Source: Bacteroidia bacterium
Lineage (GTDB): Bacteria > Bacteroidota > Bacteroidia > NS11-12g > UBA955
Assembly: GCA_023653095.1 (NCBI GenBank)
Contig: JAMNXP010000011.1
Location: 1-64,000, forward strand
Direction: 5' to 3'
DNA: 64,000 bases
Both the position numbers and the translations under genes were made by a program. The notes beneath the pieces are model-generated. The model did no database searches and was not told the DNA's origin. It was given only the letters and a program-made list of their open reading frames with translations. Positions 1 through 64,000 of this stretch are shown one piece after another (the first letter of the stretch is position 1; each line of letters starts with the position of its first letter).

Positions 1-31
1 CATTGTTAAAAGATCTTTATAAAGATCATAT

Positions 32-140
<109 letters not shown>

Positions 141-151
141 TTATTGATTAG

Positions 152-186
152 AAAGCCTCACCCTCAAAAGTGAGGCTTTTTTTTTT
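152..186 (+). terminator. Rho-independent terminator after 5S rRNA
   Basis: A 9-bp perfect stem AAGCCTCA/TGAGGCTT with a loop of about 10 nt is followed by a long T run. It closes the rRNA operon just before the TetR promoter. Confidence 0.9.
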
Positions 187-189
187 ACA

Positions 190-220
190 TTTGCTTTTTA
201 CATTTTTCTTTCTATATTTG
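190..220 (+). promoter_or_regulatory. Bacteroidota promoter of the tetR-paaABCD operon
   Basis: TTTG at 190-193 and TATATTTG at 213-220 are separated by 19 bp and match the Bacteroidota -33/-7 consensus (TTTG, TAnnTTTG). The next genes follow on the same strand with short gaps, so one transcript could cover the regulator and the four paa genes. Confidence 0.7.
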
Positions 221-224
221 TGAA

Positions 225-240
225 ACTAACATACGTTAGT
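225..240 (+). promoter_or_regulatory. Palindromic operator, likely for the TetR protein
   Basis: ACTAAC-ATAC-GTTAGT is a perfect inverted repeat placed just downstream of the -7 box, over the expected transcription start, and 22 bp before the tetR start codon. That position is typical of an autorepressor site for a TetR-family protein. Binding by the adjacent regulator is inferred. Confidence 0.65.
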
Positions 241-261
241 TAGTGATTAGCCCATCATACA

Positions 262-834
262 ATGACTCGCAAAGAAGAAATACGCTTGATAGCCCTTAAA
301 CTTATGAAATTTCATGGGTTCTCTGGTCTTACCATGCGGTTGTTGGCAAAGGAATTGGGCATTGAAGCTGCTAGTATCTATAACCATATCTCTTCAAAAG
401 ATGATATCTTAGAGCAAGTTTGTGTTGATTTAGCTACCAAATTTCAATCTGCGGTGCTAGAAGTCAATGATATTTATTTCAATGCTCCTGAAAAACTCAA
501 TATTCTTATAAAACATCACGTAAATATTCTTTGTGAAGATTTGAATGCCTCTTCCGTATTTATGCATGAATGGAGATATTTAAAAGAGGAGAAGAGATTA
601 GAGTTTATAGGGAAGAGGAATTTGTACGAACAAGAAATTAGAAAGATCATTCAGTTGGGCATTGAAGAAGGTCATTTTAATGAAGTTGACACCAAGTTCG
701 CTGCCATTACTCTTTTGAGTGCCTTGAACAGTGTGGTAGAATGGTATAAACCCTCCGGTGAATTGAGTCCTGAGCAAGTAGCCCAGAATTTGGCTCAATT
801 TGTCTTGACCGGATTATCAAAGCAAAAATTATAA
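262..834 (+). CDS. TetR/AcrR-family regulator, probably of the phenylacetate operon
   Basis: This 190-residue protein has an N-terminal TetR helix-turn-helix at about residues 5-50 (TMRLLAKELGIEAASIYNHI, then FSSKDDIL-type linker residues). The C-terminal part is helical and variable, as usual for the ligand and dimer domain. It lies 15 bp upstream of paaA on the same strand and has its own palindrome over the promoter. A role as a phenylacetyl-CoA-responsive repressor of paaABCD and of itself is therefore likely, by analogy with PaaR-type TetR regulators. The ligand is inferred from context only. Confidence 0.85.
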   Translation: MTRKEEIRLIALKLMKFHGFSGLTMRLLAKELGIEAASIYNHISSKDDILEQVCVDLATKFQSAVLEVNDIYFNAPEKLNILIKHHVNILCEDLNASSVFMHEWRYLKEEKRLEFIGKRNLYEQEIRKIIQLGIEEGHFNEVDTKFAAITLLSALNSVVEWYKPSGELSPEQVAQNLAQFVLTGLSKQKL

Positions 835-849
835 TTAATAAAAAATACT

Positions 850-1839
850 ATGTACGGAAACGCTTACGTTGAAAACCCAGCTGCTACCAATTCGTTGACC
901 GCCAACGAAAATCCTATCAAATTGGCTGAATTTGAAGCCCGCATTGCTGCTGGTGACAAAATTGAACCCAATGATTGGATGCCTGCTGAGTACAAAAAAC
1001 AATTGATTCGTATGATTGAGCAACATGCCCACTCCGAAATCATTGGTGCTTTACCTGAAGGTACTTGGATCACACGTGCTCCAGGATTCAGAAGAAAGTT
1101 GGCTTTGATGGCTAAAGTTCAAGATGAAGTAGGACACGGACAGCTTCTGTACTCAGCTGCTGAAACCTTGGGCAAGTCTAGAGAGGACATGACCAATGAT
1201 TTGATCAATGGAAAAAGTAAATATTCTAACGTATTTAATTATCCTGCAAAAACATGGGCTGATAGCGCGGTGATTGCATGGTTGATTGATGCGGGTGCCA
1301 TTGTTAATCAGCTTGCAAATAGTAAAGGTAGTTATGGACCCTACTGTAGAGCGTTGGATCGTATTTGCGCGGAAGAATCTTTCCATTTGAAATACGGACA
1401 CGATAACGTGGTGTTTTTGGCAACAGGTACTCCAAAACAACGCGAGATGGTGCAAGATGCGTTGAATCGTTGGTGGGAGCCCATCATGCATTTCTTTGGA
1501 CCGCCAGATAAAATGTCGGTTCACACCGAAGTTTTGATGCGTTGGAAAGTTAAAATGGGAACCAATGACGATATGCGTCAAACGTTCTTGGATATGTATG
1601 TTCCGAAGATTTGGGACTTGGGATTGACGTTGCCAGATGAGAACTTGAAGAAAAACGATGAGACCGGAAAGTGGGAATACACTGAGCCCAATTGGGAAGT
1701 ATTCAAGCAGGTAATCAATGGAAATGGTCCCTGCAACAAGGAGCGTTTGGCCGTGAGAAGAACTGCTGAAGAAAAAGGTCGTTGGGTGAGAAATGCTATC
1801 TTGAGAAAAGATGCGAAGTACGTGACTCCATTGGCTTAA
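850..1839 (+). CDS. paaA: 1,2-phenylacetyl-CoA epoxidase, catalytic subunit A
   Basis: A 329-residue ferritin-like di-iron oxygenase subunit. PaaA carries the di-iron site that epoxidises the aromatic ring of phenylacetyl-CoA. Iron-ligand motifs are visible as DEVGH (residues 92-96) and EESFH (175-179), with further Glu residues in the early helices (EQHAHSE near 57-63). Length and the conserved C-terminal [14 protein letters not shown] stretch match PaaA. It is the first structural gene of a paaABCD run downstream of the TetR gene. The start is the first ATG after the tetR stop. Confidence 0.96.
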
Positions 1840-1868
1840 TAATATCCATTAAATCATCCCCCGAAAAA

Positions 1869-2252
1869 ATGAAAATTTTAAGTTTAGACCCCCGAGTTAC
1901 CCGAGAAAATATTGATGTTGAAACACGTGATGGTGAATTGCAGCCGTTGGAACATTTCGAAACTTACGAAGTGTTTGAACAGCGCAAACGAGGAACCCAC
2001 CACGTACACGTTGGAAATGTGCATGCGCCCAGTCACGAGTTGGCTATGGTTTTTGCGAAAGAACAGTACACCCGACGTGGGCAATGCGTGAATCTTTGGG
2101 TGGTTAGAACATCAGATGTTTTCGTGACTGAGTACATGGATTCAGATATTTTTGAGACGACCGCCAGCAAAAAATACCGTGAGCCAGACTCGTACAAGGT
2201 GATTGATAGAATCAATGCTTTCAAGGCCAGGGAGGCAGCAAAAAACGCTTAA
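1869..2252 (+). CDS. paaB: 1,2-phenylacetyl-CoA epoxidase, subunit B
   Basis: A 127-residue small subunit of the phenylacetyl-CoA epoxidase complex, needed for its assembly and activity. Typical PaaB segments are visible: YEVFEQRKRGTHHVHVGNVH, then HELAMVFAKEQYTRRG and NLWVVRTSDV. The ATG at 1869 is preferred over an upstream in-frame start at 1782, which would overlap the paaA end and add a tail foreign to the family. It lies 29 bp after paaA and 10 bp before paaC. Confidence 0.95.
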   Translation: MKILSLDPRVTRENIDVETRDGELQPLEHFETYEVFEQRKRGTHHVHVGNVHAPSHELAMVFAKEQYTRRGQCVNLWVVRTSDVFVTEYMDSDIFETTASKKYREPDSYKVIDRINAFKAREAAKNA

Positions 2253-2262
2253 TTATCAAGAA

Positions 2263-3027
2263 ATGGAATTTACAGAAAAACACGTAGAAGGTCTTAAAGA
2301 CTTGTTGTATAGAATGGCCGATGATCTTTTGATCTTGGGACATAGAAACTCGGAATGGACCGGATTGGGACCCATTTTGGAAGAGGATATTGCGTTTTCG
2401 AGCATGGCTCAAGATAAAGTAGGTCAGTCACTTGCCTTATATGAAATTCTTCACGAATTGGGCGAATCTGATCCTGATACCGTGGCCTTTACCCGCAACG
2501 ATTTTCAGTTTCACAATTGCCAAATGGTAGAATTTCCCATTGGGGAGTACGACTTTTCATTGGTAAGGCACTTCTTTTACGATCATGCAGACGCTCTTCG
2601 ATTTGAGGCCTTGACCGAGACTGTTTTTGAACCCCTGCAAATGGTGACCAAAAAGTTCAAAGGCGAAATCAAGTACCATACCATGCACGCAAATTCTTGG
2701 TTGAAACAGCTTGCCCACGGATCCGAAGAATCAAAAATTCGCATGCAACAGTCTATCAATGAACTGTTTCCGTACGCTTTGGGTATGTTTGAACCCTCAG
2801 ATTATGAGCAGGAATTGATGGAATCTGGTTTATTCATCGGTGAAGCGGCTCTTCAACAGCGTTGGTTAGATGTGGTTGTGCCAACCCTCGAATCCTACGG
2901 ATACACCGTACCTACCGATGCGGCTCCTCTTTTCGGGGGACGTAAAGGCGTTCACACAGAACATTTGCAACCTTTGCTTGATGAAATGACGGAAGTCTTC
3001 CGCATTGACCCATCGGCAGAATGGTAA
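2263..3027 (+). CDS. paaC: 1,2-phenylacetyl-CoA epoxidase, structural subunit C
   Basis: A 254-residue ferritin-like partner of PaaA without a functional metal site of its own. Recognisable PaaC blocks are LLYRMADDLLILGHRNSEWT near the N terminus, ALYEILHELGE, and FSLVRHFFYDHADALRFEAL. The C-terminal GGRKGVHTEHLQPLLDEMTE is also family-typical. The ATG at 2263 was chosen because it begins right after the paaB stop; an upstream in-frame start lies inside paaB. Its 3' end overlaps the paaD start by 7 bp, which suggests translational coupling. Confidence 0.95.
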   Translation: MEFTEKHVEGLKDLLYRMADDLLILGHRNSEWTGLGPILEEDIAFSSMAQDKVGQSLALYEILHELGESDPDTVAFTRNDFQFHNCQMVEFPIGEYDFSLVRHFFYDHADALRFEALTETVFEPLQMVTKKFKGEIKYHTMHANSWLKQLAHGSEESKIRMQQSINELFPYALGMFEPSDYEQELMESGLFIGEAALQQRWLDVVVPTLESYGYTVPTDAAPLFGGRKGVHTEHLQPLLDEMTEVFRIDPSAEW

Positions 3028-3518
3028 TTGATATTATGGATACAAGCGCGAGAATCAAAGCAATATTAGAAACGGTGATGGATCCTGAGATTCCCACCAT
3101 TTCGTTGGTTGACTTAGGTATAGTGACCAAAATTAAATCTCGCGCTGCCCAGCATGCGTACGTTCAATTGACTCCCACATTTTCAGGTTGTCCCGCCCTC
3201 CGAGTCATGGAGGAATTGGTTCGAGACGCTCTCACTGATGCAGGTTTTCAAGAAATTGAAGTCGAAACATCGTTCGAAACCCAATGGAACACTAATCTCA
3301 TATCAGAAAAAGGGCGTGCGGCCCTTCTAAAACACGGACTTGCTCCACCGGTAAAACACGAAGGTTACATTGAGCTCGACGTGCTCAGCGACACTCCCTG
3401 TCCGCTTTGCAACAGCAGAAATACCACTTTACAATCGCCTTTTGGTCCTACGCTTTGTAGAAGTTTGCACTACTGCAACAACTGCAGAAATGCGTTTGAA
3501 GGGTTTAAACCGATTTAG
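3021..3518 (+). CDS. paaD: Phenylacetyl-CoA epoxidase assembly protein D (MIP18/DUF59 plus zinc ribbon)
   Basis: A 165-residue protein. The N-terminal half is a MIP18/DUF59-type domain (MDPEIPTISLVDLGIV, then the TFSGCPALRVM segment with the conserved Cys). The C-terminal tail is a four-Cys ribbon (CPLCNSR at the start, CNNCRNAFEG at the end). PaaD helps mature the iron centres of the epoxidase system. An internal ATG at 3036 is an alternative start. No paaE reductase follows; a heptamer array begins about 70 bp downstream, so the electron-transfer subunit must be encoded elsewhere or replaced. Confidence 0.92.
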   Translation: MVIDIMDTSARIKAILETVMDPEIPTISLVDLGIVTKIKSRAAQHAYVQLTPTFSGCPALRVMEELVRDALTDAGFQEIEVETSFETQWNTNLISEKGRAALLKHGLAPPVKHEGYIELDVLSDTPCPLCNSRNTTLQSPFGPTLCRSLHYCNNCRNAFEGFKPI

Positions 3519-3523
3519 GATTC

Positions 3524-3567
3524 ACGCTTCGCTAGGACTTACGCTTCGCTAGGACTTACGCTTCGCG
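3524..3567. repeat. Tandem 17-bp repeat after paaD
   Basis: The 17-mer ACGCTTCGCTAGGACTT occurs at 3524-3540 and 3541-3557, followed by a partial third copy. It lies between the paaD stop and the heptamer array and has a different period from the arrays. Confidence 0.85.
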
Positions 3568-3587
3568 TTGCTTTGCGCCTTCAGCGC

Positions 3588-3774
3588 CGCTGCCCGCTGA
3601 CCGCTGACCGCTGACGGCTGCCCACTGATGGCTGATCGCTGATGGCTGATGGCTGACGGCTGACGGCTGACCGCTGACGACTGATGGCTGATCGCTGCCC
3701 GCTGACCGCTGTCGGCTGACGGCTGATCACTGATCACTGATCACCGATCACCGATCACCGAAAACCGTTCACCG
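3588..3774. repeat. Heptanucleotide array between paaD and kdsB
   Basis: About 26 consecutive 7-mers stay in register: first variants of CGCTGAC/GGCTGAT, then CACTGAT, then CACCGAT. The kdsB stop codon (3755-3757 on the minus strand) falls inside the array. Read from kdsB, the order is GGTTTTC, GGTGATC, AGTGATC, then CAGCNNTC-type units. Confidence 0.95.
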
Positions 3775-4498
3775 CCCCCAAATCTTCTGGAGTGTCAATA
3801 GACGGACTTTCGTAGTTGGTTTCGGCGAGTGTGATGCGTAAGCCGTGTTCTAACCAGCGGAGTTGTTCTAATGATTCGGCGAGTTCTAATGGGGTTTCAG
3901 AGAGTGTAGGCAGTTGTGTGAGAATGTGCGAACGGTAGGCGTACATGCCTATGTGTCGGTAGTTTTTTAGAGATGAAGCATTGCGATGGAACGGAATTGG
4001 ACTTCGAGAGAAATATAAGGCCTGTCTGTGAATGCCGCAGACTACCTTTACCCGATTGGGATTGGGTAAGTCGGCGGGAGATAGTTCTATTTTTAAGGTG
4101 GCTATGTCCGTGGGGACTGTAAAAGCATCCCCCGAAAAACAATCCAACAAAGAAAAAACCTGACTTGCTTGTATGAAGGGTTCGTCGCCTTGGAGGTTCA
4201 CAATGACTTCGCAGTTCCACCCCAGAATTTCAAGGGCTGCGGCGCAACGGGCGGTTCCGTTGGGGAGTTCGGGTGGGGTCATGACAACGGCCACGCGACT
4301 GCCAAATTCTGAAAGTACCGCTTGTTCTATTCGGGAGTCATCGGTGGCCACGCAAACGCCTGTGAATCCGTCGCGAACACAGCTTAATGCCGACTCTACG
4401 GTTCTGACAATCATGGGTTTACCGTTGATGAGTGCGAGCGGTTTCTCGGGGAAACGCGTGCTGCCGATTCGGGCAGGTATGATGATTCCGTAGGTCAT
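3755..4498 (-). CDS. kdsB: 3-deoxy-manno-octulosonate cytidylyltransferase (CMP-KDO synthetase)
   Basis: A 247-residue nucleotidyltransferase that activates KDO with CTP for lipopolysaccharide inner-core synthesis. The N-terminal signature IIPARIGSTRFPEKPL is the CTP-binding loop. VNLQGDEPFI, HIGMYAYR and LEQLRWLEHG follow in the order expected for KdsB. The start overlaps the stop of the upstream phosphatase gene in an ATGA arrangement, so the two are probably translationally coupled. The last codons (NGFR, then TGA) are made of heptamer-array sequence, so the original stop seems to have been replaced. Confidence 0.96.
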   Translation of the reverse strand: MTYGIIIPARIGSTRFPEKPLALINGKPMIVRTVESALSCVRDGFTGVCVATDDSRIEQAVLSEFGSRVAVVMTPPELPNGTARCAAALEILGWNCEVIVNLQGDEPFIQASQVFSLLDCFSGDAFTVPTDIATLKIELSPADLPNPNRVKVVCGIHRQALYFSRSPIPFHRNASSLKNYRHIGMYAYRSHILTQLPTLSETPLELAESLEQLRWLEHGLRITLAETNYESPSIDTPEDLGAVNGFR

Positions 4499-5559
4499 TC
4501 TCCGAAAGCTTGCAATATTTTTGAGTGTAAGGTATTGTTTTCGTAGACGCCTTTGAAGAGCTCTGATTGTGGACCAAAACTAAATACAGGAACGGGAATT
4601 CCGGTGTGATCTTTGGTTGAAAATTTTGAAACTGGGCGACCCGCAGCTTTGTCATAGCTTGGCATCGATAACCCTCCGGTTTCATGGTCAGCGGTAATGA
4701 TGACCAAGGTTTCGCCGTTTTCTTTGGCCCAAGCGCCAATGGCGCCGATGGTTTTATCGAAATCTAAAGTTTCGGTGATGACGTAATCAGCATCGTTGTC
4801 GTGTCCGCCCCAATCAATTTGACTTCCCTCAATCATCAAGAAAAAGCCGTTGGGATTTTGAGATAAGTTGCGAATGGCGGTCATGCTGGCATCAAGCAAG
4901 AAATCGCCGCGTCCATCGCGTTGTTTGGGCACATTGTTGCTGGTATCGTAGAAGGCAATAAACTTTGGCGATACAATCTTTTTAAGGGAATCTTTGCTGC
5001 ATACAAATCGTTGATATCCAGTTTGTGAGAGTTTGCTGCTATCGAACCAAGGATATCCGCCGCCAATGGCAACGTCAATGAATCCGCCGTAAAAATCATT
5101 GGCAATTTCCTTGTCCATGTAACGACTCACTTGGTGAGCGTAAAACGAAGCAGGTGTAGCGTGTGTAAGTCCGCAAGTAGCAACCAAACCTGTTCCTTTG
5201 CCTTTGACGTGTAACATTTCAGAAAGGGTGAAGGCCGGAGTAGAATCTGCGCGAACTCCAATGGCTTTGTTGTAGGTTTTTTCTCCGATGGAAATGGCGG
5301 TTGCACCGGCTCCTGAATCAGTAACCCAATTGCTTGAGCTGGAGGTTTTACTCAGTCCGATGTGTTCTACCAGATTGAAAACCTGTAAGTTATCTTTGGT
5401 ACTGGCTTGAGCGGCAGACCATTGAGCTAAGCCGGTTCCGTCACCAATTAACAGAATAATGTTTTTAGGTTTTTTTGGGGACGTTGACACGGTTGGGGCC
5501 TGTGAAAATGCAACATTTACTGCAGAGATTAAAAGAGATGCCAAAAGGATTCTTTTCAT
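4495..5559 (-). CDS. Alkaline phosphatase, secreted
   Basis: A 354-residue periplasmic or exported phosphomonoesterase with a signal peptide (MKRILLASLLISAVNVAFSQ). Metal and active-site motifs of the alkaline phosphatase family are present: LIGDGTG (about 37-43), the nucleophile Ser82 in VTDSGAGATA, a DWGGHDND block, and ADHETGG near the C terminus. It is shorter than E. coli PhoA, as usual for Bacteroidota versions. A TAACTTTG box lies only 4 bp upstream of the ATG. Its last bases overlap kdsB, an odd pairing of phosphate scavenging with LPS precursor synthesis. Confidence 0.93.
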   Translation of the reverse strand: MKRILLASLLISAVNVAFSQAPTVSTSPKKPKNIILLIGDGTGLAQWSAAQASTKDNLQVFNLVEHIGLSKTSSSSNWVTDSGAGATAISIGEKTYNKAIGVRADSTPAFTLSEMLHVKGKGTGLVATCGLTHATPASFYAHQVSRYMDKEIANDFYGGFIDVAIGGGYPWFDSSKLSQTGYQRFVCSKDSLKKIVSPKFIAFYDTSNNVPKQRDGRGDFLLDASMTAIRNLSQNPNGFFLMIEGSQIDWGGHDNDADYVITETLDFDKTIGAIGAWAKENGETLVIITADHETGGLSMPSYDKAAGRPVSKFSTKDHTGIPVPVFSFGPQSELFKGVYENNTLHSKILQAFGE

Positions 5560-5563
5560 GGTG

Positions 5564-5571
5564 CAAAGTTA
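5564..5571 (-). promoter_or_regulatory. -7 element of the alkaline phosphatase gene
   Basis: On the minus strand TAACTTTG matches TAnnTTTG and is followed after CACC by the ATG at 5559. Transcription would start at or very near the start codon, giving an almost leaderless mRNA. No TTTG -33 box at the usual distance was found. Confidence 0.5.
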
Positions 5572-5682
5572 ACGCCAAAACGTGGGCTTTTCTTTAAGGT
5601 AGCAATAAGTAATCGTGAATTGAGTGTGTATGTTCACAGTATTTTCGATAAGTGGTTGTATTTTCGTGGTTGAAATTTCATT

Positions 5683-7305
5683 ATGAACGGATTTTTTCAT
5701 ATTCCAAAGGCCAAAAACGAGCCTGTTTACGACTACGCTCCTGGGAGCAATCAACGCGAAAACCTTCAGGCAGCCCTCAATAAATGGCGCTCTGAAGTGA
5801 TCAATATCCCCATGTATATTGGGGGAAAAGAAGTTCGTACGGGCATAGTACAACAGATTTATCCTCCGCATGATTTGAAGCACAAAATTGGGGAATTTCA
5901 TGTGGGCAATGCAGATCACGCAAAACAGGCTATTGAAGCGGCGCTTGCAGCTAAACCAGCTTGGGAAGAACTTCCGTGGGAGCAAAGAGCCGCTATCTTT
6001 TTGAAAGCTGCTGAATTGTTTGCAACTAAATACAGATACGATATCAATGCGGTGACCATGTTGGCGCAAAGCAAGAACTGTTATCAAGCCGAAATCGATG
6101 CGGTGTGTGAATTGGTTGATTTCTTGCGTTTCAACGTTCAGTATATGGCTGAAATTTACAACGAACAGCCAGGTGAAAATTCACCTGGAATCTGGAATCG
6201 CTTGGAATACAGAGCCCTAGAAGGATTCGTATTTGCAGTGACACCTTTCAATTTCACAGCCATTGCGGGTAACTTGCCAACGGCAGCTGCTTTGATGGGA
6301 AATGTGGTGGTTTGGAAGCCAGCCGATACCCAAATTTATAGCGCTAATTTGTTGATGAGGGTGTTCCGCGAGGCAGGTTTGCCTGACGGTGTCATCAACA
6401 TCATTTACGGCGATGGACCAGCCATTGGAGACGTGGTTTTCAATCATCCTGATTTTTCTGGTTTGCATTTTACAGGTTCAACCGGCGTGTTCAGACACAT
6501 GTGGAAGACCATCGGTGAAAATATTGCTAAATACCGCAGCTACCCCAGAATTGTGGGTGAAACCGGAGGAAAAGACTTCATTTTAGCTCATAACTCCGTA
6601 GATCAAAAAGCCTTAGTTGCAGCTATCATTAGAGGGGCGTTTGAATTCCAAGGGCAAAAATGCTCTGCAGCGTCGAGAGTGTATATTCCACAAAGCATTT
6701 GGCCGTCGGTGAAGGAAGATTTGTTGGCAGAGATGAAAACCATCAAAGTAGGACCAACCGAAGACTTCACCAATTTTGTGAATGCGGTTATTGACGAAAG
6801 AGCGTTCGATAAAATTGCTCGTTACATTGATCAAGCAAAAAACGACGGCGTAGAAATCTTGCACGGTGGTACTTACGATAAAACCAACGGTTATTTCATT
6901 GATCCGACCATCATTTTGGCCAACGATCCTAAATATACTACCATGTGCGAAGAGATTTTTGGGCCCGTTTTGACCATCTACGTTTACGAAGATTCAAAAT
7001 GGAACGAAATATTCAAACTCATTGATTCTACCAGCGAGTATGCTTTGACTGGGGCGGTTTTGGCGCAAGACCGTCAAGCCATTGCCGACGCAACTTGGGC
7101 TTTGAGACACAGCGCAGGTAACTTCTACATCAATGACAAGCCAACTGGTGCAGTTGTTGGACAACAACCCTTTGGTGGTGGTCGTGGAAGTGGAACCAAC
7201 GACAAAGCAGGTGCTAAAGTGAATCTTTTGAGATGGACTTCTCAAAGAACCATTAAGGAGACTTTCAATCCTCCTACAGATTATAGATACCCGTTCTTGG
7301 GATAA
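5683..7305 (+). CDS. pruA: L-glutamate gamma-semialdehyde (1-pyrroline-5-carboxylate) dehydrogenase
   Basis: A 540-residue aldehyde dehydrogenase that completes proline catabolism to glutamate using NAD. Visible motifs are VTPFNFTAIAGNLPTAAALMGN and FTGSTGVF for cofactor binding, the base Glu in VGETGGKD, and the catalytic Cys in FQGQKCSAASR. The C-terminal QQPFGGGRGSGTNDKAG block and the RYPFLG ending are typical of Bacteroidota PruA. It is divergent from the phosphatase gene. A TATTTTCG box (5659-5666) is a possible -7 element 16 bp before the ATG. It lacks a MaoC hydratase domain, so it is not PaaZ. Confidence 0.95.
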   Translation: MNGFFHIPKAKNEPVYDYAPGSNQRENLQAALNKWRSEVINIPMYIGGKEVRTGIVQQIYPPHDLKHKIGEFHVGNADHAKQAIEAALAAKPAWEELPWEQRAAIFLKAAELFATKYRYDINAVTMLAQSKNCYQAEIDAVCELVDFLRFNVQYMAEIYNEQPGENSPGIWNRLEYRALEGFVFAVTPFNFTAIAGNLPTAAALMGNVVVWKPADTQIYSANLLMRVFREAGLPDGVINIIYGDGPAIGDVVFNHPDFSGLHFTGSTGVFRHMWKTIGENIAKYRSYPRIVGETGGKDFILAHNSVDQKALVAAIIRGAFEFQGQKCSAASRVYIPQSIWPSVKEDLLAEMKTIKVGPTEDFTNFVNAVIDERAFDKIARYIDQAKNDGVEILHGGTYDKTNGYFIDPTIILANDPKYTTMCEEIFGPVLTIYVYEDSKWNEIFKLIDSTSEYALTGAVLAQDRQAIADATWALRHSAGNFYINDKPTGAVVGQQPFGGGRGSGTNDKAGAKVNLLRWTSQRTIKETFNPPTDYRYPFLG

Positions 7306-7309
7306 TTAT

Positions 7310-8296
7310 TTAGGCATGTTTTAGAGCAAGAAGAAGCATTTTAACGTGGTTCTTCTTGCTTTCCATGTCAACAATCAGCTCCTTTCTGGGGATGATGTTT
7401 AGATCCAAATGCCCGTATTTTTGTTGGACCTTTAAAAAGGTTTTACACGCTAAAAGTCCCCCGGAAATCATCAGCATCAATTCATGCCAGAAACACTCGG
7501 TTTGCTTTCGAGGAAAGGGCAGAAGGTCAATTTCGTGTTTTAGGGACTGCACCTCCTGTTGAAAACGGCGATAAATGGGTTCGAAATCAGTGGTGTAATC
7601 ATTGGCCAAGGTTTGAAGTCCTTCGTGATAGTCATCGTGGAGGTCAAAAATATCGTCCATGAATTGGCCCACAACTCCCAATTGTTGGAGCATATTAAGT
7701 TCTTGAGGATGAATGTCTTCGGCGATGAGGCTTCGGAACACCCAAGCGCTGACGATGCCTTTTTGCTGAGAAATGGCGTTCTTGGATGCTCTATCTAATT
7801 GATGGTTATTTAGTTGCTTTGAATTAAGCTGAGCTTGATAGACCTGGTTGAAGTACTGGTAGAACCTGGGAACATCAGATACATTTTGGTACACCTGCGT
7901 CAAAAGGTAGGCGTAGGCAATTTCTGAGGGACTTTTCAGCGGAAGGTCAATTTTTTGTTGAATGAGTTGCAGCAATTCTTCGGGGGTGTGCTGGTTTTGG
8001 TCAAAAAAGTCGTCAAAAAAGGGTCCAGAAGCACAGGCATAAATGGTGGACTTCATTTCGTTTGCAGACAATGTTCGTCCCAAATAACGCGCAATTCCGA
8101 GGTTCAAAACCCCGTGTACCAACGCGTATTGGCTGACCCTGTGAAATGCTTTTTTATGGTTGAGAATTTGCTTGGCAGCTTCGGGTAAATGGGGGTCGTT
8201 TTTCAGTAATTCCAGCTCTGAAGTGATGTTTTTGACATCGCTTAAAACCTGTTTCACTACAGATGGATATTTCCAAACGTTCACCCAAAACCCCAT
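7310..8296 (-). CDS. Class I isoprenoid (trans-polyprenyl/terpenoid synthase-like) enzyme
   Basis: A 328-residue all-helical protein with two aspartate-rich motifs: DDFFD about a quarter of the way in and DDIFDLHDDY about two-thirds in. These resemble the paired Mg-diphosphate-binding motifs of class I isoprenoid synthases. Sequence around them does not clearly match farnesyl or octaprenyl synthases, so the product cannot be named. The ATG at 8296 is preferred because the longer reading frame (from 8359) would overlap the threonine aldolase gene by 56 bp. It follows that gene after 7 bp and converges on pruA with a 4-bp gap. Confidence 0.7.
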   Translation of the reverse strand: MGFWVNVWKYPSVVKQVLSDVKNITSELELLKNDPHLPEAAKQILNHKKAFHRVSQYALVHGVLNLGIARYLGRTLSANEMKSTIYACASGPFFDDFFDQNQHTPEELLQLIQQKIDLPLKSPSEIAYAYLLTQVYQNVSDVPRFYQYFNQVYQAQLNSKQLNNHQLDRASKNAISQQKGIVSAWVFRSLIAEDIHPQELNMLQQLGVVGQFMDDIFDLHDDYHEGLQTLANDYTTDFEPIYRRFQQEVQSLKHEIDLLPFPRKQTECFWHELMLMISGGLLACKTFLKVQQKYGHLDLNIIPRKELIVDMESKKNHVKMLLLALKHA

Positions 8297-8303
8297 ATTT
8301 AAA

Positions 8304-9341
8304 CTATTTAAACTGAAGCAATATTTCGCAAGCCTGTTGAATTTCAGACGGCGAAACATTCAAATGCGTGACCAACCGAATTTTAGAACCACCCATCGAT
8401 GACAATTTGATGCCGTTCTGATTCATGAATTGAATGAACTGAGGTGGGTTGATTTCGGGGTTTAATTCAAAGATTACAATGTTGGTTTCTACGGGCATGA
8501 TAGATTGAACAAAGGAGCATTGGAGTAGTGTTTTTTCTAATAACAATGCGTGGTTGTGATCTTCTTGCAGACGATTTACCTGATGTTCTAGGGCAAAATG
8601 TGCCGCGGCTGCTAAAAATCCGGCTTGTCGCATGCCTCCGCCCATCACTTTTCGAACCCTTCGGGCTTGGTGTATGAATTCACGAGATCCCAATAAAATA
8701 CTTCCGACGGGAGCGCCCAAACCCTTGCTCAAACAGATGGAAATACTGTCAAAGGGCTTGCCCCACTCTTTGGCGTGTTCTTGCCAAGGTCTGCCGTCTT
8801 GTTGACTGTAATAAATCAGTGCATTCATCAATCGGGCACCGTCAAGGTGCAGCGACAAATCATGCGTTTCACAAAGCGTTTTAATGCGGTTAATTTCACT
8901 CAAATTATAACAGCTTCCACCGCCTCGGTTGCAGGTGTTTTCGAGGGACACTAAACGGGTACGAGCCTTGTGAGGATCGTCAGGGTTGATGCACGCCTCA
9001 ATTTGTTCAGCAGTGATTCTGCCTCGATCTCCGGCGATTAACCGAACTTGACTGCCTGAATTTTTGGCAATACCGCCCCCTTCGTAAAAATAAACGTGTG
9101 AGCCTTCTTCGCAAATCACTTCGTCGCCTGGACGCGTATGAACATTGATGGCAATTTGATTGGTCATGGTTCCCGACGGACAAAACAAGGCGGCCTCAAA
9201 TCCAAACAACGCCGCTGAATATTCTTGCAGCGCATTGATGGAAACATCTTCTTGAAAAACATCGTCACCCACCTGCGCACTGAACATGGCATCACGCATT
9301 TCTGGGGTGGGAAGGGTAAAAGTATCTGACCTGAATTCCAC
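8304..9341 (-). CDS. ltaE: Low-specificity L-threonine aldolase
   Basis: A 345-residue PLP enzyme cleaving L-threonine and allo-threonine to glycine and acetaldehyde. It starts with the family signature FRSDTFTLPTPEMRDAM and VGDDVFQEDVS. The aspartate of HLDGARLMNA and the PLP lysine in SICLSKGLGAPVGS follow in order, and VRKVMGGGMRQAG is also diagnostic. The start is GTG at 9341, preceded by TATCTTTACCCT, so the mRNA may have almost no leader. It is probably co-transcribed with the isoprenoid-synthase-like gene. Confidence 0.94.
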   Translation of the reverse strand: MEFRSDTFTLPTPEMRDAMFSAQVGDDVFQEDVSINALQEYSAALFGFEAALFCPSGTMTNQIAINVHTRPGDEVICEEGSHVYFYEGGGIAKNSGSQVRLIAGDRGRITAEQIEACINPDDPHKARTRLVSLENTCNRGGGSCYNLSEINRIKTLCETHDLSLHLDGARLMNALIYYSQQDGRPWQEHAKEWGKPFDSISICLSKGLGAPVGSILLGSREFIHQARRVRKVMGGGMRQAGFLAAAAHFALEHQVNRLQEDHNHALLLEKTLLQCSFVQSIMPVETNIVIFELNPEINPPQFIQFMNQNGIKLSSMGGSKIRLVTHLNVSPSEIQQACEILLQFK

Positions 9342-9355
9342 AGGGTAAAGATACT

Positions 9356-12300
9356 TTATTGAGGTTGAATCACCACTTTTCCTTTGTGGAGAAACTGATA
9401 ATTCTGACCATCGAAACTGCCCTCGAGAACCACAAAATACAAGCCGGGTACTTCGGTATGAATTTTGCTGTATTTGTCAATCTTTTGTTGGTCAACAAGT
9501 TGCCCAGAGGTGTTGTAAAAGCTCAATTTGTAATACGCGTATGAGCTTTGCTTCATAAAGTCTTCCAAACCGTTTTTCTCTACCACTTTAACCCGCTGCA
9601 TAGCGGTGTCTTTGCAGCCCATCACGCTGCTGCTCACCAACGATATCCAATATTCGGCTGGTGTGGCTGGATAGGTAAATTGGAAGTTTCTATCGGTAGA
9701 ATTGTCTGCAGGTTTTCCGGTGCCGGGGTTCCAAAGAAAGGTCAGGGTAGAATTTTCTTCAATGCTCGAATTGTTGATGATGTCAATTTTGGGTGATTCT
9801 GTGGTTAAAACCGAATCGTTGTTCATGTTGAAACGGGATTCTGGCGTTTGGAAAATCCTGAAACTCACATCCGATGTGTCTGAACATCCTTCGCTGGGAC
9901 CTATATACTGCGCCTCCCAAAGTCCGGCACGAGCCGTTTTGGGCATGATGCGCTGATCAATCAACTGCGTACCCAGAACCACGGGATTCACCTGATTGTC
10001 AAAACGGGTCAATCTGAAAATGCCATTTTGAGCCGATTTTCCGTCCAATTTCACCTCTTTTAATAGGTCATAGGGTTGATTTTGGCAGAGGAAAAATCCC
10101 TCGGTAAACTGAAATTTAGGCTCATTGACCACAGTAATGCTGAGCGTGTCTGTGTAATTGCATAGGGAGGTTTGAGCATTGGCGGATACCAAAATGCGGT
10201 AACGTCCTGCAAATTGCTCTTCTCTTTTCGGGCCCACATTCAGCTGAGTTCCTTGGCTATTTTTGACCAACCAACCTTGAGACGGTGGCGAGGGGTTCCC
10301 TGCGGGAATCTCAATGATTTGAAATTCATGGATGATGGGGTGCAATTTACCGTTAATGAGTTCATCTAGGGAAATGTAGGTTTCATTTTGACAGATTTCC
10401 TTAGAAACACTCGAAAACTTGGGATGATCATAAACTTTCAATTGAAAACTATCCACTGCTGAACACTGAAAAGTATCGGTGGACTTAACCCTAATAATGG
10501 GAAACGATTTGCCGTCTACAAAAACATCGTTGAATTTAAAAACACTGTTTTGAATGGTATTTGGCGCCGAACAGGTGAACTGGTATTGGTAGGAACCGTC
10601 AATGGGTAAGTCAGTTAGCTTGATTTCGGCTTGGTTTCCGCACACACTCAAGGCCTCTTTGAATTTGGGTTGGGGAAGGGGCACCACGGTAAAATCTTGG
10701 GAGTCTCTGGCGGTGCAACCAGAGCTGTCTATAGCTTCGAAATACATTCTGAAAGCACTGTCTTGGGGCTTGAATTTCTGGGGATGTTGAATCGTTTCGC
10801 CTTTCAAGGTGTATTTTACCGAGGCCAAGCCCTTCATGTTTTTAGAATGAACTCCCAAAGTCAGAGAGTCGCCGGAGCACAAATTTGGACTTTTGAAATA
10901 CTTAATTTCGGCAGCTTTCGCAAAAACAAAGGTGTCTTTCCATTCCGGGAAACTGTAATCGGGATGAGATAGAACCAGTTGAAGGTACTTTTTCCCCTTG
11001 GGAAGTTGGGGCGAATTCAGCGGATTCGAATTGTATTTATACACCACTTTGGTGGCTGAATCTTGAATCAACCACTGCAAGCTGAGGTTTTCTTTAATCA
11101 CCGAAGTATCAACGGTAGCCTTCAAATTCAAGGATTCGCAATGGTTTTCTGAAACCGTTACACCCACTTGCGCTTTTTTCTTCACTTTGATGGAAATTCG
11201 CTTGAAGGCTCCCGTAGGATTAGGGCAGTACCTATCTGTGGCATACATGTTCACAAACAAGCGTTCATTTTTAAAATCTGAAGTTATGGGAACGAACTTG
11301 ATTTGTACTTTTTTATTTTTTGATTTGGGATTTAAAACCGTCACCTGAATTCGAGGGTCACTGCTCGTGTATTGAACATCGATGGTATCTGTTTTGGTGA
11401 TGGAACCTGAAAAGCGGTCGTTGACGTTGAACTCAGCCACGAGCGTATCACCCACAAAGGCGTCATAGGCATCCAATGATTTTATTTCTGGCGACAAATT
11501 GGCTGACTGTTGATCACCAATGAACCAATAATATTCCTTGAGTTGTCGGGAAACGAGCACTAGATTGCCGTTGGTATCTGCCTTGTATTCGCGCACGGTA
11601 ACAGCAAAATTGACGGTTTGTTGTACGTTTTGACTGTAGAAGACCATTCTCCCGCTGTTGCTGTCTAAAAATACGCCGTTGGGCAGCTGCAAGTTAGGAT
11701 TGGCATTGCATGCCGCTGACGAGCCATTGCAATTGGCAGGGAAAGGCTGAAGGGTACCGGTGGTGTAGTTAACTTGTGCCGTTGCGCTATTGTAACATTT
11801 ATCAAACGAGTATCTGAGAACATCACCGTCTTCATCGCTTGCCGAAAGCGGAACTTCCTGGGTCACGAAATAATCAAATTTTGAAGGGATGTTCAACGGG
11901 TACTTGGGCGATTGATTCATCCAAGATAAGGTTTTACGGAGATTTCCGAAGTATATGGTCAACGGAATATACATTTCTGTTCCAGCCGTTGAGTGATTGG
12001 TAATGCTTGAATTGCGGCAGCAAATAGTAGCTATGAATTTTACCTCTTGACACGAAGTAGAGTCGAGCAACACTTTAAATGGCCCTTGTTTTAGGGAAAA
12101 GGTATCCCAAAATTCATGAAGTTCAAATCCGTTGCCGGTGCCGTAGGTGTTTTGTGGACTGCAGGGTGCTTTGGCTCCTTGACAAAGGAAGGTGATGTCG
12201 GTAATTTTCTTGCGAACGCCCACTTTTTTATTTCCTGAACCGCATTTATTGAAGGAGGTGGCGTTTCCAATTTGGTAAAACAGGGTGATTGAATTTGAAT

Positions 12301-12451
12301 TGAGTGCTGTTCCCCGGCAGTCGCGAATCATGAAGGTTTTCACCACCAACAAGCTGTCTTTGGTGATTGCATATTCAAGATGTCCCCCTCTGCTCCAAGT
12401 GGCACTGATAAATCCTAAAAATAAAATGATAGAGAGTATAAATCTTTTCAT
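9356..12451 (-). CDS. Large secreted cell-surface protein with T9SS-type C terminus
   Basis: A 1031-residue protein with a signal peptide (MKRFILSIILFLGFISATWS). The N-terminal third contains Cys pairs and a cadherin-like SASDEDGDVLRYSF segment; the middle and C-terminal parts look like a series of Ig-like/PKD-like beta modules with recurring SCSG- and CxGDSL-type motifs. The last 60 residues (YKLSFYNTSGQLVDQ to VPGLYFVVLEGSF) resemble the type A T9SS sorting domain. It is probably exported by T9SS and surface-bound or released. Its specific function is not recognisable. Confidence 0.8.
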   Translation of the reverse strand: MKRFILSIILFLGFISATWSRGGHLEYAITKDSLLVVKTFMIRDCRGTALNSNSITLFYQIGNATSFNKCGSGNKKVGVRKKITDITFLCQGAKAPCSPQNTYGTGNGFELHEFWDTFSLKQGPFKVLLDSTSCQEVKFIATICCRNSSITNHSTAGTEMYIPLTIYFGNLRKTLSWMNQSPKYPLNIPSKFDYFVTQEVPLSASDEDGDVLRYSFDKCYNSATAQVNYTTGTLQPFPANCNGSSAACNANPNLQLPNGVFLDSNSGRMVFYSQNVQQTVNFAVTVREYKADTNGNLVLVSRQLKEYYWFIGDQQSANLSPEIKSLDAYDAFVGDTLVAEFNVNDRFSGSITKTDTIDVQYTSSDPRIQVTVLNPKSKNKKVQIKFVPITSDFKNERLFVNMYATDRYCPNPTGAFKRISIKVKKKAQVGVTVSENHCESLNLKATVDTSVIKENLSLQWLIQDSATKVVYKYNSNPLNSPQLPKGKKYLQLVLSHPDYSFPEWKDTFVFAKAAEIKYFKSPNLCSGDSLTLGVHSKNMKGLASVKYTLKGETIQHPQKFKPQDSAFRMYFEAIDSSGCTARDSQDFTVVPLPQPKFKEALSVCGNQAEIKLTDLPIDGSYQYQFTCSAPNTIQNSVFKFNDVFVDGKSFPIIRVKSTDTFQCSAVDSFQLKVYDHPKFSSVSKEICQNETYISLDELINGKLHPIIHEFQIIEIPAGNPSPPSQGWLVKNSQGTQLNVGPKREEQFAGRYRILVSANAQTSLCNYTDTLSITVVNEPKFQFTEGFFLCQNQPYDLLKEVKLDGKSAQNGIFRLTRFDNQVNPVVLGTQLIDQRIMPKTARAGLWEAQYIGPSEGCSDTSDVSFRIFQTPESRFNMNNDSVLTTESPKIDIINNSSIEENSTLTFLWNPGTGKPADNSTDRNFQFTYPATPAEYWISLVSSSVMGCKDTAMQRVKVVEKNGLEDFMKQSSYAYYKLSFYNTSGQLVDQQKIDKYSKIHTEVPGLYFVVLEGSFDGQNYQFLHKGKVVIQPQ

Positions 12452-12510
12452 AGGCTAAATTCCTGTAATTTACGAAAATATTTAAATAATTGCAGCGAAA
12501 CAAAAGCTAA

Positions 12511-14544
12511 TTATTCTTTAATGATTTTATCAATGAAATAACCCTCTCGGGTCTTTATTGAAACGAAGTAGATTCCCGGTAAAAGGTATTCAATGTTAAT
12601 GGAAGATTCTTGACTGTCAATATGTTGAATATGGGCTCCAGATGAATTGTATATGTCAACTCCGATCATGTTGTCAAGTTTCCAAGAGATTAAACCCTGG
12701 GTTGGATTTGGATAAATTTTGAAGGGGTTATATTTTTTTAGTTTATAGGTGGATACAATTTCACTGATTTCAACCTGATAAAATGATGTGTCATTCCCAA
12801 ATTGGTTTGCCGCGATGCATTGAATCAAGAATTTACCTGTTTTTTGATAAGAATGCAGAACCCAACGTTGATTCAGATTTGAATCGGTACCACCATCACC
12901 AAATTTGTAATAAAATTGAGAATTTAAAGCGCCTTTGTAATTGACGGTGATATGATTGAAATCAGCATGCTCAATGTCAAAATCGCTGATTGGGGCCTTG
13001 GATAATCGAATGATAGATCCTGAATAATCACCAAGATAAGGTCTGTTTAGTTTCTTAAAACCATAATCGAGGTCGGCTCTTTTATCGAAATATGGTGAAA
13101 TGTAGCGTTGATTTGATTTGGATACAAAAATAGTGGGATAGATGGTTAGAGCTTGAATGTCATCATTTCGAGCCCATGCTAGATTTCCATTAATAAAGTA
13201 TTCACCCGTGTATTTGCCCTTGTTAAGCGGATATTTAAATTTCGGTGAGCCATCCATGTCAACCCGACTCACATTGGGGTTTGCAGCGGAATTATCCCCG
13301 TATAAAAAGATAAGTGAATCACCATCTGAATAGGCGTGTAAAACATTCTGTGGGAATCCAACGGTGTAAATTTTCTTTTCGGAAGAATGGTAAGTAAATA
13401 AATTGTTATTGAACAAGTTTAACTTACTCCATTGGGAGTTTGCCCCATCCAATTTAATTGAATCCATACCCGATGTTAAAAACCAAAATCCGTTTTTCAG
13501 AATCCCATATCCTACAAATGAAGGATTTATGGTATCAGATGTTTGAATATTATGAAACTGATCCAATTCCCAATTTTCCATATCAAGAACCATCCAAGAA
13601 AAATAACTTCGATTCGTATTAAAGTCGTTTGGTACAGGAAAAGTATTGAGGTTGCCGGCGTTAAGTTTAAAGTGTTTTTGAGTTTGGAATTTTGGATCTG
13701 TAAGTTTAGACAAATAAGTACCTGCAAATAAGATTTTTGAATTCATTGAATGAGATTGTCCACTTGTTGAATTCGAGGGAATTGGAAAATTTCCAATGAG
13801 TGAATTGATACATTGATTGGTTTTAAAATCATATTGTATAAAACACCCGTTGACTAGGGAATCGGGGAGTGCATTATCTTTGGGGATAAAAGAACTGAGC
13901 GACGAAGAAGCTATCCATGAACTGTAACGGTATAAAAAAATGCAATATTTGTTTGAGTTAGCCCAAATTAATCGCGATCTATAATCATTTGAATATGCAC
14001 TCCACGCATTTATAATGCTTACATTGCCATCTTTGCTTACTTTCAATAGGCCCCAAATCGCGTATTCAGGAAGGTCAATTTGTTGTATTCTTGAATGTTC
14101 TTGGTAAATATGTAGAGAGTCACCGGTGATTTTGCAGAACAACAATAAATCATCACCAATTAATGTAGTATTAAAGAGGGTTATTTTTCCTAGGGATGAT
14201 TTTAGAGATGTAGCAGTCAAGTTTAGCGCCCAATTAGTCTTGTAATTTGAGAAGTTGCAAATAGCAAGGTCATTATTATTGAAAGTTTGCATTTTGATGC
14301 TAGACATGGCAAATCCCGATTGATCTGCTAGAGCAATACTATCTAAATTAGCAGATTGATTTTGATTGGGAAATTGATTCCCCCAAATACAATAAAAGCT
14401 ATCTTGCGCATAAGGCTCAATTCTAGCCGAATTAAATAAATTAATTTCTTTATTGGCCCAATGGAGAGCATAATCCGTCTTTTGTGCCTGAAGCATCGAC
14501 GTGAATCCAAAGAAAATCAAAATAAATTTTAGCGACTTTGTCAT
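12511..14544 (-). CDS. T9SS-exported propeller/PKD protein (paralogue of the protein at 58583-60610)
   Basis: A 677-residue protein with signal peptide MTKSLKFILIFFGFTSMLQA. The long N-terminal part is beta-rich and propeller-like; a PKD-like module near residues 545-615 contains YYKFGDGGTDSN. The C-terminal type A sorting domain starts at FKIYPNPTQGLISW. It aligns along its whole length with the 675-residue protein at 58583-60610, sharing segments such as NLTATSLKS, MDGSPKFKYPLNKGKY and SKAPISDFDIE. Both paralogues lie beside an AAA ATPase/RloB pair, here in divergent orientation. The function is unknown; surface location is inferred. Confidence 0.82.
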   Translation of the reverse strand: MTKSLKFILIFFGFTSMLQAQKTDYALHWANKEINLFNSARIEPYAQDSFYCIWGNQFPNQNQSANLDSIALADQSGFAMSSIKMQTFNNNDLAICNFSNYKTNWALNLTATSLKSSLGKITLFNTTLIGDDLLLFCKITGDSLHIYQEHSRIQQIDLPEYAIWGLLKVSKDGNVSIINAWSAYSNDYRSRLIWANSNKYCIFLYRYSSWIASSSLSSFIPKDNALPDSLVNGCFIQYDFKTNQCINSLIGNFPIPSNSTSGQSHSMNSKILFAGTYLSKLTDPKFQTQKHFKLNAGNLNTFPVPNDFNTNRSYFSWMVLDMENWELDQFHNIQTSDTINPSFVGYGILKNGFWFLTSGMDSIKLDGANSQWSKLNLFNNNLFTYHSSEKKIYTVGFPQNVLHAYSDGDSLIFLYGDNSAANPNVSRVDMDGSPKFKYPLNKGKYTGEYFINGNLAWARNDDIQALTIYPTIFVSKSNQRYISPYFDKRADLDYGFKKLNRPYLGDYSGSIIRLSKAPISDFDIEHADFNHITVNYKGALNSQFYYKFGDGGTDSNLNQRWVLHSYQKTGKFLIQCIAANQFGNDTSFYQVEISEIVSTYKLKKYNPFKIYPNPTQGLISWKLDNMIGVDIYNSSGAHIQHIDSQESSINIEYLLPGIYFVSIKTREGYFIDKIIKE

Positions 14545-14574
14545 ATCTATATGAAATGGTTCAATTTACGCATT

Positions 14575-14781
14575 TTATGAAGTGGTCGGGTTTGGTTGGA
14601 CTAAATTAGTATAATTCTTAATTGATTTAAAATTAGTAAGTAATGTAATAATAAATGAGGGACCCGGTGAAGGTGGGTTTGTTACGGTCCTAGAAAGAAT
14701 CACATTCAAACTTGAATCTAAGATTTTGTACGTAACAGTGCATGGTGGGTTTACGTAGCTTTCGTTAATAGAAAATGACAC
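14575..14781 (-). CDS. Small protein, truncated relative of the protein at 20766-21101
   Basis: A 68-residue frame whose first 40 residues nearly repeat those of the 111-residue protein at 20766: MSFSINESYVNPPCTV, then ILDSSLNV and NPPSPGP. After that the two diverge, and this copy lacks the Cys-rich C-terminal half. It has no signal peptide. It lies 30 bp upstream of the T9SS gene on the same strand, as its longer relative also precedes a large T9SS gene. It may be a decayed copy or a leader-like small ORF. Confidence 0.5.
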   Translation of the reverse strand: MSFSINESYVNPPCTVTYKILDSSLNVILSRTVTNPPSPGPSFIITLLTNFKSIKNYTNLVQPNPTTS

Positions 14782-14837
14782 AATAAAGAATATTGAATGT
14801 TACATCAGCGAAATAAAGCAATCAGAATTTATCACTA

Positions 14838-14855
14838 ATGATAGATTTGTATCAT
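14838..14855. promoter_or_regulatory. Inverted repeat in the divergent intergenic region
   Basis: ATGATA-N6-TATCAT lies in the 333-bp gap between the small minus-strand gene (14575-14781) and the plus-strand AAA ATPase gene. It could be an operator for the leftward transcript. Apart from this and the ATPase promoter, nothing else was recognised in the gap. Confidence 0.4.
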
Positions 14856-15058
14856 AGAATCAAATTTTAACAAGATTTTTTAAGGTATTGGTAGGATTTG
14901 AAAGGTTCAATTGTGTTTTAGTGGAAAATTTTTCAGGAAGGAATCTCCAAGATGTGGGAATACTTAAAAATAAGAGAGCGCCAAAGTTTAAGAAAAGCTA
15001 TAAATAACCCTTAATGATCATTATTGGTTAGTTAGTGGGCTATTTTGATTGAAAAATG

Positions 15059-15103
15059 TTTGTTTATGAAAAATAAATACGTAAAATTGTGAATAAATCA
15101 CAA
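15059..15103 (+). promoter_or_regulatory. Promoter and overlapping palindrome of AAA/RloB module, copy 1
   Basis: TTTG at 15059-15062, a 19-bp gap, and TAAAATTG at 15082-15089 form a near-consensus Bacteroidota promoter. The perfect palindrome TTGTGA-ATAAA-TCACAA (15087-15103) overlaps the -7 box and ends 11 bp before the ATG. The second module copy has the same arrangement at 60780-60825, so the site is conserved while much of the surrounding intergenic sequence is not. A repressor site is the simplest reading. Confidence 0.65.
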
Positions 15104-15114
15104 AAATATATTTT

Positions 15115-16392
15115 ATGATAAATCGGTTCTCTTTTGAAAATGTTCTTTCATTTAAAGACCCGCAAACGTTTTCAATGATCGCTTCTTTAAAAAAGGAGCG
15201 GTTGTTTGACGACAGTCAAAACTATGCGGAAAATCTGAAGGATAGTAAAACATTGTCTTCGGCAGTGTTATACGGAGCCAATGCAAGTGGAAAAAGCAAT
15301 TTGATTAAGGCCTTGCTGCATTTTAGGAATTTCATTGTTTCTGGGAATCAAAATTTAGATAGTTTAGATTTTATTGTTCCAAACTTCCAGCTTGATGCTG
15401 AAAAAGCGAAGATGCCAGCGCAATTTGAAATTGAATGTTTCTGGAAAGAGAAAATTTATCGTTATGGATTTAGTATATTAAATTCAGGCATAGAGGAAGA
15501 ATGGTTGTATGTGAAAGAAAAGCGTGAATCAGAGGTGTTTTATCGTAAAAAACAAGAATTTACAATTCTTGCTAAGAATAAGATTCTACATGAATTGACT
15601 TCAAAAAAGATGGTTCACTCCAAAGCCTTTCTTGTTACTATTGGCGCACAGTTTAATGATGCATCTTGTGCGGGTTTTTTAGAATGGATCCACCACTTTA
15701 ACATTATTTCTGGCATTGATGATCGCTTATACAAGGACTATACGGTAAGGCGAATGAAAGAAAGCAGGGAGTTTAGCCAAAAGGTTGTTGAGCTTATCAA
15801 GTTTGCTGATTTTGGAATTGAAGATATTTCTATTAACTCGATTCCGGGTCAAAATATTAAATTAACGGTTGGTGTAAATTCTGCAGTAGAATTTGAACCA
15901 GGTGCAATTGATGATTTGATGTCCAAAAGATTTGTGTTGAATTCAAAAGGACTACCCGAATTAAAAGAATTTCATTTTGGTCTATTTGAATCTGAGGGCA
16001 CTCAAAAATTTGCACATATTGCAGGACCAATACTTGATGTATTGGAAAACGGAAGTGTGCTGGTTATTGATGAATTAGATACCAAACTTCATCCTGAGCT
16101 TACGGAACGCTTAGTGCTATTATTCCACAATAAAGAAATTAATAAGCACAATGCTCAATTGATTTTCACCTCACATAATACAAACTTATTAGATGCTAAA
16201 ATATTTAGAAGAGATCAGATATTCTTTGTAGAAAAAGATTCGTTTGGATCGTCTAATATATATTCTTTGGCTGATTTTAAGAAAAATGGAAAGTCTACCA
16301 GAAATGATGAAAATATAGAGTTGAACTATCTTAAAGGCAAATATGGTGCTTTGCCATTTTTAGGGGATTTTGATAACAGATTAAATCGCTAA
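15115..16392 (+). CDS. AAA_15/AAA_21-type ATPase of an AbiL-like defence pair, copy 1
   Basis: A 425-residue SMC/ABC-related ATPase. Walker A is GANASGKS (residues 54-61), Walker B is VLVIDELD (about 314-321), and the switch His lies in TSHN (352-355). The N-terminal INRFSFENVLSFKD strand is typical of OLD-like and AAA_15 ATPases. The next gene, 3 bp downstream, encodes a RloB-family protein; this pairing is that of AbiL-type abortive-infection systems and recalls the PARIS ATPase/Toprim pair. A near-identical 425-residue paralogue lies at 60837-62114. The defence role is inferred from family and neighbour. Confidence 0.85.
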   Translation: MINRFSFENVLSFKDPQTFSMIASLKKERLFDDSQNYAENLKDSKTLSSAVLYGANASGKSNLIKALLHFRNFIVSGNQNLDSLDFIVPNFQLDAEKAKMPAQFEIECFWKEKIYRYGFSILNSGIEEEWLYVKEKRESEVFYRKKQEFTILAKNKILHELTSKKMVHSKAFLVTIGAQFNDASCAGFLEWIHHFNIISGIDDRLYKDYTVRRMKESREFSQKVVELIKFADFGIEDISINSIPGQNIKLTVGVNSAVEFEPGAIDDLMSKRFVLNSKGLPELKEFHFGLFESEGTQKFAHIAGPILDVLENGSVLVIDELDTKLHPELTERLVLLFHNKEINKHNAQLIFTSHNTNLLDAKIFRRDQIFFVEKDSFGSSNIYSLADFKKNGKSTRNDENIELNYLKGKYGALPFLGDFDNRLNR

Positions 16393-16395
16393 TGA

Positions 16396-17007
16396 ATGGC
16401 AAGAAAAACAATCCATAAAAGTCCTATGAATAGTCGTAAGGTTGTTAGATCCCACCAATTACGACAAACTTTTATGATTTTTACCGAAGGCGAAACGGAG
16501 GAAGGGTATTTTAAAAAGTTTAAAGTGCGTTGTAAAACAATATCAGGAGGCAATGCCTTTCATATTGTTAGAGAAGCCATTGAACAGATGAAGAATGTAA
16601 AAAAATCGGTGGATCACTTTTGGGTTGTATTTGATAAAGATGATACTTCGAAAAGCGACTTTTTAAAGGCGATAAAATTAGCTACTGAAAACGGATTGGA
16701 AGTTGCATATAGTTGTGAAGCTTTTGAAATTTGGTGGCTTTTCCATTTTATGGAAATAGCTGCTCCTATTCAAAGAAGAGAATATGAAAAAAAACTCCAG
16801 AAGCATTTGCCTGAATTTACAAACAGAGAAAAAGGTCGAAACCAAGGTGAACGCATGTGGATGTTGCTCGATAGAATTAAAAATACTGGAATTGCAAATG
16901 CAAAGGCAGCACATTCAAAATTCGAGCATCCAGAGCAAGCCTTTAAGCAGAGTGTTACTACTGTGTATCAGTTGGTAGAATTGCTGTTAGCTAATTCTAT
17001 TAGTTAG
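16396..17007 (+). CDS. RloB-family Toprim-like protein, partner of the AAA ATPase, copy 1
   Basis: A 203-residue RloB-like protein (AbiLii-type effector partner). Toprim-style acidic motifs are visible: the Glu-rich FTEGETEEGYF at 29-39 and VFDKDD at 78-83, followed by SCEAFEIWWLFHF. The family is thought to act as a nuclease or RNA-acting effector released or activated by the ATPase; the target here is unknown. It begins 3 bp after the ATPase stop, so the genes are surely co-transcribed. It is intact, unlike its homologue at 62118-62463. Confidence 0.82.
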   Translation: MARKTIHKSPMNSRKVVRSHQLRQTFMIFTEGETEEGYFKKFKVRCKTISGGNAFHIVREAIEQMKNVKKSVDHFWVVFDKDDTSKSDFLKAIKLATENGLEVAYSCEAFEIWWLFHFMEIAAPIQRREYEKKLQKHLPEFTNREKGRNQGERMWMLLDRIKNTGIANAKAAHSKFEHPEQAFKQSVTTVYQLVELLLANSIS

Positions 17008-17102
17008 ATTGGCTTAATCTATACTCTTTTCAATTTCTATCATTTTGGTGACACCAACGAAATATTGTAATTGATGCTTAACTGAAGGTTAATCACAACC
17101 AA

Positions 17103-20100
17103 TCACCTAATCAACTTAATGGCGCCGTGAATGTTGGTGGCGGGCGCGTCAGGGCCGTCTAGGTAGAGGGTGTACAACACAAAATAGGAGCCGGCAGGGC
17201 AGTCAGGGCCTGTGTTCATGACCCGGCCGTTCCAGAACAATTGCGGTTGGTTGGTCCAAGCCTTCTCTACATCGTAGACCTTCGCTCCCCATCTATTGAA
17301 AATCATCATGCTGTATTGCAGGTCTTCGCCGTTAGATTTCACCACAAAATGATCGTTGAAGCCGTCGCCGTTGGGACTGAAGCTGTTGTATAACTCAAAG
17401 GTTAGTTTTGAGGGCGGTATGTCAATGCAAATGCTGTCAGAACAGCCTACACTGTCGGTGACTTTGAGGCAAATGCGGTGGTTTTTGTCAGCTTCTATGA
17501 ACCGGTAGGTGATGCTGGAGTTGACCGAATCTCTGAATCCGTCGTCAAAACTCCAGATGAACTTCTTGGCATCGATGGATAAATCTTGGAGGGTGAACTT
17601 GGGAAGTTGAGCCGTGTCAATGCTGAAATTGGGTTCCAAATTGGTTTTGATGACCCTGTATCTGACCAAAGAATCGCAGCCAGCGTTCGACTTGTGCTTG
17701 AAGTTGAAATTGGCCGATGAACTGTAGGTGTTGTTGTTGATCACTACGCTGCTGTCGCCGCAAAGAATGTAAACCACCGTGGTATCGAATTTGGGATTGA
17801 TGACCAAAGTGGTGTTCACCACCGAGTCGCAACCGTAAAGGCTCTTGAGAGAATCGGTGTACACACCTGGTTTTTTATACACATTGGAGCCCACGGACAC
17901 AGAATCGCCGAAGCAAATGGCCGAGTCTTGTTCTATCCAATGGTGGGGACGAACATTCAGGGTCAATCGAATGATGGAGTCACAGCCGTCAAGTCTGGGC
18001 AAATGGGTTTGATAATTTCCAGGCAGAACGTATCTAAGTCCCAAGAGCATAAAACTGTCGCCGTCGCAGATGTTCGGACGAATGCGCACGGCGGTATCGC
18101 GCGACATGGAAATTTGGGCAATGACCACCGAGTCGCAACCGGTAGAACCTCTCATGACCACGGTGTAGGTTCCGGGTTTGTAAAAGGCGGAGTCGCCCAC
18201 TTTGTAAAAGAAGGTGTTGCAGACGTGTTCTTTGATCAAAACGGTGTCTTTGGCGATGGAAAAACGGGTGTAAATGAACGAGTCGCAACCCAAATAATTG
18301 GTCAAGGTGTCTTTGTAAAAACCGGCATCGGTGTAGGTGTGAACACCGACTTTTAGGGAATCTCCGCGGCACATCGTGACCGATTGCGACAGGCTGCTGC
18401 TGTCTTTAAAAGTGACATGGTAGGTCACCACCGAGTCGCACAAATAGCGGTTGGTGAGGGAATGGCTGAACACAGAGTCGGAGCCCACACGGTGCTGCCT
18501 GATGGCAAAGGTATCGCCCGCGCAGAGGGTATCGTAAACGTCTCTTCGGTTGACGATACCGGTGGTAAAAACGAATTTTTGGTATTCGCCGTTGCAGAAG
18601 TAGTTTTTAGCAACCAGAAGTTCGAAGGTGTCGCCGGGTTTGGGGTCAAAAAGGGTGTCGTGAAAACGTTTGGTACCTGAATTGAGTTGCACGATGGGTT
18701 GATTGGCCGCCGATAGGTTTTTCCACTGGAAGGTATAGTCTGTATTGGTATCGCCATCGGTGATGTGCGCAATGAAATCGCCTTTGCATCGCGAGGTGGT
18801 GAGGGTATCAACGTTGAAAGTTCGGGTGATGGAGCAGGAGGAGGCGAAGGGATTGGGGAAGGAGGCTATAAAGCTATCTCCTGCCACAAAAAGTTGGTTT
18901 GTAAGCTCGTTGAAGCGGACATCGATGGTTTTGCGGATTTTCTTGGGAGAAAACAGATAAATATTGGTATCGAGAGAAAACTTATTGTTGACGAATGAAT
19001 AAACAAGCAGATTGGCGCTATCACCTCCTACAAACACATGGTTGCAGTTGTCAGCGGCAATTCCTGATTGTCCGAGGTGTCCGCGTTTACCTTTATGCCA
19101 AGCCACGGAGTCGATGCATCTGATTTTACCGGTTAATTTCTCAATGGAAGCGAGGGCTTTTCCGTCATAAGCAAAAACAAAAGAATCGTTAACAGCAAGG
19201 CCGTTGAAGCGGTTGTTATTGATGTAAACATGGTGTATTGCATTACGAGCTTCGTTAAATTTAAAATACTTGGATATGTCGGTATTGTAGTAGTTCCCGT
19301 TAAGTGAATCTGAAGACCAAATTAACCCATTGTACCAGTAGCCAGTTCTTCCATACACATATCCCAATGCATCTTTTAGTTCTACCTCCTTCCAATAGTT
19401 GATTAGGGAAAAGTAGTTACCGTTTTTATCTACTACAGATCTAACAATATCTTGACCAACAGTAAATGAATCATTGGTGATCAATAGTTTTCGAGCTTTA
19501 ATGGAGTCAATATAAGGATCTACCGTAAAGATATTAATAGCACCAACAGGTGATCCACCCGATGCAAATAGTGTTTTTGATTTACAGTGCAGATTTAAAT
19601 CCCACAGCTCTGGAGCATCTGCACGGCTGTTGGAAATATAATTGTCATATATACCGTCAGAATTTAATCTAATGATTCGAGGCCCAACTCTAGCATCACC
19701 CCCTGGACCGAAATAGATTGTATTTCTCAATTTATTTACGAGAATTGCTCCCGGTGCATACATTGCTTCAAAGTTGCTCGAGTACCATTTTTTTTGTGGT
19801 AAAATTCCTGAAAATATCCATTTTAAATTTCCATCAATATCATATTTTGCAATTTCTGGATATTTAAATGCCGCACTCATGATATAGACTTCATCATTGT
19901 GATTGTAATCAATCTGTGATAAAATATTGGTATTATTTAAAGCTGAAGCGCCAGAAAATAAGCCGGAATCAAAAAGGTTTCTGATTACCTTGACATAAGG
20001 GTCGATGACGATTTTTGATTTTACTGGGTTTGGGGAATATAAATGAATGTTTAGTATGTTGTTCTTTAATTGGGTGTTGATTTTGAGGGATTTTTCATTT

Positions 20101-20702
20101 TGTACGGCCACCCAGCCAGAGTCTAATAAACCGAAATGTTCTGCTTTTAGGAGGTGTTGATTGCGACCCTTTTCTTGAAGATTTGCCCCTAAATACTGGA
20201 TTTGAATTAGATTGGGATTTGCGCCCGGGTGTAAAACAAAGCCGTATTTCAACAGTCCTAATTGTGGATTGTTGCTGGTAATGTAATAGACGTCAATAGA
20301 CGGATATACATTTTTGTAAGTGATACGTTTAAAACCTTTTGAGTTCCATTCTGCCGGCCCGTATGTCCAATAAAAATTGGAAGAATCCTCAACGATAATT
20401 TCGGGATATGGGTTTGAATTCAAGAACACTTGTTGGATACGATCTTCAACTTGTTGTAAAGATTTTTTCTTGCCAGAACTTTGAAAATATTCCCAAGTGA
20501 ACCCGGCTTGTTTTTTAGATAATGAAATGTTGTGATTGCCTGTCCAAAGAATAAACCCAATATTGGAATCTTGATGGTTCCACTGCCCATTATTTTCGAT
20601 AAAAAAATCTTTCGGAAAAGGATTTGAAACAACGTAGGAGTTTTGGGCAAAAGAATAAACGTAGAAAAGTGAGCAGAGAGTAAACGCTGCCCACTTTTTC
20701 AT
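17103..20702 (-). CDS. Large gliding-motility/T9SS C-terminal-domain protein with GCDS repeats
   Basis: A 1199-residue exported protein. The ATG at 20702 gives a clean signal peptide (MKKWAAFTLCSLFYVYSFAQ); an upstream start at 20753 would bury it. Residues around 30-250 contain the FIENNGQW/ITYKNVYPSIDVYY features of a surface-protein N-terminal module, followed by propeller-like repeats. From about residue 690 come at least six repeats of about 50-60 residues, each with a CxGDS and a GCDSV motif. The end is a gliding-motility C-terminal domain (FSPNGDGFND, IFNRWGAKVYD). The GCDS-repeat half is visibly richer in GC than the 5' half. Confidence 0.86.
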   Translation of the reverse strand: MKKWAAFTLCSLFYVYSFAQNSYVVSNPFPKDFFIENNGQWNHQDSNIGFILWTGNHNISLSKKQAGFTWEYFQSSGKKKSLQQVEDRIQQVFLNSNPYPEIIVEDSSNFYWTYGPAEWNSKGFKRITYKNVYPSIDVYYITSNNPQLGLLKYGFVLHPGANPNLIQIQYLGANLQEKGRNQHLLKAEHFGLLDSGWVAVQNEKSLKINTQLKNNILNIHLYSPNPVKSKIVIDPYVKVIRNLFDSGLFSGASALNNTNILSQIDYNHNDEVYIMSAAFKYPEIAKYDIDGNLKWIFSGILPQKKWYSSNFEAMYAPGAILVNKLRNTIYFGPGGDARVGPRIIRLNSDGIYDNYISNSRADAPELWDLNLHCKSKTLFASGGSPVGAINIFTVDPYIDSIKARKLLITNDSFTVGQDIVRSVVDKNGNYFSLINYWKEVELKDALGYVYGRTGYWYNGLIWSSDSLNGNYYNTDISKYFKFNEARNAIHHVYINNNRFNGLAVNDSFVFAYDGKALASIEKLTGKIRCIDSVAWHKGKRGHLGQSGIAADNCNHVFVGGDSANLLVYSFVNNKFSLDTNIYLFSPKKIRKTIDVRFNELTNQLFVAGDSFIASFPNPFASSCSITRTFNVDTLTTSRCKGDFIAHITDGDTNTDYTFQWKNLSAANQPIVQLNSGTKRFHDTLFDPKPGDTFELLVAKNYFCNGEYQKFVFTTGIVNRRDVYDTLCAGDTFAIRQHRVGSDSVFSHSLTNRYLCDSVVTYHVTFKDSSSLSQSVTMCRGDSLKVGVHTYTDAGFYKDTLTNYLGCDSFIYTRFSIAKDTVLIKEHVCNTFFYKVGDSAFYKPGTYTVVMRGSTGCDSVVIAQISMSRDTAVRIRPNICDGDSFMLLGLRYVLPGNYQTHLPRLDGCDSIIRLTLNVRPHHWIEQDSAICFGDSVSVGSNVYKKPGVYTDSLKSLYGCDSVVNTTLVINPKFDTTVVYILCGDSSVVINNNTYSSSANFNFKHKSNAGCDSLVRYRVIKTNLEPNFSIDTAQLPKFTLQDLSIDAKKFIWSFDDGFRDSVNSSITYRFIEADKNHRICLKVTDSVGCSDSICIDIPPSKLTFELYNSFSPNGDGFNDHFVVKSNGEDLQYSMMIFNRWGAKVYDVEKAWTNQPQLFWNGRVMNTGPDCPAGSYFVLYTLYLDGPDAPATNIHGAIKLIR

Positions 20703-20765
20703 TGAATGAGTTTTCAGTATGATTTTAGATTTGTTCAAATCGATCGAGAACAAATATAACTGAAG

Positions 20766-21101
20766 TTACACCTGAATATCAAGAACATAGTCACATGGTC
20801 CGTCAGATGGTATTAAACACGCATGGAAGGGATACCATCCAGGAACACCGGCACATGAACAGAACAACAATACATCTTGACAGCATCCTGAGTTATTCAG
20901 GGTGAGTCTGAAGGTAGTTCCACAAGCCGTGATTTCAACAAATGCAGGATCAAATGTAAAGCAAGTCGGTGGAGCTGGAACAGGTGGAGTTGGTGGGTTT
21001 ACAATGTTTCTAGTGTACTGAACATTGAGAGAAGAATCCAAAATGCTGTAACTTACTGTACAGGGAGGATTGATGTAGCTTTCGTTAATAGAAAATGACA
21101 T
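20766..21101 (-). CDS. Small Cys-rich protein of unknown function
   Basis: A 111-residue protein with no signal peptide. The first 35 residues (MSFSINESYINPPCTVSYSI) are shared with the 68-residue frame at 14575-14781. The second half is Cys-rich (ITACGTTFRLTLNNSGCCQD, then FCSCAG and the FHACLIPSDGPCDY end). It precedes the 1199-residue T9SS gene by 63 bp. An ATAGT-N8-ACTAT inverted repeat lies 51 bp upstream (21152-21169), of the same type as those before the two small genes to the right. The family is not recognised. Confidence 0.6.
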   Translation of the reverse strand: MSFSINESYINPPCTVSYSILDSSLNVQYTRNIVNPPTPPVPAPPTCFTFDPAFVEITACGTTFRLTLNNSGCCQDVLLFCSCAGVPGWYPFHACLIPSDGPCDYVLDIQV

Positions 21102-21151
21102 TTTTAATTATTTTAAGGTCACAAATTAATTTCAAATAATTTTGAGTGTCA

Positions 21152-21169
21152 ATAGTCATAAAGTACTAT
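21152..21169. promoter_or_regulatory. ATAGT-N8-ACTAT inverted repeat, site 1
   Basis: The site lies upstream of the leftward small gene at 20766-21101. Arms and spacing equal those of the sites at 21222 and 21655. It is a candidate site for the response regulator encoded at 23344-23961. Confidence 0.5.
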
Positions 21170-21221
21170 AGAAATCATTTTTTTTAAAATATAAAAATAG
21201 CATTTTCCGTTTTTATATTTT

Positions 21222-21238
21222 ATAGTGATATGTAACTA
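21222..21238. promoter_or_regulatory. ATAGT-N8-ACTA inverted repeat, site 2
   Basis: ATAGTGATATGTAACTA lies 34 bp before the gene at 21273. The same 17 bases occur without mismatch at 21655-21671. A wider TATAGT...ACTATA symmetry (21221-21243) is also present here. Confidence 0.55.
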
Positions 21239-21272
21239 CTATAAGATAACAATTCAGCTGGATATTTGAAAA

Positions 21273-21566
21273 ATGTCTATGTTTAAAAATTCAAAAGGTT
21301 CGGTGCCTGTTTCTTGCGGTTGTAAATCAGCAATAGAACATTGGGAAAGAAATTCAAATAGAAAAGCTGTTTTCTGTTCAGTAAAAGGATGTACAAAACA
21401 AGCAGAGCATGGTGGTCACATAATTAATTGTCATGGAAATGCGTCAAATAAACAATATATTGTTCCATTATGCACTTTGCATAACCATAGTAGTTTCTCA
21501 CAAAGTTTCACTTTAAATAAAATAATTGAACCTATACCGGTGGGTAAATTGCATAATTGTAAATAA
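21273..21566 (+). CDS. Small Cys/His-rich protein, HNH-like
   Basis: A 97-residue protein with no signal peptide. Cys/His pairs are visible in SCGCKSA, CSVKGCTKQAEHGGHI and IVPLCTLHNHS. The last two resemble the zinc-knuckle and N-terminal segments of HNH-type folds, but no complete HNH catalytic motif is evident. It is preceded by an ATAGT-N8-ACTA repeat and is the first of five rightward genes leading to a two-component pair. The function is not recognised; metal binding is likely. Confidence 0.6.
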   Translation: MSMFKNSKGSVPVSCGCKSAIEHWERNSNRKAVFCSVKGCTKQAEHGGHIINCHGNASNKQYIVPLCTLHNHSSFSQSFTLNKIIEPIPVGKLHNCK

Positions 21567-21654
21567 TAATGAGTTTTAAATCTGAATCTGGTTTCAGAAA
21601 CAATCAAAGCACCAATCTTTTACAAATTAAATTACTGTGATAAATTTAGTTTGA

Positions 21655-21672
21655 ATAGTGATATGTAACTAT
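21655..21672. promoter_or_regulatory. ATAGT-N8-ACTAT inverted repeat, site 3
   Basis: The 17-bp sequence identical to site 2 lies 33 bp before the gene at 21706, at nearly the same distance from the start codon as site 2 (34 bp). The recurrence at equal spacing supports a regulator-binding or promoter role. Confidence 0.55.
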
Positions 21673-21705
21673 ATCAAAATAAAAAATAAATAATATGTTT
21701 GCGCC

Positions 21706-22008
21706 ATGAGTAATCCAAATGAAATATCACTTGCAGAGGCATCTTCAATGACGCATTCTTATCAAAATGACCCTGCTTTTTCGGGCATGACAATCTCATG
21801 TAAAATTTCTAATTCAGCATATCAAGATATTATATCACAGCCGGGTTGTGTTGAAGTTCGTTCATACTTTGCCAAGAATTCAAGCGGTAACTTAACACTT
21901 GTAATTGTTGGAGTCGATACCAATGGAAATGATATGACTAACGGAATTATTATGAACAGATTTACTCCGTGCCCAACCAATTGTCCACCTAATTCGCCAT
22001 TGATGTAA
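21706..22008 (+). CDS. Small conserved protein with CPxNCPPxSPL C terminus
   Basis: A 100-residue protein without a signal peptide. It begins MSNPNEISLAEASSMTHSYQ and ends CPTNCPPNSPLM; the two terminal Cys and the Pro-rich end look like a conserved signature, perhaps a metal or disulfide site. The central region (GCVEVRSYFAKNSSGNLTLVIVGVDTNGND) looks like a small alpha/beta or beta fold. I recall similar uncharacterised proteins in Bacteroidota but cannot name a family. It is followed after 10 bp by a membrane protein gene and then by a kinase/regulator pair. Confidence 0.65.
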   Translation: MSNPNEISLAEASSMTHSYQNDPAFSGMTISCKISNSAYQDIISQPGCVEVRSYFAKNSSGNLTLVIVGVDTNGNDMTNGIIMNRFTPCPTNCPPNSPLM

Positions 22009-22018
22009 TTTTTACTAA

Positions 22019-22606
22019 ATGCTCATCTACTGGTTTTACATTGCAATTCTGTTTTTTACAAATGGTTTGGCAATAAAATCCTGGTCTATTTTAGTTGGAA
22101 ATAAAAATAATATTTCGGCCTTAATTTATATTCTTGCTGGACTAATCTCTGAGTCATTATTTTATCTACTTAATAGTCATACTAAAAGCACATTAACTGC
22201 AGCTTATGATGTGCTTTTCCCAGCACTAATTTTCATTTCTGTACTCATTCGTTTACCTGTTAAATTCAATCAACTTGGGTTGTTGATTTCCATTTTATGG
22301 TTTTTAGGACTATTCTATTGGGATCATTATGATTTTTCGGCCATAAACTATCTAGTGAGTATATCGGGATTGTTGTTGTTGGTGGTTTATAGTGCCCAAA
22401 AAACATCCTTGAAATTGACTAATATCATTGATGTGGCTATGGCAATCGGACTTTCATTCATGTTAATGACCATGATTATGGCACACAAAGTGATGGTGTG
22501 GAAGGCCTCTTCTATTACAGTGGTTTTCAATCATTTGTTTGGATATGTATTAATTTCCATATTAATTTTAATCAATGTTAAATTCTGGAGACATACTACT
22601 TACTGA
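22019..22606 (+). CDS. Multi-pass membrane protein upstream of a histidine kinase
   Basis: A 195-residue protein made almost entirely of hydrophobic segments; about seven can be counted, beginning with LIYWFYIAILFFTNGLAI and ending with YVLISILILINV. It has no recognisable catalytic motif. Its 3' end overlaps the kinase start by 32 bp, implying tight co-expression. It could be the sensory partner of the kinase, whose own N terminus has only one membrane segment. That role is inferred. Confidence 0.7.
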   Translation: MLIYWFYIAILFFTNGLAIKSWSILVGNKNNISALIYILAGLISESLFYLLNSHTKSTLTAAYDVLFPALIFISVLIRLPVKFNQLGLLISILWFLGLFYWDHYDFSAINYLVSISGLLLLVVYSAQKTSLKLTNIIDVAMAIGLSFMLMTMIMAHKVMVWKASSITVVFNHLFGYVLISILILINVKFWRHTTY

Positions 22607-23339
22607 GATATTTTACCTGCTGTTTCCAGCATTTCTCATTACCCTTACCATTCTTGGGGTTGCCTATTTGTACTTGAAAAGGTTTAATCGCATTTTACAG
22701 CGCTACAAACACCAAAAAATCCATGAATCGGAAAACGAGCGAAAACGAATTGCCAATGACCTGCACGACTTTGTTGCTATTAAACTATTGAATATTAAAA
22801 ACCAATTGCAAATCACGCTTGACCGCACCCAAGATGAATCGGTAAAAGATAGTTTGAAGGAGGGCATTTCAGCTTTGAATCAGTTTCACGAGGAATTGCG
22901 TTTTACGGTTGAATTTATTTATCCGAGGGATTTTATTATCGGTAAATTGGATGAGAGTTTTCTGCGGATGGGCAAAGAAATGAGTAATTCGGATACTAGC
23001 ATTATCATGGACGTAGAATTTGTCAATGAACTTTCTAAAGACAAAGCTCATCAACTGTATCGCTACTTACAAGAGAGTCTTGCCAATATAATATCCCACA
23101 GAAAAGTTGAAAAAATCTACATCGGCATTTTCGAAGACGAAGAAGAAAACCATGTTGAGTTGTCCATTTCTTATCCCAAAATTCATCCCCAAGAAATAAA
23201 AAGCACAAAAAACCTACTCAAATACCCGGGTAGAGGAACCACCATTCTGTCTGAAAGATTGAAGATTTTGAAAGCCAAGGAAATCATTAATGAATCGAAT
23301 GACAGTTATAAATTGACCCTTTCGTTTCCAATCAGGTAA
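22575..23339 (+). CDS. Sensor histidine kinase, NarL/DesK type (HisKA_3)
   Basis: A 254-residue kinase. One transmembrane helix at about 10-33 is followed by a short linker and the H-box ENERKRIANDLHD, with the phosphoacceptor His64. The HATPase part retains an N-box-like ESLANII and the GRGTTILSERL G-box. There is no extracellular sensor domain, so the signal must be sensed in the membrane or through the preceding seven-helix protein. The response regulator gene follows after 4 bp. Confidence 0.88.
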   Translation: MLNSGDILLTEIFYLLFPAFLITLTILGVAYLYLKRFNRILQRYKHQKIHESENERKRIANDLHDFVAIKLLNIKNQLQITLDRTQDESVKDSLKEGISALNQFHEELRFTVEFIYPRDFIIGKLDESFLRMGKEMSNSDTSIIMDVEFVNELSKDKAHQLYRYLQESLANIISHRKVEKIYIGIFEDEEENHVELSISYPKIHPQEIKSTKNLLKYPGRGTTILSERLKILKAKEIINESNDSYKLTLSFPIR

Positions 23340-23343
23340 TTCG

Positions 23344-23961
23344 ATGACGGTTTTAATTCTAGATGATCATCCCAGCATGTTGCACATTTTGAGTTCTATG
23401 GTGCAAGAATTAATTCCTGAAATGAAAGTAATTGAAATTTCTGATTTGAAAACGGCAACTCTTTCAATCATAGAGAAACAGCCGGATTTTGTGATTACTG
23501 ACATCCAAATTGACTCCATAAAGCAGATGGATTTGCCTAAAATTTGCTGGGAGAGAAAAATACCTTGTATGGTTTTTACCGGACATGCGAATGCCAGCAT
23601 TTTAGAGATTGCTACAGGATATAAAGTGAGGTCTATAGTTTCTAAATCAGCCTCTTTGGATGACCTAAAAGAGGGTATAGGCGCACTAATTCATGGTAGA
23701 ACGTTTTATTGTGCTGTGTGTAGTGATATTTTGAATGTTTCCAACGAAGAATTTGATTTCATTCCTCCACCCATTTTCACAGAATCGGAAGAGTTGGTGA
23801 TCAAGGCTCAAATTGAGGGCAAAAGTACCGTTCAACTCTCACGAGAAATCAAAAAATCGAAAAACACCATCCGAAACCAGAGAATGAACTTGATGGAAAA
23901 AAATGAATGCTCCATGGAAGAAGTTGCACGCCGTTACCTCTTTTGGAACACGAAAGGGTGA
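23344..23961 (+). CDS. LuxR/NarL-type response regulator
   Basis: A 205-residue two-domain regulator. The receiver has the acidic pair DD (7-8), phospho-acceptor Asp53 (VITDIQI) and Lys101. The C-terminal LuxR-like helix-turn-helix (about 145-195) includes QIEGKSTVQLSREIKKSKNT. It is the cognate partner of the kinase encoded just upstream. The three ATAGT-N8-ACTA repeats in front of nearby small genes are plausible targets, since NarL-type regulators bind as dimers to short inverted repeats. That link is a prediction. Confidence 0.88.
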   Translation: MTVLILDDHPSMLHILSSMVQELIPEMKVIEISDLKTATLSIIEKQPDFVITDIQIDSIKQMDLPKICWERKIPCMVFTGHANASILEIATGYKVRSIVSKSASLDDLKEGIGALIHGRTFYCAVCSDILNVSNEEFDFIPPPIFTESEELVIKAQIEGKSTVQLSREIKKSKNTIRNQRMNLMEKNECSMEEVARRYLFWNTKG

Positions 23962-24010
23962 ACTACTCTGGATGGAGTATGACGATGATTTGCCGTGAAG
24001 GTGGCTAGCA

Positions 24011-24166
24011 TTAGGGCCGTTTAAATATCCTCAGGAGAAAAACATAGAGAAGAGACCAGATGGTGCCAAGAGGGAGAAGCCACAGTATGAAAGCCACCGA
24101 AAACTGAGCGGTGGAGACGTGGTTAAATCCCCATCGGTCAAGTAATGCTTTCAATTTAGATTTCAT
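24011..24166 (-). CDS. Small single-pass membrane protein
   Basis: A 51-codon frame, MKSKLKALLDRWGFNHVSTA then a hydrophobic stretch (FSVAFILWLLPLGTIWSLLYVFLL) and a basic end (RIFKRP). The basic N terminus, membrane segment and basic tail look like a real small membrane protein. Its ATG overlaps the end of the SnoaL-like fragment gene by 11 bp. No family is recognised. Confidence 0.5.
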   Translation of the reverse strand: MKSKLKALLDRWGFNHVSTAQFSVAFILWLLPLGTIWSLLYVFLLRIFKRP

Positions 24167-24329
24167 TCACTCTGGGGCTTGTTGATTGAGGAAAGTTGAT
24201 TTTGCCTCTAATAAATCCGGTGGCGGTTTGATGATTAACAGCATTTTCATGGTAAAGTTGCCCCAATCCTTGATAATCAGAGTCATTGAAACGATGAACC
24301 CAAAGTTCTACTAATTCTCGCGCAGTCAT
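24156..24329 (-). CDS. Short SnoaL/NTF2-like protein, apparently truncated
   Basis: A 57-codon frame beginning MTARELVELWVHRFNDSDYQ and continuing LGQLYHENAVNHQ. This is the first helix and strand of SnoaL-like (NTF2-fold) proteins, which are normally 110-140 residues long. The remainder of the fold is missing, so this is either a remnant or an unusually short version. It overlaps the small membrane protein gene downstream. Confidence 0.5.
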   Translation of the reverse strand: MTARELVELWVHRFNDSDYQGLGQLYHENAVNHQTATGFIRGKINFPQSTSPRVNEI

Positions 24330-24393
24330 GTGAAATTGGGTTTAAATTTAGGTGAAATTTCGAATTTACTTTGTAATTAAAAGAATAAATGCA

Positions 24394-24419
24394 AAAGCCC
24401 CAGATTTCTCTGAGGCCTT
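24394..24419 (-). terminator. Probable terminator of the tRNA-Ala gene
   Basis: On the minus strand an imperfect stem, AAGGCCTCAGA with TCTGGGGCTTTT, follows the tRNA by 12 bp. It has one mismatch and one bulge, so the call is moderate. Confidence 0.5.
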
Positions 24420-24430
24420 GATTTTATTGG

Positions 24431-24508
<78 letters not shown>

Positions 24509-24542
24509 TGGAGTGCAAATATACAGTTTTAATCGAAAGCCA

Positions 24543-24953
24543 TCAAACAAACTCCACTGACACCTCTTGCTCAATGTCGGGGTGGAGGCTCTTCGATACC
24601 GGACAACTATTCACTATGCGCTGAAGTCCCTCCTTGTTGCGCTCAGTGCCTGATGCTCCCAAATCAATGCGTAAATCAATTTTGATCTTTGAGATGCGGC
24701 GCGGATTGCTTTGCATGATCTTATAAGTATCTGCCGAAATGGCATCAATGCTGAACTCCTTCAGTTGCGCGTAAATGCCCATCGTGGTGATGATGCATGT
24801 GGTTAAACTCAAAGCGCACAAATCGGTTGGGGAAAACGCCGAACCCTTTCCCTGGTTGTCAGTTGGAGCATCCGTCAGAATTTTTGTGCCACTCTGCTCG
24901 TGCAAATTTTCGCACCTTAACTCGCCTAAATACGTTGTAATGAATTTTCCCAT
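24543..24953 (-). CDS. OsmC/Ohr-family peroxiredoxin-like protein
   Basis: A 136-residue OsmC-family protein. Such proteins reduce organic hydroperoxides through two Cys residues; here they lie in SLTTCIITT and NSCPVSKSLH, the expected positions. The mid-protein PTDLCALSLTTC stretch and RRISKIKIDLRIDL strand also fit. It belongs to the YhfA-like subgroup rather than classical Ohr. It is divergent from guaB and has a TAGTTTTG -7 box at 24964-24971 (minus strand), 10 bp before the ATG. Confidence 0.85.
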   Translation of the reverse strand: MGKFITTYLGELRCENLHEQSGTKILTDAPTDNQGKGSAFSPTDLCALSLTTCIITTMGIYAQLKEFSIDAISADTYKIMQSNPRRISKIKIDLRIDLGASGTERNKEGLQRIVNSCPVSKSLHPDIEQEVSVEFV

Positions 24954-24993
24954 GATTTTGATTCAAAACTACAATATATCCACAAAAATTCAC

Positions 24994-25001
24994 TATCTTT
25001 G
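24994..25001 (+). promoter_or_regulatory. -7 element of guaB
   Basis: TATCTTTG, followed by CACC, matches the Bacteroidota -7 consensus exactly and gives a leader of about 30 nt before the guaB ATG. No TTTG lies at the usual -33 distance. Confidence 0.6.
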
Positions 25002-25013
25002 CACCGCAAATAA

Positions 25014-26785
<1,772 letters not shown>

Positions 26786-26789
26786 TAAT

Positions 26790-28628
26790 TCAGCGCCTCA
26801 ATAACGTCACATTTCCGGATTCAAATGCCACTTCTTCTCTGTTGGTGCCAGTGATTTTAAGTTTGAAAATATATACATCCTCAGGACAAGGCACTTCATT
26901 GTATTTGCCGTTCCAAGAAACATCCTTGCCAGAAGATTCATAGATTTTTTCGCCCCACCGGTTGTAAATAGACATTTCGATGTTGGAAATATTGGCTCCT
27001 TTCACTTGAAAGACGTCATTTCTATTGTCATTATTTGGCGTGAATGAATTGGGAATAAAATAAGTTAGAGCTTCGCAATAAGAGATGATGGTGGTGTCAC
27101 CCGAAGGACAGGAATTATCATCTAGGACTTTTACCGTGTATATGCCATGCGAATCAACGGTAATTTGGGAAGAGTTTTGGCCGGTGTTCCATTGGTATTT
27201 AGCGAAACCTGGAGTAGCTTTGATAAGATAGGAGAACTTCCCGCAAAATGCGGTATCGGGACCAATGTAGACCTTGAATTTAGGTCCAACATCAACAGTT
27301 ACGGTGTCCACAAAAACAAAATCGGCACTGTCAGTCACGGTGACCCAGTATTTTCCTGGTTGTTTCACGAAGATTTTAAAATCTGTGCTTCCGTTGCTCC
27401 AAACGATGCTTTTTACGTTTTCCTTGGTGCACGTCAGAAGCGCAGAATCCCCAATGCAAATAGTGGTATCAGAGTTGATGATCCATTTTTGGGGTGGTAA
27501 TGCCGCTATGAACGCAGGAAGTCCTAATTCTGTTATCCGTTCAGGCTCATACGGATAGGTAATATAAGCAACCTCGGGACGGCATGCCATACCTGCCGAA
27601 TCAGGTGCATGAATAACAGAAACTGATCTTTTTGACTTTATGCACACATATATTTTTCCATCCGGACCCAATTGAAGTGCACCGATTATCCATGTCCAGT
27701 CGTCAAAGAAAATGCCTTTCCGAGACGCCAGAAAGTCCTCTGGACTCGAAGTATTCAAGTCAAATTGCAAGACACATTTCTCTGCATTTTCAGCTGAAAC
27801 ATAGAGAAAATTAGATTTTGGGGAGAATTCAACACCATAAGGATTGTACTGTTGCTTAATGTGCCACCAATTGCTGGCCTTTCCAGTGTTAACGTCGAAA
27901 TCACCAATAACAATCGTGTCTTTACCATTGTGAACCATGGCAATTTTCTTTCCGTTTGGGGATATTTTCATGGCACCAATAAAACTCATCTCACTGAATC
28001 TAGGTTTGACTACTAAACCTGTCTTAGAGACAACGGGATCTGTATTAATGCCGTTTGCCGAAACCGAATAGGCCAATAAAGTATCACTGTGGTATTTATG
28101 CACCAAGAGCCAAAATTCTTTTCTATTGGGTTTTTGAATGGCGGCTAATTTCTCACTTATTGGCCCCACCACAAAGATATTTTTCTTCGAAGAGACTATG
28201 TCACCATTACCACCATTCAGGTTAATATTCACAACAGAATAATTTAGACCGATATCACTCCCCCATGCTGCGGCAGTGAAAATATAATACAAATGGGAAC
28301 TATCTGGAACAGGAATAATTAGAGCTGATTGGGTAGAAGATACATCACCTTTCAAGCTGTCGCCATTTGGCATCAAATTGTGATTGCGATCCCAAACCGA
28401 AACCCCATTGGTGTAAAACAAAAGCTGTCCTTTGGAATTACTGATGCTTGCAGAACCCTCAATGGTTGTCATTTTGCTGTCCGTGAGGGCACTAGGTGGT
28501 TGGGTATTAAAGTTAATTCCAATATAATCTCCAAAGTACCAATTGTGATTTTCTTTCTGTGCAAAACTGTTTTTAGGCATCAACCACAGAAGGGCAAGTA
28601 GGCTATATTTTATTGCTTTTAGAGGCAT
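26790..28628 (-). CDS. Gliding-motility C-terminal-domain (T9SS type B) surface protein
   Basis: A 612-residue exported protein. Signal peptide MPLKAIKYSLLALLWLMPKNSFAQ is followed by NWYFGDYIGINFNT, the start of a seven-bladed-like propeller domain seen in Bacteroidota surface proteins. The propeller runs to about residue 385, two Ig-like/PKD-like modules follow (CIGDSALLTC, TAFCGKFSYL), and the end is a gliding-motility C-terminal domain (FTPNNDNRNDVFQVKG, IYNRWGEKIYE). Export by T9SS is expected. The function is unknown. It ends in Arg-TGA at the edge of the guaB array. Confidence 0.88.
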   Translation of the reverse strand: MPLKAIKYSLLALLWLMPKNSFAQKENHNWYFGDYIGINFNTQPPSALTDSKMTTIEGSASISNSKGQLLFYTNGVSVWDRNHNLMPNGDSLKGDVSSTQSALIIPVPDSSHLYYIFTAAAWGSDIGLNYSVVNINLNGGNGDIVSSKKNIFVVGPISEKLAAIQKPNRKEFWLLVHKYHSDTLLAYSVSANGINTDPVVSKTGLVVKPRFSEMSFIGAMKISPNGKKIAMVHNGKDTIVIGDFDVNTGKASNWWHIKQQYNPYGVEFSPKSNFLYVSAENAEKCVLQFDLNTSSPEDFLASRKGIFFDDWTWIIGALQLGPDGKIYVCIKSKRSVSVIHAPDSAGMACRPEVAYITYPYEPERITELGLPAFIAALPPQKWIINSDTTICIGDSALLTCTKENVKSIVWSNGSTDFKIFVKQPGKYWVTVTDSADFVFVDTVTVDVGPKFKVYIGPDTAFCGKFSYLIKATPGFAKYQWNTGQNSSQITVDSHGIYTVKVLDDNSCPSGDTTIISYCEALTYFIPNSFTPNNDNRNDVFQVKGANISNIEMSIYNRWGEKIYESSGKDVSWNGKYNEVPCPEDVYIFKLKITGTNREEVAFESGNVTLLRR

Positions 28629-28637
28629 AGTATTTAT

Positions 28638-28780
28638 TGGTGGTCGGTGGTCGGTGATCGGTGATCGGTGATCGGTGATCAGCCGTCAGCCGTCAGCGGT
28701 CAGCGGTCAGCCGTCAGCCGTCAGCCGTCAGCCGTTAGCCAAAGACCAAAGACCAAAGACCAAAGACCATCGATCAGCTG
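28638..28780. repeat. Heptanucleotide array upstream of the T9SS gene
   Basis: GGTGGTC and GGTGATC units, then CAGCCGT/CAGCGGT units, then four CCAAAGA units, all in 7-bp register. This is one of the few arrays lying next to the 5' end of a gene (28628). Confidence 0.93.
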
Positions 28781-28871
28781 AAATTCAAATTACTAAGCAT
28801 TAAGACATCAATTTTCTTGATTTGGTTGCTCGGTGGCTAATAATTTCTACATAGTCAGATTAAAACTTATG

Positions 28872-28940
28872 GCCGACAGCGGTCAGCCGTCAGCCAAAGA
28901 CCAAAGACCAAAGACCAAAGACCAGCAATCAGCGGTTAGC
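28872..28940. repeat. Short heptanucleotide array at the 3' end of the AAA gene
   Basis: CAGCGGT and CAGCCGT units, four CCAAAGA units, then CAGCAAT. Between this array and the one ending at 28780 lie about 90 bp of ordinary sequence in which nothing was recognised. A small GC hairpin (AGCGGC/GCCGCT) follows next to the AAA gene stop. Confidence 0.92.
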
Positions 28941-28951
28941 GGCTTCGCCGC

Positions 28952-30688
28952 TTATAAATCCTCCAAAGTGATCAATTGAAGCATCTCGCGGGTGATCTGT
29001 TTCTCTTTTGAGACACGATTGGCTTGGTTTTCGAGCACTTTTTCGAAGGTATTACGAACAAATCGGCCGTTTCCGAAGGTTTTGTCGCGGTTTTGGTAGG
29101 CGTTGTCAAAGAAGGTGGAAAGTTGCTCTTTGACGCCGTCGCCGAGGATGTATTGAGATTTTTTGCAGAACGATTCGAAGATTTCTAACATGGCCATTGA
29201 TTCGTAATCGGCGAAGTCAATGTAGCGGTTGATTCTCGATTTGAATCCGGGGTTGGTTTCCAAAAAATCTTGCATTTCTTGCGAATATCCAGCCAAAATA
29301 ACCACCAATCGGCTGCGATCGTCTTCCATGCGCTTGATGAGGGTGGCAACGGCCTCCTGACCGTAGGAGTCTTGTCCCTCGCCAACCAATGCGTATGCTT
29401 CGTCGATGAACAAGATGCCGTCTAAGGCGTCATCGATGGCTTTGTTGGTTTTTACGGCCGTTTGTCCGGCGTATTCGGCGATCAATCCGCTGCGGTCTGT
29501 TTCGATTAAATGTCCCCGCTCCAAAACGCCCAGATGCTTGTAAATTCGGGCGATGAGTCGCGCCACGGTGGTCTTTCCCGTACCGGGATTTCCAGTGAAC
29601 ACGATGTGGTAGGAGATGGGGGTGGTCTTGAGACCCTGTTTCTCGCGTTCCAATTGGATTTTCACGAAGTTAACCAAGGTTTCGACCTCTTCCTTCACGG
29701 CGTCTAGTGCAATGAGCGATCTCAGTTCTTTGAGAACTTCGTCTAGGGTTTCATTGGGGTTTTGTTCGTTGATTTTCAATGATTTATTGACTTTTTCTGG
29801 GAGCGGGTGATGCAGCCATTTGTAGATTTCGGCAAGCCTTTCTTCTTCTGCTTTGGATGTTTTTGCGTCGGCCTTCGAAATGATCAATGCGTATCTATTC
29901 AATGTGGCAGCGTACTTATCAAGCAATTTCGAACCCATGAGCTCCAACAGCGATGGCCATGCCAATTCGGATTTTACGGTTTCTTTGGGATTATCGCCCA
30001 CGTTGAAATTCACGTTCATGGGATTGCCTTTGGCAATGATGTTGTTCAATTCCACACAAATGCGCTCCATCATCGCTTCACCCACCAAATTATTGAGTTC
30101 CTCATCAGATTTTAATGTAAAATCTTCAATGTCTAGAATCAAATTATTTACCGCTAAAAATGCGCCCATAAGCTCACGACTGTTTGCTTTAAACTCCTTT
30201 CCATAAACCACTTGCGCTACTTTTACGATGTCAAAAACAAAACAGATTTTAGCGTCATCCATCGGCACGCCGCTTTTCTCCATCTGCGCCATCAGGTCTT
30301 TTTCAGTGCTCATTTCCTGCCACAAATTCCTCAAATCGCGGTTGATTTCACGAATCATTTCCAAATATGCCGGACTCAATGTCTGTGCCTTTTCTCGAAT
30401 GGGGCTGTAACTATTTTGAATTTCATTATTTCTGGGGACGATAGACTGTTTACCGTTATAAGTCTCGTCGAATTTATCGTCCGACACAAACAAAAGTGAC
30501 AGAAAATCAATTCCCAGTGCGATGGCGTAAAAGGAGAGGACCATTTCTTGTTTCCAACCCACTAAAAGTGTCCCAATATAAACCACAGCGAGTAGGGGCT
30601 GTCCTAAATAGAATCGATGTCCGCCAATAAATCCGGTGGTCAGCGCTAAAATGACCGCGACATTTTTACTTTTTCTTTTCTGATTCAT
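28952..30688 (-). CDS. TM2-domain protein fused to a CbxX/SpoVK-type AAA ATPase
   Basis: A 578-residue protein. Residues about 8-70 form a TM2 module (two membrane segments around TGFIGGHRFYLGQP). A helical middle of about 230 residues follows. The C-terminal 280 residues are a CbxX/CfqX-type AAA domain with Walker A GNPGTGKTT, Walker B GILFIDEAYALV and a conserved arginine region (GFKSRINRYIDF). The family acts as a remodelling ATPase; the membrane tether suggests an envelope-associated target. It is divergent from the endonuclease-family gene with only 37 bp between start codons. Confidence 0.82.
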   Translation of the reverse strand: MNQKRKSKNVAVILALTTGFIGGHRFYLGQPLLAVVYIGTLLVGWKQEMVLSFYAIALGIDFLSLLFVSDDKFDETYNGKQSIVPRNNEIQNSYSPIREKAQTLSPAYLEMIREINRDLRNLWQEMSTEKDLMAQMEKSGVPMDDAKICFVFDIVKVAQVVYGKEFKANSRELMGAFLAVNNLILDIEDFTLKSDEELNNLVGEAMMERICVELNNIIAKGNPMNVNFNVGDNPKETVKSELAWPSLLELMGSKLLDKYAATLNRYALIISKADAKTSKAEEERLAEIYKWLHHPLPEKVNKSLKINEQNPNETLDEVLKELRSLIALDAVKEEVETLVNFVKIQLEREKQGLKTTPISYHIVFTGNPGTGKTTVARLIARIYKHLGVLERGHLIETDRSGLIAEYAGQTAVKTNKAIDDALDGILFIDEAYALVGEGQDSYGQEAVATLIKRMEDDRSRLVVILAGYSQEMQDFLETNPGFKSRINRYIDFADYESMAMLEIFESFCKKSQYILGDGVKEQLSTFFDNAYQNRDKTFGNGRFVRNTFEKVLENQANRVSKEKQITREMLQLITLEDL

Positions 30689-30709
30689 TCAATTGCAAAA
30701 TACAACATT

Positions 30710-30717
30710 TACCTTTG
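30710..30717 (+). promoter_or_regulatory. -7 element of the endonuclease-family lipoprotein gene
   Basis: TACCTTTG ends 8 bp before the ATG at 30726, so the transcript would be nearly leaderless. It lies in a 37-bp divergent gap shared with the AAA gene. Confidence 0.5.
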
Positions 30718-30725
30718 AAGGTATT

Positions 30726-31748
30726 ATGTTTAAACGTGTAAGTTTTGCATTTATCGCAATTTTGCTTTTGGCTCAGTGCGGATCCCCCAAAAAACAGCAA
30801 GCCCCAGGACTGATTCCATCTAAAACTGGTTTAACATCTGTACGTGTGGCATTTTACAATTTGGAGAATCTATTCGATACCATTAATGGCCCGAACGACG
30901 ATTCTGAATACCTTCCCACATCTGAAAAGCCTTGGAATACTGCTCGTTACCAAAGTAAATTGAAAAATATGGCGCGCGTCATTGATTCCATTCAACCCCA
31001 AATTTTGGGTGTCTGCGAAATCGAAAACCGTACCGTTCTTTTAGATTTGATCAAAACATCCACATGGTTGAAAAGCATCAAGGCCGAAGTAGTTCACTTT
31101 GAATCGCCCGATAAACGCGGCATCGATGTTGCTATACTAAAGTCAAGTCAATGGACTGTTAAACAGACAGATACGTTGTGGGTTCCCACCGAAAATCCGG
31201 ATAAACCCACTCGACACATCCTCATGGCCACCTTCCAAAACGGAAAATCAGAACTATCGATGTTCGTAAATCATTGGCCATCAAGGAGTGGGGGAGAGCA
31301 ATTGAGCAGACCTTTGCGCTTTAACGCTGCAAAAACCTTGAAAGACTATATTGATGCCCGCCCTGAAATGAAAAATTGGGTAGCGGTTGGCGACTTCAAT
31401 GACAATCCCGAAGATTCAAGTTTGCGCTACATTTTGGGCGCATCAGACGAGCAGTCGAACAAAATCAATCTTGCCTACCTTCACCGATTGGCTCAACCCG
31501 AAACCGGCACTTTGAAGTACAACGGTCGTTGGGACATGTTTGACCAGATCATTGTGAGCAGGTATTTATACCATTTAGGCCCAGAAAACGCCATTCCGCA
31601 GGTACAAATTTACCATCGTAATTGGCTCTTGCAGCAAGACGGCAAGTTTCAGGGCTATCCGTTGCGCACCTTCGGCGGCCGCACCTATTTGAACGGTTAT
31701 TCAGACCATTTGCCGGTGTTTGTTGATTTGGAGATTGGTGATCGGTGA
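30726..31748 (+). CDS. Endonuclease/exonuclease/phosphatase-family lipoprotein
   Basis: A 340-residue EEP-fold hydrolase with a lipoprotein signal (MFKRVSFAFIAILLLAQCG; lipobox LAQC). Family motifs: RVAFYNLENLFDT at the start, ILGVCEIENR carrying the metal Glu, DVAILK, VNHWPSRSGGEQ, VAVGDFNDNPED, and the final GYSDHLPVFVDL with the catalytic Asp-His. The upstream TTG at 30693 was rejected because it would disrupt the signal. The final residues (IGDR, then TGA) are encoded by GGTGATC units of the following array. Substrate unknown. Confidence 0.88.
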   Translation: MFKRVSFAFIAILLLAQCGSPKKQQAPGLIPSKTGLTSVRVAFYNLENLFDTINGPNDDSEYLPTSEKPWNTARYQSKLKNMARVIDSIQPQILGVCEIENRTVLLDLIKTSTWLKSIKAEVVHFESPDKRGIDVAILKSSQWTVKQTDTLWVPTENPDKPTRHILMATFQNGKSELSMFVNHWPSRSGGEQLSRPLRFNAAKTLKDYIDARPEMKNWVAVGDFNDNPEDSSLRYILGASDEQSNKINLAYLHRLAQPETGTLKYNGRWDMFDQIIVSRYLYHLGPENAIPQVQIYHRNWLLQQDGKFQGYPLRTFGGRTYLNGYSDHLPVFVDLEIGDR

Positions 31749-31876
31749 TCGGTGATCGGTGATCGGTGATCGGTGATCGGTGATCGGTGATCGGTGGTCG
31801 GTGGTCGGTGATTGGTGGTCGGTGATTGGTGATCGGTCAATCTGAAAACCGAAAACCGAAAACCGAAAACCGATAA
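31737..31876. repeat. Heptanucleotide array between the EEP lipoprotein gene and pyrG
   Basis: About nine consecutive GGTGATC, then GGTGGTC/GGTGATT units, then a block of AACCGAA units. The plus-strand gene stop (31746-31748) lies within the second unit. Confidence 0.95.
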
Positions 31877-31883
31877 CCGTAAT

Positions 31884-33491
31884 CTACACAACCTTCTTCA
31901 TCGCTGCTGATACGAAACCAACGAAGAGAGGGTGTGGATTTTCGACGGTGCTTTTGAGTTCTGGGTGGAATTGGACGCCAACAAACCATGGGTGATTTTC
32001 AACTTCAACTACTTCGGCGAGGCCTGTTTGAGGGTTGGTTCCGGTGATTTTCATGCCAGCGTTTTGGATGGCGTCTTTGAAGTTGTTGTTGAATTCGTAG
32101 CGGTGACGGTGTCTTTCAGAGATTCGGGTTTTTCCGTAGGCCTTTGCGGCGTGACTGCCTTTTACTAGCTCGCAGTCGTAAGCGCCAAGACGCATGGTAC
32201 CTCCGTAATTGGTGATTTTCTTCTGTTCTTCCATCAAGTCAATTACGGCGTTCGCAGTGTCAGACATTTCCGATGAATGAGCATCGGCGATGCCCGCCAT
32301 ATTTCTCGCGAACTCAATGACGCTTATTTGCATCCCCAAGCAGATCCCAAAGAAAGGAACTTTATTTTCGCGGGCGTATTTCACAGCAATGACTTTTCCG
32401 TCGATGCCGCGGTTTCCAAATCCGGGTGCAACCAAAATCCCCTGATATCCAGAGAGTTTACTCGCCACATTTTCTTCGGTGAGGAATTCTGAATGGATGA
32501 AGGTCACTTTTACTTCGCACTCGTTGGCGGCGCCAGCGTGTATAAACGATTCATTGATAGACTTATACGCATCGGGGAGTTCCACATATTTACCCACCAA
32601 GGCTATTTTTACTTCTGATTTGGGATGTTCCAATCTAAACAAGAAGTTTGACCATTGGCTCAGCTCGGGCTCCTGAGATGATTTTAATTTTAGCTTATTG
32701 AGGACAACTTTATCGAGTTTTTCCTTCAACATAGCCATCGGAACCTCGTAAATAGTGCTCAAATCGCGAGCTTCGATTACGGCATTTCCTTGGACGTTGC
32801 AGAAAAGGGCCAATTTCTTTTTCAAATCTGCACCCAAAGATTGCTCGGTTCTCAAAACGAGCACATCGGGTTGAACACCCAACTCCAGCAAGCTCTTCAC
32901 GGAGTGTTGAGTGGGCTTGGTTTTCAATTCCCCAGCCGCCTTCAAAAAGGGGACCAAAGTTAAGTGGACCACGCACGCATTAGCGTCCCCCAGCTCCCAA
33001 ATGAGCTGTCTCATTGACTCTATGTACGGAAGTGATTCGATGTCACCCACTGTACCTCCAATTTCGGTGATAACAATGTCGTATTCGCCCGATTCGCCTA
33101 AGAGTTTCATGCGTCTCTTGATTTCATCGGTGATATGAGGAATAACCTGCACGGTTTTCCCCAAGTAGGCGCCTTTACGCTCATTTTCGATGACGGTCAA
33201 ATACACTCTACCGGTGGTCACGTTGTTGGCCTGGCTGGTAGGTACGTTTAAGAATCGCTCGTAGTGTCCGAGGTCAAGATCAGTCTCAGCGCCGTCTTCG
33301 GTCACGTAACATTCGCCGTGTTCATAGGGATTTAATGTACCTGGATCAACGTTAATATAGGGGTCAAACTTTTGGATGGTAGCACGATAGCCACGGGCCT
33401 GTAAAAGTTTCGCTAAAGATGCTGCAATGATGCCTTTACCTAGGGAAGAAGTAACGCCGCCCGTAACAAAAATGAACTTAGTTTGACTCAT
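31884..33491 (-). CDS. pyrG: CTP synthase
   Basis: A 535-residue two-domain enzyme converting UTP to CTP with glutamine as ammonia donor. The synthetase domain begins KFIFVTGGVTSSLGKGI and includes YINVDPGTLNPYEHGE. The class I glutamine amidotransferase domain has the nucleophile Cys in FFGICLGMQ and the His-Glu of GVQFHPE. Length is typical. On the minus strand a TAATTTTG box (33514-33521) stands 22 bp before the ATG. A heptamer array begins 7 bp after the stop. Confidence 0.97.
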   Translation of the reverse strand: MSQTKFIFVTGGVTSSLGKGIIAASLAKLLQARGYRATIQKFDPYINVDPGTLNPYEHGECYVTEDGAETDLDLGHYERFLNVPTSQANNVTTGRVYLTVIENERKGAYLGKTVQVIPHITDEIKRRMKLLGESGEYDIVITEIGGTVGDIESLPYIESMRQLIWELGDANACVVHLTLVPFLKAAGELKTKPTQHSVKSLLELGVQPDVLVLRTEQSLGADLKKKLALFCNVQGNAVIEARDLSTIYEVPMAMLKEKLDKVVLNKLKLKSSQEPELSQWSNFLFRLEHPKSEVKIALVGKYVELPDAYKSINESFIHAGAANECEVKVTFIHSEFLTEENVASKLSGYQGILVAPGFGNRGIDGKVIAVKYARENKVPFFGICLGMQISVIEFARNMAGIADAHSSEMSDTANAVIDLMEEQKKITNYGGTMRLGAYDCELVKGSHAAKAYGKTRISERHRHRYEFNNNFKDAIQNAGMKITGTNPQTGLAEVVEVENHPWFVGVQFHPELKSTVENPHPLFVGFVSAAMKKVV

Positions 33492-33581
33492 AAAAATGTG
33501 TAGTTACGGGGTGCAAAATTAACTAAATATTAATGTTTATTAGAAACAAAAGGGGGGGAGTTTTCAACATTGTTAGGATTA

Positions 33582-33671
33582 CGGTAGGTCGGTGATCGGT
33601 GGTCGGTAGGTCGGTGGTCGGTGGTCGGTGGTCGGTAGGTCGGTGGTCGGTGGTCGGTAGGTCGGTAGGTG
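33582..33671. repeat. Heptanucleotide array upstream of pyrG
   Basis: Mainly GGTGGTC units, with some 8-bp GGTAGGTC variants that break the 7-bp register. It lies upstream of pyrG and 83 bp before the four-helix-bundle gene. Confidence 0.92.
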
Positions 33672-33754
33672 GATTTTGCGGAAAGTGCAAATCTTAATTT
33701 GTAAATTGTGTTTATCGCCAAGGGATTACAAAAGAATCTAACTTGATTTGAAAT

Positions 33755-34108
33755 ATGAATAATTTTAAAAAATTAAAAATTTGGAATCAATCAATTGATT
33801 TGAGTCATTCAGTTTTTGTATTTACAAAATCTTTACCAAAACCAGATTCATATGATGTTGTTAATCAGTCACGAAGAGCGGCAGTTTCAATTGCTTCTAA
33901 CATTGCAGAAGGTTGCGGCCGAGGATCAAACAAGGATTTTTGTCGTTTTCTTAATATTGCCTTAGGTTCCTCTTACGAATTGGAAACGCAATTAATCATT
34001 TTAAAAAGGCTCTTTGCAAAAGAAACTGCAAATTTGGAGGCTGAAACCGTCTCCATCCAGAAACAGATTCAATCTTTGATTAAAAAACTAAATTCAACGG
34101 GAAACTGA
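33755..34108 (+). CDS. Four-helix-bundle protein (S23/TIGR02436 family)
   Basis: A 117-residue protein of the S23 family, whose members are often encoded by intervening sequences of 23S rRNA or as stand-alone genes. Typical blocks: KLKIWNQSIDLSHSVF, then QSRRAAVSIASNIAEGCGRG and FLNIALGSSYELETQL. The role is unknown; related bundles act as nucleic-acid-binding accessory proteins (Avd in diversity-generating retroelements). It stands alone between two heptamer arrays, and its TGA begins the array at 34106. Confidence 0.9.
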   Translation: MNNFKKLKIWNQSIDLSHSVFVFTKSLPKPDSYDVVNQSRRAAVSIASNIAEGCGRGSNKDFCRFLNIALGSSYELETQLIILKRLFAKETANLEAETVSIQKQIQSLIKKLNSTGN

Positions 34109-34224
34109 TCACCGACGACCGACAACCGAAAACCGATCACTGATCACCGATCACTGATCACCGATCACCGATCACCGATCACCGATCACCGATCACCGAT
34201 CACCGATCACAGACAACCGATCAC
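34106..34224. repeat. Heptanucleotide array between the four-helix-bundle gene and ilvE
   Basis: A convergent junction filled with GATCACC units (about eight in a row), with GACGACC, GACAACC and GATCACT variants at the left. Both flanking genes take their stop codons from it: TGA at 34106-34108 on the plus strand and TGA at 34221-34223 on the minus strand. Confidence 0.95.
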
Positions 34225-35294
34225 CGACTACCAACCAACACAATCCACCCCATCTCATCTTCAATTTTTTGTAATTTGAGGTTGTCGAGGAAGGTTTTGA
34301 TGGCCGTTGAGACTTCGTGGTTGGGTGATTCCATGACGGAGTAGTAGGTGCCGTTGCGGCCAAAGCCGTCTAGGTTGATGAGGGTGGCTGCGGTTCCTGT
34401 GATGAAAAGTTCGGAGATGGATCCAGATTGTTGCTTTTCAATCAGTTCGGTGATGGAAATGGGGCGTTCCTCTACTTCGTAGCCAAGGTGTTTTAGTCCC
34501 TTGATGACAGAATCACGGGTGATGCCCGCAAGCATGGTGTTGGTTAAAGAAGGAGTCACAACGGTTTTTCCGTACACGGCAAAGAAGTTAGTGGTTCCGG
34601 TTTCTTCCACCCACTCGTGTTCAATGGGATCGGTCCATAAAATTTGATCGTAACCCTCTTTTTGGGCCAATGCTGTAGGATAAAGTGCTGCACCGTAGTT
34701 GCCGGCGCATTTGGTGAATCCAACTCCTCCGGGAGCTGCACGACTGTATTCGTTTTCCACTTTTACGCGGAGGGCCTTGTTGTAATATGGTCCAACAGGA
34801 CAAGCAAAGATGGCAAAACAGTAATTGTCAGATACTTTTACTCCAATGTAATCATCGGTGGCGAACATGTATGGACGAATGTATAGGGCGCCGCCTTCGG
34901 TGCGGGGAACCCATGCACGATCAATGTCAATGAGTTGGTTCAGACCGGCCATGAAAAGGTCTTCGGGGATTTCAGGCATGGCCATGCGAACGGCAGATCG
35001 GTTTAGGCGAGCTGCGTTATCTGTGGGACGAAAAATGGTGATGTCGTGATCGTTTTTTGAGGACGCGAAAGCCTTCATTCCCTCGAAAATAGATTGACCA
35101 TAATGAATGGCAGAGGTGGCTGGACTTAAAGATAAATTTCCGTAAGGAACGATTCTTGGGTTGGTCCATTCACCGTTTTTGTAGTCAGCAAGGAACATGT
35201 GATCGGTGAACATTTTGCCAAAACCAATGTTCTGGGGGTCAAATTCAGAAATTCTGCTTTCTTTAACCTTTTCTACTGTAATTTCGAACCTCAT
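34221..35294 (-). CDS. ilvE: Branched-chain amino acid aminotransferase
   Basis: A 357-residue fold-type IV PLP enzyme of the BCAT group, making or degrading Leu, Ile and Val. Seen: FGKMFTDHMFLADY, IHYGQSIFEGMKAF, YIRPYMFATDDYIGV, CAGNYGAALYPT with the PLP lysine nearby in GFTKCAGNYG, and EETGTTNFFAVYG. Length fits the bacterial/eukaryotic long BCAT class. A TAATTTTG box (35300-35307, minus strand) is only 5 bp before the ATG. The tail GSR-TGA is array sequence. Confidence 0.95.
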   Translation of the reverse strand: MRFEITVEKVKESRISEFDPQNIGFGKMFTDHMFLADYKNGEWTNPRIVPYGNLSLSPATSAIHYGQSIFEGMKAFASSKNDHDITIFRPTDNAARLNRSAVRMAMPEIPEDLFMAGLNQLIDIDRAWVPRTEGGALYIRPYMFATDDYIGVKVSDNYCFAIFACPVGPYYNKALRVKVENEYSRAAPGGVGFTKCAGNYGAALYPTALAQKEGYDQILWTDPIEHEWVEETGTTNFFAVYGKTVVTPSLTNTMLAGITRDSVIKGLKHLGYEVEERPISITELIEKQQSGSISELFITGTAATLINLDGFGRNGTYYSVMESPNHEVSTAIKTFLDNLKLQKIEDEMGWIVLVGSR

Positions 35295-35299
35295 TACCT

Positions 35300-35318
35300 C
35301 AAAATTAGGGTAATTTTG
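35300..35318. promoter_or_regulatory. Back-to-back -7 boxes of ilvE and its divergent neighbour
   Basis: TAATTTTG on the minus strand (35300-35307) serves ilvE, and TAATTTTG on the plus strand (35311-35318) serves the gene at 35325; only 3 bp separate them. The start codons lie 5 and 6 bp beyond the boxes. The two promoters must overlap and probably exclude each other. Confidence 0.5.
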
Positions 35319-35324
35319 TGAAGC

Positions 35325-35810
35325 ATGAGCAACGAATCATTAAAAACTGAATCGGCCTGGTTGTTGTCAGGACTCTACCAAGGTGGCCTTTTTATTGGTA
35401 ATGAGCCAGTTGCCGAAAAAGTTGAGATCAAAGAAATTCAAATAGAAACGCCTCAAATAGAGACACCAATGCCTCAATTCAATGCTAAATTCATTCATTG
35501 GATAGAGGAGAATTCTGACTTTGATTACAAAGACATGATCAGTAAGATCATGTTTGCCCTTAAATGGAAAGGTCAAGAAATTAAAGCAGAAGATTTTATC
35601 TTTTTGAATAGCAATGAAATAAAGCATTCTTTTGAAGAATTGTTGAAAGCTGGTTCAATAAAGGCGGAGAGAATCCTCTTTTGGTCAGATAGAGCAACAG
35701 CGACAAACGGAAACCAAGCATTGCAGGTATTGTCGCCTTCTGCAGTGGCCAAAGACAAGGATACCAAAATCAAGTATTGGAATCAGATTAAGAGTTATTT
35801 CGGGCTTTGA
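35325..35810 (+). CDS. Hypothetical protein, acidic/hydrophilic
   Basis: A 161-residue protein without signal peptide or membrane segment. The N-terminal 45 residues are low-complexity and acidic (VEIKEIQIETPQIETPMPQ), and the rest is probably helical (FIHWIEENSDFDYKDMISKI, then YWNQIKSYFGL at the end). The family is not recognised. It is divergent from ilvE with facing promoter boxes and overlaps the 3' end of the convergent MFS gene by 23 bp. Confidence 0.7.
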   Translation: MSNESLKTESAWLLSGLYQGGLFIGNEPVAEKVEIKEIQIETPQIETPMPQFNAKFIHWIEENSDFDYKDMISKIMFALKWKGQEIKAEDFIFLNSNEIKHSFEELLKAGSIKAERILFWSDRATATNGNQALQVLSPSAVAKDKDTKIKYWNQIKSYFGL

Positions 35811-37122
35811 GTCGAGGGTCATTGACCTTTTGGAGCAGGAAATAGCTGATAATGAAGAAAATAACCAGGGCTAATACGGAGTTTTGCATGCCCTTTTCGG
35901 GTGAATGCTCTTCTACCCAAGCAAAAGAGAATAATCCAATGACCATGGCTACCTTTTCGGTGATGTCGTAAAAACTGAAGAAGGAAGCGGTGTCTGTGGT
36001 GTTTTCGGGGATGAGTTTAGAATAGGTACTTCTGCTCATAGATTGAATTCCCCCCATAACGGCGCCGACGAAGAAGGCAAGCACGTAAAAGCCCACTTCT
36101 GATTTGTATTCGGCGTCGAACCAAGCACCAATGCAAATGAATACCCAAGAAATTAAGGCTATGGATAGAGATAGTTTATTTCCGTATTTTTTGGAGATCC
36201 AAGAAAACAGGAAGCTCCCTGCAATTCCTACAAATTGAATGATGAGAATGACAGGAATCAGTTTACCTGCAGGAAGTTGCAAAAGTTTAGCGCCAAAATA
36301 AGCAGCAACCAACATAACGGTTTGAACACCCATAGATAGGAATAAAAAAGCTCTGAGGTACATGAGCATGGAGGCAGATTGTTTGATTTGTTTCCACACT
36401 TTTTGGAGTTCGTGAAAACCACTGAAAATATTGCCTTCCTTTTTATTTGTGGCAGGTGTTTTTTTGATTTTCGAGAAGAAAATTTGAGCAAAGCCTATCC
36501 ACCAAATCCCTACGGCGATGAAACAATAGCGGGTGGCTAGTCCTGAAGAAATATCCATTGCGGGAGCAATGGCTTGAATGAAAATGAGGCAGAGTATGAG
36601 CAACGTGCTGCTTCCAATGTAGCCCATGGCGTAACCCCTTGCACTGACTTTGTCCATCATGTCGGCATCGGCAATTTCAGGGAGATAAGAGTTGTAAAAT
36701 ACCGAACTGCTCCAATATCCTATGCTGGCAAAAAAGAGCGATAGCAGTCCCCAGGTAACATCGTTGCCGTTGGCTGTGAAAAAGTAGAGTAGGGCGGTAG
36801 AGAGAGAGCCCAAATAGCAGAAGAACTGCAAAAAGCGCTTTTTATTGCCCTTGGAGTCTGCGATGCCGCTCAGGAGCGGGCTGGTTAAGCAAATGACCAA
36901 GAAGGAAAAGGCGAGAACGTAATTGCTGATAACGGTATTGGTGAAGGTAGAGCCCAAAAACTGGACTTGATCAGAAATGACGTTGCCGAGTTCGTCTTTT
37001 TTTGTGGTAATGGCGGTGTAATAAACCGGAAAAATGGCCGAAGAAATTACGAGTGGGTAAACGCTATTGGCCCAATCATACATGGTCCAAGCGCGCATGG
37101 TGCCTTTATGGTTTTTTTCCAT
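35788..37122 (-). CDS. MFS transporter, UMF1/Atg22-like
   Basis: A 444-residue protein with about 12 membrane segments. The opening RAWTMYDWANSVYPLVISSAIFP is the hallmark of UMF1-family (vacuole-effluxer Atg22-like) transporters, and MGGIQSMSRSTYSKLIPE is the family's second-half signature. Bacterial members are uncharacterised for substrate; the yeast relative exports amino acids from the vacuole. It lies downstream of clpX on the same strand with a 45-bp gap. Confidence 0.88.
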   Translation of the reverse strand: MEKNHKGTMRAWTMYDWANSVYPLVISSAIFPVYYTAITTKKDELGNVISDQVQFLGSTFTNTVISNYVLAFSFLVICLTSPLLSGIADSKGNKKRFLQFFCYLGSLSTALLYFFTANGNDVTWGLLSLFFASIGYWSSSVFYNSYLPEIADADMMDKVSARGYAMGYIGSSTLLILCLIFIQAIAPAMDISSGLATRYCFIAVGIWWIGFAQIFFSKIKKTPATNKKEGNIFSGFHELQKVWKQIKQSASMLMYLRAFLFLSMGVQTVMLVAAYFGAKLLQLPAGKLIPVILIIQFVGIAGSFLFSWISKKYGNKLSLSIALISWVFICIGAWFDAEYKSEVGFYVLAFFVGAVMGGIQSMSRSTYSKLIPENTTDTASFFSFYDITEKVAMVIGLFSFAWVEEHSPEKGMQNSVLALVIFFIISYFLLQKVNDPRLKARNNS

Positions 37123-37167
37123 AGGGCTGCAAGATAAACTAAATTTTGGCTAAATGCTTGTGTAAGT

Positions 37168-38427
37168 TTAGCTGGCAAACTTCAGATCTTGAATGAGATT
37201 CCACTCCTCTTCAGCGATCTTTCTGGTGATGCGTAACTTCTTGGTTTTCTTGTCTCCCGAAGGAATTTCGAACATGAATTTCTTGAAGATCGTTTCACAA
37301 ATACCTCTCAATCCACGAGCGCCCAACTTGTTTTCCATGGCTAATTCCACGATGAAATCAAGAGCATCATCGTCTACATTTAATTGAACTCCTTCCATTT
37401 CAAACAACATTTGATATTGCTTCATGATGGCGTTTTTGGGTTCCGTTAAAATACTTCTGAGCGCTTCTTTATCTAAGGGTTCTAAAGCGGTTACAATAGG
37501 AATACGGCCAATGATTTCAGGAATCAATCCAAAGGTTTTCAAATCTTGGGGATTGATTTGACTCAAAAGTCGTTCAGAATTGATTTCGCGGTGTTCGTTG
37601 CGTTTGAATCCAACAGATTGGTTTTGCAAACGTCTAGAAATGACTTTTTCAATTCCGTCAAAAGCTCCGCCGCAAATAAACAAAATGTTTGAGGTATCGA
37701 TTTTGACGTATTTTTGGTCTGGGTGTTTGCGTCCGCCTTCAGGGGCTACGTTTGCAACGGTTCCTTCCAAGATTTTGAGAAGTCCTTGTTGAACGCCTTC
37801 TCCGCTGACATCTCGAGTGATGGATGGATTATCAGATTTGCGGCTGATTTTATCAATCTCATCGATGTAAACGATGCCTCTTTCTGCCAATTCGGGTTTG
37901 TAGTTAGCCACTTGGAGTAATCGCGAAAGGATGCTTTCAACATCCTCACCTACATAACCTGCTTCTGTCAATACGGTGGCATCTGCAATGGTGAAGGGAA
38001 CGTTCAATAAACGCGCTAAAGACTTAGCAAGTAGGGTTTTACCTGTTCCTGTTTCACCAACCAGCAAGACGTTGCTTTTTTCAATTTCAACGTCGTTGCT
38101 GCTGTGATTTTTATTTTGGATGCGTTTATAGTGGTTATAAACGGCGATAGACAATGACTTTTTAGCTTCGTCTTGGCCAATAACGTATTGATCAAGATGT
38201 TTTTTAATTTCCAAAGGAGTGGGAAGAGAAACGCCTTCGTCAGACCCAGTGAATTTAGTTGGGATATCGCCCGATGGGAGGGAGGTTCCTAATTCTTTGG
38301 CAACAATTTTATGTGCTTGTTCAACACATTGTTCGCAAATGTTTCCATCTAAGCCCGAAATCAAGAGAACAGCTTCCTCTTTCTTTTTACCACAAAACGA
38401 ACAGCTCTGCCCTTTGGAATTTTTCAT
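37168..38427 (-). CDS. clpX: ATP-dependent Clp protease ATP-binding subunit ClpX
   Basis: A 419-residue AAA+ unfoldase that feeds substrates to ClpP. The N-terminal zinc-binding domain shows CSFCGKKK and CEQC. Walker A is [12 protein letters not shown], Walker B is [10 protein letters not shown], and the C-terminal [13 protein letters not shown] block contains sensor-2. It follows clpP with a 12-bp gap, in the conserved order tig-clpP-clpX. Confidence 0.98.
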
Positions 38428-38439
38428 TGGAAATTAGCT

Positions 38440-39138
38440 TTATTTGGTTGAACGACGACCTAAAACTTCGTCAATCATACCGTATTCTTTGGCTTCCTCT
38501 GCAGTCATCCAATAGTCGCGGTCACTGTCTTTTTCAATTCTATCGAACGGTTGACCAGAGTGATATGAAAGAATATCGTACAACTCTTTTTTCAACTTAG
38601 AAATTTCTTTGTAGGTGATTTCGATGTCGCTCGCTTGTCCTTGAGCTCCACCCAAAGGTTGGTGAATCATGATACGGCTATGCGGCAACGCAGTTCTTTT
38701 ACCTTTGGCACCAGCAGTCATCAATACGGCACCCATAGAAGCAGCCATACCCGTACAGATGGTAGAAACATCTGAACTGATGTATTGCATGGTATCGTAG
38801 ATTCCTAATCCTGCATAAACACTTCCTCCGGGACTATTTACGTAGATCTGAATATCTCTGTTGGGATTTGCGCTTTCCAAGAACAGCAACTGGCCCATGA
38901 TGATGTTAGCAACGTCATCGTAAATGGGAACTCCCAAAAAGATGATTCTGTCCATCATCAAACGAGAGAAAATATCAATGACGCTCGCGTTCATTTGACG
39001 CTCTTCAATGATGTTTGGCGTAAGGCCATAAATTCCACCCGCTGCAGAAGCAGTCATGTTTGAATATTGATCAACATAAAGACTGTTAATGCCTAAATGC
39101 TTAGTAGCGTACTTTTTAAATTCTTTCCCGTAGTCCAT
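38440..39138 (-). CDS. clpP: ATP-dependent Clp protease proteolytic subunit
   Basis: A 232-residue serine protease subunit of ClpXP. Catalytic Ser134 (GMAASMGA) and His159 (RIMIHQP) are visible, with the oxyanion-region NSPGGSV before them. The N-terminal stretch of about 35 residues before the conserved core suggests a propeptide. On the minus strand a TATCTTTG box (39152-39159) 13 bp before the ATG indicates its own promoter overlapping the tig terminus, besides read-through from tig. Confidence 0.97.
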
Positions 39139-39151
39139 AATTCTATATTAA

Positions 39152-39159
39152 CAAAGATA
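39152..39159 (-). promoter_or_regulatory. -7 element of clpP
   Basis: TATCTTTG on the minus strand lies between the tig stop (39172) and the clpP start (39138). It would allow clpPX transcription independent of tig. Confidence 0.5.
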
Positions 39160-39171
39160 TCAAGAAATAGA

Positions 39172-40557
39172 TTACTCTCCGTGAGTGTCTTTATGTTTAT
39201 TTACGTGTTTGAAATAATCTTCCACCGATGTTTTCTTATCGTTGATGCTGATCATTTCACGAGCTTTATCATAAGATTTGCGGTAAATCACGCGATCGCT
39301 CATTTGTCCTACAAATTCACGCTCTTGCAAACGTTTAGCAATAGTTTCGTTCAAAAAGTCTTGACCAATCATGCTAACATCCAAGCCGTATTGCTTGTAC
39401 ATACCCACATAGTAAAGACGAGCTTCTTCAATCACTTCTGCTTGTTCAGCTTTAAGATCGTGTAGTTCAGCCAACTTGTCAATGATCAATCTGCGCTTCA
39501 ACGCGTCTTTCTCTTGAGCATATTTTTCGTCTATGTTTTCGGCGTTGTAATCTTCGGTTTTTGTTTCCATCAACCAACGCTTCAAGAAGTCATCTGGCAA
39601 TTGGATGTCGTGTTTAGACATGATTAAATGTCCAATTTCATGATCCAACCACAACGAAGCTTCGTTTTTGTAGTATTGCTCTAGGTTAGATTTAACTCTT
39701 TCACGGTATTCAGCTTCATTTGCTGGGGTTTCTGTTGGGAAAACCTCTCTGAAATAGTCTTCGTTTAGTTCAGGAAGGATGCGTGATTTAATTTCAGTAA
39801 CATTTACTGAAAAAGAACCTGACAAATCAGCAATTGCTTCTTTAGCCACAGCCAATGCGCTAGTCAATACACTTTCGTTGTTATTGAACAACTCTCTAAC
39901 ATCGCAAGTAGTGGTAAATCCTTTTTCGATGCCAATGAATTGTTTTTGCAACTTCTTATTCTCAATCATTGAAGGTACAAAACTCACCGATTTAGCGGTA
40001 ACACCGCCTTCAAGTGGTTGTCCGTCTTCACCCAATTCATTTACTTCAGCATAAACAATAGATTCAGCATCAGAAATTGTTGCATCATCTAGTTTTGCGT
40101 GACGTTTGCGCGCGTATTCAATGTCTTCATCAATTTCTTTATCGGTTACTTCAATCTGGAAAAGATCTAATTTGTCTTTGGTAGTGAGGTCTAATTCAAA
40201 TTTTGGAGCCAAACCTAGATCGAAAGCAAATACAAAATCTTCAGAATTTTCAATATCCAACTTAGAATCAAAGCGGGTACTTCCTATTGGATAGCCCAAT
40301 GTTTCTAATTTTTGCTCTTCAATAAACTCATTTAATTTTTGAGAAGCAATTTGTTGTATTTCATCGGCAAGAACCGTTTTACCATACATTTTTTGGATCA
40401 TTCCCATGGGTGCTTTCCCAGGACGGAATCCACGAATGGAGGCGGTTTTTTGAATTTTCTTGATTTGTACGTCTACTTTTTCTTGGTAATCAGCTTTCGA
40501 CATTTCAATGAGAACCGAAGCTTCTAGATCGTTGAGTTTTTCTAAACGGATATTCAC
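39172..40557 (-). CDS. tig: Trigger factor
   Basis: A 461-residue ribosome-associated chaperone. The N-terminal ribosome-binding signature is present as the GFRPGKAPMGMIQKMYG loop, and the start MNIRLEKLNDLEASVLIEM matches the family, so the GTG at 40557 is taken as the start. The peptidyl-prolyl isomerase domain is reduced compared with E. coli, as common in Bacteroidota. It is the first gene of a tig-clpP-clpX run. Confidence 0.93.
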   Translation of the reverse strand: MNIRLEKLNDLEASVLIEMSKADYQEKVDVQIKKIQKTASIRGFRPGKAPMGMIQKMYGKTVLADEIQQIASQKLNEFIEEQKLETLGYPIGSTRFDSKLDIENSEDFVFAFDLGLAPKFELDLTTKDKLDLFQIEVTDKEIDEDIEYARKRHAKLDDATISDAESIVYAEVNELGEDGQPLEGGVTAKSVSFVPSMIENKKLQKQFIGIEKGFTTTCDVRELFNNNESVLTSALAVAKEAIADLSGSFSVNVTEIKSRILPELNEDYFREVFPTETPANEAEYRERVKSNLEQYYKNEASLWLDHEIGHLIMSKHDIQLPDDFLKRWLMETKTEDYNAENIDEKYAQEKDALKRRLIIDKLAELHDLKAEQAEVIEEARLYYVGMYKQYGLDVSMIGQDFLNETIAKRLQEREFVGQMSDRVIYRKSYDKAREMISINDKKTSVEDYFKHVNKHKDTHGE

Positions 40558-40583
40558 GACAATAATTAATTAATCTCTTTAAA

Positions 40584-40618
40584 CGAAAAATGGAACCTAT
40601 GTTGAGTTCCATTTTTCG
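40584..40618 (-). terminator. Terminator between tRNA-Leu and tig
   Basis: A perfect 13-bp stem, CGAAAAATGGAAC with GTTCCATTTTTCG, has a 9-nt loop. It lies 6 bp past the 3' end of the minus-strand tRNA-Leu gene and would separate it from tig. It is symmetric and could act in both directions. Confidence 0.75.
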
Positions 40619-40624
40619 GGTTTG

Positions 40625-40706
40625 TGCACGCGGAGGGACTCGAACCCCCACGCCTCGCGGCGCCAGATCCTAAGTCTGGTGCGGCTACCAATTACGCCAC
40701 GCGTGC
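40625..40706 (-). tRNA. tRNA-Leu (anticodon TAG)
   Basis: An 82-nt class II tRNA. Acceptor GCACGCG/CGCGTGC, anticodon stem CCAGA/TCTGG with loop CTTAGGA (anticodon TAG, reading CUN/CUA), a long variable arm (CGCCGCGAGGCG), and T-arm TGGGGGTTCGAGTCCCTCC are all visible. CCA is not encoded. Confidence 0.95.
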
Positions 40707-40763
40707 TAGTTGTTTCTGTGAACCAAAGATTCTTTCGAAACGGGGTTGCAAAAATAATAAAAA

Positions 40764-43082
40764 TTATTCAACTTTTAACACCTTTACGGAATAAGAATAA
40801 ACTTTCTTATTCTTTAGGGTGATTTTGATATCAATTTTCTCGCCGTTAGGCAACATTTGAAACTCTGTTCTTCTGATGTTGGGCTCAAACACTAGGGTTG
40901 AGAACGGTAACATGGGCGACTGTTCTACGTGTCCGCTTACCGTCATTTTTGAAATATGTGGGGCGCTAATCTCAATTTTAGCGTCTTTCAAATCACCATA
41001 CATGGAAAAACTCCATTTTTCAAACATCAAAAGGTTCGGACAATAGCCCTGAGGAGGCCAGCTGATGAAGTTTTTCTGATAATATGCGGAGTCGGCTAAT
41101 TTTTCGCCGGGAGCCACCATCCAAAATACCGAATTGTTTTCGCTAGCTCCAAATCCAAAATACTTGGCATTGGGGGCGAACATATATTGTCTGTTGTACA
41201 GCTCTTGGCTCTTTTGATCTGAAATCAATACTGTTGCGGCAATCGCAGGATTGTTGTCTTTTACCACTTGTGCATATCGAGCGGCTTCAGCTGCACCTTG
41301 AGTGAAGCAAATGTGGGTTTCAGGCGTTGGTTCCCTAGTGAAAACTCCCACTGGAGCATACATCACCGATGCTTCTTGACAACGCTCTCCCTTGTATTCG
41401 CTGAATCTTACCAAATCTCTAACTCCGGCCGCAGTTCTGAAATAGTTGATGCGGTCTGTGATTTTTTCTATCGTAGAGTCAGGCATAGCCCCCGCTTCAC
41501 AACGCTTAGAAATACCTTTCCAGCCTGTGGCAGCAAGGGTTTCATTATTTCTTTTGAAACTGTAGATGCGGGTGTTCTTGTATCGAACTTCAAAATCTTT
41601 GAGAGCAATTTTCTTGTTCAATGAACCTAACATGAGATTCTTGGGATATTCTTTCTTTAACAATTGGTAGAATCCCCAAACCGTTTCCATTTTGCCGTAT
41701 AATGTAAAGGTATCAATGGCCTTAACCAGCAATTTTTCACGATCTGCCAATAAGGCAACTTTTCTCAAAGGAAAATCTTTTACCAGTCCGTCGTTCCACT
41801 TGAACAAATAATCCCAAGTGCTGCCCGTGATATCCGATTTCAACCAATTGCTGTAAGCTTGAAAACGGTATTCTTTGAAGTTTAAGTTCTTAGGATAGGC
41901 AGAAACTGCATGATTGTATAAAGAATACAGCAGTCTACGACTGATGAATGGAGGTGGATTTTTCAAAATCGATTCCAGTCCTTTTTCGTTGATTTGCTGA
42001 GTTTTGTAGGTGACAGGGTACCACTTGTAAAAATAATAGACAATAGCGTTGGAGTTGTTCCTCTCCATAAACGTTTTTAAGCAAGCATTAATGAATGCTG
42101 CACTGTCGGCCAATAAAAATTCGTCATTTTTAGACTTGCAACCGTTTTTAACCAGTGATTTTTTTGCCTGATAGAAAGCCGAATCAAACAGTTTTGCTTC
42201 TGTCAGATCGTTTCGACTTAACAGATAATTCAATTTTTGGATGAAATAATTGTTCTGACTGCTGAGGAAGTATTCGTTGTTGATGTCGTAGTATAATCCG
42301 CGTTGAATCCATCTCAAAACTTCGGCGTTGAGGCCTACTTCTTGTTGCATTTCACGAACTTTCTTATCGATGACGCGTACAATGGTTCTGGTCAATTTAA
42401 TGTCCTTCGGAAACATATCCAACCCCATTTCCACGTAGAAGAACGATGAATCTTCTTTCTTCTCGTTGGCGTAATAATTGGCCAATTCTTGGTACACCTT
42501 GATGTTAAAGGTGTGTTTGTGGGATGCTGCATTTACCGAATCTTGCCAAGCACCGTACATCATAACAGCGGCTTTGGTTAGGTATGGGCCCGCTTTAGCA
42601 TTTTCCTTCAAAAACCAATGACACAAGCCTATATGAGTGAATGCTATGGTGTCTTTGCTCAAGTCGTAACATGTTTGAAAAAGGGGTAAGGCATTTGCAA
42701 ATCGATCTCTGTTGTAAAGATCTAAGGCTTCAATCATGTAAAACTTAGAATACTCTCTATACAGCCACTGGTATTTGGATTTTAGTTCAGCAGTTTCATC
42801 CTTTTTTTCAGCTCTTTCTAGAGATCTAAGTACGTTTTTGGTGTTGGTTCGGACTTCGTTGGGATCTTTAGACGATTTAGCGATTTCAAATTCAGCCCAT
42901 GCCTTGATGTAATTCAATTCGGTCAAGGTTCTGTCTTTGGCAATGCCTTTTTCGCAAATGCCAATGGCTTTTTCGTATCGCTTGCTTTTAATGGCATCAA
43001 TGGCTTTGCCAATGGTTACTGATTGCGCTGAAATGCTGGATATGATCAGCTGGATGAAAATGAAAAGGTATAATTTTCTCAT
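40764..43082 (-). CDS. Secreted TPR protein with a C-terminal CAP/SCP-like domain
   Basis: A 772-residue protein with signal peptide MRKLYLFIFIQLIISSISA. The first 450 residues are helical TPR-like repeats (KRYEKAIGICEKGIAKD, FANALPLFQTCYDLSKD). Residues about 540-680 resemble a CAP (SCP/PR1) domain: ITDRINYFRTAAGVRDLV, the ERCQEASVMYA helix and a later ENNSVFWMV strand. A small beta domain ends the protein. The T9SS gene upstream on the same strand ends 16 bp before its start, so they are probably co-transcribed. The function is unknown; an envelope location is likely. Confidence 0.72.
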   Translation of the reverse strand: MRKLYLFIFIQLIISSISAQSVTIGKAIDAIKSKRYEKAIGICEKGIAKDRTLTELNYIKAWAEFEIAKSSKDPNEVRTNTKNVLRSLERAEKKDETAELKSKYQWLYREYSKFYMIEALDLYNRDRFANALPLFQTCYDLSKDTIAFTHIGLCHWFLKENAKAGPYLTKAAVMMYGAWQDSVNAASHKHTFNIKVYQELANYYANEKKEDSSFFYVEMGLDMFPKDIKLTRTIVRVIDKKVREMQQEVGLNAEVLRWIQRGLYYDINNEYFLSSQNNYFIQKLNYLLSRNDLTEAKLFDSAFYQAKKSLVKNGCKSKNDEFLLADSAAFINACLKTFMERNNSNAIVYYFYKWYPVTYKTQQINEKGLESILKNPPPFISRRLLYSLYNHAVSAYPKNLNFKEYRFQAYSNWLKSDITGSTWDYLFKWNDGLVKDFPLRKVALLADREKLLVKAIDTFTLYGKMETVWGFYQLLKKEYPKNLMLGSLNKKIALKDFEVRYKNTRIYSFKRNNETLAATGWKGISKRCEAGAMPDSTIEKITDRINYFRTAAGVRDLVRFSEYKGERCQEASVMYAPVGVFTREPTPETHICFTQGAAEAARYAQVVKDNNPAIAATVLISDQKSQELYNRQYMFAPNAKYFGFGASENNSVFWMVAPGEKLADSAYYQKNFISWPPQGYCPNLLMFEKWSFSMYGDLKDAKIEISAPHISKMTVSGHVEQSPMLPFSTLVFEPNIRRTEFQMLPNGEKIDIKITLKNKKVYSYSVKVLKVE

Positions 43083-43098
43083 GAAGAAGTTACTTTAG

Positions 43099-44142
43099 TT
43101 ATTTGAGTAACATGAATGATTGACTTTTTATTTTACGGAACGTGTCGTTTCCGATTAATTCTAAATGAACAATGTAGAATCCATCAGGACAAATCTCACC
43201 CATAAAGGTTCCGTCCCAGCCTTGATTTAGGCCTTCTTGTTCGTATAGTTTTTCGCCCCAACGATTGAAGATCATCATTTTCATGTATTTGAATCCTTCA
43301 ATGTATGGAGTGTAAATGTCATTTGGAGCTGCAGCATTGGGTGTGAATGCTGTTGGTAACCATACTACTGGCGGACAGCTATCTATGAGGTTTACATCGT
43401 CTGTAGCGGTGCAACCATCGGGGCTGGTTACGGTTACTTTATAGTTTCCGGCGGTGTTGGCGGTGATGGATACGCTGTTTTCTCCGGTGGGCACCCATGA
43501 ATAGGTATTGCCAGCGGTGAATCCAGCATCCAAAATGATGGAAATGTTTCTACATACAAATCTATCTCCACCCAATTCAACGGTAGGTCGAACGCCTTGT
43601 CTCACGGTAATGGTTTTCTCAGAAGAGTCACAAATATTTTTTACTTTGATTTTATAAGTTCCGGCTTTGGTGACGGTTAGTTTTTGTAAAGTATCTCCTG
43701 GTTTTAGGGTCACATCAGGGCTAGACCATATATATTTATTGTATTGGCTCGGATTTCCTGCGTCGAGAATGAGGTTGATGTTGGTTGAGCAGATGATGGT
43801 ATCTCTCATGGGGATGGGCGCGAGGGTACCGTCAATGACCAAAACATAAGCGTCGTTACTTTTGCGAGTGCCGCTTTGAAATGTGCTTGTGCATGTGGCT
43901 TTATACAGCCCTGTATTGGGATATTGTATTGTTGGTTCTCTAAGTGTAGAAGTGCCTGGAGTGCCACCTTCGAAGGTCCATTCCCAAGCAACGCTGGGTT
44001 CGGAACCGCCGGTATTGAACTCACTAAATTTCACCGAACTGCCTTTGCAAATGATGACTGAGGGAGTTTGACTCCACAGTTTTTGGGTTGGTGCAGCTAT
44101 TAAAAGCGTGAAAATCAGGATTTTGGCGTATGCGATTTTCAT
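43099..44142 (-). CDS. PKD and gliding-motility C-terminal-domain surface protein
   Basis: A 347-residue exported protein. The ATG at 44142 gives signal peptide MKIAYAKILIFTLLIAAPTQKLWS; the longer frame from 44169 starts with GTG. A PKD domain (WEWTFEGGTPGTSTLREPTI) comes first, then two Ig-like modules with Cys-bounded strands, then a gliding-motility C-terminal domain (FTPNAAAPNDIYTPY, IFNRWGEKLYE). It should leave the cell by T9SS. A TACTTTTG -7 box on the minus strand (44159-44166) lies in a GTGTAC...GTACAC palindrome just before the start. Confidence 0.87.
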   Translation of the reverse strand: MKIAYAKILIFTLLIAAPTQKLWSQTPSVIICKGSSVKFSEFNTGGSEPSVAWEWTFEGGTPGTSTLREPTIQYPNTGLYKATCTSTFQSGTRKSNDAYVLVIDGTLAPIPMRDTIICSTNINLILDAGNPSQYNKYIWSSPDVTLKPGDTLQKLTVTKAGTYKIKVKNICDSSEKTITVRQGVRPTVELGGDRFVCRNISIILDAGFTAGNTYSWVPTGENSVSITANTAGNYKVTVTSPDGCTATDDVNLIDSCPPVVWLPTAFTPNAAAPNDIYTPYIEGFKYMKMMIFNRWGEKLYEQEGLNQGWDGTFMGEICPDGFYIVHLELIGNDTFRKIKSQSFMLLK

Positions 44143-44208
44143 AGAGTTCAGATGTGTACAAAAGTACACAGAAAAATCAAATTTGGAACTTTTCTTATTC
44201 TCCTATTG

Positions 44209-45426
44209 TCAAGCCTTTCTATTAGCCAAAAGCACGGGCGCGCTGCCGTCAAACGGATTGTCAAATCGGCCAATGGTTTTAGCGTCCATGCCGTTGGCTC
44301 TCTTGACCGCGCTATCGCCGTAACGCAGCCTGATGCGATCCATGGCTTCGTACAAATGAATCATTTCTTCGGTTTCTTCGAAGAGGTTGATTTGGTAGCC
44401 CCCGCTGACCAAGTCGCTGAATCGAACTCCCACCAAGCGAATGAGCTGCCTCCGTTGGAAGAGTTTGTCAAACAATTCTAAGGTGCGTTTGATGAGGGTG
44501 TGATCTGCGCTGGTGTAAGGAATTTTGGCCTGTGCGGAGTAGGTGTTGAAGTCGCTGTACCTGATTTTTACGGTCACGCAGGCGCACAATTTGTGGCCTT
44601 TTCTGAGCTGAAAGGCGAGGTTTTCTGCCATGGCACTGAGCAAGTTTCGAAGTTTGACCACGTCAATGGTATCGCTCTCAAAAGTTCTCTCGGTGCTGAT
44701 GCTTTTTCTCTCGTGGAAGGGAATGACAGGTCGGTCGTCAATGCCGTGAGCCTTTTGCCAAATCTCAACACCTGGTTTATGCAAGGTTTTGAAAATCAGT
44801 TCTTTGGGGATTTCTTGCAGGGTTCTGATGTACTGAATGCCCAATTGCCGGAGTGTTTTATAGGTTTCTCCGCCTACGCCGGGGATGGTTTTGACGGATA
44901 GGGGCGACAAAAACCTCTTTTCAGATCCGTGCTCCACGAATTTTTGTCCGGCCGGCTTTGCCACTCCCGTAGCAATTTTACTGACGGTTTTGTTGGCTGA
45001 TAGACCAAAACTGATGGGTAGACCGGTTTCTTTTTCGATTTTCTGCTTCAGTTCTTGGTTCATCTTCCAACACCCGAAGAAACGATCCATGCCGGTAAGA
45101 TCAATATAGAATTCATCGATGCTGCTTTTCTCGTAAAGGGGCACCGACTCTGCGATGATTTCGGTCACCATCTGCGAATATTTGCTGTACAGGTGCGAGT
45201 CGCCGCGAATGTAAATGGCATCAGGACAAAGCATTCGGGCTTGCTTCATGGGCATGGCGCTGTGCACCCCAAATTTTCGGGCTTCGTAACTGCAGCTAGC
45301 CACCACTCCGCGATCGCTCATTCCGCCAATGATCAAAGGCCTTCCCTTGAATGAGGAATTCTGCAACCTCTCCACACTCACAAAAAAGGAGTCTAAATCC
45401 ATGTGAGAAATATGCCTCTCTTTCAT
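44209..45426 (-). CDS. dinB: DNA polymerase IV (Y family)
   Basis: A 405-residue translesion polymerase. HMDLDSFFVSVERLQN carries the first metal Asp, and SSIDEFYIDLTGMD carries the second (Asp-Glu). The helix-hairpin-helix VKTIPGVGGETYKTLRQLGI and the little-finger domain complete the expected order. Such enzymes are usually damage-inducible, but no SOS box was recognised upstream. It is divergent from the SDR gene. Confidence 0.95.
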   Translation of the reverse strand: MKERHISHMDLDSFFVSVERLQNSSFKGRPLIIGGMSDRGVVASCSYEARKFGVHSAMPMKQARMLCPDAIYIRGDSHLYSKYSQMVTEIIAESVPLYEKSSIDEFYIDLTGMDRFFGCWKMNQELKQKIEKETGLPISFGLSANKTVSKIATGVAKPAGQKFVEHGSEKRFLSPLSVKTIPGVGGETYKTLRQLGIQYIRTLQEIPKELIFKTLHKPGVEIWQKAHGIDDRPVIPFHERKSISTERTFESDTIDVVKLRNLLSAMAENLAFQLRKGHKLCACVTVKIRYSDFNTYSAQAKIPYTSADHTLIKRTLELFDKLFQRRQLIRLVGVRFSDLVSGGYQINLFEETEEMIHLYEAMDRIRLRYGDSAVKRANGMDAKTIGRFDNPFDGSAPVLLANRKA

Positions 45427-45535
45427 TTTGATTAAAATATTGACAATTATATGGCTGTAAATTAATCAAAATTAACGAATCGTGCAAATTCTAAAAAAAT
45501 TAAACCAAACCCCCTTCAAATTGTTAGTCTTTCAA

Positions 45536-46228
45536 ATGAAAAATTACGTTGTCATTGGCGGGACTTCTGGAATAGGACAAGCCCTGGTTGAACTGCTTTC
45601 AAGAGATAATCAAGTGTGGTACACCGGTAGAAGTCCCCAAGAACCACAAAATCCCAACTGCCATGCCATTGCTTTGGATGTAACCCAAGAAGACCTCGAT
45701 TTTTCATGGTTGCCAGACACCCTTCACGGCATCGCCTATTGCGTGGGAGCCATAGCGCTCAAGCCTTTCCACCGAATCAAACCCCAAGAATTTGTGGATG
45801 ATTTTCAAAAACAATCGTTAGGGGCTGTGAAAACATTGCAAGCCGCATTCAACTCTTTAAAGAACGCAGAAAATGCCTCAGTGGTGTTGTTCTCTACCGT
45901 GGCCGTGCAAACCGGTTTCCCTTTCCATACCTTGGTTAGCTCATCGAAAGGGGCCATCGAAGGACTAACTCGCGCGCTAGCCGCCGAGTGGGCTCCAAAA
46001 GTGAGGGTAAACGCCATTGCTCCGTCCATTACCCAAACTCCTTTGGCTGGATCGCTGTTGAATTCCCCCGAAAAAATTGAAGCGAATGCTTCAAGACATC
46101 CCCTGAAAAAAATAGGACAACCCCACGACATTGCCAAACTCGCGCAGTTTCTGCTGTCTGAAGATTCATCGTGGATTACCGGACAGATTCATCATATTGA
46201 CGGTGGAATTTCCAACATCAAAATTTAA
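45536..46228 (+). CDS. Short-chain dehydrogenase/reductase in a photolyase-like cluster
   Basis: A 230-residue SDR. The NAD(P) loop is GGTSGIGQ near residue 8, the catalytic Ser lies in VVLFSTVAVQ, and the usual YxxxK is altered: the corresponding segment is HTLVSSSKGAIEG, with Lys present but Ser in place of Tyr. That may mean changed chemistry. The ATG at 45536 fits the Rossmann start; a GTG at 45482 would add 18 residues. It is the first gene of five closely spaced genes that include the FAD-binding photolyase-like protein. Confidence 0.82.
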   Translation: MKNYVVIGGTSGIGQALVELLSRDNQVWYTGRSPQEPQNPNCHAIALDVTQEDLDFSWLPDTLHGIAYCVGAIALKPFHRIKPQEFVDDFQKQSLGAVKTLQAAFNSLKNAENASVVLFSTVAVQTGFPFHTLVSSSKGAIEGLTRALAAEWAPKVRVNAIAPSITQTPLAGSLLNSPEKIEANASRHPLKKIGQPHDIAKLAQFLLSEDSSWITGQIHHIDGGISNIKI

Positions 46229-46258
46229 CGCAAACCTTCTGCGCCGAACCGCCCATCC

Positions 46259-46774
46259 ATGAAGAAACCCTGGAACATTCCTGATCTTCCTGTTTATAGC
46301 ATTGCTACACAGCGCGATGGACAGGTGAATATGAATATTTGTACTTATGTTTCGGCGGTAAGCATGACGCCCAAAAGGTATGCTGTTGCCATTTATTACA
46401 ACACTCAAACGCTGGAAAATGTGCTGCAAACCGGTGAATTTGTGCTTCAATTGTTGAGCGAACAACAAGCTCCAGCAGTCAGGAATTTTGGACAAAAATC
46501 GGGGAAGAGCTTTGACAAACACGGCTTCCTTCAGCGAAAAAATACTCCAAAAACAAGCGCTAAAATAATGGAAGAAACCTACGAGCTACACCCGTGGAAT
46601 TCGTTCCAAGTTTTGAAACATGCTGTGGCTTTGATTCACCTTAAAGTCATTCTACATCACAGCGCGGGCGATCACGAACTTTTTATATGCGATGTGGTTG
46701 GCTATAAAGTCCAAAACACCCAAAATCCATTGACTATCAATAAATTGAGAGAACTTAAATTAGTAAGAATGTAA
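46259..46774 (+). CDS. Flavin reductase-like FMN-binding protein
   Basis: A 171-residue split-barrel protein resembling the flavin reductase (FMN-binding) family: GQVNMNICTYVSAVSMTPKRYAVAI near the start and GEFVLQLLSEQQAPAVRNFG next. It could supply reduced flavin. It ends in a 1-bp TAATG overlap with the DUF2805 gene. A second, different flavin reductase gene closes the cluster (48159-48782). Confidence 0.78.
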   Translation: MKKPWNIPDLPVYSIATQRDGQVNMNICTYVSAVSMTPKRYAVAIYYNTQTLENVLQTGEFVLQLLSEQQAPAVRNFGQKSGKSFDKHGFLQRKNTPKTSAKIMEETYELHPWNSFQVLKHAVALIHLKVILHHSAGDHELFICDVVGYKVQNTQNPLTINKLRELKLVRM

Positions 46775-47052
46775 TGTCGCAACTCACAGACGAACAAATA
46801 GATAGAGTGATTGAAATGGCCTGGGAAGACCGCACCACCTTTGATGCGATTAAGGTGCAGTTTGGGTTGTCAGAGTCGCAAGTCATTGCCTTGATGCGCA
46901 ATCAACTCAAGCGATCTAGCTTCAATTTATGGCGAAAAAGGGTCAATCAGGGCATTTCCCAAAAGCATGCCGCTACCCGAAATCCCGAAATTAATCGATT
47001 TAAGTGCACCCGACAGCGGAGCATTTCCAACAATAAAATCAGCAAACGCTAA
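46774..47052 (+). CDS. DUF2805/TIGR03643-family small protein
   Basis: A 92-residue basic protein. It matches the small TIGR03643 family from memory: DEQIDRVIEMAWEDRTTFDAI, GLSESQVIALMRNQLK, FNLWRKRVNQ. The helices look like a winged or HTH-like module. Members commonly occur next to cryptochrome/photolyase-like genes, as here: its start overlaps the preceding gene and the photolyase-like gene begins 3 bp later. The function is unknown. Confidence 0.85.
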   Translation: MSQLTDEQIDRVIEMAWEDRTTFDAIKVQFGLSESQVIALMRNQLKRSSFNLWRKRVNQGISQKHAATRNPEINRFKCTRQRSISNNKISKR

Positions 47053-47055
47053 TAC

Positions 47056-48162
47056 ATGCAGTCAATTTTACTCGATAGAATAGATGCCATTGACCCAGTG
47101 AAATACGGCAAAACCCGTAATTTTATCTGGGGAAGCGTTTCCGAACTATCGCCTTACGTCTCTCGCGGAGTCATTTCAACCAAGCAAATCAGAGACCGGA
47201 TTTTAGAGAACGGACATACCCAAAACGAACGTTTATTTCAACAACTCGCTTGGAGAGATTATTTCCAAAGGGTGGGGCAGGTGCATCCCAATTTGGATCA
47301 GAAAAACGTCAAAAACGACCCCAGTCATTTCTTGTCTAGCCAAATGCCCACCGCCATCCTCGATGCAAATACCGGAATTCAGGCCATCGACGACGGACTC
47401 AAACGTCTTTACGATACCGGGATGATGCACAATCACATGCGCATGTACGTGGCCATGCTGGTTTGCAACGTGGCCCGAACCGATTGGAAAACCGGCGCTC
47501 GTTGGATGTTTCACCACCTCAAAGACGCTGATTTTGCCTCCAATCACCTGAGCTGGCAATGGGTTTGCGGCGCCTTCAGCAGCAAGCAGTATTTCGCCAA
47601 TCAAGAGAACATCAACAAGTACTGCAATACCAAGCAGTTGGGCACCTTTTTAGACGTTGATTACGATCGGTTTTACCGCATGGATGTCCCCGCTGTGCTC
47701 CAGTCTCGTTCTGATTATTCCATTGATAAACAACCTGTTGGAGTGGGTGTTGAAGAACTTCAGCATCACCCAAATTTTGATCTCAACGCTCCAATTGCGC
47801 TGTATCACCCCTACCATTTAGACCCTCATTGGCGCAGCTCGGAACCCGTAAATCGCCTCTTTTTATGGGACCCCAACTGGCTCGAACGCTTCCCGGTGTC
47901 GCTCAAATTCCAGTCCTTCATTCAAGAACTTGCGCAAGAAATTCCCTCTTTAATTTTTGTTTCGGGGGACGTTAAATCGTTGAAGACTCACTATCCTCAT
48001 CTTCAAATTATCACCCGCGAGCACCCTCATTTTTCAACTTCCCTTTCCGGGGGATTCACCGTCGATGACCGCGACTGGATGTTCCCGTCTGTTGCAGGCA
48101 ATTATCCCTCGTTTTTCGCCTTTTGGAAGGCCGCCGAAAAATCCCTAAAAAACCGTAGATGA
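47056..48162 (+). CDS. Photolyase/cryptochrome-like FAD-binding protein with an unusual domain order
   Basis: A 368-residue protein. It lacks the usual N-terminal antenna-binding alpha/beta domain and starts directly in the FAD-binding helical domain (NFIWGSVSELSPYVSRGVIS, QLAWRDYFQRV, then MMHNHMRMYVAMLV and NHLSWQWVCGAF with the flavin-contacting residues, ending near 195). The C-terminal 140 residues contain NRLFLWDPNWLERFP and a FVSGDVKSLKTHYP segment resembling part of the missing alpha/beta domain. Possible roles are photorepair or light sensing. Neighbouring flavin reductases could reduce its FAD. Its stop overlaps the next gene by 4 bp. Confidence 0.8.
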   Translation: MQSILLDRIDAIDPVKYGKTRNFIWGSVSELSPYVSRGVISTKQIRDRILENGHTQNERLFQQLAWRDYFQRVGQVHPNLDQKNVKNDPSHFLSSQMPTAILDANTGIQAIDDGLKRLYDTGMMHNHMRMYVAMLVCNVARTDWKTGARWMFHHLKDADFASNHLSWQWVCGAFSSKQYFANQENINKYCNTKQLGTFLDVDYDRFYRMDVPAVLQSRSDYSIDKQPVGVGVEELQHHPNFDLNAPIALYHPYHLDPHWRSSEPVNRLFLWDPNWLERFPVSLKFQSFIQELAQEIPSLIFVSGDVKSLKTHYPHLQIITREHPHFSTSLSGGFTVDDRDWMFPSVAGNYPSFFAFWKAAEKSLKNRR

Positions 48163-48782
48163 ATATTTCAAAGCAAGATATATTAAACATGGAAACCCGC
48201 TACCGGGCGAATTTCATCAATTCTTTGGGCGGATTCAAGAGTGTGGTTTTGGTGGGCACCAAGAGTCAATCAGGGCTTGAGAATGCCTCAATTTTCAATT
48301 CCTTGTTCCATTTGGGAGCCAATCCCGCTTTATGCGGTATGATTGTACGTCCAGACGTTTCAGAGCGACACACTTTAGAAAACATCGAAGAAACGGGCTT
48401 TTACACCCTCAATCACATTCGTCCAGAATTCGTGGAAGCGGCTCACCATTGCAGTGCGCGTTATCCGAGAGAAATTTCCGAATTCAAAGCATCGGGACTA
48501 ACACCCGAATATCTTTTTGATTTTCATGCTCCCTTTGTAGGAGAGAGCCACTTGAAATTTTCGGTAGAATTCCGCGAAAAACACCCTCTTGCCATCAACG
48601 GAACCATCCTCATCATTGGCGAAATCATGCAAGTCATCCTCCCCGAAGACTGCCTCCAATCCTCAGGATTCATCGACTTAGAGCTCGCCCAAACGGTCAC
48701 ATGCTCAGGCTTAGACTCTTACCACACCACTCAAAAGTTGGTACAGTTGCCGTATGCGAAGCCGGTGATCGGTGATCGGTGA
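48159..48782 (+). CDS. Flavin reductase-family (FMN-binding split-barrel) protein
   Basis: A 207-residue protein with the split-barrel pattern: FINSLGGFKSVVLVGTKSQS, ASIFNSLFHLGANPALCGMI, and ETGFYTLNHI. It starts inside an ATGA overlap with the photolyase-like gene, so expression is coupled. Its last five residues (VIGDR) and stop are made of GGTGATC units, so the natural C terminus may have been lost or replaced. Confidence 0.85.
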   Translation: MNISKQDILNMETRYRANFINSLGGFKSVVLVGTKSQSGLENASIFNSLFHLGANPALCGMIVRPDVSERHTLENIEETGFYTLNHIRPEFVEAAHHCSARYPREISEFKASGLTPEYLFDFHAPFVGESHLKFSVEFREKHPLAINGTILIIGEIMQVILPEDCLQSSGFIDLELAQTVTCSGLDSYHTTQKLVQLPYAKPVIGDR

Positions 48783-49060
48783 TCGGTGATCGGTGATCGG
48801 TGATCGGTGATCGGTGATCGGTGATCAGCAGTCAGCGGTCAGCAGTCAGCGGTCAGCCGTCATCCAAAGACCAAAGACCAAGGACCAAAGACCAAGGACC
48901 AAAGACCAAAGACCAAGGACCAAAGACCAAAGACCAAGGACCAAAGACCAAAGACCAAGGACCAAGGACCAAGGACCAAAGACCAAGGACCAAGGACCAA
49001 AGACCAAGGACCAAAGACCAAAAACCAAGGTCCAAGGACCAAGGTCCAAAGACCAAAGTC
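48763..49060. repeat. Largest heptanucleotide array of the window
   Basis: About eight GGTGATC units, then CAGCAGT/CAGCGGT units, then a tract of about 30 units alternating GACCAAA and GACCAAG, with some GGTCCAA-type variants at the end. Its translations in every frame are artefacts of the repeat. Confidence 0.96.
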
Positions 49061-49065
49061 CAATA

Positions 49066-49689
49066 TTAATTTGCCTTTGAGTTATATGGAATTTTTTTGG
49101 AGGCACTGCGCATGAGCATTTCCACCAAAGAGTTTACCGATGTAGTTAAACTTCCGGAATAACGGTGATCGTAATTCCAGAACATGGTATTGTCTGAACA
49201 ATCCTTGATAGACATATTTACGGTGACTTCGTTGGTTGCTGGGGCAGTCCCTAATAGAATTACAGTGGCAATTGCCGCGCCTTCTGACATCGGTTTTGAC
49301 AATCCGAATTGCGAATTTATAACTGCATCAACACCCAAAGCTTTGCACACTTCCGCCGCTGTGTATGTCCCATCTGGAAAAGATCGCTGCAGCAAAGTAT
49401 TGGTCTCTTCAACATCCATAATATCTACGAATAATTGACCCTTCATTTTTTGGTTTAATAAAGACTTGTAAATTTCGTTTTGGAAATTCAATGACTCGGC
49501 ATCCTGTTGTTTTTGCATTTCCTCGGCAGAGAAATTCTTTTTCACTTGGATGGTTATTTTCGGGGGAAGGATTGCTATTTTCCGATGTTTAGCTGCCCTA
49601 TCAAACGCATCGGGAGTATTATAAATGGTTGGTCCACAACTTGTAAAAACCAGAACAATGGCTATGAAACCTGAAAATATTGTTTTCAT
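49066..49689 (-). CDS. Lipoprotein of unknown function
   Basis: A 207-residue protein with lipoprotein signal MKTIFSGFIAIVLVFTSCG (Cys18). It begins with RKIAILPPKITIQVKKNFSAE, and contains AAEVCKALGVDAVINSQFG, resembling the Curli/LpoB-like lipoproteins that build an alpha/beta fold around an AILPP strand, but the family is not certain. Flanked by the large heptamer array on its 3' side. Confidence 0.75.
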   Translation of the reverse strand: MKTIFSGFIAIVLVFTSCGPTIYNTPDAFDRAAKHRKIAILPPKITIQVKKNFSAEEMQKQQDAESLNFQNEIYKSLLNQKMKGQLFVDIMDVEETNTLLQRSFPDGTYTAAEVCKALGVDAVINSQFGLSKPMSEGAAIATVILLGTAPATNEVTVNMSIKDCSDNTMFWNYDHRYSGSLTTSVNSLVEMLMRSASKKIPYNSKAN

Positions 49690-49760
49690 AGATCAAGTTT
49701 AATACTAAATCACGAAGAGAGCAAAAAATGATTGGTTTTTTTAATAAACTTGTGTAATTA

Positions 49761-49787
49761 CCAGCCGTCAGCCGTCAGCCGTCAATG
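49761..49787. repeat. Short CAGCCGT repeat
   Basis: Three CAGCCGT units stand alone between the lipoprotein gene and the DUF2256 gene, the smallest array seen. Confidence 0.8.
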
Positions 49788-49804
49788 GACAGCCCAAAAT
49801 AAGA

Positions 49805-49948
49805 TTATTTCGATTCTCCACCTTTGCACCGCTTGGAGCAGTATTTGACGTTGTCCCAGTCTTTTTCCCACTTTTTTCGCCAGGTGAACGGCCGTCCGCA
49901 GGTCACACAAATCTTTTGTGGAAGGTTGGATTTTTTGATCATTTTCAT
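49805..49948 (-). CDS. DUF2256-family small zinc-ribbon protein
   Basis: A 47-residue protein (45 if the second ATG at 49942 is used). The sequence carries two Cys pairs, [20 protein letters not shown] and [11 protein letters not shown], with the KSNLPQK start typical of DUF2256. These tiny proteins frequently occur with photolyase/cryptochrome genes; here it lies about 1.6 kb from the photolyase-like gene and separated from it by an array and a lipoprotein gene. It probably binds zinc. The gene is easy to miss because of its size. Confidence 0.88.
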
Positions 49949-49955
49949 TTGTACT

Positions 49956-50152
49956 GGTTATCAGTTATCGGTAGTCGGTTTTCAGTTAACGGCTGAGGGC
50001 TGATGGCTGTCGGCTGATCACCGATGGCTGTCTGCTGTCTGCTGCCCGCTGTCTGCTGCCCGCTGAAAGCTGAAAGCTGACCGCTGATCACCGATCACCG
50101 ATCACCGATCACCGATCACCGATCACCGATCACCTACTACCGACCACCTTAA
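49956..50152. repeat. Heptanucleotide array at the 3' end of the glycosyltransferase gene
   Basis: Read from the glycosyltransferase gene: GGTAGTA, about seven GGTGATC units, CAGCGGT, CAGCTTT x2, CAGCGGG/CAGCAGA units, CAGCCAT, then ragged TTATCGG-like ends. The gene stop (50130-50132) is inside it. Confidence 0.94.
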
Positions 50153-50900
50153 CAATTCCCCCCCGGAAATACTTGATGTAACCTTCTGTCATTTGGGAGA
50201 AACAGATCACAAATCCCGTCCAACCGTAGAGGAGGCCGCGATTGAAAAAGTAGTTTCGGGCGAATTTGACCACCGGACTGAAAACCATCTTTAACAACAA
50301 AGTTGGCCAGCCCAATGTTTTGGCGTAGCGGGAACCGATTTTGCCGTATTGCAGCGATTTTAAGAAAACTTCCTTGCGGGTTTTATATGAATAATGCAAC
50401 AAATCGCCCTCCAAAGAGCGCTTCGGAAGTCCACGCTTAACCTTGAAACGATCGTGTGGATTGTTACCCTGCCAAGAGCCGTCCATACGGTTCCACAACC
50501 GAAGTTTTCTGTCGGGATACCACCCGCAGCCCTTCACAGCTTGCGCCCCCACAAAATTCAAACGGTTCATGTAGTAGCCAGAACTTTTAAACCCTAATTT
50601 TTTTTCTCGGAGGATGGATTCAATCAACGCCTCCGACAGTTCTTCGTCCGCATCTAAACTCAGCACATAATCATATTGGGCATGCTCTTTTGCGAAATTT
50701 TTCTGCTCAATATGTCCCTCGAAAGCATTAAAAATGACCCTCGCACCCAAATTTTCAGCGATTTCCACGGTGCGGTCTTGGCTGAAACTGTCAACAATCA
50801 AAATATCATCTGCCACTTCGCGCAACGACTTGATGCAGCGCGCAATGCAATCTTCCTCGTTAAAAGTAATGACTACGGCCGAAAGTTTCTGAATGGACAC
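50130..50900 (-). CDS. Glycosyltransferase family 2, LPS core-type
   Basis: A 256-residue GT-A enzyme. LSAVVITFNEEDCIARCIKS is the N-terminal strand-loop, ILIVDSFSQDRTVEIAE and YDYVLSLDADEELSE carry the nucleotide- and metal-binding Asp (DxD equivalent DAD). The FEGHIEQKNFAKEHA block is typical of LgtF/KDO-core-glucosyltransferase relatives. GTG at 50900 follows a TATCTTTG box by 4 bp. The C terminus VVGSR is array-derived. Confidence 0.88.
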   Translation of the reverse strand: MSIQKLSAVVITFNEEDCIARCIKSLREVADDILIVDSFSQDRTVEIAENLGARVIFNAFEGHIEQKNFAKEHAQYDYVLSLDADEELSEALIESILREKKLGFKSSGYYMNRLNFVGAQAVKGCGWYPDRKLRLWNRMDGSWQGNNPHDRFKVKRGLPKRSLEGDLLHYSYKTRKEVFLKSLQYGKIGSRYAKTLGWPTLLLKMVFSPVVKFARNYFFNRGLLYGWTGFVICFSQMTEGYIKYFRGGIVKVVGSR

Positions 50901-50904
50901 GATT

Positions 50905-50912
50905 CAAAGATA
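50905..50912 (-). promoter_or_regulatory. -7 element of the glycosyltransferase gene
   Basis: TATCTTTG on the minus strand, only 4 bp before the GTG start codon, another apparently leaderless case. It sits in the 21-bp gap after rnhB. Confidence 0.5.
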
Positions 50913-50921
50913 GTGAAATCC

Positions 50922-51545
50922 TCAGTCAAACAACCCCAATTGACGCGGAAGCAGCTGAAAACTCATGCGATGATGTTCCGTTGGACCGTGCAACCTGATG
51001 GCTTCTCGGTGTGTTTTCGTGGGATATCCGGCGTTGGAATTCCAACCAAACTGCGGATGCTCCAAATGCAACTTTTCCATGTACTCATCTCGATAGGTTT
51101 TCGCTAAAATACTGGCCGCCGCAATATGTAAAAATCGGGCGTCGCCTTTCACAAAGGTTTCGTGCGGCACCTCCTTGTATTTCTTGAACCGGTTGCCATC
51201 TACCGCTATCATTTGAATGCCTTCAGACAAATTCGCATCGATCAATTGATTTTCCACCTGTTCGATGGCTCTGTGCATAGCCAAGATGCTGGCATTCAAT
51301 ATATTGATCTGATCAATTTCTTTCTCACTTCCCCATCCAACGGCCCAATAAAGAGCATTATCCTCTATGTAAGTCCGCAACGCGACTCTGTTCCCTTTAG
51401 AAACCTGTTTGCTGTCATTCAACAATTTATGTTCAAAGTTTTCGGGCAAAATCACCGCCGCCGCCGTCACAGGTCCAGCCAAACATCCTCTACCCGCCTC
51501 ATCGCAGCCCACTTCGAAGAGATATGGAGATGATTTATTTTGCAT
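50922..51545 (-). CDS. rnhB: Ribonuclease HII
   Basis: A 207-residue enzyme that removes ribonucleotides from DNA. VGCDEAGRGCLAGPVTAAAV holds the first catalytic Asp-Glu, and the YWAVGWGSEKEIDQINIL and HPQFGWNSNAGYPTKTH blocks are family-typical. Complete and of usual length. The array at 51553 lies upstream of its start. Confidence 0.96.
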   Translation of the reverse strand: MQNKSSPYLFEVGCDEAGRGCLAGPVTAAAVILPENFEHKLLNDSKQVSKGNRVALRTYIEDNALYWAVGWGSEKEIDQINILNASILAMHRAIEQVENQLIDANLSEGIQMIAVDGNRFKKYKEVPHETFVKGDARFLHIAAASILAKTYRDEYMEKLHLEHPQFGWNSNAGYPTKTHREAIRLHGPTEHHRMSFQLLPRQLGLFD

Positions 51546-51552
51546 TTAATTA

Positions 51553-51674
51553 GGTTTTGGTCCTTGGTCTTTGGTCCTTAGCCAACAGCCATCAGTTTCA
51601 GCTTTCAGCTCTCAGCCGTCAGCTCTCAGCCGTCAGCCGATCACCGATTACCGATCACCGATCACCGATCAATG
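51553..51674. repeat. Heptanucleotide array between rnhB and the MFS gene
   Basis: Read from the MFS gene: GGTGATC/GGTAATC, then GGCTGAC, GAGCTGA and AAGCTGA-type units, then GACCAAA/GACCAAG. The MFS stop codon at 51669-51671 is inside the first partial unit. Confidence 0.93.
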
Positions 51675-53093
51675 CCCCCCAGCCACCGGCCCAATCTCAA
51701 CGCCTTGCTTGGCGAGGTTGCGCTTGGTGGTTAATGCGTAAAATGCTAGATAAACAAAACACAGTACACCTACCCAGTATGATTGTGATATTCCGATAGA
51801 TTCAGATAAGTTGCCCTGAAGAACGCTCACAAATCCGCCGCCCATGATCATCATGATCAAAAAGTTGGAGCCTTGACCCGTGCTGCGACCCAAACCGGCA
51901 ATCGATAAGGTGAAGATGCAGGGCCACAGCGTAGAGCAAAAAAGTCCCACGGAAATAAAAGCAAACATCCCCACGGTTCCGCCAGAAAAAATACCGATGA
52001 TCAGCATCACAATGGCCGCTACCGAATAAATGAACAATTGGTTGGCTGGGTTGCCTTTGCTGGCAAAATCTAGGGCTATCAAAACAAATATCAGCGCAAA
52101 ATAATTGTAAAATACCGAAACATCTTTGCCCGCGATCAGGTTGACTCCCAAGAAGATACCAAATGCAATGAAGGGCAAAACAAATCGCATCACCTGCTTC
52201 ATGGTGCGACTGATGTTGAACGCCGATGCGGCGCTGGTCCAACGACCAATCATCAAAGATGCCCAAAACAAAGATATGTAAGGAGCCATCTCATCGGTTT
52301 TGAAGTTCAGTTGTTGCTTCATGAATTCGGGAAGGTTTGAGGCCGTGGAAACTTCCACACCTACGTATAAAAAGATGGCAATCATGCCCATCCAAAGTTG
52401 AGGGTAACTCAAGGCAGAACGAACTTCGCCCGATTCAGCGGCTGATGCATCGTTAGACTCTTCGTCCTGGTTGGTTTTTAAATTCCAGAAAATGAATCCA
52501 AACAATAAAAATAATGCTCCAAGAACCATGTAAGGAATCTTAACGGCTGAAATGTCCATCGAAGTGGCACCGCCAGAACCCATTTCCCCGAAAACAGCAA
52601 AACTCACCAACAACGGACCCACAGTGGTGCCTAAATTGTTGATTCCGCCGGCCATGCTCAAACGCTGGCTTCCGGTTTCAGGACTTCCCAACAAGATGGC
52701 CAACGGATTGGCAGCGGTTTGCTGGAACGAAAATCCAATACCCACCACAATCAAGCCGCCCAATAATAGCTCAAACGAAGCGTTATCTGCCGCGGGAATG
52801 AACAATAAAGTCCCTAAAGTGCTGATGAAAAGTCCCACAGCAATGCCTTTTCCGAAGCCCCATTTTTTGATCAAATCAAAGTTTAAGAACTTGATCATGC
52901 CCAAGTAAATCAGTGAACCCAGGGTGTAGGCCACGTAGAAGGCGAAGGCAATCATTTGACTTTTTCCTTGGGATAGCTGCAATTTGTCTTTGAAAACGGG
53001 AATCAAAATGTCGTTGCTGGCAGCAACAAATCCCCAGAAAAAGAAAACGCTGACCAAAACAGCGAATAATCGGGTGGCTTTAGAGTTGTTCAT
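51669..53093 (-). CDS. Sugar MFS transporter, FucP/glucose-galactose type
   Basis: A 474-residue, about 12-segment membrane protein. The beginning (RLFAVLVSVFFFWGFVAASNDILIPVF) and the TAANPLAILLG and GGTVGMFAFISVGLFCSTLWPCIF segments are typical of the FucP/GluP group of proton-sugar symporters. The ATG at 53093 was chosen; the frame open to 53327 includes sequence of the divergent aminotransferase gene. It ends in GGH at the array edge. Substrate unknown. Confidence 0.9.
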   Translation of the reverse strand: MNNSKATRLFAVLVSVFFFWGFVAASNDILIPVFKDKLQLSQGKSQMIAFAFYVAYTLGSLIYLGMIKFLNFDLIKKWGFGKGIAVGLFISTLGTLLFIPAADNASFELLLGGLIVVGIGFSFQQTAANPLAILLGSPETGSQRLSMAGGINNLGTTVGPLLVSFAVFGEMGSGGATSMDISAVKIPYMVLGALFLLFGFIFWNLKTNQDEESNDASAAESGEVRSALSYPQLWMGMIAIFLYVGVEVSTASNLPEFMKQQLNFKTDEMAPYISLFWASLMIGRWTSAASAFNISRTMKQVMRFVLPFIAFGIFLGVNLIAGKDVSVFYNYFALIFVLIALDFASKGNPANQLFIYSVAAIVMLIIGIFSGGTVGMFAFISVGLFCSTLWPCIFTLSIAGLGRSTGQGSNFLIMMIMGGGFVSVLQGNLSESIGISQSYWVGVLCFVYLAFYALTTKRNLAKQGVEIGPVAGGH

Positions 53094-53173
53094 TAGGTTA
53101 TTGTTTGCGTTACAATATGGAATTGCCAAAACTATGAATTTTTTTGAAGAAATCAATTGATTATTTTCGTGGC

Positions 53174-54343
53174 ATGCAGCCTTTGCAAAGCAAATTACCT
53201 TGGGTGGGAGAGTCCATCTTCTCAAAAATGTCGAGAATGGCACTCGAAGAACAAGCGCTGAACTTGTCGCAGGGATTCCCTGAATTTCAGCCGCCATCGG
53301 AGTTGATTGAGGCCATTCATCAGGCATCGTTGATGGGCAAAAATCAGTACACCCCCATGCCCGGCACCCCAGAATTGCGCGAAGCCATTGCCCTCAAAGA
53401 GCTGCAAATTCATCAGCACACGGTCAATCCACAGACTGAAATTACCGTCACTCCAGGTGCCACAGCCGGACTATACACTGCCATTCAAGCGCTGATTCAC
53501 CCCGGCGACGAAGCCATCATCATTGAGCCCGCTTACGACAGTTACCGCCCTGCCATAGAGCTCGCAGGCGGCGTTTGCTTGCCCGTTCAATACAACTTAA
53601 CCGACTTTTCTTTTCCTTGGGATGACCTTACGGCCGCCATCAATGAAAAAACCCGATTGATCATCATCAACACTCCCCACAATCCGCTGGGAGTGATCTT
53701 TTCGGCCGCCGATTTTGACCGCTTGTATCAACTGATTGAAAACACATCTATCCGGGTGATTTCAGACGAAGTGTATGAGCACATTGTTTTTGATGGACAA
53801 ACACACAGCAGCATTTTATCGCATCCCGGATTGAAATCTAGAGCCGTAAAAGTGTCCTCTTTTGGCAAAACCTTCCATTCTACGGGTTGGAAAATGGGAT
53901 ATCTAATGGCGCCTGCCGACATCACCCAAGAAATTCGCAAAGTGTTCCAGTTTTTGGCCTTTTCGGTTCATTCCACCACCCAATTCGGTTTGGCTCAATA
54001 CATGAACGCCCATGCCGAGTGGGAGCCTTCTTTGTCTGATTTTTACCAAAAGAAGCGCGATTTATTCATCGACGCGTTGGGCAACAACACTGCTTTCAAG
54101 GTCATGCCTTGTCAGGGATCTTATTTTGCCGTATTGAATTACGGAAATTTATCGAATTTGTCCGATCAAGAATTTGCCGAAATCGTCACCCGCCAATTCA
54201 AACTGGCGTCTATTCCCATCAACGCCTTCATCACAGAGCAGCCGGTAACGAAACTTTTGCGTTTTTGTTTTGCAAAAAACGACGATACCCTTCTAAAATC
54301 GGTTGAAATTTTGCACCGCATTTCCACTCAATATCACGACTAA
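53174..54343 (+). CDS. Class I aminotransferase, methionine/glutamine transaminase (YbdL-like)
   Basis: A 389-residue fold-type I PLP enzyme. LNLSQGFPEFQPPSELIEAI, NQYTPMPGTPELREAI, NTPHNPLG, ISDEVYEHIVFDG and the PLP lysine segment VKVSSFGKTFHSTGWKMGY are all present, as in YbdL-type methionine aminotransferase. An omega-amidase gene starts 3 bp downstream, which supports glutamine/methionine 2-oxo acid transamination. The ATG at 53174 is preferred to a TTG at 53144. A TATTTTCG box lies 4 bp before it. Confidence 0.9.
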   Translation: MQPLQSKLPWVGESIFSKMSRMALEEQALNLSQGFPEFQPPSELIEAIHQASLMGKNQYTPMPGTPELREAIALKELQIHQHTVNPQTEITVTPGATAGLYTAIQALIHPGDEAIIIEPAYDSYRPAIELAGGVCLPVQYNLTDFSFPWDDLTAAINEKTRLIIINTPHNPLGVIFSAADFDRLYQLIENTSIRVISDEVYEHIVFDGQTHSSILSHPGLKSRAVKVSSFGKTFHSTGWKMGYLMAPADITQEIRKVFQFLAFSVHSTTQFGLAQYMNAHAEWEPSLSDFYQKKRDLFIDALGNNTAFKVMPCQGSYFAVLNYGNLSNLSDQEFAEIVTRQFKLASIPINAFITEQPVTKLLRFCFAKNDDTLLKSVEILHRISTQYHD

Positions 54344-54346
54344 AAC

Positions 54347-55090
54347 ATGAACGTTTATCTGGTTCAAACCGAGCTCAAATGGGAAAATCCCAACGCCAAT
54401 CTCCTGCGTTTGACTTGGCACATCAATCAAACTCAGCCGCAATCGCTGATTGTGCTCCCCGAAATGTTCGCCACCGGATTCACCATGAATCCGCAGCAGC
54501 ACGCCCAGTCGATGTCTGATTTGGCGGTCACTTGGATGAAAGAAATGAGTCAAGACCGCTGCATCTGCGGAAGTCTGAGCATCTCCGAAAACGGCCATTT
54601 CTACAATCGTTTTTTGGCCATATACAACGGCGAAATCATTGCCCAATACGACAAGCGGCACCTTTTCTCATACGCCGGCGAGCACGAGCATTATCAGTCG
54701 GGTACTGACGCTGTTGTTTTTGATTTCTTGGGATGGAAAATCGCTCCCTTCATCTGTTACGACCTCCGATTCCCCAGCTGGATCCGCCAACAAGCGGGTG
54801 TTGATTTGATGTTATTCGTGGCCAACTGGCCCAAATCGAGAATGTTAGCATGGAACACGCTCTTACGCGCTCGCGCCATCGAAAACCAATGTTACGTAAT
54901 TGGCGTAAACCGCATTGGCGACGACGGCAACAGCATTCCCCATTCAGGATGCTCACAAGTCATCAACTTCGCCGGCGACTACCTCATCGAACCCCAATCA
55001 GACCGCGAGATGCTGTTACACCAATACTTGGAGCAGGGACCATTGACCGCCTTCCGCGCGCGGTTTCCGTTTTTGGGTGATGGTACCTAG
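54347..55090 (+). CDS. Omega-amidase of the nitrilase family (YafV-like)
   Basis: A 247-residue hydrolase with the Glu-Lys-Cys triad: Glu in VLPEMFATGF, Lys in YDKRHLFSYAGE, Cys in FICYDLRFPSW. This arrangement is typical of omega-amidases that deamidate 2-oxoglutaramate and 2-oxosuccinamate. Paired with the upstream aminotransferase it forms the glutamine transaminase/omega-amidase pathway. Its TAG stop and the final GDGT residues are formed by the TACCTAG repeat array. Confidence 0.9.
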   Translation: MNVYLVQTELKWENPNANLLRLTWHINQTQPQSLIVLPEMFATGFTMNPQQHAQSMSDLAVTWMKEMSQDRCICGSLSISENGHFYNRFLAIYNGEIIAQYDKRHLFSYAGEHEHYQSGTDAVVFDFLGWKIAPFICYDLRFPSWIRQQAGVDLMLFVANWPKSRMLAWNTLLRARAIENQCYVIGVNRIGDDGNSIPHSGCSQVINFAGDYLIEPQSDREMLLHQYLEQGPLTAFRARFPFLGDGT

Positions 55091-55313
55091 TACCTAGTAC
55101 CTAGTACCGGGTACCTGGTACCGGGTACCTAGTACCGAGTAGATGGTAGATGGTAGATGGTAGATGGTAGATGGTAGATGGTAGATGGTAGATGGTATCG
55201 GGTTTCGGGGGGGGCAGGGGATGCTGACCGCAGACTATGGACTATGGACAATGGACTACGGACCACAGACCATGTACCCTCTACCATCTACCATGTACCA
55301 TGTACCATGTACT
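55079..55313. repeat. Heptanucleotide array with inverted arms (GTACCTA, GTAGATG ... CTACCAT, GTACCAT)
   Basis: Seven-base units run in register: GTACCTA/GTACCGG, eight GTAGATG, a 40-bp GC-rich gap, GGACTAT/GGACCAC, then CTACCAT and GTACCAT. The right part is complementary to the left part, so a long hairpin or cruciform can form. It separates convergent genes and may act as a bidirectional terminator. It supplies the stop codons of both neighbours. Confidence 0.94.
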
Positions 55314-55941
55314 ATAAACTCACAAACCCATTCAAGAATAACTCGATATCTTGTAAATTCGATTTTAAGAGATTCTCGCTGGTGTAGGTCAATAGTTGGA
55401 TGGTGCCCGATTCGTTCGAATAATAGTAACCGTAATAAACAAATTTGATGCCTTGAATGGTGCCAGCCAATTGCATCAACAAGACCTTTTGGCCGTTTAC
55501 CATTCGGTATTCCTCTTTGACTACTTTGATGTCAGGGGCTGCTTTTTTCGCGTTTTCGATGGCAATCGTCTTGAGTGATTCTATGGGAATTTGAAGTCGT
55601 TCGGTGATGAGTATCGCATACAAATCGTCTTGCTTCTTCCGGAATTGATATTCAAACACGTCGTTTGCTCCTCCTTTGGTAAATGTCCAAACTTTAGGAT
55701 TAATCCAAATACCCACATTTACTTTTGAGCTTTTTACCAAAAACGTCGATAGCGCAGATTTAGAAAATATTTGTTGGTTTAGGGGGACTTCAGTTTCCTC
55801 GTGTTCCTCTTCGTGAAGGTACTTCCATGTGCCGTCTTCCAACAAAACAACTTCGTCTCCCGACTCAGTAATGGCATTGATTTGAGCGTTTATCATCCTC
55901 ACAGACAAAAACAAAAAGAGGGAAAAGATCAGTTTTTTCAT
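55312..55941 (-). CDS. Secreted protein of unknown function
   Basis: A 209-residue protein with signal peptide MKKLIFSLFLFLSVRMINAQ. It begins with VVLLEDGTWKYLHEEE, a motif common in small Bacteroidota exported proteins, and continues with a beta-rich fold (VNVGIWINPKVWTFT, IKFVYYGYYYSNES). No catalytic motif is seen. It converges on the omega-amidase gene across the inverted array. Confidence 0.68.
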   Translation of the reverse strand: MKKLIFSLFLFLSVRMINAQINAITESGDEVVLLEDGTWKYLHEEEHEETEVPLNQQIFSKSALSTFLVKSSKVNVGIWINPKVWTFTKGGANDVFEYQFRKKQDDLYAILITERLQIPIESLKTIAIENAKKAAPDIKVVKEEYRMVNGQKVLLMQLAGTIQGIKFVYYGYYYSNESGTIQLLTYTSENLLKSNLQDIELFLNGFVSL

Positions 55942-55993
55942 GCTGTAAACTTTGTGTGCTCGAAAGTATCACTTGTTTTGGAGTATTCCAAGA

Positions 55994-56141
55994 GGGTACT
56001 TGGTAGCGGGTAGCGGGTAGCGGGTAGCGGGTAGCGGGTATCGGGTATCTGGTAGCGGGTAGCGGGTGTCAGGTGCCAGACTAAAGACTACGGACCACGG
56101 ACTACCGACCACGGACTACGGACCACGGACCACGGACCAAC
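55994..56141. repeat. Heptanucleotide array GGTAGCG/GACCACG
   Basis: Twenty-one units in register: GGTAGCG x5, GGTATCG, GGTATCT, GGTAGCG x2, then GGTGTCA, GGTGCCA, and alternating GACTACG/GACCACG. The change of motif is gradual, one or two bases per unit, which shows how one motif grades into the next. Confidence 0.95.
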
Positions 56142-56142
56142 C

Positions 56143-57767
56143 TCATTCTCTTATTTCGAATTTTTCTCGATACTGAATACCGTTATCGGTAACTATTGAG
56201 AGTATGTAAATGCCAGGCAACGGGGTTGAATTGGGCATGGAGATGTTGTAGTCTCCGGAAGGACTTTTTGATAGGTTTTGATTAAAAATCAATTGACCGT
56301 TTGAGTTGTAGATCGATGCCTCTAAAGTGTTGAATGGAATAGTATTTAAAGCAAATTTAAAGTTGCTGTTGTTGGGATTAGGGAAAATGGAAATGACATT
56401 TTCCTTTGATATGTTTTTAGTAGATGCAGGTCTTCCAATGCTGTCTAGAACCATGAATATCACATCTTGATTGGTCAGTAGGGTGATTTCGGTTTGATCA
56501 GGCAGATAGAACCATTTTGCCGTTGAATTGGGTTTGCTGAATAAGCAAAACTTATGAGAAGGCATGGAGTTGCCAGGAACCCCTCCATTGGGACCCAGGA
56601 AGTACTGTTGTACTTTAAAAGTAGAATCAAATACAACTTTCAGCATTTTATCCGATTGTTCAGCGGGCAGGGTGAAGTTGGGATATTTCTGCTCGTTATA
56701 TCCCTGGAAAGTATAAAATACTGCATTGACACGTCCCTGCTCATCGTTGTAAAGCCAAGCTTCCGAACTCATGGTCGCTTGACCGATGTTGGCTGTGTCA
56801 TAAAATTCACCAATCAAATTTCCAGTAGGATCAAATTTGTAAATAATGGCTCTATATCCTGAAGAAAAAAGGCCTGATTTCCCCGGGGCGGTTCTTGAAA
56901 AATTAGTGGCAACATAAAGATTGCCCTGTTTTTCGTATCGCATTCTATGCCCCGCGGCTTCATTTTTGTAGCCTAAGTTCGAAATCAATCGATGCCATTT
57001 TACTTTTCCGGTGCTGTCGAAACAAATCAATGTATGAGAGCTTGTAGACCATGAATAAATGGTATCTCCCATATTCCTAGATCCGGGATTTTCAGTTGAA
57101 ATATAGGCTCTATCACCATCTGCGTCGATGGCAAATTCAGGTTTGGAGAAATTATAGTAAGCTTTAAAATATTTAAGAGCGACTTTTCCATTTTTATCGA
57201 AGCTTGACAATTCTCCTGCACTTCCAATGCTGTAGAAGTTTCCGTCTAAACCCCGCATTAATTCAGATGTACATGCAAAATGCAAAGGTGCCATTTCTTT
57301 GAAAATTCCGTCTTTATCAAAATGAAATGAAGTTCTTGCCTCAGGAAAAGTAGTGTAACTTTTTCCATCAATTAGGGCTTTGACTGAGAGGCTCAATGGA
57401 CTCGAAACCCAAACGCCGCCTTCGTCATCTGCTTGCAATCCCGAGAAAGCAGCAAAAGATAGATCGGTGTATTTCCATTTTTTTTGCCACTTTAAATCAC
57501 CGTTTTATCAAATTTTAGCAGCAACAACAAGCTTCCTGTGTCGCTGTAGGATTCAAATTCATAGTAATCGGTAGGAGAGATGGTAACAAATGTATTTCCT
57601 AAAACATCCATTTCTATTTGAGGATTCTTAAAGTATCCGTTTGTATATTTTCGGTGTCCGTGTTTGAAGTGTTTAAAAAATTCAAGCTTCAAATTGGCTT
57701 GCCCGAAGGATGAAAGCGCAAAAACAAGGAGAAAACCCGACAGTAAATTCTTTTTATAATTTTTCAT
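56143..57767 (-). pseudogene. Frameshifted T9SS-exported propeller protein
   Basis: Two adjacent minus-strand frames (57767-57492 and 57438-56143) form one gene. The first has signal peptide MKNYKKNLLSGFLLVFALSS and ends in SLLLLLKFDKTVI. The sequence of the next frame, GDLKWQKKWKYTDLSFAAFS, continues the propeller pattern FDKNGDLKWQK if one A is restored in the run at 57503-57506. The end is a type A T9SS sorting domain (ISIFPNPNNSNFKFAL, PGIYILSIV). It is either a real 1-nt deletion or a sequencing error in a homopolymer; the intact product would have about 540 residues. Confidence 0.8.
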
Positions 57768-57870
57768 GTTACAGCTAAGATAATTAATGATTTTACATGT
57801 ATTTTAATATATATTATTTTTGATATATTTTTAATACTAAAAATTGTCACTATTTGTTGTTTTATAATTT

Positions 57871-57878
57871 TACTTTTG
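57871..57878 (+). promoter_or_regulatory. Possible -7 element upstream of the gene at 57994
   Basis: TACTTTTG fits TAnnTTTG, with TTTG at 57853-57856 only 14 bp before it. It would give a 5' leader of about 110 nt. The region 57768-57993 is otherwise very AT-rich and holds no gene that I could find. Confidence 0.4.
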
Positions 57879-57993
57879 TATCAAAATTTATATTCAATTG
57901 AATAGTCAAGCTTTATATTTTAAGTGTATTAATATTTATAAATTTTGAAAAAAATAAATTAAAATTAATTTCAAAAACTAAAATAATAAAATT

Positions 57994-58578
57994 ATGAAAC
58001 AAAAAACAATCACGTGTTTGTCTGAGAAACAGGCTTTAGTAAGTCCTTCAATTTTAAAGTTGTTATTTATCCTTTTTCTGAGTTGGAATGGAAGGTTATT
58101 TGCTCAATCAACCTGTTGTAATAACGACACTATATATTTTGAAAATTATATTGACTGTCCAATTTGTATAAAAGTAGATTGTTTGGATCCGAATTCCGGT
58201 TCTACAATTCCAACAAGTGTTATAATTCAGAATGATTCAACAGGATATAACAACTCTGGTTTATTGTTTGTATCATGCCCTTACAACAATTGCAATTATC
58301 CCTTTACAAGTGGATATTTAATTTGCGGAGGAGATTCCATACCTCAAACAGGCCAGATTATTATCTTGAATAACGATTGTCTAAATTGTCCTGCTTTAAA
58401 GTTTACGATTTCAAAAATAGGTAATACAATTATTACACCACAGATATCAGTCAATACGTCAACCACTAACTCTGCAATCCTAAATAATTCTCCATGTTGC
58501 TCTGTTCAACAAAATCCAAATTTGGAAATGACTTTTGATTGCTCTTCAAATACTTTAATTTTGAAATGTACCCAATAA
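57994..58578 (+). CDS. Secreted Cys-rich protein preceding a T9SS protein
   Basis: A 194-residue protein. A long N-terminal segment (basic, then LLFILFLSWNGRLFAQS) is a signal peptide. About 15 Cys follow in pairs (TCCNND, CPICIKVDC, CLNCP, SPCCSVQ), suggesting disulfides in a beta-rich domain. The family is not recognised; a distant link to the small Cys-rich protein at 20766-21101 is possible but weak. It lies 4 bp before the 675-residue T9SS gene, so both are expressed together. Confidence 0.68.
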   Translation: MKQKTITCLSEKQALVSPSILKLLFILFLSWNGRLFAQSTCCNNDTIYFENYIDCPICIKVDCLDPNSGSTIPTSVIIQNDSTGYNNSGLLFVSCPYNNCNYPFTSGYLICGGDSIPQTGQIIILNNDCLNCPALKFTISKIGNTIITPQISVNTSTTNSAILNNSPCCSVQQNPNLEMTFDCSSNTLILKCTQ

Positions 58579-58582
58579 TTTA

Positions 58583-60610
58583 ATGCAGTTGAAATACAGT
58601 TTTTTGATACTTGGTTTTGTTTGTTTTTGTGGTTTGAATGCGCAAAAATTGGGGAATCATTTCCAATATGCAACCTTTGAAAAGTATATCTATACCGGTT
58701 CAAGAGTTCAACCTGTAAATGAGAATCAATACTTCTGGATTTTAGACGATAACGCCATCAGCAGTTCAAAAAGTATGAATCTCGATAGCCTGGTCTTGGT
58801 AAATGTCCCTCAAAACTATCGAAAAAAATTATCCTACAAAACCTTGAATACTCAAGACGTTGCAGTGGCTTTCATGAATGCGAAAACACCAAATTGGTTA
58901 GTGAATCTCACCGCAACTTCACTGAATTCTACAGTTGGCAACATTAACGTAGTCAATGCGTTAATCAGTGGAAATGATCTGTTGCTTTATTGTAAAGTAA
59001 CAGGAGATTCCATATTGTGCTTCTCTGAATTTCAAAAAACTTCAGCCTTTAACATTCCCGACACTTCGGGATATGCAGTGATTAAAATCAGTCAAAGTGC
59101 AGCGGTTTCGTTGCAAAATTATTTTGTAACTGGAAACATTCAAAATCAAACCAAATTGATTTGGGCAAACGATAAAAAGTATTGTTTGTACTTTCAAACT
59201 CCGCCACCACCAAGAGCTGCAACCCCATTTCATAAAACCATTCCGAAACAATTGCTTCTGCCCGATTCTCAATCTACAGCAATCTTATTGCAGTATGAGT
59301 TCGGACAAACAAACATTGTCAACTCAATGGTAGGCACATTTCCGGTTAGCTTTAATACAACAACCTCGAATCTTTGTTTTAGAAATGATGGGGCACTCAT
59401 TGCGGGAAATTATGCACCAACAATGGCTTCGAATTTTCCGTATTTCCCAGTTTATAAAATAAATAATTCTTCCCCCGTATCCATTAAAAGGCCCGTTAAT
59501 TTTTCTAGAAAAAAGAATTATTTATATTGGATAAATGTAAATATGGACAGTTGGTCTATCGATGAAATTGAATTTGTAAACTCTTCGGATACGCTTTTTC
59601 CTTTTATTTATGACTGCGGACAACTGGCTGATGGATATTGGTTTCAATGTTCAAAAATGGATTCAATCGCCTCAGATCAAACCGTTTTAAAATGGCAAAA
59701 AATAAATAATTACAATAAAAGCCTTTTTACATATAATCCCAAAACCAAAAAAATTCATAGTTTGGGATTCCCCAATGGAATCATTCACACATTTTCGGAT
59801 GGAGACTCACTCATTTTTCTTACCGGCGATAACAATGGAGCCTATAACACGCCGACCGTCGATATGGACGAATCACCGTACTTCAAATATCCTTTAGCAA
59901 AGGGCAAATACTCGGCAGAGTATAGAATGGATGGGTCATTGGTTTGGGCCAGAAATGAAGATATATCAACGAATCACCCATATTCTACGCAGTTTGTTTC
60001 TCATCACTCAGCCCGTTATTTGTCGCTATTCAATGACCTTCGGCCTGATTTGGATTACGGATTTAAAAAAACAGCAAAACAACCGTTAAACTCAGTCAAC
60101 GGCACGGTTACGCAACTCTCAAAAGCTCCAATTTGCGATTTTGATATTGAAAAAATTACGTATAACCACGTTACGATTAATTACAAGGGGGCACTCAATG
60201 CAAACTTCTATTTTAAATATGGGGATGGCAGTGTAGACTCAAATTTCAATCAGCGGACCTTCATTCACTCGTACAAAAAAACCGGAACATTCTTACTCTA
60301 TTGCGTCGCAAAAAATGATTTCGGGAGCGACACAGCTTTTTATGAAATCAATATTAATGACATAGTTTCAACCACGAAGCTCGATAAAAATAAAACCTTA
60401 AATTTCTTCCCAAATCCCACCGAGAACACCTTGAACTGGGAAGCAGAATCGACTTCCCATGTAGATATTTTCAATGTCAACTCCCAATTCATAGAGCGCA
60501 TTCAAACCAGCCAAAATTCTATCAATATGGCACATTTACCTGCCGGCATTTACTTTGTTACGGTGCACACCCATAACGGTAGTTTTATAAACAAAGTGGT
60601 GAAATACTAA
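58583..60610 (+). CDS. T9SS-exported propeller/PKD protein (paralogue of the protein at 12511-14544)
   Basis: A 675-residue protein, signal peptide MQLKYSFLILGFVCFCGLNA. It is homologous along its length to the 677-residue protein at 12511-14544 (shared NLTATSLNS, MDESPYFKYPLAKGKY, RPDLDYGFKK, YKGALNANFYFKYGDG) and ends with a type A sorting domain (NFFPNPTENTLNW). Here it is in tandem with, not divergent from, the AAA ATPase gene, 226 bp upstream of it. The gap contains the ATPase promoter and nothing else that I recognised. Confidence 0.82.
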   Translation: MQLKYSFLILGFVCFCGLNAQKLGNHFQYATFEKYIYTGSRVQPVNENQYFWILDDNAISSSKSMNLDSLVLVNVPQNYRKKLSYKTLNTQDVAVAFMNAKTPNWLVNLTATSLNSTVGNINVVNALISGNDLLLYCKVTGDSILCFSEFQKTSAFNIPDTSGYAVIKISQSAAVSLQNYFVTGNIQNQTKLIWANDKKYCLYFQTPPPPRAATPFHKTIPKQLLLPDSQSTAILLQYEFGQTNIVNSMVGTFPVSFNTTTSNLCFRNDGALIAGNYAPTMASNFPYFPVYKINNSSPVSIKRPVNFSRKKNYLYWINVNMDSWSIDEIEFVNSSDTLFPFIYDCGQLADGYWFQCSKMDSIASDQTVLKWQKINNYNKSLFTYNPKTKKIHSLGFPNGIIHTFSDGDSLIFLTGDNNGAYNTPTVDMDESPYFKYPLAKGKYSAEYRMDGSLVWARNEDISTNHPYSTQFVSHHSARYLSLFNDLRPDLDYGFKKTAKQPLNSVNGTVTQLSKAPICDFDIEKITYNHVTINYKGALNANFYFKYGDGSVDSNFNQRTFIHSYKKTGTFLLYCVAKNDFGSDTAFYEININDIVSTTKLDKNKTLNFFPNPTENTLNWEAESTSHVDIFNVNSQFIERIQTSQNSINMAHLPAGIYFVTVHTHNGSFINKVVKY

Positions 60611-60779
60611 AAATATAAAGATTTTACAAGATCTCGGTGAGCATATACGGCCATTTGCGAAATCTTGGATTTTTCTCACTGCACAAGTTTGGCGTCTATC
60701 TTCTGCGACGATATGAATCCTAATGAAATGGGTTAATCTTGAATATTGCGTTGTAATTGGCTTTTTTGACGATAAATGG

Positions 60780-60825
60780 TTTGTTTTTGGATAATAAAAA
60801 GGTAAATTTGTGAAAGAATCACAAA
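60780..60825 (+). promoter_or_regulatory. Promoter and overlapping palindrome of AAA/RloB module, copy 2
   Basis: TTTG (60780-60783), a 19-bp gap, TAAATTTG (60803-60810), and the perfect palindrome TTTGTGA-AAGAA-TCACAAA (60807-60825) overlapping the -7 box. The spacer and outer sequence differ from copy 1, but the arms are kept. Confidence 0.7.
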
Positions 60826-60836
60826 AATGATGCTTT

Positions 60837-62114
60837 ATGATAAATAAATTCTCTTTTGAAAATGTTTTTTCCTTTAAAGAGTCCCAAGAGTTATCCATGA
60901 TTGCTTCTTCCAAAAAGGAGCGATTGTTTGATGATAGTCAGAACTACGTGGATAAATCAAAGGACATTAAAACGCTATCTACTGCAGTCTTGTATGGTGC
61001 CAATGCGAGCGGGAAAAGCAATTTGGTTAAAGTATTGCATCAGTTTAGAAACTTGATTTTTTTCGGTAATCAAAACTTGGATAGTAGAGAATTTGCCATC
61101 CCAAATTTTCAACTGGATGCGGAAAAAGCAAAATTGCCGGTGCAATTTGAAGTTGAATGTTTTTGGAATGAGAAAAGCTACCGTTACGGATTTAGTTTAT
61201 TGAATTCTGGAATTGAGGAAGAATGGTTATACGTGAAGGAAAAGAGAGAGTCTGAGGTGTTTTATCGTAAAAATCAAAATTTCACGATACCTGCAAAGAA
61301 TAAGATTTTAAATGAATTGACATCTAAAAAGATGGTTCACTCCAAGGCTTTTCTAGTTACCATTGGAGCACAGTTTAACGATGCTTCTTGTGCGGGATTT
61401 TTGGACTGGATAAACCATTTTAATATTATCTCGGGCATACAAGATCACGCGTACAAGGAATATACGGTTAGGCGAATGAAAGAGAGTAGGGAGTTTAGTC
61501 AAAAGGTGGTTGAATTGATCAAGTTTGCGGATTTCGGTATTGAAGATATTGCCGTTAATTCCATTCCGGGTAAAAATATCAAATTCAATGTAGGCGAAAA
61601 TTCACCAATAGAAGTTGAGTCGGGAATCATTGATGATTTAATGTCAAAAAGGTTCGTGATTAACGGAGATGGGGAACCTGAGTTAAAAGAATTTCATTTC
61701 GGCTTGTTTGAATCGGATGGAACTCAAAAGTTTGCGCATATTGCAGGTCCCATTTTAGATGTTTTGGAAAAGGGTAGTGTGCTGGTGATTGATGAATTGG
61801 ATACAAAACTACATCCTGAGTTAACAGAGAGATTGGTTCTGATGTTTCATAATAAAGAGATCAATAAGAACCATGCTCAGCTGATTTTTACCTCGCATAA
61901 TACGAACTTATTGGATGCTAAAATTTTCAGAAGGGATCAAATATTTTTTGTAGAAAAGGATTCCTTTGGAGCATCACATTTGTATTCCTTAGCTGATTTC
62001 AAGAAAGATGGAAAGTCAACCAGAAATGATGAAAATATAGAGTTGAATTATCTCAAGGGGAAATATGGCGCTTTGCCGTTTTTGGGTGATTTCGATAACC
62101 GTTTAAATCGTTAA
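60837..62114 (+). CDS. AAA_15/AAA_21-type ATPase of an AbiL-like pair, copy 2
   Basis: A 425-residue paralogue of the ATPase at 15115-16392, aligning without gaps and mostly identical. Walker A GANASGKS (54-61), Walker B VLVIDELD and TSHN are intact, so the ATPase itself should be functional. Differences are scattered substitutions, which fits an old duplication or separate acquisition rather than a recent copy. Its partner gene 3 bp downstream is broken. Confidence 0.85.
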   Translation: MINKFSFENVFSFKESQELSMIASSKKERLFDDSQNYVDKSKDIKTLSTAVLYGANASGKSNLVKVLHQFRNLIFFGNQNLDSREFAIPNFQLDAEKAKLPVQFEVECFWNEKSYRYGFSLLNSGIEEEWLYVKEKRESEVFYRKNQNFTIPAKNKILNELTSKKMVHSKAFLVTIGAQFNDASCAGFLDWINHFNIISGIQDHAYKEYTVRRMKESREFSQKVVELIKFADFGIEDIAVNSIPGKNIKFNVGENSPIEVESGIIDDLMSKRFVINGDGEPELKEFHFGLFESDGTQKFAHIAGPILDVLEKGSVLVIDELDTKLHPELTERLVLMFHNKEINKNHAQLIFTSHNTNLLDAKIFRRDQIFFVEKDSFGASHLYSLADFKKDGKSTRNDENIELNYLKGKYGALPFLGDFDNRLNR

Positions 62115-62117
62115 TGG

Positions 62118-62463
62118 ATGGCAGGGAAAAAAATACATAAAAGTCCGATGAAAGTTCGACAGGTTGGGAGTCCCCACAATCTGCGAAAAACTTTTATAAT
62201 TTACACCGAAGGTCAAACGGAGGAGGGATACTTTAAAAAGTTCAAGGCTCGCTGTAAAACCATCACTGGAGGAAATGCGCTAAGTATTGTTGAAGAAGCA
62301 ATCGTTCAGAAAAACAATATCAAAAAGCATGTAGATGAATACTGGCATTGCAAATGCTAAAAAAGTCCATTCAAAATTTGAGCAACCAGAACATGCATTT
62401 GAGCAGAGCGTAACAACGGTGTATCAGTTGGTGGAATTATTGGTAGCTAATTCGATTCGATAG
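62118..62463 (+). pseudogene. RloB-family gene with internal deletion, copy 2
   Basis: The frame begins like the intact RloB protein (MAGKKIHKSPMKVRQVGSPH, FIIYTEGQTEEGYFKKF) but diverges after VDEYW into four aberrant residues and stops at 62360. The following bases, up to a TAG at 62463, encode the C-terminal end of the family in another frame (GIANAKKVHSKFEQPEHAFE, TTVYQLVELL). Compared with copy 1, 266 bp are missing, removing the VFDKDD and CEAFEIWW motifs. The product cannot be a working effector. Confidence 0.9.
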
Positions 62464-62509
62464 ATAGGATTGAAATAAATCGCTTTCCAATTTTTATCTA
62501 TTTGGTGAC

Positions 62510-62568
62510 GTCAACGAAATGATCCAGAAATTGTCATTGTAGAATGTCATTGCCTGAAATACGTTGAC
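62510..62568. repeat. Spaced inverted repeat GTCAACG...CGTTGAC
   Basis: Perfect 7-bp arms at 62510-62516 and 62562-62568, 45 bp apart, downstream of the broken RloB gene. The TTTGGTGAC-NN-CAACGAAAT stretch containing the left arm also follows RloB copy 1 (about 17045), so homology of the two modules extends past the genes. The right arm is not present in copy 1. Confidence 0.55.
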
Positions 62569-62599
62569 CACAATTAAGAAATTAAAAATGGCTACTTTC

Positions 62600-63370
62600 T
62601 CATGTAGTACTATGAACTTCTATTGCTGAGTTATCAATCCCATGGTCAACTCTCACAACTAATCCAAATTCCTTGTCATTGTATCTATCTGAAATTTGTT
62701 TCCAGTTTTTTGACAGAAACCAGCTAGCTCCTCTTGTTCCACTTTCTCCAAGTCCAGCAACTATAATCCAAGTTTTGTCAGGGAAATTAATATGTCTATA
62801 TTTTAAAATCAGACCATAGTCATATGTCTGATTTATTTGAAAACTTGAATTTAAGTTCGTTTTGCTAATAATGGAGTTGCCATTGAAATTATAAAATCTG
62901 TTGTTTGTTTGTCCCAGTACGTAGGAACAATAAAAATTACTCCCACCAAAAGCTACAAAAGACAAGTCTAATCTATTTTGTAAATCTTCATCTGTCACGA
63001 TTTTTGATTTAGTTCCAAATACTTTTGAAACTATTTCAAGAATATATTTTAATGCAATAGTGTCTGCGTAAGCTAAAAGTTTTGAGCTTTTAATAAAACT
63101 TCCACCATACTTTACTAAAGGATATTGATTCCCCTGCAAATTTGATGTATGTAAAAGATTCAATACATCCTGTCTTACAGATAAAGCTGGTAACACTAGG
63201 TGTATTTTTTCTTCATCATATATACCAAACAATTTCTTGAACTTTAAATTAAAAAGGTAAAGTCTCCAGTACTTATTGAATTCCACAATTCCTATTGTCA
63301 AGAAACCAGCAATTAAACTGCCGATAATTCCTTGGACTATTGGATCTTTACAAATGTTAGGAGGTATCAT
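62600..63370 (-). CDS. Membrane-anchored protein of unknown function
   Basis: A 256-residue protein. A single N-terminal membrane segment (IVQGIIGSLIAGFLTIGIVEF) is followed by a soluble domain with LSFVAFGGSNFYCSYVLGQ and TWIIVAGLGESGTRGASWFL, each a hydrophobic strand followed by a Gly-rich turn, suggestive of a Rossmann-like nucleotide-binding fold. The family was not recognised. Membrane-tethered nucleotide-binding-like domains are common among defence effectors, but that is only a suggestion. It lies just after the attC-like element, as cassette genes do. Confidence 0.6.
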   Translation of the reverse strand: MIPPNICKDPIVQGIIGSLIAGFLTIGIVEFNKYWRLYLFNLKFKKLFGIYDEEKIHLVLPALSVRQDVLNLLHTSNLQGNQYPLVKYGGSFIKSSKLLAYADTIALKYILEIVSKVFGTKSKIVTDEDLQNRLDLSFVAFGGSNFYCSYVLGQTNNRFYNFNGNSIISKTNLNSSFQINQTYDYGLILKYRHINFPDKTWIIVAGLGESGTRGASWFLSKNWKQISDRYNDKEFGLVVRVDHGIDNSAIEVHSTT

Positions 63371-63405
63371 ATTATTTAAAATGTTAGTTGTTTATATAAG
63401 TCTTT

Positions 63406-63537
63406 TTATAACGTTTTACAGCTACCCGAAGGGCGGGACTTTTACCACAAAACTTGATTTGAAAAACTAATGTTTGATTTACTACCAAACTGTCTTTGGA
63501 ACACGAAACCTCGCCTTTTGGGTAGGTGCTGTTATAA
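63406..63537. repeat. Long inverted repeat resembling an integron attC site or MITE
   Basis: Outer 7-mers TTATAAC (63406-63412) and GTTATAA (63531-63537) are exact complements. Inside, ACAGC-TACCC-GAAGGGCGGG on the left pairs imperfectly with CCTCGCCTTTTGGGTA-GGTGCT on the right, leaving unpaired extra bases. The 132-bp length, AAC...GTT ends and asymmetric arms fit attC sites. It lies between two minus-strand genes. No integrase is in the window. Confidence 0.5.
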
Positions 63538-63575
63538 GTAGGCCTTAAGTCTTGTGTGTATAAGAATTCCATTTT

Positions 63576-64000
63576 TTATGTCGTTGTTACCGTTGTTTTC
63601 AATGATGTAAAGTGGATTGGGTCTAAAGTGTTCACTGAATTTATTATGATGTCAACTACCGCTTGACATTCGGCAAGGTCGGCAAACTTCATAAACTTTT
63701 CTGTTGTCAAGTTGTGGCTGTAATAGTGCATAAACTTCCTAGCTCTTTCACATTCAACAGGGTTGGTGATCAGTTTGTCAATGCTTTCATCAATTTTGTT
63801 TCTCTCTAAATATTTAAAGTTTAGAAAGGTTTCAACGAATCGCCTTGCAACGTTTGGCAAATGATACAGGAAATCATAAGTGTCCGTTGGATTTGTTTGG
63901 AAATTATGAAGCAATGAAAACAAGTAAGCATATTCTGAATTGAATGAAGTCAATAAGTTGCTGTTTTGCTTTAAAATAGATTCGTCTTTGTGTGAGTTTT
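63576..64000 (-). CDS. AAA_13-type ATPase, C-terminal part (runs off the right edge)
   Basis: Only about 141 C-terminal residues are present; the reading frame stays open to the window edge. The segment begins SHKDESILKQNSNLLTSFNS and includes HLPNVARRFVETFLNFKY and KFMHYYSHNLTTEKFMKF, typical of the C-terminal arm of AAA_13 (PrrC/RloC-like) ATPases. Walker motifs lie outside the window. A TTG at 63953 can be mistaken for a start. AAA_13 proteins often belong to anti-phage systems. Confidence 0.7.
   Translation of the reverse strand, partial: NSHKDESILKQNSNLLTSFNSEYAYLFSLLHNFQTNPTDTYDFLYHLPNVARRFVETFLNFKYLERNKIDESIDKLITNPVECERARKFMHYYSHNLTTEKFMKFADLAECQAVVDIIINSVNTLDPIHFTSLKTTVTTT

Follow-up and report, generated by a model that had tools for sequence, protein, structure and literature searches.

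Inverted arms of short tandem repeats, most commonly of period 7, flank S23/IVP genes in members of two Bacteroidota families and of other phyla, an observation that is well supported. One such unit lies in the window, the whole 64,000-nucleotide stretch of a Bacteroidia genome (G000) analysed here, among dispersed arrays of 7-nt units. Taken together, the evidence tips slightly towards a reading in which the heptad arrays and the S23/IVP intervening-sequence units are a single kind of element and most arrays are gene-less copies of it. That heptamers are over-represented was already known; the S23/IVP link is the new lead. We infer that the other arrays arose from such units and spread, and that IVP acts on the repeats.

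Period-7 arrays in the window and the genome

Arrays were detected with TRF and a lag scan, genes of G000 were called with our own crude caller, and the gene names lpxB, dxs and sdhA/sdhB were confirmed. Under a 21-bp criterion the 2.04-Mb genome contains 132 arrays of period 7 (13 kb), compared with 0, 4, 1, 5, 0, 0 and 0 arrays of periods 5, 6, 8, 9, 10, 11 and 13. Genome-wide coverage was 11,886 bp for period 7 and at most 424 bp (period 17) for any non-multiple among periods 2-60, which excludes the result that the first-pass annotation had named as fatal to its claim, that other periods are equally common genome-wide. In the window, lag 7 accounted for 1637 bp under a 28-bp/80% criterion in the lag scan, and among lags 2-40 the only non-multiples of 7 with any coverage were 17 (45 bp), 22 (77 bp) and 29 (55 bp). 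The arrays are real, being recovered by both methods, and because array loci are also arrays in the independent assembly of a congener (G002), an assembly artefact is unlikely.

Tandem 7-nt units far in excess of other periods, as seen here, are characteristic of STRR/LSSR repeats. The single dominant motif per species that also defines that class was not found: 65 heptamer classes have at least two perfect copies, and nine of them occur in at least 10 arrays. The first-pass description of many motifs stands in number, but a few dominate (GATCGGT in 51 arrays, GGTCTTT in 35). Its tract lengths of up to about 40 units were confirmed by two elements (26497-26777, 281 bp; 48760-49063), while other parts needed adjustment. 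The strict 7-base register fails at 33582-33670, where there are 8-nt slips and TRF periods of 22 and 29; the region given as array-free at 9.3-26.5 kb is so, but the gap is wider, from 3.8 to 26.5 kb; and the arrays, described as intergenic, mostly are, but 8 of the 132 lie inside called ORFs. Some arrays separate tandem or divergent genes, and both lpxB and dxs have arrays within them. Polarity, composite order and the S23/IVP gene at 33755-34108 were absent from that description, leaving it incomplete.

Table 1. Repeat elements and components of the S23/IVP unit in the window.
Feature	Position	Strand	Description
Element	3585..3768	.	Between paaD (+) and kdsB (-); GCTGACS to GATCACC; G002 gap has an array of another motif
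Element	26497..26777	.	Begins in guaB stop codon; GGTGATC - TCAGCSG - AAAGACC, composite repeated
Element	28636..28928	.	GGTGATC - TCAGCSG - AAAGACC; two blocks, unique spacer
Element	31727..31882	.	Separates a nuclease gene (+) from pyrG (-); GGTGATC/GGTGGTC to GAAAACC
Upstream arm	33582..33670	+	G/T-rich, CGGTGGT units with slips; TRF periods 7/22/29
S23/IVP gene	33755..34108	+	Four-helix-bundle, PF05635/TIGR02436; ORF of the complete unit
Downstream arm	34107..34227	+	C/A-rich, GATCACC x17.3 (TRF); extends to ilvE 3' end
Element	48760..49063	.	GGTGATC x9 - TCAGCAG - AAAGACC/AAGGACC, ~43 units; overlaps stop codon of 48159-48782
Short TCAGCCG run	49762-49784		Adjunct to element 49990..50148
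Element	49990..50148	.	GCTGTCT/GCTGACC to GATCACC; ends in stop of 50130-50900 (-)
Element	51586..51674	.	TCAGCTT/TCAGCCG to GATCACC; ends in MFS-transporter stop
Type-2 element	55079..55320	.	GGTACCT, GGTAGAT, GGACTAT, ATGTACC; these motifs are frequent where congener G002 was sampled
Type-2 element	55995..56141	.	GGTAGCG to ACGGACC

Polarity and order of the arrays

Among 60 classified elements, 36 run from G/T-rich to C/A-rich and none in reverse. The outward strand is G/T-rich at 73 of 88 gene 3' edges and at all 14 gene 5' edges, so that, as in STRR/LSSR repeats, the G-rich strand lies on the coding strand 3' of stops and on the non-coding strand 5' of starts. Polarity is weak in short elements (<90 bp), of which 29 of 45 fit and 16 do not. 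Judged by eye, the three tracts inside ORFs that have both polarities all run plus-to-minus (lpxB in two species and C6:41966), and the remaining in-ORF tracts have a single polarity. Blocks follow the composite order GGTGATC-TCAGCSG-AAAGACC, and the left and right sides of an element often differ in motif. Stop codons alone do not account for the outward polarity: on inspection GGTGATC gives stops in all frames, but GGTCTTT gives none and is polar in the same sense.

The larger ORF-less arrays share the polarity of IVP units. Unlike in those units, the two arms of an ORF-less element of G000 match more poorly than random pairs do (mean percentile 0.26), and we rejected arms as a hairpin or terminator because of this anti-matching.

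A complete S23/IVP unit between pyrG and ilvE

The ORF between the two arms in Table 1 scored 111 bits against TIGR02436 (cut-off 24) and 104.6 bits against PF05635, and its closest solved structure is 2gsc_A, XCC0516 (E 3.7e-17). The upstream arm matches repeated GGTGGTC at 21/21 positions, and the two arms are complementary with a score of 83, reached by 0 of 100 shuffles. In the predicted RNA fold of the unit the two arms pair as a single long stem (z -8.4, 20 shuffles). The unit therefore has the S23/IVP ORF and, in the predicted fold, the stem-forming terminal inverted repeats of an IVS, but it is placed between pyrG and ilvE with no rRNA match (L315), not inside a 23S rRNA.

For 112 elements, G000 holds one intact IVP gene and one fragment (C1:648073-648186). 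An HMM search of G000 for IVP relics in ORF-less elements (E<=1) returned only that fragment, which by eye has no heptad arms. Since the genome otherwise holds a single IVP fragment, the ORF-less elements lack the ORF of an IVS, and since their arms are unmatched they also lack its stem.

Repeat arms at S23/IVP genes in other genomes

In the family of G000, inverted repeat arms flank 24 of 30 IVP loci, exceeding all shuffles, which preserved base composition only. One locus, the best-scoring, was taken from each of 30 genomes, out of 43 in the family that gave a match; L323, L326 and L329 slipped through the initial orientation step and received their scores afterwards. Counted by distinct site, using our own grouping of flanks by eye, 16 of 20 have arms. 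In a second family arms were present at 5 of 6 loci, by eye representing three sites, two of them positive. Plasmid IVP loci from four phyla had arms in 14 of 19 cases (11 cyanobacterial, plus Riemerella, Azospirillum and Gemmatirosa), with near copies among the plasmid loci in two Calothrix and two Nostoc; the Azospirillum unit (L352) lies inside a 23S rRNA. Further armed IVP genes are the second one of G002, one more from Nostoc and one from Flavobacterium haoranii. Control genes had inverted arms in 9 of 300 ORFs and 3 of 136 annotated CDS (three of the same cyanobacterial plasmids), giving Fisher p values of 1e-23, 5e-7 and 3e-13, which are nominal and ignore relatedness. No phage homologues of IVP were found at E 1e-5.

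A strong upstream period of 7 or 14 occurred at 22 of 56 IVP loci compared with 7 of 300 controls. The strong periods at these 56 loci were 7 (17 loci), 14 (5), 8 (5), 15 (4) and others (3), with none in 22. GC skew dropped across the ORF at 26 of 27 IVP loci and 175 of 300 controls. At only 13 of 27 loci did a gene's own arms outscore all 52 cross-pairings with other loci, and shared sites or motifs are frequent among the loci.

The dispersed motif of a genome recurs in its IVP arms in G000, G002 and G003 (both arms), in G033 and G025 (one arm) and at the second G014 locus, although the G025 arm matches no better than with the motif of a related species. It was not seen at the fetched IVP loci of G024, G060, G063, G065 and G073, nor at the best one of G014. 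PF05635 is present in all 14 family genomes with a GGT-heptad match, several of which have just one or two matches to the pattern. It is also present in 29 of 56 family genomes without a match, a counterpoint to the one-element reading, and in 298 of 395 sampled Bacteroidota genomes; the association of IVP and arrays across genomes is confounded by phylogeny.

Arrays change motif in place between congeners

Gaps were compared over 420 kb of the ~2.5 Mb of G002. All 10 comparable array loci are arrays in both species, and in 6 of the 10 the motif is entirely different, supporting the first-pass claim that period is more conserved than sequence and showing that arrays change fast while being kept. 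At C1:635189 unit numbers differ in 7-nt steps between flanking genes that are 96-97% identical. An orthologous gap holds an IVP ORF in G002 (C17) which is gone from G000 (C1:635189-635426), where the leader is kept (96% over 78 nt). The IVP proteins of the two species are 53% identical, their flanking pyrG 97% and ilvE 93-94%. pyrG is flipped in G002, and the gap orthologous to 31727..31882 bears another motif; this one flipped gene sits between two array gaps, so that 2 of 12 array gaps and 0 of 190 others are changed, by one event. The idea that the type-2 tracts at 55-56 kb derive from G002 was dropped, as the neighbouring MFS and amidase genes have no match there.

The suggestion that array genomes share a reverse transcriptase, transposase or end-joining enzyme was not borne out for PF00078, Y1_Tnp or Ku. 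PF00078 looked promising because it occurs in only 1 of 14 congeners, G000, as one retron-like ORF. It is absent from array-rich G002 (99% complete), so a reverse transcriptase is not found in every array-rich genome, and we rejected it as the cause. Of 70 family genomes, 3 have Ku and 24 have Y1_Tnp; both were rejected as shared factors because they are missing from G000 and G002.

Alternative explanations

These findings must be weighed against plain slippage under constraint, which we regard as possible but rather unlikely: the arrays would be ordinary long simple repeats that polymerase slippage extends, preferentially by 7 nt, that gene conversion disperses and that persist only outside coding sequence. 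Polarity would then reflect transcript selection (C/A-rich 5' leaders, G/U-rich 3' ends), an account that suits the polarity seen at gene edges, 3' and 5' alike, no less well than insertion does, and IVP genes would merely co-occupy permissive gaps. A survey quoted in PMC4679880 noted the excess of period 7 long ago and explained it by a polymerase contact of 7 nt, the whole-heptad differences at C1:635189 between such similar flanks agree with slippage, and period 7 was the commonest around pyrG in other Bacteroidota (80 neighbourhoods), with 18 arrays against at most 6 for any non-multiple. What slippage leaves unexplained are motifs common to tens of loci yet swapped at fixed loci between species, the plus-to-minus polarity inside reading frames, and the inverted arms at IVP genes of genomes without a GGT-heptad match (for example G004, G006, G007 and G011). 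A telomerase-like or other end-extending enzyme could also add G/T-rich heptads to 3' ends at breaks that are then rejoined, sometimes with a fragment flipped. The uniform polarity, the differing motifs on the two sides of elements, the flipped gene between array gaps and the motif swaps, which resemble a change of telomerase template, all suit this idea, and a bacterial reverse transcriptase that makes tandem repeats, DRT10, exists (PMC12632851). We consider it improbable nonetheless, given that G002 has no reverse transcriptase, neither species has Ku, the IVP link is not predicted, and recombination between inverted arrays equally yields flips.

Arrays might instead be functional bidirectional terminators or insulators that replace hairpin terminators at gene ends. 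By our crude rule, terminator-like hairpins occur in 4 of 40 convergent gaps (40-600 bp) with arrays and in 34 of 57 without, and by eye the pyrG end has hairpins in G005 and G007 but arrays in G000 and G002. However, terminator loss could simply follow insertion, the two arms of an element show less complementarity than arms paired at random, and arrays also sit beside tandem and divergent genes and within coding sequence, making this role very improbable.

We therefore favour, if narrowly, the one-element reading. A complete unit would comprise a G-rich tandem heptad arm, a short leader, the S23/IVP ORF and a complementary C-rich heptad arm, and 33582-34227 would be one such unit. Most arrays would be ORF-less units of equal polarity, either descended from ORF-bearing units or served in trans by them, that remain where insertion is least harmful (stop codons, operon gaps and protein linkers). 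Units would lengthen and shorten in 7-nt steps, and an IVP oligomer may bind the heptads, as DNA or as an RNA stem, aiding spread or upkeep.

Relation to known repeats and significance

Heptameric simple repeats were described by Rehm et al. (2015) in Xanthomonas (GGGAATC) and Nostoc (GGGGA(T/C)T), with 70 and 75 cases of inverted pairs (PMC4692102). Like the arrays here, these have a 7-nt unit, are dispersed and mostly intergenic, and show outward G-rich polarity at stops and starts; unlike them, they have one motif type per species studied, rather than 65 classes in composite order, and are generally not associated with mobile elements (PMC4692102). The passages on these repeats do not describe motif replacement between species or in-place gene flips, and the main text uses neither "intervening" nor "23S" nor "helix bundle" (PMC4692102). 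The TAACTGA repeats that MacGregor (2015) reported in Beggiatoaceae, cyanobacteria and five Bacteroidetes share the 7-nt unit, overlap with stop codons and 7-nt indels between related strains, and in Bacteroidetes are mixed with other heptamers, as here; those of the main genome differ in lying mostly before start codons in one orientation (PMC4679880). MacGregor raised the possibility that the mobile element is a protein that binds TAACTGA, and the main text mentions neither S23 nor a helix bundle (PMC4679880).

The Coxiella IVS resembles the unit of the window in that its S23/IVP ORF is bracketed by terminal inverted repeats which pair as a long RNA stem (predicted for the window unit), and 2-3 tandem heptamers, variable between strains, precede its S23 ORF (PMC4990558). 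It differs in lying in helix 45 of the 23S rRNA, from which RNase III excises it, whereas the window unit lies between protein genes; dispersed ORF-less copies are not described in the passages on it, and S23/IVP proteins are without known function according to the same paper (PMC4990558). A solved S23p comes from Xanthomonas campestris (PMC4990558), the same species that carries GGGAATC heptamers of equal gene-edge polarity (PMC4692102). DRT10 likewise makes tandem-repeat DNA but needs a reverse transcriptase and an ncRNA (PMC12632851), whereas array-rich G002 has no reverse transcriptase. Our searches of an open-access library found no paper joining S23/IVP or four-helix-bundle proteins to heptamers.

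We tentatively propose a broader reading, itself rather doubtful, in which S23/IVP is the trans-acting partner of bacterial heptamer repeats: a pentamer whose binding step would set the 7-nt period and which would spread and renew the arrays. IVS in rRNA, cyanobacterial STRRs, Xanthomonas GGGAATC and the arrays here would then all belong to a single mobile-element class, whose ends are tandem repeats and whose protein and site change fast as a pair. Heptamers have for years been recognised as over-represented without agreement on the cause; S23/IVP gives them a first candidate protein partner. In these close species a genome feature keeps its place and polarity while its sequence is swapped, and one gene has flipped between two tracts. 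The anatomy that the arrays and the S23/IVP units share joins two open questions, the heptamer excess and the function of S23/IVP, and makes both testable.

Heptad arrays have period 7 across the genome

The first-pass annotation had described dispersed tandem arrays of 7-nt units whose period is conserved more than their sequence. The window is C3:1-64000 of a 2,035,987-bp assembly (14 contigs, 75% complete). A scan of the whole genome, reassembled from stretches, confirmed the excess: period 7 spans 11,886 bp and, multiples of 7 aside, every other period up to 60 spans 424 bp or less. The 132 period-7 arrays, totaling 12,988 bp, merged into 112 elements. A 385,759-bp sample of the array-rich congener G002, chosen in part around known array matches, contained 27 period-7 arrays and none with periods 5, 6 or 8-11. 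Period 7 was again commonest in other Bacteroidota (18 arrays in 1.49 Mb around pyrG from 80 genomes), with period 8 as runner-up (6). Heptamer excess in genomes is already documented in a survey by Mrazek, as quoted in PMC4679880.

Five GGT triplets at 7-nt spacing matched 14/70 family genomes, several by one or two matches only, and the motifs listed vary by lineage (GGTTATT, GGTAAGT, GGTTTCT and others). Because a backwards control pattern also scored in array-rich genomes, what this search measures is arrays and not GGT as such.

Several long tracts have no heptad array, and some of the array-free sequence in the window is also lower in GC. A second dispersed repeat, a GACTCACGCTTCGCTAG-like 17-bp tandem, lies near several heptad elements and occurs in G002 as well; a 14-mer of it has 21 copies in unmasked intergenic sequence. 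The encoded proteins, one of them with a T9SS sorting domain, and the relatives and neighbors of pyrG assign the window to Bacteroidota.

Eight arrays fall inside called ORFs, spread over seven. lpxB (TIGR00215), a lipid A gene, carries an in-frame heptad insertion between YVGNPT and IALLPGSR, and the same linker of G002 lpxB (locus L138) holds an in-frame insertion of a different motif and the same polarity. This linker is short in nine other congeners; three congeners gave no match. dxs (TIGR00204) is likewise array-bearing.

Coordinates of features in the genome of the window and on one plasmid
Feature	Replicon	Positions	Remark
S23/IVP gene	window	33755-34108	
17-bp tandem repeat	window	3516-3566	also elsewhere
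17-bp tandem repeat	C1	41369-41400	
17-bp tandem repeat	C1	528193-528240	
No heptad array	C1	48-390 kb	
No heptad array	C2	80-229 kb	
No heptad array	C12	28-98 kb	
lpxB	C11	3297-4532	
Heptad insertion in lpxB	C11	3823-4030	in frame
dxs	C4	123025-124848	
Lone RT ORF (L041)	C11	182-1060 (-)	292 aa
IVP ORF (L352)	Azospirillum lipoferum plasmid AZO_p2	14392-14727	missing from the plasmid's (incomplete) gene table

Arrays are polar and often positioned at gene ends

For arrays no more than 25 bp from a gene edge, the strand leading from the gene into the array was G/T-rich at 73/88 3' edges and 14/14 5' edges; edges without arrays had a mean of 0.50 in the same measure. For Xanthomonas and Nostoc, Rehm et al. 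report matching gene-edge polarity, with a single type of motif in each (PMC4692102). When polarity was assigned by outermost motif family, 60 of the 64 elements of at least 90 bp were classifiable: 36 ran from plus (G/T-rich) to minus (C/A-rich), 14 were plus only, 10 minus only, and none minus to plus. A base-composition comparison put more G+T in the left half than in the right for most elements of this size (convergent, 27/29; tandem, 9/9 and 11/15; divergent, 4/5; contig-edge, 4/6) and for 76/112 elements of all sizes. Elements below 90 bp were weaker: the nearer gene edge predicted the sign in 29/45 and did not in 16/45. By eye, the usual unit order is GGTGATC - TCAGCSG - AAAGACC or its reverse complement.

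An array lies within 300 bp of 129 gene 3' ends and of only 54 gene 5' ends. At 68 of the 129 it begins before the end of the stop codon or no more than 10 nt past it. By a crude rule applied genome-wide, hairpin terminators occur in 4/40 convergent gaps with arrays and 34/57 without.

Orthologous gaps keep arrays and often change motifs

The genome of the window (G000) and G002 were compared at 202 orthologous gaps between adjacent genes. Both species have arrays in 10 of these gaps; 2 hold arrays in G002 alone, none in G000 alone, and 190 are array-free in both. Six of the ten shared gaps hold wholly different motifs, judged by eye, between flanking genes 75-87% identical in DNA; the other four have type-1 units in both species, with differing copy numbers or units and flanks 87-97% identical. 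Among these ten gaps (G002 contigs C17, C25 and C10), G002 has type-1 arrays only at the four with flanks 87-97% identical, which suggests recent exchange. At three gaps, the G002 counterpart fits the G000 array less well than 97 or more of the 111 other G000 elements do; at two gaps, none of those elements outdoes it. Relative gene orientation was altered at 2/12 array gaps versus 0/190 others, both (nuclease|pyrG and pyrG|ilvE) being sides of one flipped gene and thus one event.

Most S23/IVP units carry repeat arms

Candidate partner genes were surveyed in relatives. Reverse transcriptase (RT) was found in 1/14 congeners and is absent from G002; PF00078 was not found in the 13 other congeners of G000, which has a lone RT ORF, retron-like by eye. 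Ku was found in 3/70 family genomes and Y1 transposase in 24/70, neither of them in G000 or G002. The four-helix-bundle protein S23/IVP (PF05635) occurs in 43/70 family genomes, including 14/14 that match the GGT pattern versus 29/56 others (p 0.0005 with phylogeny ignored).

The IVP gene of the window has an arm of GGTGGTC units on one side and of GATCACC units on the other. Its 666-nt unit RNA is predicted to fold into a single long arm-arm stem enclosing the ORF (-241.8 kcal/mol; 20 shuffles, -165.1 +/- 9.1 kcal/mol; z -8.4). Among 30 in-family IVP loci (the best per genome, from 30 of the 43 genomes with a match), 12 contain a period-7 array and 24 have upstream-downstream complementarity above all shuffles (22/27 oriented loci plus 2/3 oriented later). 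Arms outscored all 52 cross-pairings with other loci at 13/27 loci, and GC skew drops across the IVP ORF at 26/27 loci versus 175/300 controls. In a second family, 5/6 IVP loci have arms complementary above shuffles. Six genomes (G064, G065, G066, G071, G033 and G025) have an IVP between sdhA and sdhB, identified by family models in G025 and by eye in the other five, and the arms at this site vary between genomes by eye. G002 has a second IVP with arms and an IVP fragment without.

An independent plasmid set gave 22 matching records, of which 19 were used after omission of three Riemerella records that resembled the one kept. Inverted arms flank 14/19, compared to 9/300 control ORFs and 3/136 control CDS. 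Eleven of the positives are cyanobacterial (Pseudanabaena, Nostoc edaphicum, Nostoc C052, Nostoc 53789 pNsp_c, Stanieria, Anabaena 90, two Calothrix brevissima plasmids, Picosynechococcus, Aulosira and Geminocystis), joined by Riemerella, Azospirillum and Gemmatirosa; loci without arms are Calothrix 7716, Nostoc HK-01, Nostoc 53789 pNsp_a, Calothrix 4105 (split ORF) and Fischerella (short ORF). An additional Nostoc IVP, met within a control stretch, has arms. The Azospirillum unit is located in 23S rRNA (RF02541, 2134 bits), making it a classic intervening sequence (IVS). On three cyanobacterial plasmids, arm-bearing units are embedded in CRISPR operons: two separate cas6 from cas4 (Pseudanabaena, L336; Anabaena 90, L341), and one lies between cas10/cmr2 and a cmr3-family gene (Picosynechococcus, L345).

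Strong arrays lie upstream of 34/56 IVP loci versus 12/300 controls, with periods 7 (17), 14 (5), 8 (5), 15 (4) and others (3), and downstream of 27/56 versus 8/300, with periods 7 (17), 14 (4), 8 (4) and 10 (2). Tandem heptamers ahead of the S23 ORF are described for the Coxiella IVS in PMC4990558, which also gives the Xanthomonas campestris S23p structure as a pentamer.

Dispersed arrays resemble the arms of IVP units

Eleven array-bearing genomes have a fetched, oriented IVP locus. Their own dispersed motif is on both arms in G000, G002 and G003 and on one arm in G033 and G025, a related species' motif fitting G025 equally; it was not found on the fetched arms of G014, G024, G060, G063, G065 and G073. 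A second IVP in G014 has GGTAAGT tracts on both sides. Arms of elements without an IVP gene match each other left to right below random pairs (mean percentile 0.26, n=64).

The G000 and G002 IVPs share 62/117 residues (53%), a much stronger divergence than that of the neighboring genes, which are 93-97% identical. One orthologous gap contains an IVP ORF in G002; G000 keeps the leader and no ORF. IVP remnants elsewhere in G000 amount to one fragment only, so that descent of ORF-less arrays from IVP units is something we infer. MacGregor proposed, in PMC4679880, that a repeat-binding protein might itself be the mobile element.

The arrays of the first-pass annotation are real, and its interpretation was incomplete. 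Searches of an open-access library found no publication linking S23/IVP to dispersed heptamers. Heptad arrays and the arms of S23/IVP intervening-sequence units have anatomy, polarity and often motif in common; each kind was already known, and the new point is the link of heptamer repeats with IVS.
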